From: Pseudomonadota bacterium
GTDB lineage: Bacteria; Pseudomonadota; Gammaproteobacteria; Burkholderiales; Casimicrobiaceae
Assembly (NCBI GenBank): GCA_018241765.1
Contig: JAFEDD010000035.1
Span: forward strand, 9,412-50,897
Direction of reading: 5' to 3'
DNA: 41,486 nucleotides
Below are positions 1-41,486 of this stretch, piece after piece (the stretch's first letter is position 1; every line of letters starts with the position of its first letter). Below the pieces are notes generated by a model, which ran no database searches, had not been told where the DNA came from, and saw only the letters and a list, made by a program, of their open reading frames with translations. The position numbers were made by a program, and so were the translations under genes.

Positions 1-2982
1 GCCGCCGAGCAGGGCGCCGAGCGCGCGGAACGGCGCGCTGACGATCTTGCCGAGCACGTTGGTGATGGCCTTCCAGACCAGTTGCCCGAACGAGAACTGC
101 GGATCGTCGAGCGAGCCCTGCACCGGCAACCCGAGTTCGATGACGCCGTTGCCGTCCGCCAGCAGGGCGACGGCGAGATCGAGCGGAAGGCTGGTCGCAT
201 CCTTGCTCTCGACGCGCTCGCCGAGCCGCAGGTTGTCGATGACGATCTGGTTCTCACCCTTCAGCCTGCGATCGACGACCTTGTATTCGAGTTCGAGCGA
301 GAGTTTGCCGCCATCGATGCGGCGGCCGGCGAACTTGCCGGAGTACGGCGTCAGGCTCGCCATGTCGAGATTGCGAAAACTCGCCTTCAGATCGGTGTAT
401 TGGGCCGCAGCCATCGGCGCCACAGTACCCGACAGCCGCGCCAGACCGTATTCATCGACCTTGCCCTCGAGCGCAACCTCGGCGCGGGCGGCGCCGTCGC
501 TGGCAATGCCGACGATGAGCCCCGAGAGGTCGGACACGCGGGTGCCGAACTGCGGCCGCAACGACAGATCGGCATAGTGGATGTCGCCGCCACTCACCTG
601 CATGCGATCGATGCGAACGTCGAGGTTCGAACTCGGCGCATCGACCGGCAGCGGTGCCTGCTTCGACACCGCGCCATCGTTGCCGATCTGCGTGAGGTTC
701 AGCGTGCCATCTTCACCAATGATGATTTCGCCACGCGGCGCATCGAGGAGCAGATCGGCCAATGCCGCGCGGGCGCGACCAGCGGCCCAATCGAAGCTCA
801 GGTTCTGGCTCGACAAGTCGGCCCACTGCGCGAACGGTTTGCCGCTCGCGCGGTCGTCGATACGCACCTCGCGCACGGCCGCATTGCCGGTAAAGCGCAT
901 CGACGGCGTCGGGTTTGCGGTTTCCAGCGTCACCCGCCCATGCAGCGCGGCCACGCCCGAAGCAAGCGCGAGTCGCGTCGAACGGGCGAGATAGGGGGAA
1001 TACGGCGCGAGCTTCAACCCCTCGCCGTCGATGTCGCCCTCGCCGCGACCTCGCGCGAGGTCATGACGCCATTTGACGCCGACCTCCCCGCCGTGGCCGA
1101 GCGTTGCCCGCGCCGTCACGTCGAGCGGTTTGGTCGGTGGCCACGTGGCGCGCCCTGCCGTCGCCGACAGCGCATCGAGCGTATGCGTCAGCGGAACCTG
1201 CAACGTGGCGTCGGTCAGCGTGATGCGCCCCTCGCTGAGTGCGATGCCGGGCATCGCCAGCGTGGGTGCGCGGCCATCATGGGCTGTCCTCGCGCTCTCG
1301 CGCGCGCCGGCTTCCGGCGCTGCCGATTGCAGGCGACGCTGCACATCGAGGCCGTCACGATCGAGCGACAGCGCGATCTGCGGCGCGATGATGTCGAGCT
1401 TGGGCAACTCGATCGTCGGGGCCGGCCACGCGAGCTTGAAGGGTGCCGCGCGAACTTCTCGTGCGGCGAGCCAAGGCGTGCTCGCCGTCGCGTCACGCAG
1501 CGACAGATCGCTCACGGCCAGGCGCTGACCGGTGACGGCCACGCGCGGCACGTCCGCGAGGTCGACCTCGGCCGCCAACGCGGCGCCGAGCTTGAAATCG
1601 GCGCGCTGCGCGCTGGCGAACGACGCATCGAGCAGGCCCACACGTGCATCATCGGTCGCCACTTCGCCGAGGCTGAGCCGCCACGGCGGCGGCGCGTCCT
1701 TTGTCGCCGTCACGCCGCTGGCGCTCGACTCGGTGGCGGCGACCGGTGATGGCGACGCGGCGGCCGCGCTCGCTGTGAACGGCAACACGACCGAGCCATT
1801 GGCGGCGCGCTCGAGCATCATCTGCGCGCCCGCCACCCGCAACGCCGGCACGACGACCCGGCGCTCCGCAACCTCCACGGTGATCGGTTGCACGGTCGCC
1901 ACTTCGGCAATCGTCGCCAGCGGCGTCTTCCCTTTTTGGGCGGCGGCCCGCGCTTCGATGGCCGTCAACTTCACCGACAGCGGCAGCACCGCCAGCAAGT
2001 GCTGGTCGCGGCCCTCGACGCGCGTCTTCGCCCACGATGCGGAGAGCGGCGCCACGTGCAGCGCCCGCATTTGCACGATGTCGCCTCCTTGCGAGAGTGC
2101 CGGGGCATCGATGTCGAGCGCGCCATCCCCAATGCCGAGCGCTGCGACATCGGTGCCGAAGACCGCGCTGTATCCGGCCTGAAGATTCGCCGTGCCATCG
2201 ATATTGAACGGCAGAGGGTGCGCCAAGAGCGTCGCAAGTCGGCTCAGCGGCAAGCGTCCGATGCGAAGCTGCCCCGAACTCTCGATCGGATTGAGCCCCA
2301 CGCGCCCCTGCCAGTGCACGCGCGTCTTGTCGTCGAGCGTGGCGTCGAGCGTGTACTCACCGCGATCGCGCGGCAACGTCGACAGGCGCTCGATGGCGAA
2401 TGAAAGTGGTGCCAACGTCAGCCGATCGGCTCCGGTGTCGGCGCGCTCGTCACGCAAATGAAACGCGCCCTCGGTCACCTTCACATCGGTCAGCACGACG
2501 CGCGGCAGCGTATCGCTTTGCGCGTCGCTACCGTGCGGCAGTGCCGCGATGAAGCGTTGCCAGTCGAGCGATCCGCTGCGGTCGATCTGGGCAAACACCT
2601 GCGGCCGGATCAGCGCGATGCGTTGCGTCGTCCACGCAACGTGGGCGAGCGACGACCAGGCCCCACGCACGTCCAGCCCATCGAAGCGTGCGAGCACGCG
2701 GTCGCCATCGGCGAGTTTCACATCACCGAGCTTGAGTTCGAGCGTAAAGGGATTGAAGGATGCGCGGCCGACGACGAGTTCGCGCCCCGTCTTTTGTTGT
2801 ACCCAGCGCGGCAACCACGACTGCAAAGCCCACGGCACACTGAGCGCCAGTTGCGCCACCAGCACAGCGCCCGTCGCGAGCGCGATGAGAGCCCATCGCC
2901 ACCCTCGGCGGCGAGCGCGCGGCGCCGCCGCGGCAAGGCTGGGTGATGACGGATCGCGCGTAGCGGAATCAGACTCGGCCAT
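1..2982 (-). CDS. DUF748 / AsmA-like envelope protein (partial, C-terminus beyond window)
   Basis: The frame is open on the minus strand from ATG at 2982 to the window edge, giving about 994 residues and no stop. Residues around 30-55 form one hydrophobic segment (ALIALATGAVLVAQLALSV) after a basic, Ala/Pro-rich N-terminus, as in inner-membrane-anchored AsmA-like proteins. The part nearest the edge carries recognisable DUF748 signatures: KVVDRRLKGENQIVIDNLRL, GNGVIELGLPV, then GSLDDPQFSFGQLVWKAI followed by SAPFRALGALLGG. Members of this family are large periplasm-spanning proteins, and related AsmA-like proteins are implicated in lipid or envelope transport; the exact role here is unknown. 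Family members often exceed 1,000 residues, so a C-terminal piece lies outside. A long antisense frame over the same region (82-1749) is Arg-rich noise. The start is supported by the N-terminal membrane segment. Confidence 0.88.
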   Translation of the reverse strand, partial: MAESDSATRDPSSPSLAAAAPRARRRGWRWALIALATGAVLVAQLALSVPWALQSWLPRWVQQKTGRELVVGRASFNPFTLELKLGDVKLADGDRVLARFDGLDVRGAWSSLAHVAWTTQRIALIRPQVFAQIDRSGSLDWQRFIAALPHGSDAQSDTLPRVVLTDVKVTEGAFHLRDERADTGADRLTLAPLSFAIERLSTLPRDRGEYTLDATLDDKTRVHWQGRVGLNPIESSGQLRIGRLPLSRLATLLAHPLPFNIDGTANLQAGYSAVFGTDVAALGIGDGALDIDAPALSQGGDIVQMRALHVAPLSASWAKTRVEGRDQHLLAVLPLSVKLTAIEARAAAQKGKTPLATIAEVATVQPITVEVAERRVVVPALRVAGAQMMLERAANGSVVLPFTASAAAASPSPVAATESSASGVTATKDAPPPWRLSLGEVATDDARVGLLDASFASAQRADFKLGAALAAEVDLADVPRVAVTGQRLAVSDLSLRDATASTPWLAAREVRAAPFKLAWPAPTIELPKLDIIAPQIALSLDRDGLDVQRRLQSAAPEAGARESARTAHDGRAPTLAMPGIALSEGRITLTDATLQVPLTHTLDALSATAGRATWPPTKPLDVTARATLGHGGEVGVKWRHDLARGRGEGDIDGEGLKLAPYSPYLARSTRLALASGVAALHGRVTLETANPTPSMRFTGNAAVREVRIDDRASGKPFAQWADLSSQNLSFDWAAGRARAALADLLLDAPRGEIIIGEDGTLNLTQIGNDGAVSKQAPLPVDAPSSNLDVRIDRMQVSGGDIHYADLSLRPQFGTRVSDLSGLIVGIASDGAARAEVALEGKVDEYGLARLSGTVAPMAAAQYTDLKASFRNLDMASLTPYSGKFAGRRIDGGKLSLELEYKVVDRRLKGENQIVIDNLRLGERVESKDATSLPLDLAVALLADGNGVIELGLPVQGSLDDPQFSFGQLVWKAITNVLGKIVSAPFRALGALLGG

Positions 2983-3033
2983 GGCCGCATTTTGGCAAAT
3001 GCGTGCCGGTGGCAATACGGCTCGCCGTCAGCG

Positions 3034-3085
3034 CACAAAATTTCTGACGGACTCCCTCGATTCCACTTCGTTGCATCGAGGCTAC
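3034..3085 (+). repeat. Solo right end of the MITE/REP-like element
   Basis: The sequence CACAAAATTTCTGAC, a short spacer, and then a hairpin-forming unit at 3055-3081 (CCTCGAT pairing with ATCGAGG) followed by CTAC match the right ends of the elements at 3200-3516 and 28063-28317. Read on the minus strand the unit starts with GTAG, the foot tetranucleotide typical of REP elements. No matching left half is seen beside it, so this looks like a decayed or solo end. It lies about 50 bases upstream of the DUF748 start. Confidence 0.75.
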
Positions 3086-3146
3086 GGTTGCCATATGCGC
3101 TTGTCGTGCGGTGTTGCCAAGTAGAGCGGCGCTTCACCGGCACTGC

Positions 3147-3194
3147 CCATCGACGGCGCCCGCCGCGAGCACGGACAGCGTCGTCAGTTCGTAG
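3147..3194. repeat. Direct repeat copy 1 (matches 3797-3860)
   Basis: The segment beginning CCCATCGACGGCG and ending GCGTCGTCAGTTCGTAG recurs in the same orientation at 3797-3860, where it overlaps the stop codon of the secreted-protein gene at 3850-4404. The second copy has about 15 extra bases in the middle. Copy 1 ends five bases before the left terminus of the element at 3200. It may be the remnant of a duplicated 3' end of that gene, or a duplication linked to insertion of the element. Confidence 0.6.
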
Positions 3195-3199
3195 CAAGC

Positions 3200-3516
3200 G
3201 TAGCCTCGGGCAACGAAGTGGAATCGAGGGGCGCTACAGCACGCCCATGACCGTGTCGGCGGTTCGCTCGATGGCCGTAGACGGTTGGTCATGGTAGAGA
3301 AGTCGGAGCCGTTTTGCGGCAGCGATGGTCAGAAGGGGATTTTTGTTGGGTTTGGTATCGTGTGTCTCGCCGCTTGCGTTGTAGCGCCATGCGTTCAAGC
3401 AACCCTCCGAGTTCCACTTATCTTTCGGGGTTTGCTGTCTTGACGAATGCGGCCACCTCTCGCACACAAAATTTCTGACTGGCTCCCTCGATTCGACTTC
3501 GTTGCATCGAGGCAAC
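3200..3516 (+). mobile_element. MITE-like non-autonomous element, copy A, with REP-type terminal inverted repeats
   Basis: The left terminus (3200-3229) is GTAG followed by an imperfect palindrome ending AATCGAGG. The right terminus (3486-3516) is the inverted equivalent, CCTCGATTC to ATCGAGGCAAC. Each terminus can itself fold into a hairpin. The subterminal left block (3231-3322) and right block (about 3456-3485, including CACAAAATTTCTGACTGGCTC) recur inverted at 28063-28317. In an 83-base stretch of the left block I count 72 identities to the other copy by hand. The middle (about 3325-3455) is AT-richer and not conserved. No transposase is encoded. The flanks GCAAGC and GCTTGC extend the terminal inverted repeat in this copy. 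Confidence 0.75.
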
Positions 3517-3849
3517 GCTTGCTGAGCAACCGGAACCACCGCCAGATCCCGAGGAGTACGTTTGGTGGTAACTCACGTTCATGGAGGCCAATGATGTTTC
3601 GGATAATGCGTGCGTCGACTGAAACGCGCGCGCTTTCTCGTCGGAAGAGGGATATCACGGACGTGTACCACGTGGTCGTCACCGCGATCGACAGCAAGGG
3701 TCGCATAAGTCACCACTAGCGCTCGAACGAAGCCTGTTCTTCATCGCCACCCCCAGGGTGGTCTACGGGGGTGACAACCACCCTGACGCATGGGACCCAT
3801 CGAAGGCGTCCGCCGCGCGCACGGCGTGCAGTGGGCACGGGCGGCGTCG
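3517..3849. other. Gene-free stretch of the accessory islet
   Basis: No convincing gene lies here. Short open frames cross the stretch on both strands (for example minus-strand frame 3706-3395 and plus-strand frame 3447-3719), but they run into the repeat element and show no recognisable domain or ribosome binding site. The only structure seen is a GC-rich inverted repeat at 3755-3784 plus the second direct-repeat copy from 3797. Confidence 0.5.
3755..3784 (-). terminator. Possible stem-loop downstream of the secreted-protein gene
   Basis: AGGGTGGT at 3755-3762 pairs perfectly with ACCACCCT at 3777-3784 across a 14-base loop, about 65 bases after the stop of the minus-strand gene at 3850. 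An alternative stem, CCACCC (3747-3752) with GGGTGG (3756-3761), competes with it. No T-run follows on the minus strand, so an intrinsic terminator is uncertain. Confidence 0.3.
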
Positions 3850-3860
3850 TCAGTTCGTAG
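3797..3860. repeat. Direct repeat copy 2 (matches 3147-3194)
   Basis: Shares CCCATCGA-GGCG-CCGCCGCG at its left and GCGTCGTCAGTTCGTAG at its right with copy 1, with additional bases between. Its right end overlaps the last four codons of the gene ending at 3850. Together the two copies bracket the MITE-like element at 3200-3516. Confidence 0.6.
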
Positions 3861-4404
3861 GCGTGTCTGCGCGAACGATTCTCAATACGCCGTCGCCGTC
3901 AAAGTCAAACGACAAACCAAATTCAATCTTGTGTTTCGAAACAAAATCCAGCCCGCTCATTATCGTTTGGCCGCCAATATCGTTCCAGTCGACGATTTGC
4001 CAACATGTTGCGCATCCGCTGCGTTTCCTCAATTTGTTGAGCACCGTAATTTTACCGTCGGTACGCTTGATACCCACAGGCAATACACCACGGTAGTTTG
4101 GGACGTCGGGAATGATGACGCGACCCAGCATCGAGCCCGACATCAAGTAGAGCGCGCCATCGGCACCTCGGTACTCGCAGTCAAACGCGGAACGTCGCAA
4201 GTCCTCAACACATTGCTCGGGTTTTTCTTTTATCAATGGTCGAGGTAATGCCGCAAATTGTCCACCAATGACTCCCTTTGCCAGGACCAGTTTTCCCTCA
4301 CGATCCGAAATTTGTTTGCGCATAGATTCCTTTGCGCCAACCGTTACAGTCGCGATAGGAAAGGCAAGAAATATCGCTACGAGCGGTCGAAGCAAGTGGT
4401 TCAT
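3850..4404 (-). CDS. Secreted protein of unknown function, partner of the M23 peptidase
   Basis: 184 residues; I do not recognise the family. The start at 4404 is chosen because it gives a clear signal peptide (MNHLLRPLVAIFLAFPIATV, likely cut after TVGA near residue 24) and has GGAGG six bases upstream. A longer frame to 4503 would bury the signal. The mature part has four cysteines (about residues 65, 76, 131, 134), the last two as CATC, an even number compatible with disulfides, and an acidic DFDGDG stretch near the end. The start overlaps the stop of the upstream M23 peptidase as TGATG, so the two are probably co-translated. The base composition is noticeably less GC-rich than the housekeeping neighbours, which suggests acquisition. 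An immunity role toward the peptidase is inference from layout only. Confidence 0.7.
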   Translation of the reverse strand: MNHLLRPLVAIFLAFPIATVTVGAKESMRKQISDREGKLVLAKGVIGGQFAALPRPLIKEKPEQCVEDLRRSAFDCEYRGADGALYLMSGSMLGRVIIPDVPNYRGVLPVGIKRTDGKITVLNKLRKRSGCATCWQIVDWNDIGGQTIMSGLDFVSKHKIEFGLSFDFDGDGVLRIVRADTPTN

Positions 4405-4919
4405 CAATGCCTCCACCATGCACCCCGAGACGGGACCGCAGGAGGTCTGGAAAGATACGTCCACGGGCTGGCAACTCGTCCACCCATGGAGACCGGAAGA
4501 CATGAGCCAACACGTACTTCGAAATGAAGATGTACCCGTGCAACGCTCGGCGTGTTGCCACTATCGCCCATCAGCGCAACCAATTGGCCTGCTTTTATTG
4601 CTGATCCGGGTGCCACCAAGATCTGCTGCAAGTGCGCATAAACACTGAATATCTTGCCCGCATGCTCGATCGCCAGGATGTTGCCGTAGTCGTTGCTGGG
4701 ATTCGGCTGCAAATTGAATACCACGCCATCGGCTGCTGCAACGATGCCCGCGCCGAGGTGGCCCGAAATATCAATGCCATTGTGTGCGCCGTGTCCACGT
4801 GCGTCGCCGAACTGGCCTCCTCCTTGACGTACTGCTGGAACACGCTCGTTCAGTCGATAGTGCCCCGGGACTGGCCAAGCCCATCCCGTATCCGATTTTC
4901 TGATTGCCGCCTGAGTCAT
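4404..4919 (-). CDS. Small M23-family metallopeptidase without signal peptide
   Basis: 171 residues from ATG 4919, with GGGA about eight bases upstream. The M23 (LytM/lysostaphin-type) zinc site is intact: HNGID gives His46 and Asp50, YAHL gives His96, and HLH gives His130 and His132. Family members are peptidoglycan cross-link or stem-peptide endopeptidases. The protein is almost a bare catalytic domain with a short N-terminus (TGWAWPVPGHYRLNERV) and no signal peptide or membrane segment, which is unusual for an enzyme whose substrate is periplasmic. An upstream extension to 5153 is Arg-rich and implausible. The stop overlaps the start of a secreted protein (TGATG). This could be an effector delivered by a secretion system with its immunity protein, a lysis protein, or a degraded housekeeping peptidase. 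Confidence 0.8.
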   Translation of the reverse strand: MTQAAIRKSDTGWAWPVPGHYRLNERVPAVRQGGGQFGDARGHGAHNGIDISGHLGAGIVAAADGVVFNLQPNPSNDYGNILAIEHAGKIFSVYAHLQQILVAPGSAIKAGQLVALMGDSGNTPSVARVHLHFEVRVGSCLPVSMGGRVASPWTYLSRPPAVPSRGAWWRH

Positions 4920-5177
4920 AAGTATTTCCCAACGAAAGCCATTTGTGTCGGGGCCGCGAAAGCCCTTGCAATACCGTCGCGCCGAGAAGGGCGTGACACG
5001 TTTCGCTCCAGAAAAACGCAGGCGTTCCGCCGTCGGGCGAAACGGCGCGCTGCGATGACCACGACGGGCAAAACCCCGACGGCTCCAAGTGAGGCCGGGA
5101 GTATGTGCCCTTGTCATTGCGTGTTGCCGGTCCGGTCGCGTCTGACCGGCCATGCCAACCGTGAGCGTCCGCTGCTG

Positions 5178-6308
5178 TCACAGCGCGTGCAGCGCGTCTC
5201 CCATGCGTGCCCGGTACCACTCATGGAAGTGCTGCATGCCGTCTTCCATCGGGCTTTGGTAGGGCCCGACCTCGACCTTGCCCTGACGCCACAGTGCGCG
5301 GCGACCACCGTCCATGCGCACGCCAATCTCGTCGTCCTCGACGCAGGTTTCCATGTAGGCCGCCTGCTGCGCGGCGATGAAATCGGGCTCGAACAGCGCA
5401 ACCTCTTCGGCGTAGTAGAACTCGACCACGTTCAAGGTTTTCTGAACGCCCTGCGGCCACAGTGACGAGACGACCAGCGTGTGCGGATACCACTCGACGG
5501 TGATGTTCGGGTAGTAGGTGAGCCAGATGGCACCGCGTTCGGGCGGAACGCCCTGCCGAAAGCGCAGCACTTGGTCATGCCAGCGCTGGTAGGTCGGAGA
5601 GCCGGGCTTGTCGAATGCGCTCGACACGCCGACCGTCTGCACCGAGAAGTCACCGCCCCATTCCCAGGCGAGATCGTCGCAGGTCACGAAGTGTCCGAGC
5701 CCCGGGTGGAACGGGCCGACGTGATAGTCCTCGAGATAGACCTCGACGAAGGTCTTCCAGTTGTAGTCACAATCGTGGGCGATCGCGCGGTCGAACACGT
5801 AGCCGGAAAAGTCGAGCGCCTGCCGCGTCGTCGCCGCAAGCGAGGCGAGATCGACCACCGGGTCGCGCGCGCCATCGAAGAGCATGCCGTTCCACTGGCG
5901 AAGCGGACGGTTCTCGAGGTGCAGTGCGGGATTGCACGGGAAGTGCGGCGCGCCGATCAGTTGCCCCTCGGGCGTATAGGTCCAGCGGTGCACCGGACAG
6001 ACCACGTTGCCGCCGTTCTCGGCCAGTGAGCCGCGCCCGGTCAGCATCAACGCCTGGCGGTGCCGGCAGACGTTGGAGATCAGGTTGATGCCGCGTTCGC
6101 TGCGAACCAATGCCTGACCGTCGTGGCGGTTGGCCAGGACGGCGAAGTCGCCGACCTTGGGCACCATCAGCTCGTGCCCGACGTAGCCGGGGCCGGCAGC
6201 GAACAGCAGTTCGCGCTCGCGGGCGAGCAAGGCCTCGTCGAAATAGGCGGCGGGAGGGAGTTGAGAGACCGGCGCAGACAGTTCTGCGGCGGAAAGCAGG
6301 CGGCTCAT
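5178..6308 (-). CDS. Rieske [2Fe-2S] aromatic-ring-hydroxylating-type oxygenase, alpha subunit
   Basis: 376 residues. The N-terminal Rieske domain has the CxH-CxxH cluster ligands Cys81/His83 (CRH) and Cys104/His107 (CPVH). The C-terminal catalytic domain has the mononuclear iron histidines in EDYHVGPFH (His196, His201), with a likely acidic third ligand in EDDEIGVRMDGG near residue 330. The start at ATG 6308 has AAGGG seven bases upstream; the longer frame to 6434 adds 42 residues without domain content. The family uses electrons from a reductase to hydroxylate or demethylate aromatic or quaternary amine substrates, but no reductase or beta subunit lies nearby, so the substrate cannot be named. 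It is divergent from xseB-ispA-dxs, an arrangement I recall from Burkholderiales genomes. Confidence 0.88.
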   Translation of the reverse strand: MSRLLSAAELSAPVSQLPPAAYFDEALLARERELLFAAGPGYVGHELMVPKVGDFAVLANRHDGQALVRSERGINLISNVCRHRQALMLTGRGSLAENGGNVVCPVHRWTYTPEGQLIGAPHFPCNPALHLENRPLRQWNGMLFDGARDPVVDLASLAATTRQALDFSGYVFDRAIAHDCDYNWKTFVEVYLEDYHVGPFHPGLGHFVTCDDLAWEWGGDFSVQTVGVSSAFDKPGSPTYQRWHDQVLRFRQGVPPERGAIWLTYYPNITVEWYPHTLVVSSLWPQGVQKTLNVVEFYYAEEVALFEPDFIAAQQAAYMETCVEDDEIGVRMDGGRRALWRQGKVEVGPYQSPMEDGMQHFHEWYRARMGDALHAL

Positions 6309-6576
6309 CGCAGACCCTTTCCAGTCACAGGAGTTAACCCAACACAAACCAGGTGCAATTAACGGAAGGCACCCAACCTTTGCTAAGTCAACCTCTGCCC
6401 CGAAGCGAGCGGCGGCCGGAGGCTGCATCGACAAACGCTTTGATTATCCCATGAACGCCTGTGTCAGTCGGCCCGGCGGCCGTCGGCCAGCAGCGGCAAG
6501 ACCCGTAAAATGACCCGTTTGCGCAGACGATGGCGTTGACGATCGCCTCGTCGCGCCCCGAGCTTCACACCGCACC

Positions 6577-6798
6577 ATGGCCAAACCCGTTGCCCCAACC
6601 TTCGAAGCCGCGCTCGGCGAACTGGAAAAGCTGGTCGCCGACCTCGAAGGCGGCCGCCTGCCGCTTGCCGATTCGCTCGCCGCGTACAAGCGCGGCGCCG
6701 AACTGCTGAAGTACGCGCAGGCGCAGCTCGCCCAGGTCGAGGCGGAGGTGCGCGTGCTCGAGGGCGATCTGCTGAAGCCGTTTCAGCCGGAGCCATGA
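6577..6798 (+). CDS. xseB: Exodeoxyribonuclease VII small subunit
   Basis: 73 residues, normal for XseB. The family core is visible: FEAALGELEKLVADLEGG, then LPLADSLAAYKRGAELLK and a coiled-coil-like tail. XseB binds in multiple copies along the large subunit XseA to form exonuclease VII, which degrades single-stranded DNA in the cytoplasm. xseA is not in the window. The stop overlaps the start of ispA by four bases (ATGA), the classical xseB-ispA-dxs operon. Confidence 0.95.
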   Translation: MAKPVAPTFEAALGELEKLVADLEGGRLPLADSLAAYKRGAELLKYAQAQLAQVEAEVRVLEGDLLKPFQPEP

Positions 6799-7694
6799 AC
6801 GACGTCTCGCCGCCGGTGATCACGCTTGCCGACTGGAGCGCGCAACATCGCGCTCGCGTCGAGCGCGTGCTCGAGCAGGCGCTGCCGCGAGGCGAACTCG
6901 CCTCGGGACGACTGTGTGAGGCGATGCGCTACAGCGCGCTCGGCGGCGGCAAGCGACTGCGCGCGCTGCTCGCCTATGCCAGTGCCGAGGCGCTCGGCGC
7001 CGAGCCGGAACTGGCCGATCCTGCCGCCGCCGCGGTCGAGCTGATCCACGCCTATTCGCTGATTCACGACGATCTGCCGTGCATGGACGATGATGCACTG
7101 CGGCGCGGCAAGCCAACGAACCACGTCGCCTTCGGCGAGGCGACGGCGATGCTCGCGGGCGACGCCATGCAACCGCTCGCCTTCGCCGTGCTGCTCGCCG
7201 CGCCGGCAGCGCCGCGCGCCCTGGTGGCGGCAACGGCGGCGCTGGCGAAGGCGTCCGGCGCGAGCGGCATGGCCGGCGGCCAGGCCATCGACCTCGCCAA
7301 CGTGGGCCACGCGATGACCCGCTCGGCGCTCGAGGAGATGCACGCGATGAAGACGGGCGCCATGTTCGAGGCGGCGGTCACGCTGCCGGCACTGCTCGCC
7401 GGCGCCGACGACGCGACGCTCGACGCATTGACGCGCTACGCCCGCGCGGTCGGGCTCGCCTTTCAGGTGCTCGACGACGTCCTCGACGCCACCGCCGACA
7501 CCTCGGCGCTGGGCAAGACGGCGGGCAAGGACGCGGCCGCCGACAAACCGACCTTCGTCACGCTGATGGGCGTGGTGGGCGCACGGGACCATGCCGAACG
7601 CCTGACCGCCACGGCCGTCGCGGCGCTGCCGGGGCATCTGCGTGGCGCGCGACTTGCGGCGCTGGCGCAATCCATGGCCGGACGACAGGCCTGA
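6795..7694 (+). CDS. ispA: Farnesyl diphosphate synthase (polyprenyl synthetase)
   Basis: 299 residues. The enzyme condenses IPP with DMAPP and GPP to give FPP for undecaprenyl phosphate, quinones and heme O. The allylic-substrate motif GGKRLRALL is followed by the first Asp-rich motif [10 protein letters not shown] (Asp92, Asp93, Asp98, Asp99), GQAIDL and [12 protein letters not shown], and the second Asp-rich motif FQVLDDVLD (Asp227, Asp228, Asp231). The short C-terminal region ([15 protein letters not shown]) is typical of the bacterial short-chain type. It lies between xseB (ATGA overlap) and dxs (14-base gap), so FPP synthesis is coexpressed with the first step of the MEP pathway. Confidence 0.95.
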
Positions 7695-7708
7695 ACGGAG
7701 TCGATGCG

Positions 7709-9601
7709 ATGGCGACACTGGAGACGATCAACGAACCGGCGCAGCTGCGCGCACTGCCGCTCGCCGAGCTGAAAGGTGTGTGCGACGAGTTGCGCGGCTT
7801 CGTGCTCGATTCGGTTTCGCGCACCGGCGGCCATCTGTCGTCGAACCTCGGCGTCGTCGAGCTGACGGTCGCGCTGCACTATTGCCTCGACACGCCGCAC
7901 GACCGGCTGGTCTGGGACGTCGGGCACCAGTGCTATCCGCACAAGATACTGACCGGTCGCCGCGAGCGCATGCACACGCTGCGCCAATGGCAGGGGCTGG
8001 CCGGCTTCCCGAAACGCGACGAGAGTGAATACGACACCTTCGGCGTCGCCCATTCCTCGACCAGCATCTCGGCCGCGCTCGGCATGGCCGTCGCCGCGAA
8101 AGCCAAGGGTGAGAGTCGGCGTGTCGTCGCCGTGATCGGCGATGGAGCGATGACTGCCGGCATGGCCTTCGAAGCCTTGAACAACGCCGGCGCGATGGAC
8201 GCCAACCTGCTGGTGATTCTCAACGACAACGAGATGTCGATCAGCGAGCCGGTCGGCGCGCTCAATCACTACCTCGCGCGACTGCTCGCCTCGAAAACCT
8301 ACGGCGCCGTGCGCAATGTCGGCAAGAGCGTGCTGTCGGCGCTGCCGCCGGTTTCGCGGTTCGCGCGGCGCTGGGAAGAACACACCAAGGGCATGGTGCT
8401 GCCCGGCACCATGTGGGAAGAGTTCGGTTTCAACTACATCGGGCCGATCGACGGCCACGACGTCAATCTGCTGGTCGATACCTTGCAGAAGGTGAAGGAT
8501 CGGCGCGGTCCGCAGTTCCTGCACGTCGTCACCCGCAAGGGCGCGGGCTACGAGCGCGCCGAGGACGACCCGATCCTCTACCACGGCGTGCCGAAGTTCG
8601 ACCGCGCCTCGGGCATCCCGACGGTGCCGGCCGCGTTGCCCAAAAAGACCTACTCGGACATCTTCGGCGACTGGCTGTGCGACACCGCAGCCGTCGACGA
8701 CAAGCTGGTCGCCATCACGCCCGCCATGCGCGAAGGCTCGGGCATGGTGCGCTTTTCGAAGGAGTTCCCGGACCGCTACTTCGATGTCGGCATCGCCGAG
8801 CAGCACAGCGTGACCTTTGCCGCCGGACTCGCCTGCGAGGGGCTGAAACCGGTCGTCGCGATCTACTCGACGTTCCTGCAGCGCGCCTACGATCAACTGG
8901 TGCACGACGTCGTACTGCAAAACCTGCCGGTGGTGTTTGCCATCGATCGCGCCGGGCTGGTCGGAGCCGACGGACCAACCCATGCCGGGTCCTTCGACGT
9001 CGCCTTCATGCGCTGCCTGCCGAACCTGACGATCATGAGCGCGACGAGCGCCGCCGAGTGCCGGGCCATGTTGTCGCACGGTGTGGCGCTGGCGGCGCCC
9101 GCCGCCGTGCGCTATCCGCGCGGCGCGGCGCAGGGCGCGGCCGACGCGGTGATTCCGGCCATCGAGCAGGGGCGCGGCATCGTCGTGCGCAAGGGGGGCC
9201 ACACCGGCGCGCCGCGCGTGGCGATCCTTGCCTGGGGCAGTCTGCTGCATCCGGCGCTGGCCGTTGGCGAGAAGCTCGACGCGACGGTCGTCAACATGCG
9301 CTTCGTGAAGCCGCTCGATGAGGCGCTGGTGCGCGAACTCGCGCGACACCATGACGTTGTGGTCACCCTCGAAGAAGCGGCTGTTCACGGTGGCGCCGGC
9401 AGCGCCGTGGCGGAATCGCTGAGCGCGGCGGGCATCGAGGCGCGACTGCTGTTGCTCGGGCTGCCTGACCGCTTCATCGATCAGGGCGATCCGGCGCTGT
9501 TGCTCGCCGCCGCCGGACTCGACGCGAGCGGCATCGAACGCAGCATCCGCGAGGCGCTGGCAACGGCCGCATCGGGCCGCACCACCCGCGCCGCGGCCTG
9601 A
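7709..9601 (+). CDS. dxs: 1-deoxy-D-xylulose-5-phosphate synthase
   Basis: 630 residues, usual length. It condenses pyruvate and glyceraldehyde 3-phosphate with thiamine diphosphate, the entry step of the MEP isoprenoid pathway. Motifs: GHLSSNLG (41-48, with catalytic His), [18 protein letters not shown], the ThDP motif from GDG at 144-146 to [10 protein letters not shown], the linker [20 protein letters not shown], and the transketolase pyrimidine domain [17 protein letters not shown] with [18 protein letters not shown] 7709 has GGAG upstream. It is the third gene of xseB-ispA-dxs and converges on the gene ending at 9614 with only 12 bases between. Confidence 0.97.
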
Positions 9602-9613
9602 GCGTCGCCCCGG

Positions 9614-10441
9614 TCAGCGCGCGTCGGCGAGCGCCGACACGCCGCGGCGCAACGCGGCCAGATAGTCGAGCCCGAGCGTCGCGCGGCTGCCATACCAACT
9701 CGTCATTTCGCCGTCGATCAGCGTGATCGGGCCAGCCGGATGCTCGGTCGCGATCAACGGTGCGACGTGTCGCTCATCGAAGGCGTAGGGTTCGCTCGAA
9801 AGCAGCACGCGATCGGCCTGCTGCCACAGCGCGTCGCCCGCGACGAGTTCCGGATAGCGCCGCTCGCTCTGCATCGGCAGCGTCTGCCAGCCCACCGTGG
9901 CGAGCATGGCGCTGACGTAGGTGTCGCGCGCCACCGTCATCCACGGGTCCTTCCAGATCAGGTAGAGCACGCTCTCGCGCGGCAGCGCAGCGGCGACCGC
10001 GCGGGCGCGCTGCAAGGCCTGCGCGAACGCGGCGGCCTGCGCCGCGGCGGCGTCAGCGACGGCGAAGACGTGCCCGAACAGCGCGAACAACGCTACGTTG
10101 TCCTCGGGCGTCAGCGGATGGGTGACGACGACGTGCGGCACGACGCGGCGCAAATGCTCGACCGTGTCGCGCCGGTTCTCGTCGATGTTGACGATGACGT
10201 GCGTGGGTTCGGTGGCCAGCAGTTTGGCGACGTTGACGTCCTTCGTGCCGCCCACCTTCGGCACCTCGCGCACGGCGGGGTCGGGGTGAATGCAAAACCC
10301 GGTGCGGGCGACGACGCGGTCACCGAGCCCGAGCGCAAACAGCGTCTCGGTCAGCGACGGCACGAGACTGGCGATACGCGCTCGCTCGGGCGAGTGAAAA
10401 CGCCGGTGGCGCGTACCGATCGCGTCGGGCAGGTGCGTCAT
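9614..10441 (-). CDS. Helical-backbone metal receptor / BtuF-like binding protein without signal peptide
   Basis: 275 residues. The fold family is recognisable from RIASLVPSLTETLFALGLGDRVVARTGFC and from VGGTKDVNVAKLLATEPTHVI, the hallmark of BtuF/FhuD-like class III binding proteins (cobalamin or siderophore receptors). The C-terminal half has SVLYLIWKDPWMTVARDTY and the closing helix LGLDYLAALRRG. No signal peptide or lipobox is visible at the N-terminus (MTHLPDAIGTRHRRFH), whereas transport binding proteins are exported. No ABC permease is adjacent. It follows dsbA by 28 bases on the same strand. It may act in the cytoplasm or may be misannotated at its start; no earlier in-frame start with a signal sequence was found. 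Confidence 0.8.
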   Translation of the reverse strand: MTHLPDAIGTRHRRFHSPERARIASLVPSLTETLFALGLGDRVVARTGFCIHPDPAVREVPKVGGTKDVNVAKLLATEPTHVIVNIDENRRDTVEHLRRVVPHVVVTHPLTPEDNVALFALFGHVFAVADAAAAQAAAFAQALQRARAVAAALPRESVLYLIWKDPWMTVARDTYVSAMLATVGWQTLPMQSERRYPELVAGDALWQQADRVLLSSEPYAFDERHVAPLIATEHPAGPITLIDGEMTSWYGSRATLGLDYLAALRRGVSALADAR

Positions 10442-10469
10442 GCCACACGCACCTCGATGTGCGGCGCGC

Positions 10470-11117
10470 CTATTTCTTGCTGCGCTCGCTGCGCGCCTTG
10501 GCGACGAGGAAATCGAGCGCGGCCGGCATACCTTTGTGCGAGTCTTTCAGTGCGCCCGATTGCACCATGAATTTGCCGTCGACGAACAACACGGGCGTGC
10601 TGTCCACCCGATAGTTGGCGGCCAGCGTCTTCGCGCGATTCATCTTGCTGTTGACGGCAAACGACGCCCACATCTCCTGCACCTTCTTCGCATCGAGGCC
10701 ATTGCTCACGGCCCAGTCGAAGAAGGTCTTGTCGTCCCACAGTTTGATGCCGGCGCCGTGCAGGGCCTGGAACACCTTGGGCGAGAGATCCTCGCGGCCG
10801 AGCCCTTCGAGCGTGTAGTAGATCTTGCCGAGATTGAGCCACGCCGGTTGGAAGACGACCGGAATCTTCTTGAAACTGACGTCGGCCGGTGCCTTGGCCG
10901 CCCATTCCGTCAGATACGGCTCGAGGTCGCGACAGTGCGGGCAGCCGTAGCTGAAGAATTCGATGACTTCGATCTTGTTGCCCGACTCGACCAATTGCGG
11001 CTGCTTCAGGCGTTGGTACTGCTTGCCCTCGGTCAGTTGCTCCTGGGCGGCGGCCGACAGCGTGGTGGCGAGCAGGCCAAGGGCGAGCCATTGGAGGGGT
11101 TTCAACCAGCGAATCAT
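10470..11117 (-). CDS. dsbA: Thiol:disulfide interchange protein DsbA
   Basis: 215 residues with a signal peptide (WLALGLLATTLSAAAQ, cut near residue 24). The thioredoxin-fold active site CPHC (Cys59-Cys62) sits in EFFSYGCPHCRDLEPYL, and the cis-proline loop is DSTPVLFVDG. DsbA oxidises cysteine pairs in newly exported proteins and is reoxidised by DsbB, which is not in the window. The gene lies downstream of argS and the SPOR protein on the minus strand, a common betaproteobacterial order. Exported Cys-containing proteins in the window, such as those at 3850-4404 and 28349-29296, would be plausible clients. Confidence 0.95.
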   Translation of the reverse strand: MIRWLKPLQWLALGLLATTLSAAAQEQLTEGKQYQRLKQPQLVESGNKIEVIEFFSYGCPHCRDLEPYLTEWAAKAPADVSFKKIPVVFQPAWLNLGKIYYTLEGLGREDLSPKVFQALHGAGIKLWDDKTFFDWAVSNGLDAKKVQEMWASFAVNSKMNRAKTLAANYRVDSTPVLFVDGKFMVQSGALKDSHKGMPAALDFLVAKARSERSKK

Positions 11118-11231
11118 GGGGTCTCCGTGTATTTTCGTTGCACAAAAAGGACGACGCAGCGTTCGACTAACGCACGATCGATTCGTTCGCTGACAACGGC
11201 CTTGTCCGGCGCTGCCATGTCCCTGTCCGCT

Positions 11232-11849
11232 TCAGGGTTTGACGACCGAGACCTCGATGCCCTGGCGGGCGAGTTCGCCACGCACACGGCTCGCTTCGTC
11301 GGGGTCGCGGTAGGGGCCGACGCGAACACGGTGCACGACGCCCTTGTCGGGAATATCGACCGCTTCGACGCGGGCCTCGTAGCCGAGCATGGCGAAGCGG
11401 GCGCGTTGATTTTCGGCATCCTGTCGGTTGGCGTAAGCGCCCACTTGCAGCCACAGGCGCCCCCGTGGGACGGCGCTCGGAGCGGGCTCGGCATCACCTG
11501 CCTTCGGCGCAGGCGGTGCGGTGACCACGGGCGGTGGCGCCGGCGCCGCGCTGGGAGCGCTGGCGGTCGGCGCGGCGCCCGGCTGCACGATGCGCTCGGA
11601 ATCGGGTTTGTTCTCGTCCTTGGCGATGGCGCCGGTCTGGCCGGTGGGCTTCGCCTCGGTCTTCGCATCGACTTTGGGACGGATCGGGTCGACGCGCGCG
11701 GCCGGCACCGCATCGGCACGAAACGGCGACGAGTTGTAGATCCAGATGGCGAGCACGCCCGCCACGACGAGACCGACGACGAAGCCGATCAGGCCGCCGA
11801 ACAGAAAGGTGGCGGTCTTGCCGCCCGCGTTGGTCGCTGAGCTATCCAC
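11232..11849 (-). CDS. SPOR-domain membrane protein
   Basis: 205 residues from GTG 11849, eleven bases after the argS stop. One transmembrane helix near residues 16-38 (LFGGLIGFVVGLVVAGVLAIW) is followed by a Pro/Ala/Lys-rich linker and a C-terminal SPOR domain (GRLWLQVGAYANRQDAENQ to VVHRVRVGPYRDPDEASRVR). SPOR domains bind denuded septal peptidoglycan, and this topology resembles FtsN and its relatives, so a divisome-associated role is likely. There is no ATG in the reading frame near the start. The frame extends further into argS, but that part is an out-of-frame shadow of ArgS, so the short GTG start is preferred. Position between argS and dsbA is conserved in betaproteobacteria. Confidence 0.85.
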   Translation of the reverse strand: MDSSATNAGGKTATFLFGGLIGFVVGLVVAGVLAIWIYNSSPFRADAVPAARVDPIRPKVDAKTEAKPTGQTGAIAKDENKPDSERIVQPGAAPTASAPSAAPAPPPVVTAPPAPKAGDAEPAPSAVPRGRLWLQVGAYANRQDAENQRARFAMLGYEARVEAVDIPDKGVVHRVRVGPYRDPDEASRVRGELARQGIEVSVVKP

Positions 11850-11860
11850 GGCGCGGATTC

Positions 11861-13495
11861 TTACATTTTCTCGGGCGCCGACACGCCAAGCAACGCGAGC
11901 GCGTTGGCCAGCACCTGCGCGGTCGCGGCGGCGAGCGCGACCCGCGCGGTTCGCTCGCGCAGCGCGTCGACCAGAAACCGCTCGGCGTTGTACCAGGCGT
12001 GAAACGCGGCAGCCACCTCGCGCAGGTAGAAGGGCAGGAGATGCGGCGCGAGATCGCGGGCCGCGGTCGTCAAGAGCGCCGGGTAGTCGGCGAGGCGGCT
12101 CGCCAGCGCTTGCGCCTTGTCGTGGGTCAGCACGGCGAGATCGGCGTCGGCAAGCGCCTGCGGCGTGAGCGCCGCCTCGCGCAACACCGAGCAGATGCGG
12201 GCGTGCGCATACTGGACGTAGTAGACCGGGTTTTCCTCGCTCTGCGACAGCGCGAGGTCGATGTCGAAGGTGAATTCGCTGTCGGCCTTGCGCGAGACGA
12301 GGAAGAAGCGCACGGCGTCGCGTCCGACCCATTCGATCAGCTCGCCGAGCGTGATGTAGCTGCCCGCCCGCTTCGAGAGCTTGACCTCCTCGCCGCCGCG
12401 CATCACGCGCACCATCGAGTGCAGCAGATAGTCGGGGTAGCCCTTCGGGATGCCGATCGCGAGCGCCTGCAGTCCGGCGCGCACGCGGGCGATGGTGCCG
12501 TGGTGATCGGTGCCCTGGATGTTGACGACCTGCCGAAAGCCGCGCTCCCACTTCGCGACGTGATAGGCGACGTCGGGCACGAAGTAGGTGTAGCCACCGG
12601 CGGCCTTGCGCATCACGCGGTCCTTGTCGTCACCGAAATCGGTGCTGCGCAGCCACAGCGCGCCGTCACGCTCGAACGTGTGCCCGGAGGCCTGAAGGGC
12701 GGCGACGGTGCGCTCGACACGGCCATCGGCGTAGAGCGAACTTTCGAGGTAATAGCAGTCGAAGCGCCGCACGCCGAACGCGGTCAGGTCACGGTCCTGT
12801 TCGGCGCGCAGCATGTCGACGGCGAAGCGACGCACGGCGTCGATGTCGTTGACGTCGCCATGCCGTTCGAGGAACGCCCGGCCGATCTCGATGATGTAGT
12901 CACCGCGGTAGGCGTCCTCCGGCCATTCCGGCGCCTCCGGCCCGATGCCCTGCGCGCGCAGTTGCACCGAGCGGGCGAGGTTGTCGATCTGGTTGCCGGC
13001 GTCGTTGTAATAGAACTCGCGGTGCACGCTGGCACCCTGGGTGTCGAGGATGTTGCACAGCGTGTCGCCGAGCGCGGCCTGGCGGGCGTGCCCGGTGTGC
13101 AGCGGGCCGGTGGGGTTGGCCGACACGAATTCGACCAGCACCTTCTCGCCCGCGCGGCTCGCGCTGTGCCCGAAGGCGGCGCCGGCGCGCAACACCTCGG
13201 CGACGACGGCAAAGCGGGCCGCGGGATGGAGCCGCAGGTTGATGAACCCGGGCCCGGCAATCGTGACCTCCTGCACCCACGGATGCCCCTGCGCGTCGAG
13301 CGCTGCCTTCAGCGCCACGGCGACGTCGCGCGGCGAGCGCCCGAGCGGTTTTGCCAGCTGCAGCGCGACGTTGGTCGCCCAGTCTCCGTGCGCCGCCTGT
13401 TTCGGCCGCTCGAGCCCCGGCACCACGCCGAGGCTGTCGCCGAACGCCGAGCGCAGGCCGTCGGCAATCCATGAATTCAAGACTTCATTTTGCAT
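11861..13495 (-). CDS. argS: Arginyl-tRNA synthetase
   Basis: 544 residues, class Ia. The N-terminal Add-1 tRNA-binding domain is followed by the HIGH-type motif HTGH (133-136) in [13 protein letters not shown]. The KMSKS loop is represented by VKLSKRAG, followed by [20 protein letters not shown]. The C-terminal anticodon-binding domain ends [13 protein letters not shown]. It charges tRNA-Arg in the cytoplasm using ATP. The start at ATG 13495 begins [10 protein letters not shown]. It is the first gene of the minus-strand run argS-SPOR-dsbA. A 120-base palindromic repeat lies between its start and the gatB stop. Confidence 0.97.
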
Positions 13496-13560
13496 TGCGC
13501 AATTATCCCAAGCGTCGCGTTGCGGTCGGTTGCGGCGCGTCGAACCGTGTCAGACGATGA

Positions 13561-13680
13561 ACAACTTTGCGCCAAAACCCGCATCCATGACAGGCTTCGC
13601 GCATGTTTTTGCCAAAAGTCGAGATTTGGCGATTTTGCGTCGCAAGCCCGTCATGGACGCCATTTGCGTGGAAAGTTGTT
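13561..13680. repeat. Palindromic intergenic repeat, family 2, copy A
   Basis: The left arm starts ACAACTTTGCGCC and contains CCGCATCCATGACAGGCTT (to about 13603). The right arm (13636-13680) contains AAGCCCGTCATGGACGCCAT and ends GAAAGTTGTT, so the two arms are imperfect inverted repeats of about 42 bases. A nested pair, GCCAAA (13611-13616) with TTTGGC (13625-13630), could extend the cruciform. A second full copy is at 29618-29734 and a partial arm is at 27791-27834. Its place between the gatB stop and the argS start suggests it may end or insulate transcription. Confidence 0.75.
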
Positions 13681-13713
13681 GGCACTTCCCCGCCCCCGGC
13701 GCGGCGCCGGCGG

Positions 13714-15150
13714 TCAGCCGAGCCGGCGACGAATGATCTCGTTGACCTGCGCCGGGTTGGCCTTGCCCTGCGAGGCCTTCATGACCTGGCCGACGATGCT
13801 CATCAGCGCCTTTTCCTTGCCGGCCTTGTAATCGGCGATCTGCGCGGCGCTGCGCGCGAGCACCTCGTCGACGATCCGCTCGAGCGCCCCGACATCGCTG
13901 ATCTGGCGCAGGCCGCGTGTGTCGATGATGGCATCGGCGTTCTCGCCCTCGCCGTTCCAGAGGGCCTCGAACACGCTCTTGCCGATCTTGTGGCTGATGG
14001 TGCCGTCGCTGATGCGCTGGATCACGCCGGCGAGCTGCGCTGCGCCGACGGGGGATTGCTCGATGCTCAATTCCTCGCGATTCAACGCCGCCGCCAGATC
14101 ACCGAGCATCCAGTTCGCTGCGAGCTTCGCATCCGCACCGCCCCCAACCGTCGCCTCGTAGAACGCCGCCGTCGCGCCGTCCTGCGACAAGAGCGTCGCG
14201 TCGTACGCAGGCAACCCATACTGCGACGCGAAGCGCGCGCACTTGGCGGCGGGCAGTTCCGGCAGCGCGGCGCGGATGCGTTCGAGCTCGGCATCGGTGA
14301 TGACCAGCGGCGGCAGGTCGGGGTCGGGGAAGTAGCGATAGTCCATCGCATCTTCCTTGGTGCGCATGGCGCGCGTCTCGCCGGTGTCGGGATTGAACAG
14401 CACCGTGGCCTGCACGATTTTCTTGCCGTCCTCGATCTGCTCGATCTGCCAGCGCACCTCGTAGTCGATGGCCTGCTGCATGAACTTGAAGCTGTTCAGG
14501 TTCTTGATCTCGCGGCGGGTGCCGAATTCGGTTTGCCCAAGCGGGCGCACGGAGACGTTGACGTCGCAGCGGAACGAACCCTCCTGCATGTTGCCATCAC
14601 AGATGTCCAGGTAGCGCACCAGGTTGTGCAGCGCGCGGGCGTAGGCGATGGCTTCGTGCGCCGAGCGCATGACCGGTTCGGTGACGATTTCCAGAAGCGG
14701 CGTGCCCGCGCGATTGAGATCGACCCCGGACTGGCCTTCGAACAGATCGTGCACCAGCTTGCCAGCGTCTTCTTCGAGGTGGGCGCGGGTGAGTTCGATG
14801 AACTTGGTCGCGCCGTCGTCGAGCGTGATGGTGAGCCCGCCGCCCTGCACGATGGGCGTCTCGAACTGCGAGATCTGGTAGCCCTTGGGCAGGTCGGGGT
14901 AGAAGTAATTCTTGCGCGCCATGATCGAGCGCTGGTTGATCGTCGCGCCGATGGCAAGGCCAAAGCGCACCGCGCGCTCGACGGCGCCACGGTTCATGAC
15001 CGGCAGCGCGCCGGGCAACGCGAGATCGACGATGGCAGCTTGCGTATTGGGCGCGGCGCCGAATGCCGTGCTGCTGCCGCTGAAAATTTTCGATTGCGTC
15101 GTGAGCTGGACGTGCGTCTCCAGCCCGATGACGATTTCCCACTGTGCCAT
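13714..15150 (-). CDS. gatB: Aspartyl/glutamyl-tRNA amidotransferase subunit B
   Basis: 478 residues, normal length. It starts [20 protein letters not shown] and includes [46 protein letters not shown] and [14 protein letters not shown], all family hallmarks, and it ends with a YqeY-like helical tail ([20 protein letters not shown]). GatB binds misacylated Glu-tRNA-Gln or Asp-tRNA-Asn and activates it with ATP for transamidation using ammonia from GatA. It is last in gatC-gatA-gatB, 13 bases after gatA. Its presence implies that the organism makes Gln-tRNA or Asn-tRNA indirectly. Confidence 0.97.
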
Positions 15151-15163
15151 GGTCGTGCTCGGC

Positions 15164-16627
15164 TCAAATGGACGGATGGCGCGTGTGCCAGTCCGTCGCC
15201 CGTTGAAACTGGTGCGCGGCGTTCAGCATGCGCGCCTCGTCGAGGTAGTTGCCGATGATGTGCATGCCGACGTGCTGGCCGCTGTCATCGACGCCGCAGG
15301 GATGGCTCATCGCCGGCTGGCCGGTGAGATTGGCGCAGATCGTGAAGATGTCGTTCAGGTACATCTTGACCGGGTCATCGCTCTTGGCGCCGAACGCGAA
15401 CGCGCTCTCCGGCGCCGTGGGGCCCATCACCAGATCGCACACCTCGTAGGCACGCTTGAAGTCCTCGGCGATCAGCCGGCGCAGCTTTCCGGCTTGCAGG
15501 TAATAGGCGTCGTAGTAGCCGTGCGACAGCACATAGGTGCCGATCAGGATGCGCCGCTTGACCTCGGCGCCGAAGCCTTCGGCGCGGCTCTTCTTGTACA
15601 GGTCGAGCAGATCGTCGTAGCGTTCGGCGCGATGGCCGTAGCGCACGCCGTCGAAGCGCGACAGGTTGCTCGATGCCTCGGCCGGTGCGACGACGTAGTA
15701 CGCCGGCACCGAGTATTTGACGTTGGGCAGCGAAATTTCGACGGTCGTCGCGCCGAGCTTGCGGTAGACATCGAGCGCGGCGTCGACGGCGCGGGCGATG
15801 TCGGGAGCGACGCCTTCGCCGAAGAATTCCCTGGGCAGTCCGATGCGCAGGCCGGCGAGCGGTCGGGCGAGGTTGCGCGTGTAGTCCTCGCGCGGACGAT
15901 CGAGCGAGGTCGCGTCATGCGGATCGAACCCGGCCATCGCGTTGAGCAACAGCGCACAGTCCTCGGCGGTGCGAGCGAACGGACCGGCCTGATCGAGCGA
16001 CGAGGCGAAAGCGATGATGCCGTAGCGCGAGCAGATGCCGTAGGTCGGCTTGAGCCCGGTCAGGTTGCAGAACATCGCGGGCTGGCGAATCGAGCCGCCG
16101 GTGTCGGTACCGGTGGAGGCCGGGGCCAGCCCAGCAGCAACGGCGGCGGCCGAACCGCCCGACGAGCCGCCGGGAACGCGCGTCAGATCCCACGGGTTTT
16201 TGACGGTGCCGAAATACGAAGTCTCGTTCGACGAACCCATCGCAAACTCGTCCATGTTGAGCTTGCCCAGCGTAACCATCCCGGCGGCGGCCATGTTGGC
16301 CACCACCGTCGAGGTGTAGGGTGCGACGAAGTTCTCCAGCATGCGCGAACCACAGGTCGTGCGCCAACCGTCGATCAGGTAGATGTCCTTGTGCGCCACC
16401 GGCACGCCGAGCAGCGCCGCCGTGTCGCCGCTGGCGCGGCGCGCGTCGGCGGCGCGCGCCTCGGCCAGCGTCTTGTCGCGATCGAGCGTGACGTAGGCGT
16501 TCAACGTCGGGTTCAGCGCCTCGGCGCGGGCGAGGTAATGCTCGGCCAGCTCGCTGGCGCTGACCTGCTTGCGATCCAGCGCGGCCTTGGTCTCGGCGAC
16601 GGTGGCGAAGGGGTTCCAGACGCTCAT
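15164..16627 (-). CDS. gatA: Aspartyl/glutamyl-tRNA amidotransferase subunit A
   Basis: 487 residues. The amidase-signature catalytic triad is visible: Lys80 in [12 protein letters not shown], cis-Ser155 in [14 protein letters not shown] and nucleophile Ser179 in [11 protein letters not shown], each one residue later than in the characterised enzyme numbering I recall (79, 154, 178). GatA hydrolyses glutamine and channels ammonia to GatB. Its start overlaps the gatC stop by four bases and it precedes gatB, so the three subunits are made from one transcript. Confidence 0.97.
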
Positions 16628-16911
16628 TCGATGACCTTCGGCACGAGGTAGTAACCGTCCGCCGCGGCCGGCGCATTCCGCTGAAACTTGTCGCGTTGAT
16701 TCGTTTCCGTCACCGCGTCCTCGCGCAGGCGCAGCACCATGTCGAGGCCGTGCGACATCGGCTCGACGCCGCGGGTGTCGACCGCCTGCATCTCGTCGAT
16801 CAATTGGAAAATGCCGGCGAGTTTGGCCTGCACATCGGTCACGTCCGATGGCGTGACCGCAATGCGCGCCAGATGCGCGATGCGCTCGATATCTTGGGTG
16901 GTGAGACTCAT
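16624..16911 (-). CDS. gatC: Aspartyl/glutamyl-tRNA amidotransferase subunit C
   Basis: 95 residues, the usual size. Family features include [14 protein letters not shown] at the N-terminus, the helix [16 protein letters not shown] and [20 protein letters not shown], ending YYLVPKVIE. GatC wraps around GatA and GatB and stabilises the complex. It is first in the gatCAB operon, overlaps gatA by four bases, and is divergent from mreB. The Shine-Dalgarno is weak (GGAAAC about seven bases upstream of ATG 16911). Confidence 0.95.
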
Positions 16912-18223
<1,312 letters not shown>

Positions 18224-18322
18224 GTGACCATGCTCGTCGCGTCCGTCGAACGCGCACGCACCGGGACGCGGCACGACGAACGCCGCCAGCACCACAACGC
18301 CAACCCCGCGCGACGCTGAGGC

Positions 18323-19240
18323 ATGCCCACGCACAGCACCTCGTTGCCTGCCGAGCCGCCACCGTTTTTCAAGCGTGGCCCGAGCCCGCTGGCGCGGCTG
18401 ACCTTCTTCGGTGTCGCGTCGCTGACGCTGATGTTCATCGACGCCCGCTTCCGCACGCTGGAGACGGTGCGCATGGCGATCGCCACCGTGATCTATCCCG
18501 TGCAACAGGCGGCGCTCGTCCCCGGCGTGCTTGCCCGCGACATGGCCGAGTTCTTCCAGAGCCGCACCGCGCTGCGCCAGGAAAACGCGGCACTGAAGGC
18601 CGAGCTCTTGGATGCGGAACAAGCGCGACAGGCCTTGACGGCGGCGCAGCTAGAGCGCGAACGCCTGCAAAAGTTGCTGCAGATCGCGCAAACCGGTGCC
18701 ACTCGGGCGCAGGCCACGCGTGTGGCCTATGTCGGGCGCGACCCGTTCTCGCAAAAATTGTTCATCGAACGCAGCGGTGGGCAGAGCTTCGAACCTGGCT
18801 CTGCGGTGGTCGACGAGGCCGGGCTTCTCGGTCAGGTCACCCGCGTGCACCCGCTCCTGGCGGAAGTGACGATGCTGACCGAGAAGGACTTTGCGGTACC
18901 GGTGAAGATCGAGCGCACCGGCGGCCGCGCACTGCTCTACGGTCGCGGCCCCGGCAAACTGCCCGAACTGCGCTACGTTGCCAGCAACGCCGACGTGCGC
19001 GAGGGCGACGTCGTGCTCACCTCGGCCATCGACGGCCTGTATCCGGGCAACGTGCGTGTCGGCCGCATCGGCAGCGTGCAGCGCGATGCCGAAAGCGCCT
19101 TCGCCCGCGTCGAGTGCGTGCCAAGCGCCAATCTGAGCGGCGCCGAACGGGTCCTGGTGCTCGACAAGCCGGCGGCGCTGCCGGCGCGACCCAACCCCGA
19201 TGACACGGCGGCCGAACCGGTGCGCCGCAAGCGCCGCTGA
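18323..19240 (+). CDS. mreC: Rod-shape-determining protein MreC
   Basis: 305 residues. A short cytoplasmic N-terminus and a membrane helix (LARLTFFGVASLTLMFID) are followed by a coiled coil of about residues 75-125 (QENAALKAELLDAEQARQ and on) and the beta-barrel domain (VAYVGRDPFSQKLFIERSGG, GLLGQVTRVHPLLAEVTMLT, YVASNADVREGDVVLTS). The C-terminus is basic and Pro/Ala-rich. MreC is the periplasmic scaffold that activates PBP2. It lies 99 bases after mreB and 18 bases before mreD. Confidence 0.95.
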   Translation: MPTHSTSLPAEPPPFFKRGPSPLARLTFFGVASLTLMFIDARFRTLETVRMAIATVIYPVQQAALVPGVLARDMAEFFQSRTALRQENAALKAELLDAEQARQALTAAQLERERLQKLLQIAQTGATRAQATRVAYVGRDPFSQKLFIERSGGQSFEPGSAVVDEAGLLGQVTRVHPLLAEVTMLTEKDFAVPVKIERTGGRALLYGRGPGKLPELRYVASNADVREGDVVLTSAIDGLYPGNVRVGRIGSVQRDAESAFARVECVPSANLSGAERVLVLDKPAALPARPNPDDTAAEPVRRKRR

Positions 19241-19258
19241 TCGCCGCGAGCGAAGACG

Positions 19259-19801
19259 ATGAGCCGTTTCCATCTGCCCGATTCGCCGCTGTTTCGCATC
19301 GCGAAGCCCGAGGACATCCTGCTCGCGCCGAAGCCATGGTTCGTCGCGCTGACGCTGGCGCTGGCCTTCACCGTGAACCTGCTGCCGCTGTCGGGCATCG
19401 CGCTGGCGCTGCGGCCCGATTTCTTCGCGCTGGTGCTCCTCTATTGGGCCATTCATCAGCCGCGATGGGTGGGCATCGGCGTGGCGTGGTGCTGCGGCTT
19501 GTTGACCGACGTCGTCGAGGCCAACCTGTTCGGCCAGCACGCGCTCGCCTACGCGATCCTCGGCTTCGCGGCGGGGTACTTTCATCGCCGTGTGCTGCGC
19601 TTTCCGCTGTGGCAGCAGGCGCTGCATGTGCTCGGCCTTCTGCTCGTCGCGCAGATCGTGGTGCTGGTGCTGCGCCTGATGAGCGGGGCCGGCATGCCCA
19701 ACGTGATTTTTCTGCTTTCGAGTTTCGCCAGCGCGCTGATCTGGCCGCTCATCTCCGCGCTGTTGCAGTGGCCGCAACGCGTGCGCTCATTGCTAGATTA
19801 G
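19259..19801 (+). CDS. mreD: Rod-shape-determining membrane protein MreD
   Basis: 180 residues, mostly hydrophobic, with about five predicted membrane segments (WFVALTLALAFTVNLLPL, FFALVLLYWAIHQP, GIGVAWCCGLLTDVVEANLF, LHVLGLLLVAQIVVLVLRL, IWPLISALLQWPQR). LRPDFFALVLLYW and the GLLTDVVEAN turn are typical of MreD. It works with MreC in the inner membrane. It is nine bases upstream of mrdA. Confidence 0.93.
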   Translation: MSRFHLPDSPLFRIAKPEDILLAPKPWFVALTLALAFTVNLLPLSGIALALRPDFFALVLLYWAIHQPRWVGIGVAWCCGLLTDVVEANLFGQHALAYAILGFAAGYFHRRVLRFPLWQQALHVLGLLLVAQIVVLVLRLMSGAGMPNVIFLLSSFASALIWPLISALLQWPQRVRSLLD

Positions 19802-19810
19802 CGGAGTCCG

Positions 19811-21730
19811 ATGATGCATTCGGAGCTGCGCAACCACGACCAGGAGCTGTTTTGGTATCGGCGCCGTCTCGCCGTGGCCGCGGTCGTCGTCATCGTCGCC
19901 TTCGGCGCGCTGTTCGGCCGCTTCTTCTACCTGCAAGTCATCCAGCGCGAGCACTTCGCGCGCATGGCCGAGGCCAATCGCATCGACGTGCAGCCGGAGG
20001 CGCCCAACCGCGGCATCATCACCGACCGCAACGGCATCGTGCTGGCATCGAACTACTCCGCCTACACGCTCGAGCTCAACCCTCAGAAAATCGCCGATCT
20101 CGACGCCGCCATCGATGAAATCAGCCGCATCGTCGAGGTGACCGCGCGTGATCGGCGCCGCTTCAAGCGTTTGTACGAGGAGTTTCGCAGCAACGACAGC
20201 CTGCCGCTGAAGTCGCGACTGACCGATGACGAGGTCGCCCGCATCGCGGCCAACCGCTACCGGCTGCCGGGCGTGGAGATCAAGGCGCGGCTCTTTCGGC
20301 AATATCCGTTCGGCGAGCTCGCCTCGCATGTAATCGGCTACATCGGGCGCATCAGCCAGAAGGACAAGGAGCGCATCGACCAACACGGTCTGAGTGACAA
20401 CTACCGCGGCTCGGACTACATCGGCAAGGTCGGCATCGAACTCTCCTACGAGAAAGAGCTGCACGGCAGCGCCGGCGCCAACGAGGTCGAGGTCGACGCC
20501 TCGCGTCGCGTGATCCGCACGCTGTCACGCAAACCGCCGGTCACCGGCAACAACCTGCAACTCTCGATCGACATCCGCCTGCAAAAGATCGCCGAAGACG
20601 CCTTCGGCAGCAAACGTGGTGCGCTGGTGGCGATCGAGCCGGCCACCGGTGACGTTCTCGCCTTCGTCAGCCGTCCCGGCTACGACCCGAACCTGTTCGT
20701 CGACGGCATCGACCCGCAGAACTGGGACGCGCTGAACACCTCCGAGGACAAACCCCTGTTGAACCGACCGTTGCAAGGCGCCTATCCACCGGGCTCCACC
20801 TACAAGCCGTTCATGGCGCTGATGGCGCAAGAGCTCGGCATCCGCACGGCGCAGCAGGCGATCCACGACCCAGGCTTCTTCCGCCTCGGCGGCGGCTACT
20901 GGCGCGACGACAAGGCGGGCGGACACGGCACCGTCGATCTCGTGAAGTCGATCGTCGTATCGTGCGACACGTACTACTACCAAGTCGCCGCCGAAGCCGA
21001 CATCGATGCCTGGTCGGCCTTCATGAAGCCGTTCGGTTTCGGGCAGAAGACCGGCATCGACATCGAAGGAGAACTGCCGGGCCTGCTGCCGACGCGCGAA
21101 TGGAAGGCGAAGCGCTTCCCGAAAGACCCGAAGCTGCACGTCGGCGATCAGGTATCGCTGGGCATCGGGCAGGGCTTCAACACCTTCACACCGCTGCAGA
21201 TGGCCTACGCCACGGCGATCCTCGCCAACCGCGGCGTCGCCTTCAAGCCTCATGTGGTGAAGCGCGTGCAGGACGCGCGCACCGGCGAATCGCGTCTGAC
21301 GCAACCGGCGCCGATCTACACCATCGCACTGAAGAGCGAGCACATCGACGCCGTCATGCGAGGTCTCGCCGGCGTCGTCAAGGAGGGCACCGGGCGCGTC
21401 GCCTTCCAGAGCGCCAAGTACACGAGCGGCGGCAAGACCGGCACGGCCCAGGTGTTCAGCCTGCGCGGCGGCGAATACCGCGCCTCGCAGGTGCACGAGC
21501 GCATGCGCGACCACGCGTGGTACATCGCGCTGGCGCCGCTCGAAAAACCCACCATCGCGCTGGTCGCTTTCGTCGAAAATGGCGGCTTTGGTGCCGAGGC
21601 GGCCGCGCCGATCGCCCGCAAGGTCATGGACGCCCATTTCGATCCCGAACTTCTGGCCGCAGCGCTGAAGCGCGAGCCGACGCAGCTCGCGGCCGCCCGC
21701 CCCGACGCCGCCACGAGGCGCGCACGATGA
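19811..21730 (+). CDS. mrdA: Penicillin-binding protein 2 (elongasome transpeptidase)
   Basis: 639 residues. A cytoplasmic stub and one membrane helix (LAVAAVVVIVAFGALFGRFF) precede the pedestal domain (NRGIITDRNGIVLASNYSAY) and the transpeptidase domain. The active-site motifs are intact: STYK with nucleophile Ser329, SCD at 384-386 in place of SxN as usual for PBP2, and KTGTAQ from Lys542. It cross-links peptidoglycan made by RodA during side-wall growth. The start is ATG 19811 or the next codon; GGAG lies a few bases upstream. The stop overlaps rodA as ATGA. Confidence 0.96.
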   Translation: MMHSELRNHDQELFWYRRRLAVAAVVVIVAFGALFGRFFYLQVIQREHFARMAEANRIDVQPEAPNRGIITDRNGIVLASNYSAYTLELNPQKIADLDAAIDEISRIVEVTARDRRRFKRLYEEFRSNDSLPLKSRLTDDEVARIAANRYRLPGVEIKARLFRQYPFGELASHVIGYIGRISQKDKERIDQHGLSDNYRGSDYIGKVGIELSYEKELHGSAGANEVEVDASRRVIRTLSRKPPVTGNNLQLSIDIRLQKIAEDAFGSKRGALVAIEPATGDVLAFVSRPGYDPNLFVDGIDPQNWDALNTSEDKPLLNRPLQGAYPPGSTYKPFMALMAQELGIRTAQQAIHDPGFFRLGGGYWRDDKAGGHGTVDLVKSIVVSCDTYYYQVAAEADIDAWSAFMKPFGFGQKTGIDIEGELPGLLPTREWKAKRFPKDPKLHVGDQVSLGIGQGFNTFTPLQMAYATAILANRGVAFKPHVVKRVQDARTGESRLTQPAPIYTIALKSEHIDAVMRGLAGVVKEGTGRVAFQSAKYTSGGKTGTAQVFSLRGGEYRASQVHERMRDHAWYIALAPLEKPTIALVAFVENGGFGAEAAAPIARKVMDAHFDPELLAAALKREPTQLAAARPDAATRRAR

Positions 21731-22830
21731 TGCAGCAGCTCTGGGCGAAGTTCACCGATCACCTCGATCCCTTCCTGTTCGCCATCGTCACCGCGATCAC
21801 GGCGCTCGGCTTGCTCGTGCTGTTCAGCGCGGCCAATGAGGCGACGGCGCGCGTAGTGTCGCAGTCGCAGAAAGTGGCCATCGCCGTCGTGCTGATGATC
21901 GGCATCGCGCACCTGTCGCCGCAGTTCATCGCCCGCTTTGCGGTGCCGCTGTACGCGCTCGGCATCGTGCTGCTGCTCGGTGTTGCCTTCGGCGGCGAGG
22001 TCGTCAAGGGCGCACGCCGCTGGTTGAAGATTCCCGGTCTCGGCAACGTGCAACCGTCGGAAATCATGAAGATCGCGCTGCCGCTGATTCTCGCCTGGTA
22101 TTTCGAGCGCCACGAAGGCAGCATGAACTGGCGCAATTTCGCGGTTGCCTCGGCGCTCGTGCTGGTGCCCTTCGGGCTCGTCGTGCGCCAACCCGACCTC
22201 GGCACCGCATTGCTGATCGGCGCCTGCGGCTTCTACGTGCTCTATCTCGCCGGACTCGACTGGCGCATCATCGTCGGCGGCGCGCTGCTCGGTGCACTCG
22301 GCTTCTGGGCGGCGTGGGAATTCAACTGGCTGCACGACTATCAGAAAGAGCGCATCCTGACCGTGATCGATCCGACGCGCGATGCCCAGGACGCTGGCTG
22401 GCACACCACGCAGGCGGCGATCGCGATCGGCTCGGGTGGACTCCTTGGCAAGGGCTGGCTGAACGGCACGCAAACGCACCTCGAGTTCCTGCCCGAGAAG
22501 CACACCGACTTCATCTTCGCGGTCTACGGTGAGGAGTTCGGTCTGCTCGGCGGTATCGTGCTGCTCGTGCTGTATCTGCTGATGATCGGGCGCTGCTTCG
22601 TCATTGCCGCCAACGCCTCGACGCTGTTCGGCCGCCTGATGGCGGGCGCGCTGACGCTGATGTTCTTCACCTACGCCTTCGTCAACATGGGCATGGTGAG
22701 CGGCATGCTGCCGGTGGTCGGCGTACCGCTGCCGTTCATGAGTTTCGGTGGCACGGCGCTGATGACGTTGTTCATTGCGGTCGGTATCCTGATGAGTGTG
22801 CAGACGCATCGCAAATTGGTGAACTCATGA
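21727..22830 (+). CDS. rodA: RodA, SEDS-family peptidoglycan glycosyltransferase
   Basis: 367 residues, normal for RodA. It is a multi-pass membrane protein with SEDS hallmarks: GGEVVKGARRWLKIPGLGNVQPSEIMKI, VVRQPDLGTALLI, GWLNGTQTHLEFLPEKHTDF, FAVYGEEFGLLGG and GVPLPFMSFGGTALM. It polymerises lipid II with PBP2. The start overlaps the mrdA stop (ATGA at 21727-21730), which fixes it although the frame stays open far upstream. Its own stop overlaps the rlpA start in the same way. Confidence 0.96.
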   Translation: MMQQLWAKFTDHLDPFLFAIVTAITALGLLVLFSAANEATARVVSQSQKVAIAVVLMIGIAHLSPQFIARFAVPLYALGIVLLLGVAFGGEVVKGARRWLKIPGLGNVQPSEIMKIALPLILAWYFERHEGSMNWRNFAVASALVLVPFGLVVRQPDLGTALLIGACGFYVLYLAGLDWRIIVGGALLGALGFWAAWEFNWLHDYQKERILTVIDPTRDAQDAGWHTTQAAIAIGSGGLLGKGWLNGTQTHLEFLPEKHTDFIFAVYGEEFGLLGGIVLLVLYLLMIGRCFVIAANASTLFGRLMAGALTLMFFTYAFVNMGMVSGMLPVVGVPLPFMSFGGTALMTLFIAVGILMSVQTHRKLVNS

Positions 22831-23795
22831 TGACCCGACGACTGACTCCGGCCAACCGCTGCACGACGGCGCTGCTGCTCACGTTCGCTCTCGCGCTCGC
22901 TGGCTGCGCAAGCAATGCACCGCCGAGCGCCGGCCGCAGCACGGCAGGCACGAGCGGCGCTTCGCCCAAGGCGGGCGCGACGGGGCCGGCGCCGAGCGCT
23001 CGCCCCGGCGCCTATTACAAGGACGACGGCCCGGCCGCGAACGTGCCCGAGGGGCTCGATCGCGTGCCCGACGCGGCGCCGCGCGTCGAGACGCTGCACC
23101 GCTTCGCCAACCGCCCGTACAACGTGTTCGGTGTCGACTACGCGCCGCTCTCCTCGCTCGCGCCGCTGCACCAGCGCGGCGTGGCGTCGTGGTATGGCCG
23201 CAAGTTTCATGGCCAGAAGACGGCCATCGGCGAGCCCTACGACATGTTCGCGATGACGGCCGCGCACCCGACCGCACCGCTGCCGAGCTTCGCGCGGGTG
23301 ACCGCCGTGGCGAGCGGGCGCAGCGTCATCGTGCGGCTCAACGATCGCGGCCCGTTCCACGCCGGCCGCATCATCGATCTGTCCTACGCGGCGGCGCACC
23401 GCCTCGGCATCGCCCAGGGCGGCAGCGGTGAAGTCGATTTCGAACTGCTGCTGCCGCCGTTCGCTGCTTCGACGAGTGTCGCCGCGGCGCCGACCCCACC
23501 GCCCGCGGCCGCGCTGGTGGAGCCGCCGCCGCTGCCCGCCGGCACGACCGTCGACGCCGCGCGCGAGGCTTTTTACGTGCAACTCGGCGCCTTCGGAAAC
23601 TTTGCCAACGCCGAAACGTTCCAACAGCGCATGAATTCCGAGCTCGCGACCGCCCCGCGCGTGCAACAGATCGATGCGCTGTACCGCGTCCGCCTCGGCC
23701 CGTTCGCCACCCGCGAAGCGGCCATCGCCGCACGCGACCGCGCCCAGTCCATCCTTGCCACCTCGCTCCCCATCGTCAGCGGCCCATCCCGATGA
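22827..23795 (+). CDS. rlpA: RlpA septal-ring lipoprotein, lytic transglycosylase-like, with C-terminal SPOR domain
   Basis: 322 residues. It has a lipoprotein signal with lipobox LAGC (Cys27), a low-complexity Ala/Gly/Pro linker, and a double-psi beta-barrel RlpA domain at about residues 117-205 (GVASWYGRKFHGQKTAIGE, FARVTAVASGRSVIVRLNDRGPF, RIIDLSYAAAHRLG). A second Pro/Ala linker leads to a SPOR domain at about 244-320 (FYVQLGAFGNFANAETFQQR to YRVRLGPFATREAA). RlpA cleaves stem-less glycan at the septum and the SPOR domain targets it there. ATGA overlaps at both ends join it to rodA and tolB. Confidence 0.95.
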   Translation: MMTRRLTPANRCTTALLLTFALALAGCASNAPPSAGRSTAGTSGASPKAGATGPAPSARPGAYYKDDGPAANVPEGLDRVPDAAPRVETLHRFANRPYNVFGVDYAPLSSLAPLHQRGVASWYGRKFHGQKTAIGEPYDMFAMTAAHPTAPLPSFARVTAVASGRSVIVRLNDRGPFHAGRIIDLSYAAAHRLGIAQGGSGEVDFELLLPPFAASTSVAAAPTPPPAAALVEPPPLPAGTTVDAAREAFYVQLGAFGNFANAETFQQRMNSELATAPRVQQIDALYRVRLGPFATREAAIAARDRAQSILATSLPIVSGPSR

Positions 23796-25063
23796 AATTC
23801 CTGTTGCACCGCCTTCTGCCCGCCGTCATCGCCTTCGTCGGCGGCGTCGCCCATGCCCAGCTCACCATCGACATCGTGGGTGTCGGCGCGCAGCAGATTC
23901 CGGTCGCGGTCACCGCGTTCGCCGGCGCCGATGCCAGCGCACAACAACTCTCCAGCGTCGTCGAGGCCGACCTCGGCCGCAGCGGCTTGCTGAAGACGGT
24001 CAACGCGAGCGGGCTTTCGCGCGGCGTCGACCTCGCCGCCGTGCCGTTTGCCGAGCTGCGCAGCCGTGGCGCCGACGCGGTCGTCGTCGGCAGCGTGCAG
24101 CCCAGTGGCAACGGACAGTACAGCGTGAGCTTCCGCCTGCTCGACGTGCCGAAGCAGGCGCAACTCACGGGCCTCGTGTTCAACGTCGGCGCGAAGGATC
24201 TGCGCGCCACGGCGCACCGCATCGCCGACATCGTCTACGAGCAGTTGACTGGCGAGAAGGGCGTGTTCAGCACGCGGCTGGCGTACGTTGCGAAGTCCCC
24301 CGGCCGCTTCCAGTTGATCGTCGCCGACAGCGACGGTGCCAACGCCATCGCGGTCGTCAACTCGGTCGAACCGATCATCTCGCCGGCCTGGTCGCCCGAC
24401 GGCACCCGCCTCGCCTACGTCTCGTTCGAGGGCCGCAAGCCGAGCGTGTATCTGCAAAACGTGGCCAGCGGCGAGCGCGCGCTGCTGGTGCGGCTGCCCG
24501 GCAACCAGTCGGCCCCGGCCTGGTCGCCCGACGGGGGGCGGCTCGTGTTCGCGTCGTCGCATCTGGGCGGCACCCAACTCTTCGTCGTCAATGCCGATGG
24601 CAGCAATCTGCGGCGTCTGACGCAGAGCGGCGCCATCGACACGACGCCGAACTGGGCCGTCGACGGCCGCATCTACTTCATGAGCGACCGCGGCGGTTCG
24701 CCGCAGATCTATCGCATGGCGGCCGAGGGCGGCGGCGCCGAGCGCGTGACCTTCGAGGGCAGCTACAACGCGAACCCGCGTGTCGCCGTCGATGGCAAGA
24801 GCATGGTGTTCATGCGCCGCGATGGTGGCCGCGAAGTGCTCGCAGTGCAGGATTTCGCGTCGCGTCAGGTGCAGGTGCTGACGTCAGGCCCGGTCGATGA
24901 ATCGCCCTCGTTCGCGCCCAATGGCAAGCTGATCGCCTATGCCTCGGTGTATAACGGCAGAGGCGTACTGGCTACGGTGTCCTCGGATGGCCGCGTCAAG
25001 CAGCGCCTCGGTGCGAGCAACGCGGATGTGCGCGAACCGGCCTGGGGACCGCTGCCACGATGA
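23792..25063 (+). CDS. tolB: Tol-Pal system beta-propeller protein TolB
   Basis: 423 residues. A signal peptide (LLPAVIAFVGGVAHA) precedes the N-terminal alpha/beta domain (QLTIDIVGVGAQQIPVAV) and a six-bladed beta-propeller with repeated TolB blades (SPAWSPDGTRLAYVS, APAWSPDGGRLVFASS, TPNWAVDGRIYFMSDRGG, NPRVAVDGKSMVFMR, SPSFAPNGKLIAYASVYNGR). TolB is periplasmic, binds Pal and is released by TolA, driving outer-membrane constriction. Its start overlaps the rlpA stop by four bases (23792-23795). In most proteobacteria tolB follows tolQRA; those genes are absent here. Confidence 0.96.
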   Translation: MKFLLHRLLPAVIAFVGGVAHAQLTIDIVGVGAQQIPVAVTAFAGADASAQQLSSVVEADLGRSGLLKTVNASGLSRGVDLAAVPFAELRSRGADAVVVGSVQPSGNGQYSVSFRLLDVPKQAQLTGLVFNVGAKDLRATAHRIADIVYEQLTGEKGVFSTRLAYVAKSPGRFQLIVADSDGANAIAVVNSVEPIISPAWSPDGTRLAYVSFEGRKPSVYLQNVASGERALLVRLPGNQSAPAWSPDGGRLVFASSHLGGTQLFVVNADGSNLRRLTQSGAIDTTPNWAVDGRIYFMSDRGGSPQIYRMAAEGGGAERVTFEGSYNANPRVAVDGKSMVFMRRDGGREVLAVQDFASRQVQVLTSGPVDESPSFAPNGKLIAYASVYNGRGVLATVSSDGRVKQRLGASNADVREPAWGPLPR

Positions 25064-25164
25064 ATCATCATGACCGTCGGACGAGCGCATGAGGCGTTCG
25101 TGCGGCGGCCGGATGTCACGCAATGCCGACCGCTTCGAGCCGGCGACTTTTGAAAGGGATGGCC

Positions 25165-25743
25165 ATGAAACGACTCTGGACTGTGCTTCTCGCAACCGCC
25201 GCCGCGGTGACGCTCGCGGCGTGCTCGTCGACGCCGGAGCAGGCGGCACCAGTCACCGATGCCAACGCGACGGGCAGCACCAGCACGAGCAGCGGCACTG
25301 CCGGCAGTGGCGCCTCGACCAGCGGCACCGGCAATCAAAGCTCGACCAGCGGCAGCAACCTGCAGGGCGCGAGCGGCGCCAACGCGTTGCGGGATCCGCG
25401 CAGCCCGTTGTCACGGCGCGAAATCTTCTACGACTTCGACAGCTATGTCGTGAAAGATGAATACAAGCCGCTGCTCGAAGCGCATGCCGCCTATCTCAAA
25501 GGCAACCGCAACGCGCGCGTGATCGTCGAGGGCAACACCGATGAGCGCGGCAGTCGCGAGTACAACCTCGCGCTCGGGCAAAAGCGCGCCGAGAGCGTGA
25601 AGCAGGTGTTGACGCTGCTCGGCGTCAATCCGGCGCAGATCGAGACGGTCAGCTTCGGCGAGGAAAAGCCGCGCAACACGGCGTCCAACGAAGCGGCGTG
25701 GGCCGAGAACCGTCGCTGCGATCTGCGCTACGCCGGAGAGTGA
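25165..25743 (+). CDS. pal: Peptidoglycan-associated lipoprotein Pal
   Basis: 192 residues from ATG 25165, chosen because AAGGG lies six bases upstream and it gives a compact lipoprotein signal with lipobox LAAC (Cys20). A Ser/Thr/Gly/Ala-rich linker precedes the OmpA-like domain (IFYDFDSYVVKDEYKPLLEA, VEGNTDERGSREYNLALGQ, RAESVKQVLTLLGV). The Asp of NTDERGS and the Arg in KRAES, which bind the diaminopimelate stem, are present. Pal anchors the outer membrane to peptidoglycan and binds TolB. It lies about 100 bases after tolB and three before cpoB. Confidence 0.95.
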   Translation: MKRLWTVLLATAAAVTLAACSSTPEQAAPVTDANATGSTSTSSGTAGSGASTSGTGNQSSTSGSNLQGASGANALRDPRSPLSRREIFYDFDSYVVKDEYKPLLEAHAAYLKGNRNARVIVEGNTDERGSREYNLALGQKRAESVKQVLTLLGVNPAQIETVSFGEEKPRNTASNEAAWAENRRCDLRYAGE

Positions 25744-25746
25744 TCG

Positions 25747-26655
25747 ATGTCGCGCCTGTCCCCGTCGTCGTTGCGACCGAGTCGCGCCCCCCTGCGCCAT
25801 GGGCTCGGCGCCGCCGTGCTCGCGCTCGGCTTCATGACCGGCGCGCAGGCCGGGCTCTTCGATGACGAGGAGGCGCGCCAGCAGATCCTGCAACTGCGCA
25901 CGCAGCTCGACCAGACCCAGCGCTCGCTCGGCGAGCGCATCGGCGAGCTCGAAGCGCAGGCGCGCAACCGCAGCATCATCGATCTGTTCAACCAGGTCGA
26001 AGCCCTGAAGGCAGACTTTGCGAAGCTGCGCGGGCAGATCGAGATGTTGCAGAACGAGCTCGACAACAGCCAGAAGCGCCAGCGCGATCTCTACGTCGAT
26101 CTCGATGGCCGGCTGCGCAAGATCGAGACACAGCTCGCAGCCAGCGCCACGGCGCAGGCTGCGCCCGGCAGCGCACCCTCCGGCACGGTAGCGCCCGCGC
26201 CGGCCACCGGAGCACCCGCGGCAGCCGAGCCGCCGCGCGGCTTGCCGTCGGCGCCGGCCGTCACGCCACCGGCGATCGATCCCGTGGCCGAGCAGCGCAG
26301 CTACGAAGCGGGCCTCGATCTCTTCCGCAGCGGCCGCTTCAGCGAAGCGATCGCGAGCTTCCAGAGCTTTCTGCGCACGTTCAGCCGCAGCACCCTCGCG
26401 CCTTCGGCGCAATACTGGATCGGCAACGCGCTGTACGCCACACGCGACTATCGCGGCGCCATCACGGCGCAGCGGCAGTTGCTCGCGCAGTACCCGGACA
26501 GCGCGAAAGCGCCCGACGCGCTGCTCAACATCGCCACCGCGCAATCCGACCTCGGCGATCTGCAGGGCGCACGCAGCAGCCTTCAGGAAGTCATCGCCAA
26601 ATACCCGAACTCCGAGGCAGCCACCAAGGCGCGGCAGCGACTCGGCGGGCGCTGA
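25747..26655 (+). CDS. cpoB: Cell division coordinator CpoB (YbgF)
   Basis: 302 residues. A signal peptide (AAVLALGFMTGAQAG) precedes an N-terminal trimerising coiled coil of about residues 40-135, a Pro/Ala-rich linker, and C-terminal TPR repeats (YEAGLDLFRSGRFSEAIASF, YWIGNALYATRDYRGAITAQ, LLNIATAQSDLGDLQGARSS, YPNSEAATKARQRL). CpoB coordinates PBP1B activity with Tol-driven constriction. It sits immediately after pal, the normal order, and nine bases before the likely GTG start of mutY. Confidence 0.95.
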   Translation: MSRLSPSSLRPSRAPLRHGLGAAVLALGFMTGAQAGLFDDEEARQQILQLRTQLDQTQRSLGERIGELEAQARNRSIIDLFNQVEALKADFAKLRGQIEMLQNELDNSQKRQRDLYVDLDGRLRKIETQLAASATAQAAPGSAPSGTVAPAPATGAPAAAEPPRGLPSAPAVTPPAIDPVAEQRSYEAGLDLFRSGRFSEAIASFQSFLRTFSRSTLAPSAQYWIGNALYATRDYRGAITAQRQLLAQYPDSAKAPDALLNIATAQSDLGDLQGARSSLQEVIAKYPNSEAATKARQRLGGR

Positions 26656-26663
26656 CGCCGGCG

Positions 26664-27776
26664 GTGCACGGCATCGCCCACGGCGCGGCCACGGTCCCGG
26701 CGGCCGCAACCTCCTTCGCCGGGCGCATCGTCGCCTGGCAACGCGCGCACGGTCGCCACGACCTGCCGTGGCAACGCACGCGCGACCCCTACCGGCTGTG
26801 GCTCGCCGAGATCATGTTGCAGCAGACGCAGGTGGCAACGGTGCGGCCGTACTACGAGCGATTTCTGGCGCGTTTTCCGGACGTCCCGACGCTCGCGGCG
26901 GCCTCCGAAGAGGAGGTGTTGACCCTTTGGGCTGGACTTGGCTACTACCGCCGCGCCCGGAATCTGCACGCCGCCGCGCGCGCGGTGGTGGCCGAACACG
27001 GGGGGCAGTTTCCGCGCTCGGTCGATGCGCTCGCCGCATTGCCGGGCATCGGCCGCAGCACGGCCGCCGCCATCGCCGCCTTCGCGTGGGATGTCGTGGC
27101 TCCGATCCTCGATGGCAACGTGAAACGGGTGCTCGCTCGCCATGCCGCCGTCGAAGCCGTCGCCGGCAGCGCAGCCGCCGAGCGCACGCTGTGGCGCCTC
27201 GCAGGCGAGCGCCTGCCGCAAAGCAGCGCCGATATGGTCGCCTATACGCAGGGCTCGATGGACCTCGGCGCCACGGTTTGCACGCGCGGCGCGCCCGATT
27301 GCGCGCGTTGCCCGGTCGCCGACGATTGCGTGGCGCGGGCGACGGGTCGGAGCGCCGAGCTGCCTCGCGCACGGACAAGGCCGGCGCTGACCGAGCGCCG
27401 CGGCCGCTTCCTCCTGCTGACCCACGGCGCCGACGTGGCGATGGTCAAACGACCGGGACAGGGCGTCTGGGGCGCGCTGTGGTGCCTGCCGGAACTGCCG
27501 CTCGATGCCTCGGACGCTGAAATCGACGCCATCGCCGCGCGCTTCGGCGCACGCGCGCTCGGCGCAAGACAGACGCTCGCCGACGTGCGCCATCGCTTCA
27601 CGCACTTTCAGTTGACCTTCGCCACCGAGCGCATCGCCTGCGCCCGCCGCGAGCCGCACGCGGCGGAGCCGGGCGTGCTGTGGCTTGCTCTCGACGCCGC
27701 GGCCGAAGCGGCGGTGCCCAAGCCCATCGCGCAACTGCTGCGCCGCGGCGCGGCCGATGAGACGTCGGCGAGCTGA
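26664..27776 (+). CDS. mutY: A/G-specific adenine DNA glycosylase MutY
   Basis: 370 residues from GTG 26664. It removes adenine mispaired with 8-oxoguanine. Motifs: LPWQRTRDPYRLWLAEIMLQ with the catalytic Glu, the helix-hairpin-helix LAALPGIGRSTAAAIAAFAW, ILDGNVKRVLAR with the catalytic Asp, and the [4Fe-4S] ligands in C-x6-C-x2-C-x5-C spacing (CTRGAPDCARCPVADDC). A C-terminal NUDIX-like recognition domain follows (RFLLLTHGADVAMVKRPGQG, VWGALWCLPE). The GTG start is uncertain; the conserved core begins about 35 residues in. It is the last gene of the plus-strand run before the second accessory islet. Confidence 0.94.
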   Translation: MHGIAHGAATVPAAATSFAGRIVAWQRAHGRHDLPWQRTRDPYRLWLAEIMLQQTQVATVRPYYERFLARFPDVPTLAAASEEEVLTLWAGLGYYRRARNLHAAARAVVAEHGGQFPRSVDALAALPGIGRSTAAAIAAFAWDVVAPILDGNVKRVLARHAAVEAVAGSAAAERTLWRLAGERLPQSSADMVAYTQGSMDLGATVCTRGAPDCARCPVADDCVARATGRSAELPRARTRPALTERRGRFLLLTHGADVAMVKRPGQGVWGALWCLPELPLDASDAEIDAIAARFGARALGARQTLADVRHRFTHFQLTFATERIACARREPHAAEPGVLWLALDAAAEAAVPKPIAQLLRRGAADETSAS

Positions 27777-28062
27777 TTCCGCACGCGATACAGCTTGATG
27801 CTGGAAGCCGCATCCATAACGGGCTTGGAGCGCGAATTGCGGGCAAAGTCGATTTGAAATCACGAAAAATCACCTCTCCGTGCTCACAAACAAAATTACA
27901 CTTGATAATCAACGTGATAGAGACGTATCAATGAGCATCGAGAGCGTGCGAATGACGCGCAAATGGCGTCAAACCGTAAAAGTTGCTCCGCAAGCCGCAT
28001 CAATCAACGAAAACAGCCAATTCACTCATGGCGAACACGACCCCGCCATCCGCGCGCCGACC
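27777..28062. other. Gene-free stretch left of MITE-like copy B
   Basis: No gene is supported. The composition drops to AT-richer sequence around 27840-27960. A partial arm of the family-2 palindrome is seen at 27791-27834, and a vaguely similar piece (AAAAGTTGCTCCGCAAGCCGCATC) near 27977-28000. Short open frames here have no domain signal. Confidence 0.45.
27791..27834 (+). repeat. Partial arm of palindromic repeat family 2
   Basis: CTGGAAGCCGCATCCATAAC followed by GGGCTTGGAGCG resembles the left arm of the copies at 13561 and 29618 (AAGCCGCATCCAxxAxxGGCTT). A matching right arm could not be found downstream, so this is probably a decayed copy. Confidence 0.45.
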
Positions 28063-28317
28063 GTAGCCTCGATGCAACGAAGTGGAATCGAGGGAGCCGG
28101 TCAGAAATTTTGGGTACGAGAAGTGGCCCACTCACGAAGACAGAAAGCCCACTACAGAACGCCGAAGCCGCCAACGATCCCTTTTTTCCAGTCCCTTTCG
28201 CCGAACGGCGCCGACTTCTCCACCATGACCAATCGTCTGCGGCCGTCGAGCAAGCCGCCGACGCGGTCATGGGCGCGCCGCAGCGCCCTCGATTCCACTT
28301 CGTTGCATCGAGGCTAC
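28063..28317 (-). mobile_element. MITE-like non-autonomous element, copy B, with matched terminal inverted repeats
   Basis: In the plus-strand view the termini are 28063-28093 (GTAGCCTCGATGC to AATCGAGG) and 28287-28317 (CCTCGATTCC to GAGGCTAC). They are exact inverted repeats of each other over at least 31 bases, and each can fold on itself. Relative to copy A at 3200-3516 the element is inverted. Beside its left terminus (in element orientation) 72 of 83 bases match copy A by hand count, and the right subterminal block with CAAAATTTCTGACCGGCTC also matches. The middle differs in sequence and is shorter, giving 255 against 317 bases. No transposase is encoded. Confidence 0.78.
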
Positions 28318-28348
28318 GATGGCTGGCTCGATCCAACGAACGCGACGC

Positions 28349-29296
28349 CTACTTCACCGCGTCCACATACTTCCCGTCCACGCAGGCTTTGGTGGGGGGC
28401 ATCAGCGCGCCCAAGAGCAGCGCTTCAGAGTGGAGCAGTCCGAAGGCGCAATAGCGATCCCTGTCGCTGCATTGGCTTTGCTGCTCGTGGTGCGTTTTGA
28501 GCCATGCCTGCACGGCCGTGAGCACGCAGGTCGCGTCATCGCCCTTGCATTGGAGCACCGGCCGCATGTCGCGGGAAGCTAGAAATTCGAGACTCCTTTC
28601 ATTGAGCACCTGCGGCTGCGTCAACGCGCAGGGTTTCGAGGCTTCCACGAAGCGATAGCGCAGCCACGTTTCTCGGCTCGCGCAAATCTGCTTCTCATAG
28701 ACGCTGGCCGTCTTGCTCAACTGCCGGCAGTAGGCCGCGTGCGCGGCTTCGCGCGGCTTCGGTGGGCGGCGAAGGACGAGGATGGAGTCACCATCCGTGT
28801 CCATCAACAGAACGGAGCCCGTCGTCAGAAACGTGCTGCTGTAGGGGTACACCGTGGTCATTCGCTCGACCTTGAAGTGGTACGCCGTGAACGGCCGATC
28901 CATCTCGCTGCCGAGTACGTCGCGCAACGAATACTCGGCCAACAGGCCATCCCAGATTGAACTGTCGCGCTCCCCCTTGTTGTCCCGGAAATAATGCCTC
29001 AGTGGCCACGCGCGCGGCATATAGAGCTTCAACGCACCAAACCCACTGGGGTGGCCGCCACCGAACATCAAGATGGGTGCTTCCAGCCCCTTGCGGTGTA
29101 TGGTCACCTGCGTGCCGATCATGTTGGCGTAGCCCAGCACCGCCCGCCTGGACGGCTCTGCCCCTTGGCGGCGCACCACGTCGGTGACTTCCCAGCCCCC
29201 CAGAACCTTCGAGATCGGAACGAGCTGGGCCATGGCCGGCCACGCCACCGCGGCAAGGCACCCCACCAGAAAGACGCGCAAGCGATGTGAGGTCAT
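28349..29296 (-). CDS. Secreted protein of unknown function, Cys-containing
   Basis: 315 residues from ATG 29296. A signal peptide is evident (RLRVFLVGCLAAVAWPAMA, cut near residue 23). I do not recognise the family. The middle region (GYANMIGTQVTIHRKGLEA, ILMFGGGHPSGFGALKLY) is followed by a C-terminal part with several cysteines (YCRQLSKTASVYEKQICAS, VLQCKGDDATCVL, SQCSDRDRYCAF). The EKQICAS spacing faintly recalls LprI-type lysozyme-inhibitor repeats, but this is too weak for assignment. The gene ends 31 bases from MITE-like copy B and starts 12 bases after the remnant gene at 29309-29561. Both this gene and the secreted gene at 3850 sit beside the same repeat element. Confidence 0.7.
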   Translation of the reverse strand: MTSHRLRVFLVGCLAAVAWPAMAQLVPISKVLGGWEVTDVVRRQGAEPSRRAVLGYANMIGTQVTIHRKGLEAPILMFGGGHPSGFGALKLYMPRAWPLRHYFRDNKGERDSSIWDGLLAEYSLRDVLGSEMDRPFTAYHFKVERMTTVYPYSSTFLTTGSVLLMDTDGDSILVLRRPPKPREAAHAAYCRQLSKTASVYEKQICASRETWLRYRFVEASKPCALTQPQVLNERSLEFLASRDMRPVLQCKGDDATCVLTAVQAWLKTHHEQQSQCSDRDRYCAFGLLHSEALLLGALMPPTKACVDGKYVDAVK

Positions 29297-29308
29297 GAGT
29301 TCGCCGCC

Positions 29309-29561
29309 CTATTCCGTTGCCACGACAGGAGTGAGACGTGCGCTCATCAGCAGGTCTTCGTACTGCTGCGCCAGTTGGGCAATTTCATATTTCTTGTCTT
29401 TGCCATTGATGACTCTTCGCCCTTCTTCGTAGTTCGTGACCGAATCATTGATCGATCCGCGCCGCTTGGCGCCCGTAATCCAACCCACCAGCTTGCACTG
29501 CCTTCATCGACGAAGTCAGCTCACGCTGGACGTAGACGAAAACACGGAGCCATTGCGACAT
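29309..29561 (-). pseudogene. Small frameshifted gene remnant upstream of the secreted protein
   Basis: On the minus strand ATG 29561 opens a protein-like stretch (MSQWLRVFVYVQRELTSSMK) that meets a stop after about 35 codons. A +1 shift near 29490 continues into KLVGWITGAKRRGSINDSV, then NYEEGRRVINGKDKKYEIAQ and LAQQYEDLLMSARL, stopping at 29309-29311. The second frame has an upstream stop at 29504-29506 and only a GTG (29488) as possible start. Both pieces look coding in composition, so a single frameshift in a gene of about 83 codons is the simplest reading. A sequencing error, or a standalone 59-codon gene from GTG 29488, is possible. Function unknown; it lies 12 bases upstream of the secreted-protein start. 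Confidence 0.45.
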
Positions 29562-29617
29562 TCGGGCAAAGCGTGATCGGGGTTTTTTTGCGTCGACTGG
29601 AAGCCGTCATGAGCCAG

Positions 29618-29734
29618 CAACTTTTCGCTGAAAGCCGCATCCAAGAGAGGCTTCGATGATGATTTCCCCGAAACACGACATTCCCCGTTTCCTCGCTCGA
29701 AGCCCATTGTGGACGTCATTTGAGCGAAAAGTTG
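29618..29734. repeat. Palindromic intergenic repeat, family 2, copy C
   Basis: The left arm (29618-29656) starts CAACTTTTCGCTGAAAGCCG and ends GGCTTCGA. The right arm (29697-29734) starts TCGAAGCCC and ends GAGCGAAAAGTTG. The arms are imperfect inverted repeats of about 38 bases, and the unit matches the copy at 13561-13680 in arm sequence and total size. It ends about 55 bases before the fbp ribosome binding site, so it lies inside the likely promoter or leader region of fbp. Confidence 0.75.
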
Positions 29735-29747
29735 TTGGAGCGGCATT

Positions 29748-29753
29748 TACAAT
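29748..29753 (+). promoter_or_regulatory. Possible -10 box for fbp
   Basis: TACAAT lies 14 bases after the end of the palindrome and about 37 bases before AGGAG of fbp. No -35 hexamer with good spacing is evident; the sequence where it should lie is the right arm of the palindrome. Weak, from inspection only. Confidence 0.3.
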
Positions 29754-29800
29754 GCTGCGGTTCTTCTCGCGTCCTCAGGCCCGGCAATCAGGAGACGTCG

Positions 29801-30814
29801 ATGCGCCGCACTACGCTGACCCAGTTTCTCGTCGAGCAGCAACGCTCGGCACGCGCGATCAAGCCGGAGCTTCGCCTGCTGATCGAGGTCGTCGCCCGCG
29901 CCTGCAAGGCCATCGCGGTCAACGTCGGCAAGGGCGCGCTCGCGAACCTGCTGGGCAATGCCGGCACCGACAACGTGCAGGGTGAAGCGCAGAAGAAACT
30001 CGACGTCATCTCGAACGAAATCCTGATGGAGGCCAACGAGTGGGGCGGCCACCTCGCCGGCATGGCGAGCGAGGAAATGGAGACGATCCACGAGATTCCA
30101 AACCGCTATCCGAAGGGCGAATACCTGCTGCTGTTCGACCCGCTCGATGGCTCGTCGAACATCGACGTCAATGTCTCGATCGGCACCATTTTTTCGGTAC
30201 TGAAGAAGACCGATGAGCTCGGGCCGGTCAGCGAGCGCAGCTTCCTGTTGCCGGGCACCGCGCAGGTGGCGGCCGGCTACGCGGTGTACGGCCCGACCAC
30301 CTTGCTCGTGCTCACCGTCGGCACCGGCGTGCACTGCTTCACGCTCGACCGCGAGATGGGCTCCTGGGTGCTCACGCAGTCGAACCTGAAGATTCCGGAG
30401 GACACCAGCGAGTTTGCGATCAACATGAGCAACATGCGGCATTGGGAGCCGCCGGTACGCCGCTACATCGACGAACTGCTCGCCGGGCGCGAAGGCCCCC
30501 GCGGCAAGGACTTCAACATGCGCTGGGTGGCCTCGATGGTGGCCGACGTGCACCGCATCCTCACGCGCGGAGGCATCTTCATGTATCCGCGCGACAAGCG
30601 CGAGCCCGACAAGCCCGGCAAGCTGCGCCTGATGTATGAGGCGAACCCGATGAGTTTCATCATCGAGCAGGCGGGTGGCGCGTCCACCACGGGCCTTGAG
30701 CGCATCCTCGACGTGCGCCCCGGCAAACTGCACGAGCGCATCAGCGTGATCCTCGGCAGCCGCAACGAGGTCGAGCGAGTGGCGGCCTATCACGCCGAAA
30801 GCCGTCGTTCGTGA
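29801..30814 (+). CDS. fbp: Fructose-1,6-bisphosphatase class 1
   Basis: 337 residues from ATG 29801, where AGGAG lies six bases upstream and the protein begins [16 protein letters not shown], as in relatives. An upstream ATG at 29720 would start inside the palindromic repeat and is rejected. Motifs: GAGE-like region ([18 protein letters not shown]), the metal site [20 protein letters not shown], and the substrate site [20 protein letters not shown] followed by [19 protein letters not shown]. It dephosphorylates fructose 1,6-bisphosphate in gluconeogenesis or the Calvin cycle; no other gene of those pathways is adjacent. The stop overlaps the GTG start of the next gene (GTGA). Confidence 0.96.
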
Positions 30815-31518
30815 ACCAAGGGCGCAGCGCATCGTTCACCGGCATCACGCGTGAAGCGATCGAACGCGACCATTCCCGCCGCGAACTGCGCCTGCGCGCC
30901 GAAGTCGGCCACGATGTCCTCGACGACGATGCGCTCGATGCCTCGCTCGACGCCCAGCTCGCCGCGTGGGACGGGCAACGCGATCTCCACGTCTTCGGTT
31001 ACGGCTCGCTGATCTGGAATCCGTGCCTCGAACACGGCGGTCGCGACGTGGCCACCGTGCATGGCTACCACCGCCGCTTCTGCCACTGGAGCCATGCCTA
31101 TCGCGGTACACCGGAGTGGCCGGGCCTCGTGCTCGCGCTCGACCGCGGTGGCGCCTGCCGCGGTGTGATCTACCGCCTGCCCGCAGAGCGGGCGCGGCAC
31201 GAACTGCGCCTGCTCTGGCGGCGCGAAATGTTCGCCGGCAGCTACCGAGCCAAGTGGCTGCGCGCCCACACCGACCACGGCATCGTGCCGGCGCTCGGGT
31301 TCGTCATGAACCACGCCTCGCCGCTCTACGCCGGGCGCCTCGCCGACGCCGACGTCGTCGAGCGGCTGGCGCGTGCCCACGGCCAGTTCGGCTCCGGTGC
31401 CGATTACCTCTGCCAGACGGCGGCGGCGCTGCATGCGGTCGGACTCGCCGACCCGCACCTCGACCGGCTGGTCGCGCTGCTCGCGCAACGCGAAATCGGG
31501 CACACGGCGGCGGCTTGA
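30811..31518 (+). CDS. ChaC-like gamma-glutamylcyclotransferase
   Basis: 235 residues from GTG 30811, overlapping the fbp stop by four bases. The cyclotransferase substrate loop [10 protein letters not shown] (62-71) and the following [38 protein letters not shown] and [20 protein letters not shown] to [18 protein letters not shown] match the ChaC family. These cytosolic enzymes cleave glutathione to 5-oxoproline and Cys-Gly. An alternative downstream start exists, but the first 55 residues align plausibly as the family's N-terminal helix. The translational coupling to fbp is not a functional link that I can explain. Confidence 0.88.
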
Positions 31519-31551
31519 GCGCCCGGCGCTCGCAAATCAGAATTGCCGCCG

Positions 31552-31581
31552 TTGGCGAACAACGCCGGCCTGTGCTAACTT
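31552..31581 (+). promoter_or_regulatory. Candidate sigma-70 promoter for the YidB-like gene
   Basis: TTGGCG (31552-31557), an 18-base spacer and TAACTT (31576-31581) preceded by TGC, which fits an extended -10 element. It lies about 48 bases upstream of the start codon at 31629, in the 110-base gap after the ChaC-like gene. Confidence 0.4.
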
Positions 31582-31628
31582 GAACGGTTGGCGACCGCGC
31601 GGCGGTCGCGCAGTGAAAGGATCGAATC

Positions 31629-32228
31629 ATGAGTTTGCTGGATGGTGTGCTCGGTGCCGTTTTGAACAGCCGGGGCGGAGGACAACAGGACATGATGAGC
31701 AGCCTGATCGGCGGGCTCATTCAACAAGCGGGCGGCGTCGGCGGCCTGCTCGACATGCTGCGCAAGGGCGGGCTCGGACAGCAGGCCGATTCCTGGCAAG
31801 GCACGGGGCAGAACCTGCCGATCGACCCGGCCGAACTGATGCGCGTGCTTGGCGGCGGCGGCGCCGGCGGCGGGGCGATGGGTGGGCTGCTCGGGCAAGT
31901 GCTCGGCGGTGGCGCGGCGGGTGGCGCACAACCGGCGTCGGGCGGCATGGGTGGCCTCCTCGGTCAGGTGCTCGGCGGTGGCGGCGCCGCCGCGCCGTCG
32001 GCAGGTGGTTCGCTCGGCGATGTCTTCGCGCAGGCGGGCATCGGCCACGACCAGCTCGGCGGATTGCTGGCGCAGGTGCTGCCGCAAGTACTCGATGGCA
32101 TGACGCCCACCGGGCAGGCGCCGGCCGAGCACAGCAGCGACATGCTGCAAGGGGTCCTTGGCAACGTGCTGAAGGGCGCGCTCGGTGGGGGCGGCGGCGC
32201 GACAGGGCGCGGCGGCCTCTTCGGCTGA
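31629..32228 (+). CDS. YidB-like DUF937 family protein
   Basis: 199 residues starting MSLLDGVLGAVLNSRGGG, with AAAGGA about eight bases upstream. Very rich in Gly, Leu and Ala. The YidB-like parts are the N-terminal LLDGVLGAVL and MMSSLIGGLIQQAGGVGGLL, and the C-terminal SLGDVFAQAGIGHDQLGGLL followed by VLPQVLDGMTPTG. The linker carries a near-perfect internal repeat, GGLLGQVLGGG at residues 85-95 and 108-118. The family is widespread in proteobacteria and its function is not established. No signal peptide or clear membrane segment. The next gene begins 13 bases later if its start is 32242. Confidence 0.85.
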   Translation: MSLLDGVLGAVLNSRGGGQQDMMSSLIGGLIQQAGGVGGLLDMLRKGGLGQQADSWQGTGQNLPIDPAELMRVLGGGGAGGGAMGGLLGQVLGGGAAGGAQPASGGMGGLLGQVLGGGGAAAPSAGGSLGDVFAQAGIGHDQLGGLLAQVLPQVLDGMTPTGQAPAEHSSDMLQGVLGNVLKGALGGGGGATGRGGLFG

Positions 32229-32241
32229 TCGGGCACGGCAA

Positions 32242-33468
32242 GTGCCCCGCACCGCGACACGGCATCGGCGACACGCTCGCCCGCTCGTCGCCGTGCTGCT
32301 GGGCTGCGCGCTGGCGGCAGCGGTGGCTCCCGCGCCTGCCGTTGCGGTGGGCGATGACGAAGCCGCCACCGACTTCGTCATCATCGCGCCGACCGAGCCA
32401 GGCTCGGCGGCGCATCACAAGTTCCTGTCCTACGGCTGGAACGGCTGGGCCGCGAAAGTTGTGCACTGGCGCTACGACGACGCCAACCGTCCGCCGGCCA
32501 TCGTTCCCGATGCCAGCGCCATGGTTGCCCGCATTCAGCGCGCGATGGGGCAATGGTCGGCGCAGTGTGCCATTCGTTTCGTCTACGACGGGCCGAGCAG
32601 CGCCGGCGCCAGCCTTGCCCAAGGCGGCGTCCGCGACCAGCAAAACGTCATCACCTGGGGCGCGCTGAGCGGCAACACGACCGGCGTCACCTGGGTCAGC
32701 GCGAGCGGGCCGAACAGCGCCTCGTTCACGCTCGACGAAGCCGACATGGTGCTGAACGCCCAGTTCAACCCACGCCTCGATGCCACGCTGCTGCACGAAA
32801 TCGGGCACCTGCTCGGCCTCAAGCATTCCGACGTCGAAGACACCGTGATGTCGGGGCCGAACAACCCACCCGATCCGTCGACTCGCTACAGCGGCCTCGA
32901 AACGCTGCAGGCCGATGACATCGCGGGCTGCCGCGCGCTGTACGGAGCACCGCTCGACGTCGGTGCCGATACGCGCCCGATGATCGAATACCGCTACGCG
33001 CCGCTCGATTACTACTTCGTCACCTCGCGCAGCAACGAGCAGGCGCTGCTCGACACCACGCCCGGCTGGGTTCGCACCGGCGCCTCGTTTCCGGTGTACG
33101 TGACGCGAGCGGTCGGCGCGGCCGGCATCGTGCGCTTCTATTTCGATCGCGTGGCTCGCGGCGGCACGCGCGGCAGTCACTTCTACACGATCCGCGACGA
33201 CGACGTCGCCCTTCTCCGCGCACAGAACCCGGGCGCCAGCAAGGCGCCGGGTCTGCCGCAGGACGAAGGCATCGACGCCTTCGCCATGCCGGCACAGGGG
33301 GGCGGCTGCGCGAGCGGCCTCACGCCGGTCTATCGGCTGTTTCGGGGTTCGCCACGCTTTCCCGATGACCCCAACCATCGCTTCACGCCATCGCTCGCCA
33401 CCTATCAGGAATTCATGGCTCGCGGCTGGGACGGTGAAGGCGTGAGCTTCTGCGTGCCGACACGCTGA
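32242..33468 (+). CDS. Secreted matrixin-type metalloprotease with C-terminal DUF5648-like domain
   Basis: 408 residues from GTG 32242. This start gives a basic n-region, a hydrophobic core (PLVAVLLGCALAAAVAPAPA) and an AVA cleavage site; an earlier GTG at 32185 lies inside the preceding gene. The catalytic domain has the metzincin zinc motif HEIGHLLGLKH (His185, Glu186, His189, His195) and the Met-turn VMSG (Met203), as in M10A matrixins. After about residue 245 a second module follows (PMIEYRYAPLDYYFVTSRSN, GWVRTGASFPVYV, GSHFYTIRDDDVALL, PVYRLFRG, MARGWDGEGVSFCVP), which resembles the DUF5648 module seen on many secreted proteins. No propeptide cysteine switch is evident. The substrate is unknown. 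Confidence 0.85.
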   Translation: MPRTATRHRRHARPLVAVLLGCALAAAVAPAPAVAVGDDEAATDFVIIAPTEPGSAAHHKFLSYGWNGWAAKVVHWRYDDANRPPAIVPDASAMVARIQRAMGQWSAQCAIRFVYDGPSSAGASLAQGGVRDQQNVITWGALSGNTTGVTWVSASGPNSASFTLDEADMVLNAQFNPRLDATLLHEIGHLLGLKHSDVEDTVMSGPNNPPDPSTRYSGLETLQADDIAGCRALYGAPLDVGADTRPMIEYRYAPLDYYFVTSRSNEQALLDTTPGWVRTGASFPVYVTRAVGAAGIVRFYFDRVARGGTRGSHFYTIRDDDVALLRAQNPGASKAPGLPQDEGIDAFAMPAQGGGCASGLTPVYRLFRGSPRFPDDPNHRFTPSLATYQEFMARGWDGEGVSFCVPTR

Positions 33469-33524
33469 CCCATCCCGCGCATGAAATGCAATAAGCTCGC
33501 GGCTTTTTGCGGCGGAGCATCCTC

Positions 33525-34358
33525 TTGAACCTGTTCGACGCGACGATCCTGGGCATCGTCGAAGGCGCCACCGAATTCCTGCCGATCTCGAGCACCGGCC
33601 ACCTCATCGTGGCGGCATCGCTGCTGGGCGCCCACGATGAGCGCGGCAAGGTGTTCGAAATCGCCATCCAGATCGGCGCCATTCTCGCCGTCGTCTGGGT
33701 CTACCGCGAGCGCTTCGTCGCCACCGCGCGCACCTTCCTGCAGCCGGGGCGTGGCCAGCGCTTCCTGCTCAACCTGTTGATCGCCTTTCTCCCCGTCGCC
33801 GTGCTCGGCCTGCTGTTCAACAAGGCCATCAAGGCCGTTCTCTTCAATGCATGGGGCGTGGCGGCCGCCTCCATCGTCGGCGCGCTGGTCATCCTGTTCG
33901 TCGAGCGCCCCGGCGTGCGCGACGCCCGCGAACGCAGCGCGCGCGTGCGCGATGTCGACGCCATGGGCTGGCGCGACGCGCTGAAGGTTGGCGTCGCGCA
34001 GTGCTTCGGCCTGTTTCCCGGCATGTCGCGCTCCGGCTCGACGCTGATCGGCGGCATGCTGTTTGGTTTGTCACGGCAGGTGGCAACCGAATTCTCGTTC
34101 TTTCTCGGCGTGCCGACCCTCGCCGCGGCAAGCCTCTACTCGCTGTACAAGGAGCGCGCGCTGCTCTCCGCCGCCGACGCGCCCGCCTTCGCCGTCGGCA
34201 CCATCGTCTCGTTTCTCGTCGCGCTGGTCGTGATCCGCTGGCTGATCCGCTTCATCGCCAGCCACTCGCTGATGGCCTTCGCCTGGTACCGCCTCGCCTT
34301 CGGCGCGTTCATCATCGCCGCCGGCGCGCTCGGCTGGGTGCAGTGGCCGGCGTCGTAG
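33525..34358 (+). CDS. uppP: Undecaprenyl-diphosphate phosphatase (BacA/UppP)
   Basis: 277 residues from TTG 33525, with GGAG nine bases upstream; an alternative TTG at 33507 adds six residues. The two signature motifs are intact: ILGIVEGATEFLPISSTGHL near the N-terminus and CFGLFPGMSRSGSTLIGGML in the middle. About eight membrane segments. The enzyme dephosphorylates undecaprenyl diphosphate on the periplasmic side so that the carrier is reused for peptidoglycan and polysaccharide synthesis. The carrier itself derives from the FPP made by IspA in this window. Confidence 0.95.
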   Translation: MNLFDATILGIVEGATEFLPISSTGHLIVAASLLGAHDERGKVFEIAIQIGAILAVVWVYRERFVATARTFLQPGRGQRFLLNLLIAFLPVAVLGLLFNKAIKAVLFNAWGVAAASIVGALVILFVERPGVRDARERSARVRDVDAMGWRDALKVGVAQCFGLFPGMSRSGSTLIGGMLFGLSRQVATEFSFFLGVPTLAAASLYSLYKERALLSAADAPAFAVGTIVSFLVALVVIRWLIRFIASHSLMAFAWYRLAFGAFIIAAGALGWVQWPAS

Positions 34359-34482
34359 CCCGGTGGCGTTGCGGCGCCCCGAACCCGCTGCTGGTGGTGG
34401 CGCGACAGGTCGGTGATTCACGTCTATACCTGGGCAGCACCCCGGGACGATTCGCCCCGCCGACCCAGAACCGAGCATCATC

Positions 34483-35448
34483 ATGGCCCGCAAATCGCCT
34501 CCCGTCAAAGCGCAAGTGGTTGCGCCACTTTTGCACAGCAACGCGTTCCTGAAGGGTCGCCTGATCGACTTCGACACCGGTAGTGCCGCGCTGGAAGCCC
34601 AGCACATGGCGTGGCTGCGCATGCAGATGGCAACCGCGAAGACGAACTCCATGTACCGCATTCGTCTCGTGGGATATGCCTCGAAGAAGGGCAGCTCGGA
34701 CTCCAATATGAGCCTGTCGTACAACCGTGCCAATGCTGTATTGAAGTACATGGTGTCGTTGCATGGGCCAGCCAACGATCGCGTGGAGACATTTCGCTCG
34801 AACGGCGAAGAGGCATACGTCGCGCCGGAGAGCGATGACGACGCACTGTGGCGCGCAGTCGAGGTGCATATCTTCATCGGCGACATCCCGCCACCGCCGC
34901 CGAAGTGGATTCCCGTCCCAAGGAAGGAAGTGCCCCTGCCGGGCGGCGAGCGCTTCACCGACTGGGAAATTGCCTCACCCGGCGGCGCCATCGTCACCTA
35001 CGTCGTTGGCGGGGGTTTCAACGTGTTCTTCATACGCAACGTCAAGTTGAAGGAACTGCGGGGCTACATTCAGCCGGTCGGCGGTGTCGGCGGGTCGCTC
35101 AGCATCCCCAACCTGAAGCCCATCTTGAGCGCGATCCAGCAGATCGTCACCGGCGTCTCGGGATCACCGCCGGATTTCACGGCCGTGAAGACGAGCCTGC
35201 CCGTCACCTGGGATGAAATGGAGGATTGCCTGGTGCGCGTGAGTCAGGCCGGTGCAGGCGCCATCAGAGGCTACGCGCTCGCCGTCATCACGTTCACGGC
35301 GGCCGGCGTCTGGCAACGCAGCGCCCAGGGCAACCCGGTCAAGCTGCCCGGTGGCGTCCTGTTTCAGTTTCAGACACAGGGCGCCAACTGGGCGCTCGGC
35401 GTCGGGGCTTCGATGGCGCTCGGCCCGTTGGTGCGCATCCCCGGTTGA
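34483..35448 (+). CDS. OmpA-like-domain protein without signal peptide, unknown C-terminal half
   Basis: 321 residues. Residues 27-95 resemble an OmpA/MotB C-terminal domain: IDFDTGSAALEAQHMAWL, then RIRLVGYASKKGSSDSNMSL and SYNRANAVLKYM. The conserved Asp of the usual GHTD is replaced by Ser (GYAS, residues 64-67), while the Arg (Arg82) is kept, so the peptidoglycan-binding pocket is probably altered. There is no signal peptide or lipobox (MARKSPPVKAQVV), unlike normal family members. A Pro-rich hinge (IPPPPPKWIPVP) leads to a Gly-rich second half (ASPGGAIVTYVVGGGFNVFF, LRGYIQPVGGVGGSLSIP, LAVITFTAAGVWQRSA) that I do not recognise. It stands alone between uppP and an EamA permease. Confidence 0.72.
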   Translation: MARKSPPVKAQVVAPLLHSNAFLKGRLIDFDTGSAALEAQHMAWLRMQMATAKTNSMYRIRLVGYASKKGSSDSNMSLSYNRANAVLKYMVSLHGPANDRVETFRSNGEEAYVAPESDDDALWRAVEVHIFIGDIPPPPPKWIPVPRKEVPLPGGERFTDWEIASPGGAIVTYVVGGGFNVFFIRNVKLKELRGYIQPVGGVGGSLSIPNLKPILSAIQQIVTGVSGSPPDFTAVKTSLPVTWDEMEDCLVRVSQAGAGAIRGYALAVITFTAAGVWQRSAQGNPVKLPGGVLFQFQTQGANWALGVGASMALGPLVRIPG

Positions 35449-35497
35449 CCGCGCCCGGCGCGCGCCCCGGCACGGAGGCGGCCCATAAAATGGGTGC

Positions 35498-36451
35498 GTG
35501 CTCTCCCTCCTCAAGGCAGTCCCCGCCGGCGCGCTGTTTGCCGGTGCCGCGCAGTTCGGCTTCGCGGCCAAAGCCATCTTCATCAAGCTCGCCTATGTCG
35601 CGCATCCGGGGCTCGACGCGGTGACGCTGCTCGCGTTGCGCATGCTGTTTTCGCTGCCGTTCTTCCTCATCATGGCTTGGCTCGCGCGGCGCAACGCGGG
35701 CGCCGCGCCGCCGGCGCCCTTGACGCGGCGCGATTGGGGCTTCGTCGTGCTGCTCGGGTTCGTCGGCTACTACCTTTCGAGCTTTTTTGATTTCTGGGGC
35801 CTGCAATACATCAGCGCCGGGCTCGAACGGCTGATCCTCTTCACCAACCCGAGCATCGTTGCGCTGCTCTCGGCCATCTTCCTTGGCGTGCGCCTGACGC
35901 GCCGGGTCGGCCTTGCGCTCCTCGTGTCGTGGTTCGGGCTGGCGCTGGCCTACTGGCATGATCTCGCGCAGAGCCGCGACACCGAAGCGATCATCGGCGG
36001 CGCCGGCCTCGTCCTGCTGTCGGCGTTTTGCTACGCGATCTACATGCTGGTCGGCACCGGCGTCACGCGGCGCATCGGCAGCACGCGCTTCACGGCCTAC
36101 ATGATGCTGGTGGCGACGCTGTTCGTGCTCGCGCAGTTCGTCATCATGCGGCCGCTGTCGGCGCTCGTGCTGCCGTGGCAGGTCTATGCGCTGAGCGTTG
36201 CACTCGCGGTGTTCTCGACGGCGGCGCCGGTGTGGATGATGGCAGAGGCGCTGAAGCGGATCGGGGCGAACGATGCCTCGATGATCGGCAGCATCGGTCC
36301 GGTCATCACGATCTTCCTCGGCGCGCTGCTGCTGGATGAGACGATTTCGGTGCTGCAACTGCTCGGCGCCGCTCTGGTGTTGGCGGGCATCGCGATGATC
36401 TCCGTGGGCCGCGATGCGCCGGTGGCGCCGCAAACGCCGGTCACGCGATGA
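35498..36451 (+). CDS. EamA/DMT-family membrane permease
   Basis: 317 residues with ten predicted membrane segments in two EamA halves: the first includes FGFAAKAIFIKLAYV and FWGLQYISAGLERLILFTNP; the second includes LVLLSAFCYAIYMLVGTGVT and ASMIGSIGPVITIFLGALLL followed by DETISVLQLLGAALVLAGI. Such drug/metabolite transporters export amino acids, nucleotides or other metabolites; the substrate cannot be inferred. The start (GTG 35498) is uncertain, with GGAGG about 20 bases upstream, too far for an ideal site. Standalone gene. Confidence 0.88.
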   Translation: MLSLLKAVPAGALFAGAAQFGFAAKAIFIKLAYVAHPGLDAVTLLALRMLFSLPFFLIMAWLARRNAGAAPPAPLTRRDWGFVVLLGFVGYYLSSFFDFWGLQYISAGLERLILFTNPSIVALLSAIFLGVRLTRRVGLALLVSWFGLALAYWHDLAQSRDTEAIIGGAGLVLLSAFCYAIYMLVGTGVTRRIGSTRFTAYMMLVATLFVLAQFVIMRPLSALVLPWQVYALSVALAVFSTAAPVWMMAEALKRIGANDASMIGSIGPVITIFLGALLLDETISVLQLLGAALVLAGIAMISVGRDAPVAPQTPVTR

Positions 36452-36527
36452 AGCGACGACCACCCGATCCGCCTGCGGCACAATAGCCCTTCTTTTCGAC
36501 AAGACGCACATCAGCAAGGAGCCTCCC

Positions 36528-37118
36528 ATGAGCGTTCGCCTCGCCATCATCTATTACTCGACCTACGGCACCAATCACCGCATGGCCGCGATCGCCGCCG
36601 ACGCCGCGCGTGCGGCCGGCGCCGAGGTGCGGCTGCTGAAAGCGCCGGAGACGGCGCCTGCGGAAACGGTGTCCGGCAACGACGCGTGGCGCGCACACGC
36701 TGAGGCGACCGCGCACATCGCGCACGCCTCGGCGGCCGACATGGAATGGGCCAACGCCTATCTGTTTTCAGCGCCGACGCGCTTCGGCGTGATGGCGAGC
36801 CAGATGCGCGCCTTCATCGATACGCTCGGTGGCGTCTGGGCCAAGGGCGGGCTGTCGAACAAGGCGGTGTCGGCCATGTCCTCCGCGCAGAACCCGCATG
36901 GTGGACAGGAGGCGACGCTGCTGTCGTTCTACGCCACGGTCTGCCACTGGGGCAGCGCGGTGGTGGCGCCCGGTTTCACCGACCCGTCCATCTTCAAGGC
37001 CGGCGGCAACCCGTACGGCTATTCGCACACCCAGGGGCGCGACTTCGACGAGCACGCCCAGGCCGCGATCGGGCATCAGGCCCGCCGGCTGGTCGAGTTC
37101 GCCGCCAAACTGGCCTGA
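36528..37118 (+). CDS. wrbA: NAD(P)H:quinone oxidoreductase, WrbA type
   Basis: 196 residues from ATG 36528 with AAGGAG upstream. A flavodoxin-like fold with the FMN phosphate loop YYSTYGTNHRMA, then YLFSAPTRFGVMASQMRAFI, GGVWAKGGLSNKAVSAMSSA, GGQEATLLSFYATVCHWG and PYGYSHTQGRDFDEH, all WrbA family blocks. The FMN enzyme performs two-electron reduction of quinones in the cytoplasm, protecting against oxidative stress. It converges on glmU with 16 bases between the two stops. Confidence 0.94.
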   Translation: MSVRLAIIYYSTYGTNHRMAAIAADAARAAGAEVRLLKAPETAPAETVSGNDAWRAHAEATAHIAHASAADMEWANAYLFSAPTRFGVMASQMRAFIDTLGGVWAKGGLSNKAVSAMSSAQNPHGGQEATLLSFYATVCHWGSAVVAPGFTDPSIFKAGGNPYGYSHTQGRDFDEHAQAAIGHQARRLVEFAAKLA

Positions 37119-37134
37119 CGACGACGGCGCCGCG

Positions 37135-38526
37135 TCACCCGCCCTTGCGCGGTCGCTTCCAGTTCGGGATGCTCACCTGCTTGCCGCGCGCCACCGTCAG
37201 CGCGCCGGGTGGCGCATCCTTGGTGACCGTGCTGCCACCGCCCACCGTAGCGCCGGCCCCGAGCGTAACCGGCGCCACCAGCACGCAGTTGCTGCCGACG
37301 TGGACATCGCTCTCGATGACGGTGCGGTGCTTGTTGGCACCATCGTAGTTGGCGGTGATCGAACCGGCACCGAAGTTGACCCGCTCGCCGACGCTGGCGT
37401 CCCCGAGATAGGCCAGGTGATTGGCCTTGGCGCCCTTGCCGAGCGTCGCGTTCTTCACCTCGACGAAGTTGCCGATGTGCACCTCCTCGCCGAGCGCGGC
37501 GCCGGGGCGCAGCCGGGCGAACGGCCCGACGCGGGCATCGGCACCGACCACGCAGCCCTCGAGGTGGCTCATCGCATGCACGACGGCGCCGGCCTCCACG
37601 CGGCAGTCGCGCAGCACGCAGTTGGGGCCGATCGTGACGCCGTCGGCAAGCTGCACGACACCCTCGAACACGCAGCCGACATCGATGGCGACGTCGCTGC
37701 CGCATTCGAGCGTACCGCGCACGTCGATGCGCGCCGGGTCGGCCAGCGTCACGCCCGAGCGCATCAGGCGCTGCGCCTCGCGCGCCTGCACCGCGCGTTC
37801 GAGCGCGGCGAGCTGCGCCTTGTCATTGACGCCGCTGACTTCCATCGCATCGGCGGGCTGTGCGGTGACGACGGCGAGTCCGTCGACGCCGGCCATGGCA
37901 ATGACATCGGTCAGGTAGAGCTCGCCCTGCGCGTTGTGCGGCGTGAGCCGCGACAGCGCCTGACGCAGCCACGCCGTCGGTGCCGCCATGATGCCGGTGT
38001 TGATTTCGTTCGTGGCGAGGGCGGCGGCGTCGTGCGCGGCCAGCGCGTCCTTGTGTTCGACGATCTTCACCACCTCGCCCGACGCGTTGCGCACGATGCG
38101 CCCGTAGCCGGTGGCGTCAGCCAGTACACAGGTGAGCAGCGCGAAGCACTGCGGCCCGGCGCGCTCGGCCAGCGCACGCAGCGTCGCCGCCTCGATGAGC
38201 GGCGTGTCGCCGGTCACCAGAAGCGTGACGCCCTCGTCGGGCACGGCCGCCAACCCGACGGCCGCAGCGTGACCGGTGCCATTTTGCGGGCTCTGCAACA
38301 CCCAGGTGACGGCCGCGTCGGCCAGCGCCTCGCGCACGGCATTGGCGCCGTGGCCGACGACGACCACCGTCTGCCGCGGTTCGAGCTCACGCACCGCGCG
38401 CAGCGAATGCGCAAGCAGCGGTCGCCCCGCCAGCGGTTGCAACACCTTGGGCCGTTGCGACTTCATGCGCGTGCCCTTGCCGGCGGCGAGCACGATGACC
38501 GAGAGCGGGGGCGATGGTGGGCGCAT
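37135..38526 (-). CDS. glmU: Bifunctional UDP-GlcNAc pyrophosphorylase / GlcN-1-P acetyltransferase
   Basis: 463 residues. The N-terminal uridyltransferase domain has LAAGKGTRMKSQRPKVLQPL, LQSPQNGTGHAAAVGL and LLVTGDTPLI. The C-terminal left-handed beta-helix carries the acetyltransferase site (ARLRPGAALGEEVHIGNFVE, YLGDASVGERVNFGAGSITA, NYDGANKHRTVIESDVHVGS). It makes UDP-GlcNAc for peptidoglycan and LPS in the cytoplasm. ATG 38526 is chosen because the conserved core begins within about ten residues; no Shine-Dalgarno is evident, and the frame stays open antisense to phnD. glmS does not follow it within the window. Confidence 0.95.
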   Translation of the reverse strand: MRPPSPPLSVIVLAAGKGTRMKSQRPKVLQPLAGRPLLAHSLRAVRELEPRQTVVVVGHGANAVREALADAAVTWVLQSPQNGTGHAAAVGLAAVPDEGVTLLVTGDTPLIEAATLRALAERAGPQCFALLTCVLADATGYGRIVRNASGEVVKIVEHKDALAAHDAAALATNEINTGIMAAPTAWLRQALSRLTPHNAQGELYLTDVIAMAGVDGLAVVTAQPADAMEVSGVNDKAQLAALERAVQAREAQRLMRSGVTLADPARIDVRGTLECGSDVAIDVGCVFEGVVQLADGVTIGPNCVLRDCRVEAGAVVHAMSHLEGCVVGADARVGPFARLRPGAALGEEVHIGNFVEVKNATLGKGAKANHLAYLGDASVGERVNFGAGSITANYDGANKHRTVIESDVHVGSNCVLVAPVTLGAGATVGGGSTVTKDAPPGALTVARGKQVSIPNWKRPRKGG

Positions 38527-38610
38527 GGGAGGAAGCCAGTACGGACGGATGGCGTTGGCCGACGATTCTACGGAGCGGGCCGAGCGGGCCGCAGGCAGAG
38601 GCGATCGGCC

Positions 38611-38616
38611 TACAAT
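38611..38616 (+). promoter_or_regulatory. Possible -10 box for the phnD-phnC operon
   Basis: TACAAT lies 28 bases upstream of the start at 38644, in the 117-base gap divergent from glmU. No convincing -35 is present at 16-18 bases. AAGGAGGG (38629-38636) is a strong ribosome binding site for the first binding protein. Confidence 0.35.
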
Positions 38617-38643
38617 GGTTCGCGTTGCAAGGAGGGAAATGCA

Positions 38644-39651
38644 ATGATCCAAACACGACGGGCGGCGCTCGCTGCCGCCGCCTGCGCGACGCTCGCGCTC
38701 ACGTTCGGCGCGACCGCCGCTGCCGCCGCCGACGACTGCAAGAACCGCGGTGAACTCGACACCATCTACTGCGACGACAACGGCGACATGGTCGCCGAGC
38801 CGCCGAAGGACAAGAGCAAATGGAAAGACCCCGGCACGCTGGTCTTCGCCTATACGCCGATCGAGGATCCCGCCGTCTACCAGAACCTGTTCAAGGGTTT
38901 CACCGACTACCTGTCGGCGTGCACGCAGAAGAAGGTCGTCTACTACACCGTGCAGAGCAACGCGGCGCAAATCGAGGCGATGCGCTCGGGTCGCCTGCAC
39001 GTCGCCGGTCTCGCCTCCGGTGAAACGGGTTTTGCCGTGAACCTCGCCGGCGCGGTGCCGTTTGCCATCAAGGGCAACAAGGACGGCCCGCGCATGTATC
39101 GGCAGGTGGTGGTGGTCAAGAAGGACAGCCCGATCAAGTCGCTCGCCGACCTGAAGGGCAAGAAGGTCGCGCACACCTCGCCATCGTCGAACTCCGGACA
39201 TCTCGCGCCGCTCGCGCTGTTCCCGAAGGAGGGCGTGACGCCGGGCAAGGACTACACCATCGTGTTCTCCGGCAAGCACGACCAGTCGCTCGCCGGCGTG
39301 CTGAAGGGCGACTACGACGCCGCGCCGATCACCAGCGACATCTACGACCGCTGGGTGATGCGCGGACAGATGAAGGCCGACGATGTGCGCATCATCTACC
39401 GCTCGGGCACCTTCCCGACCTCGTCGTTCGCCTACGCGCACGATCTCGCGCCGCCGCTGGCCGAGAAGATCAAGAAGTGCTTCTTCGACTACAAATTTTC
39501 ACCGGAACTGCAGAAGGAGTTTCTCGGCGACGACCGCTTCCTGCCGGTCAACTACAAGAAGGATTGGGAACTGGTACGCGCGGTTGCCGTCGCTTCGGGA
39601 ACGCCGTATAACCGGGCGCAGTTCGACAAGGAAAACGCCAAGAAAAAATGA
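38644..39651 (+). CDS. PhnD-like phosphate/phosphite/phosphonate ABC transporter binding protein, first copy
   Basis: 335 residues with a signal peptide (LAAAACATLALTFGATAAAA, cut near residue 29). The mature protein begins with a Cys-pair segment ([20 protein letters not shown]), then the PhnD-type core [60 protein letters not shown] and [20 protein letters not shown]. These periplasmic proteins bind organophosphonates, phosphite or related oxyanions. ATG 38644 follows AAGGAGGG. A paralogue of the same length follows after 14 bases, then a PhnC-like ATPase. Residues determining ligand choice cannot be read from sequence alone. Confidence 0.9.
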   Translation: MIQTRRAALAAAACATLALTFGATAAAAADDCKNRGELDTIYCDDNGDMVAEPPKDKSKWKDPGTLVFAYTPIEDPAVYQNLFKGFTDYLSACTQKKVVYYTVQSNAAQIEAMRSGRLHVAGLASGETGFAVNLAGAVPFAIKGNKDGPRMYRQVVVVKKDSPIKSLADLKGKKVAHTSPSSNSGHLAPLALFPKEGVTPGKDYTIVFSGKHDQSLAGVLKGDYDAAPITSDIYDRWVMRGQMKADDVRIIYRSGTFPTSSFAYAHDLAPPLAEKIKKCFFDYKFSPELQKEFLGDDRFLPVNYKKDWELVRAVAVASGTPYNRAQFDKENAKKK

Positions 39652-39665
39652 TCAAGGAGGGACAC

Positions 39666-40673
39666 ATGAAGAAACTGTTGCTTGCCGCCGGCCTCGTCGC
39701 CGCCTATTTGTTCGCCGCGAGCGGCGCCTTCGCGCAGACCGCATGCAAGAACCGCGGTGAACTCGACGTCGCCTACTGCGACGACAACGGCGATCTGGTC
39801 GCCGATCTGCCGAAAGACCCGAAGAAGTGGAAGAACCCGTCCACGCTCGTCTGGGCCTACACGCCGGTGGAAGACCCCGCCGTCTACGAAAAGATCTTCT
39901 CGCCGTTCACGCAGCATCTGGCCGCCTGCACCGGCAAGAAAGTGGTGTTCTTCCAGGTGCAGAGCAACGCTGCCGAAATCGAAGCGATGCGCTCCGGCCG
40001 ACTGCATGTGGCCGGGTTCTCCACCGGGCCGACCGCCTTCGCGGTGAACGTCGCCGGCGCCATTCCGTTCGCCGTCAAGGGCTACGAGAAGGACTTCCAG
40101 GGCTACAACCTGATCGTCGTCGTCAAGGCATCGGGCCCGCTGCACAAGCTCACCGACCTCAAAGGCAAGAAAGTGGCGCACACGGCGCCCTCGTCGAACT
40201 CGGGCAACATGGCGCCGCGCGCGCTGTTTCCGGCGCTCGGCGTGACGCCCGACAAGGACTACACGGTGGTCTACGCCGGCAAGCATGACTCCGCCATCGT
40301 CGGTGTCGAGAAGGGCGACTACGACGCTGCCACGGTGGCCTCCGACGTCTTCGAGCGCATGGCGCGGCGCGGACAGATCAAGGAGAGCGACTTCCGCGTG
40401 ATCTATCGCAGCAAGAAGTTCCCGACCTCGAGCTTCGCCTACGCGCATGACCTCGATCCGAAGCTCGCCGACAAGGTGCTGTCGTGCTTCTACGACTATC
40501 GCTTCACGCCCGACATGCAAAAGGCCTTCGGTGGCGCCGACCGCTTCTTCCCGATCAACTACAAGACGACGTGGGAGCCGGTCCGTCAGGTTGCCGCCGC
40601 CGGCGGCGAGAGCTTCGGCAAGGCCGCCTACATCAAGGAAACCGAGCGCGAGGCGGCGGCCAAGAAGAAATAG
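39666..40673 (+). CDS. PhnD-like phosphate/phosphite/phosphonate ABC transporter binding protein, second copy
   Basis: 335 residues from ATG 39666 with AAGGAGGG upstream; an earlier in-frame ATG at 39648 lies before that site. Signal peptide [20 protein letters not shown]. The mature protein shares with the first copy the [20 protein letters not shown] segment, [26 protein letters not shown] and [13 protein letters not shown], so the two are tandem duplicates. They differ in the ligand-cleft region (for example [20 protein letters not shown] against AGLASGETGFAVNLAGAVPF) and in the hinge, so specificity may differ. The ATPase gene follows after 107 bases. Confidence 0.9.
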
Positions 40674-40780
40674 GCTCCACGCCGCGCCCGCTCGCCCGCG
40701 CCCTCGCGCCGACCGCTGCACGGTGCGGCGCGTCGTCGCGCGACGGCGACGCGGCCCCTCGTCCCGGATTCCCGTCAAGC

Positions 40781-41486
40781 ATGAGCACGCTCTCCATCAA
40801 GCATCTGGTCAAGGAATACGTCCCCGGCAAACCGGTGCTGCGCGACATCTCGCTCGACATCGAAGGCCGCGGCATCACGGCGATCATCGGACCTTCGGGT
40901 ACCGGCAAGTCGACGCTGATTCGGTGCATCAATCGCCTGGTCAACCCGACGGCGGGGGAAATCCTCTTCGAAGGCAATGACCTCGCGAAGCTCAGCGGCA
41001 AGCCGTTGCGCGCGGCGCGGCGGCGCATCGGCATGGTGTTTCAGGAATACAACCTGGTCGAGCGCCTGACCGTCATGGAGAACGTGCTCTCCGGCCGTCT
41101 CGGCTACGTCAGCGCGTGGACGGCGTGGCGACGCAAGTTCGACGACGCCGACATCCAGAAGGCGTTCGATCTGCTCGGCCGCGTCGGGCTCGCGGACTTC
41201 GCCAATCGACGCGCCGACGAACTCTCCGGCGGCCAGCGCCAGCGCGTGGGCATCGCCCGCGCCGTCATGCAATCGCCCGGCCTGCTGCTCGCCGACGAAC
41301 CCACCTCGTCGCTCGACCCGAAGACCTCGGTCGAAATCATGGAACTGATGCGCGACCTCGCCGCCGAGAACGCGATTCCGGTGATGATCAACATCCATCA
41401 GGTCAAGCTCGGCCGCCGATATGCCGAGCGCGTGATCGGCATGAGCCGTAGTCTGGTCGTCTACGACGGACCGCCCGACCGGCTCC
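40781..41486 (+). CDS. PhnC-like phosphonate ABC transporter ATP-binding protein (partial)
   Basis: 235 codons lie in the window from ATG 40781; the frame is open at the edge. Walker [10 protein letters not shown] (37-45), Q-loop [11 protein letters not shown], signature [14 protein letters not shown] (from 148) and Walker [14 protein letters not shown] (from 168) are all intact. [21 protein letters not shown] is the PhnC-type insertion before the signature. The protein energises uptake with the PhnD-like proteins upstream; a PhnE permease is expected beyond the window. No strong Shine-Dalgarno precedes the ATG; a GTG or more distal start is less likely because the core begins at once ([10 protein letters not shown]). 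Confidence 0.92.

Follow-up and report, generated by a model that had tools for sequence, protein, structure and literature searches.

REP-bounded repeats in the window

The window, a stretch of 41,486 nucleotides from contig JAFEDD010000035.1 of a Casimicrobiaceae assembly (GCA_018241765.1), holds two look-alike stretches, copies A and B, which the original prediction correctly placed at 3200-3516 and 28063-28317 in mutually inverted orientation. On sequence comparison, both are members of a lineage-specific non-coding repeat family. An intact element is about 318 bp long and consists of two outward-facing REPs (GTAGCCTCGATGCAACGAAGTGGAATCGAGG) that enclose a non-coding interior of about 255 bp. 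Copy B is found on the downstream side of a mutY-like gene, and reading frames converge on it from both sides. The features of the window are:

3193-3523, + strand: copy A, element with its outer AGCAAGC / GCTTGCT ends; interior matches the family consensus at 91% identity over 244 bp
3200-3229, + strand: left REP of copy A, lacking one base; matches the REP at 93.5%
3230-3382, + strand: left interior block of copy A, from the 24-copy alignment
3383-3460, + strand: IS3-family end relic of copy A, 78 bp up to the tip, placed through an ungapped consensus match
3461-3485, + strand: linker of copy A from the IS tip to the right REP, from the alignment and consensus match
3486-3516, − strand: right REP of copy A, with CAAC in place of CTAC; matches the REP at 93.5%
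3031-3085, − strand: partial third copy, made up of the linker and an exact REP but lacking the IS relic and the left block; sequence match
28063-28317, − strand: copy B, element of 255 bp, about 62 bp shorter inside; alignment
28287-28317, − strand: left REP of copy B, exact; REP pattern match
28154-28286, − strand: left interior block of copy B, 80% to consensus 1-120
28118-28143, − strand: what is left of the IS3-end relic of copy B, bounds approximate; consensus 192-244 against 28143-28092, 79%
28063-28093, + strand: right REP of copy B, exact; REP pattern match
27785-28060, − strand: spacer module S beside copy B, arranged like the A-S half of the 1-kb composite; aligns with the C72 spacer at 74%, E = 1.1e-56

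The element has an inverted REP pair with GTAG on the outside. The GTAG-hairpin ends proposed earlier were confirmed, those of copy A being slightly degenerate, and the termini of copy B, predicted to be exact inverted repeats, align as such over 32 bases. For the 83-base block that starts at 3231 in copy A, recounting gives the same 72 identities between the copies, with 10 of the 11 differences being transitions and seven falling in one codon phase. This pattern had been read as a weak hint of a coding relic, which we reject: the best frame is open in only 8 of 20 copies, and the codon-phase excess has a permutation p of 0.107 (21 rows). The middles of the two copies, originally described as unrelated, can in fact be aligned; in copy B about 62 bp are missing, and its divergence rises near the gap. 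The partial copy at 3031-3085 retains 26 bp of the right block together with its exact REP. Searched for known structured RNAs, the window gave no Rfam match at the gathering score, and L055 and L056 gave one TPP riboswitch, outside the element.

The element family and its 1-kb composite

Counting as a copy every stretch with at least 100 bp of interior, the genome of the window contains 24 element copies at 15 loci on 12 contigs. Complete copies in the 24-copy alignment measure 308-327 bp; two others are 249 bp long and one is 255 bp. These figures bear out the forecast of a non-autonomous element that exists in many copies and exceeds a simple REPIN in size, and the counter-scenario of only two copies derived from one segmental duplication is excluded by the copy number, the 15 loci and their unrelated flanks. 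Copy A matches the family interior with E = 5.5e-96, and the exact REP 31-mer occurs 74 times in the genome, compared with zero occurrences of a backwards-read control pattern; the repeats are therefore not a product of chance. The possibility that the termini occur independently of the inner blocks proved partly true, as no inner block was detected beside 24 of the 74 exact REPs.

The left interior part was matched in one of 64 genomes of the host family, which is the window's own, and 14 of 17 genomes of the genus lack the exact REP. A search for plasmid-borne relatives of the element found no match. Among named genomes, a set that may omit the window's own genome and its near kin, a 21-base interior pattern matched three unrelated records, which we regard as chance.

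The right interior part corresponds to the terminal 78 bp of an IS3-family insertion sequence, including its tip. Consensus positions 140-217 are 90% identical (70/78) to the IS end in genome G005, where this insertion sequence has 3-bp duplications at its five sites. The IS3 family is characterized by two IS ends and a transposase; our element contains a single IS3 end, and neither a second end nor a transposase was found in it.

Two elements and a 377-bp spacer S make up a composite unit of 1015-1023 bp, the whole of which occurs in four settings with unrelated flanks. All four complete composites stop at the outermost REPs plus about 7 bp, and in the 60 bp beyond their ends any pair has 12-23 of 60 bases in common. 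At C72, the composite is bordered by a 271-bp duplication of a gene end and is repeated together with it. Spacer S is a repeat in its own right (22 copies aligned), and A and B elements are partly mixed in the tree. The copies at C2 adjoin sequences that look similar to attC, near a HigB-like toxin gene. Integron attC sites were considered as targets and dropped, since nothing similar was seen at the other composites. The C2 junctions were also suspected of holding transposase fragments, but these had no Pfam match.

Mean pairwise identity is 98.7-100% in the REPs and 77.5-79.6% in the interior (19/24 rows), and within the composites 1 of 124 REP columns is variable, compared with 196 of 905 columns elsewhere. 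As in a REPIN, the spacer is less conserved than the REPs. A single-strand hairpin, as in REPINs, is also predicted, with folding z-scores against shuffled sequences of −8.7 for copy B and −7.1 for the C35 copy (the two copies folded), low values that owe much to the long terminal inverted repeats.

A candidate RAYT and the spread of the element

A transposase encoded at another place in the genome probably moves the element. The candidate is a TnpA-REP (RAYT) gene at C55:85391-85909, which encodes 173 residues with no internal stop. Its product matches E. coli TnpA-REP (4er8) with E = 1.4e-48 and has H60, H62 and Y128 in place, and the predicted HUH motif and catalytic Tyr appear undisrupted; the match to Pfam Y1_Tnp (E = 0.051) falls below the cut-off. 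Pfam searching for RAYTs yielded only two genes, with other REP types, and the one with the right REP class came from a protein search. The expectation of a RAYT carrying the same hairpin in its flanks holds in part: the gene is present and has REPs of the element REP's fold class on both sides, but these are not the exact element REP. The two REPs are identical at 28 of 31 bases and share the same predicted minimum-energy fold, the differences being an exchanged pair in the stem and a single base in the loop. Four occurrences of the RAYT-type REP pattern were found, all of them at C55. At C44, seven short REPINs of 85-86 bp lie in tandem and combine the element REP with RAYT-type REPs, of which five are the same as one found twice at C55. 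No RAYT flanked by the exact element REP (74 copies) was found; because the genome assembly is 90% complete, it may lack a further RAYT.

We favor, with a probability of roughly 0.68, a giant REPIN/BIME family, that is, REP-bounded non-autonomous mobile DNA mobilized by RAYT. The non-coding interior of about 255 bp once captured the end of an IS3 insertion sequence. The cell's TnpA-REP, an HUH/Tyr nuclease, would recognize the REP hairpins on single-stranded DNA, cut near a REP, and move or re-copy the DNA between paired REPs, be it the 318-bp element or the 1-kb unit of two elements and spacer S; tandem arrays would result from repeated local copying or homologous recombination. We infer that the C55 RAYT may act on the element REP variant, that movement would proceed through single-stranded DNA, and that it may be recent or ongoing. 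Inspection by eye of nine sites of elements or composites showed no target duplication, as is expected for an enzyme of the RAYT kind. Against the RAYT model, no RAYT found here has the exact element REP in its flanks, the length of the element is two to three times that of most described REP dimers, and recombination can also give the C72 repeat with its 271-bp gene-end duplication.

A more far-reaching version of the RAYT model is tentative. TnpA-REP would mobilize cargo well beyond a REPIN, with the 1-kb four-REP composite and its foreign DNA (the IS3 end and the unrelated repeat S) spreading as a REP-bounded unit, in effect an HUH/REP composite transposon. Either ongoing action of RAYT or gene conversion would hold the REPs near-identical across the genome, and the cargo would drift.

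Homologous recombination, segmental duplication and gene conversion among the many identical REPs might have dispersed and homogenized the copies with no RAYT involved, which we consider unlikely. The tandem arrays at C72 do take in flanking gene DNA, near-identical REPs beside diverged neighbors are the pattern that gene conversion would give, and the mixing of A and B elements in the tree fits as well. However, the breakpoints of the four composites coincide with the outermost REPs amid unrelated flanks, and the 24 exact REPs with no detected inner block imply that single REPs have been placed too.

Maintenance by the host, as a transcription terminator or a gyrase or IHF site, would put the REP hairpin under selection and make mobility incidental or past; we regard this as highly improbable. 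The location of copy B between converging frames and the near invariance of the REP columns would suit such a role, and in other bacteria BIMEs bind gyrase and REPs have a part in termination (PMC2817692). The copies are nevertheless clustered at few loci, one next to an IS3 remnant and one in the region with the HigB-like toxin gene, and most genomes of the genus lack the exact REP. Least probable of all is a classical MITE, with terminal inverted repeats used by a DDE transposase: the size, long terminal inverted repeats and lack of coding capacity agree with the MITE-like label originally given, but at nine sites inspected by eye no direct repeat lies outside the ends, and the sole IS homology found is the one internal IS3 end, from an insertion sequence that makes 3-bp duplications in G005.

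Relation to known REP systems

PMC8266576 calls the spread of REPs poorly understood and presents TnpA-REP as a domesticated transposase. A REP family with long, alignable foreign cargo provides a handle on this spread. Cargo trees, REP-delimited breakpoints and REP-versus-cargo substitution rates are all measurable in it, and it makes it possible to test which substrates RAYT accepts and up to what size.

The element is also a case in which another system has captured an IS end and multiplied it. It has in common with the IS3-family element of G005 the 78 bp of one end, up to the tip; in our element this end is internal rather than at the termini, and there is no transposase.

The invariant 16-mers of the REPIN type case are separated by 71 bp (Bertels and Rainey 2011, PMC3116915). 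The features described there recur in our element: two inverted REPs, a less conserved spacer, a predicted single-strand hairpin, a probable relation to a RAYT, and tandem clusters with flanking DNA. The differences from that account are that complete copies, at 308-327 bp, are not short units, that a 1-kb composite exists alongside the element of about 318 bp, that the interior is conserved and includes an IS3 relic, and that the exact element REP is not the one adjoining the RAYT.

BIMEs (Nunvar 2010, PMC2817692) resemble our family in alternating REP orientation, arrays, hybrid REP types and inter-REP segments that capture foreign DNA. BIME segments have taken up rayt 3′ ends; that of our family holds an IS3 end and is found at 15 loci. 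GTAG REP dimers of the HH type likewise have GTAG termini outside, and conserved spacers are usual in them, but most of these spacers are 20-100 bp, compared with about 255 bp in our element (Di Nocera 2013, PMC3733652). Judged by its architecture, the element is an oversized relative of known REPIN elements that carries a captured IS end.

Element structure and copy number

The two stretches singled out in the original prediction, copy A (window 3200-3516) and copy B (28063-28317, inverted relative to copy A), are real and as described apart from their middles. These had been called unrelated; they are homologous, with copy B shorter by ~62 bp. The copies belong to a family of ~318-bp elements in which two outward-facing GTAG-hairpin REPs enclose a non-coding interior (left block, IS3 relic and linker).

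Features of the window and of contig C10
3031-3085: partial third copy (linker and exact REP)
26664-27776: mutY-like gene with HhH-GPD and NUDIX domains, on one side of copy B
27785-28060: spacer module S, between copy B and the mutY-like gene
28349-29296: convergent reading frame with no Pfam match, on the other side of copy B
L059 2515-2764 and 3819-4069 (C10:84514-86068): two 249-bp copies with inverted right half

Elsewhere in the window, 38703-40600 holds tandem paralogues (~74% identical, 1007-bp spacing). Each carries a phosphonate-binding domain, and the mechanical ORF list shows the first as an in-frame fusion to a long N-terminal part.

Copy B as query gives 185 matches in its own genome assembly (3.24 Mb, 76 contigs, 90% complete). 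The interior without REPs gives 36, of which at least 24, distributed over 12 contigs and 15 loci as we grouped them, span 100 bp or more; this search scored 40 of 51 first-look candidates, so the copy count may be low. REP-to-REP length is 308-327 bp in 16 aligned copies, 317 bp in copy A and 255 bp in copy B. Five of the 24 rows, copy A included, have truncations, Ns or no clean left REP. The outer ends of most copies read AGCAAGY-GTAG and CTAC-GCTTGCT, or nearly so; copy B matches these poorly. The right half of the two 249-bp C10 copies is an inverted piece of their own left end, which suggests template switching at a hairpin as their origin.

Positions 140-217 of the interior consensus are identical at 70 of 78 bases (90%) to one end of a 1461-bp IS element that has five copies in a relative's genome, G005, and kin in another, G012. 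Its transposase is of the IS3 family (NF033516, E 6.8e-66), and all five G005 copies show 3-bp target duplications. Homology between this IS and the REP-bounded element ends exactly at the IS tip. Because the junction with the interior is common to those copies that retain the IS3 part, the IS3 end was probably captured a single time, ahead of the family's spread. At C10, one composite unit of the own genome adjoins a broken IS3 copy.

Composites and the spacer S

A composite of 1015-1023 bp consists of two elements separated by the 377-bp spacer S. Complete composites occur on C72, C2 (two) and C10, with mutual identity of 88-91%, and any two of the 60-bp flanks beginning ~7 bp outside the outer REPs agree at 12-23 of 60 bases, close to the chance level. 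Additional ones are a tandem copy at C72 and a truncated one at C6. Flanking the C72 composite is a 271-bp repeat of the end of the upstream gene; along with it, a stretch of 943 bp is repeated. S is also present in half-units at window copy B, C22, C24 and C20, and away from any element; short matches to its tail are numerous in the genome.

In a tree of interiors, with 10 of 21 inner branches weak, 12 of 13 single elements group together with weak support. Of the five A elements, three make up a starred clade adjoining the single elements; the other two are placed among B elements, and some exchange among copies is therefore likely.

The C2 region where composite units landed (L056 4012-5052) encodes a HigB-like toxin with an HTH partner, and contains sequences resembling integron attC sites. 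A second palindromic repeat family, unrelated to the REP, lies at window 13562-13682, 29618-29720 and 27791-27829 (about CAACTTTTCGCTGAAAGCCGCATCCA..GGGCTTCG with an inverted second arm); its arm is similar to the tail of S.

REP conservation and distribution

Mean pairwise identity is 100% for the left REP, 98.7% for the right REP and 77.5-79.6% for the interior over 19 of the 24 rows; the omission of five rows, including copy A with its damaged REPs, favours the REP figure. Variation across the four composites affects 1 of 124 gap-free columns in the REPs versus 196 of 905 outside them (Fisher p 3.4e-11; the sites are not independent). A REP so much better conserved than its cargo could reflect either gene conversion or the recent movement of diverged lineages, every one of which depends on an intact REP.

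The exact REP 31-mer occurs 74 times in the own genome, three times in G005, six times in G013 and not at all in the other 14 genus genomes. By probes, 26 of the 74 face the left block, 24 the right block and 24 neither, although two of the last do face a short left-block piece. The objection that the termini might occur without the inner blocks thus holds in part.

The whole element as query matched 12 of 40 genomes, the own genome counted, and among the matches listed coverage in the others is at most ~60 bp, essentially the REP end. The interior matched four of 17 genus genomes, again with the own genome counted, with matches in the other three confined to the IS3 part or its vicinity, and weak in one of them. 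The left interior alone matched one of 64 family genomes, its own, with up to 13 candidates scored per genome. Plasmid records searched for the element gave no match.

Candidate transposase and known systems

Pfam identifies two Y1 transposases in the own genome, each with other REP types, and REPs of the element's class accompany one of 28 Pfam-found RAYT (TnpA-REP) loci of the genus, in G013. A protein search with the G013 RAYT reveals a third own-genome RAYT (C55:85391-85909, 173 aa, 80% identical). It aligns with E. coli TnpA-REP (4er8, E 1.4e-48), with the HUH histidines in place, as is the tyrosine aligned to Y115 of 4er8, the catalytic residue according to PMC8266576. REPs of the element's class lie on both sides of it. 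Flanking REPs were checked at 19 of the 20 loci returned. Such REPs bound all three RAYTs with at least 80% identity (G013, G005, G000); otherwise they occur only at the neighbouring gene of the same G013 locus and at one G001 locus, several hundred bases off. Besides the C55 gene, two RAYT-like genes, L075 (C24) and L076 (C6), lie amid dense arrays of GTAG repeats of their own (GTAGGCGACGGC.. and GTAGGAGCGGCT..), and the C24 arrays contain open frames of repeated peptide.

In the own genome the RAYT-type REP, GTAGCCTCGATGCAGCGMAGCGGAATCGAGG, has four exact occurrences, every one of them at C55. Three positions separate it from the element REP, namely one stem pair (A-T versus G-C) and one loop base, and both have the same predicted minimum-energy fold with its stem mismatches. 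For the E. coli enzyme, PMC8266576 describes a stem bulge as required and the loop's role as structural and non-specific. On C44 (L064 2144-3087), seven tandem REPINs of 85-86 bp pair the exact element REP with a RAYT-type REP, five of the seven RAYT-type REPs being identical to one present twice at C55. This pairing connects the element REP with the RAYT class but falls short of proving the C55 enzyme to be its mover.

We interpret the element as an outsized REPIN. The RAYT would act on single-stranded REP hairpins, moving or copying the DNA lying between them. When folded as single strands, two copies are far stabler than shuffles (z -8.7 and -7.1), largely because of the terminal inverted repeats. 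Inspection of nine sites by eye showed no target duplication, and the flanks of the copies did not pinpoint cleavage sites. Arrays may arise by recombination or by a local process resembling rolling-circle replication, of the kind suggested for BIMEs (PMC2817692).

Among the open-access papers searched, and with the terms used, no title or abstract opening described a REP-bounded family this large with an internal IS end. REPINs are known, as are BIMEs with captured rayt ends (PMC2817692) and IS elements inserting into REPs (PMC1525189).
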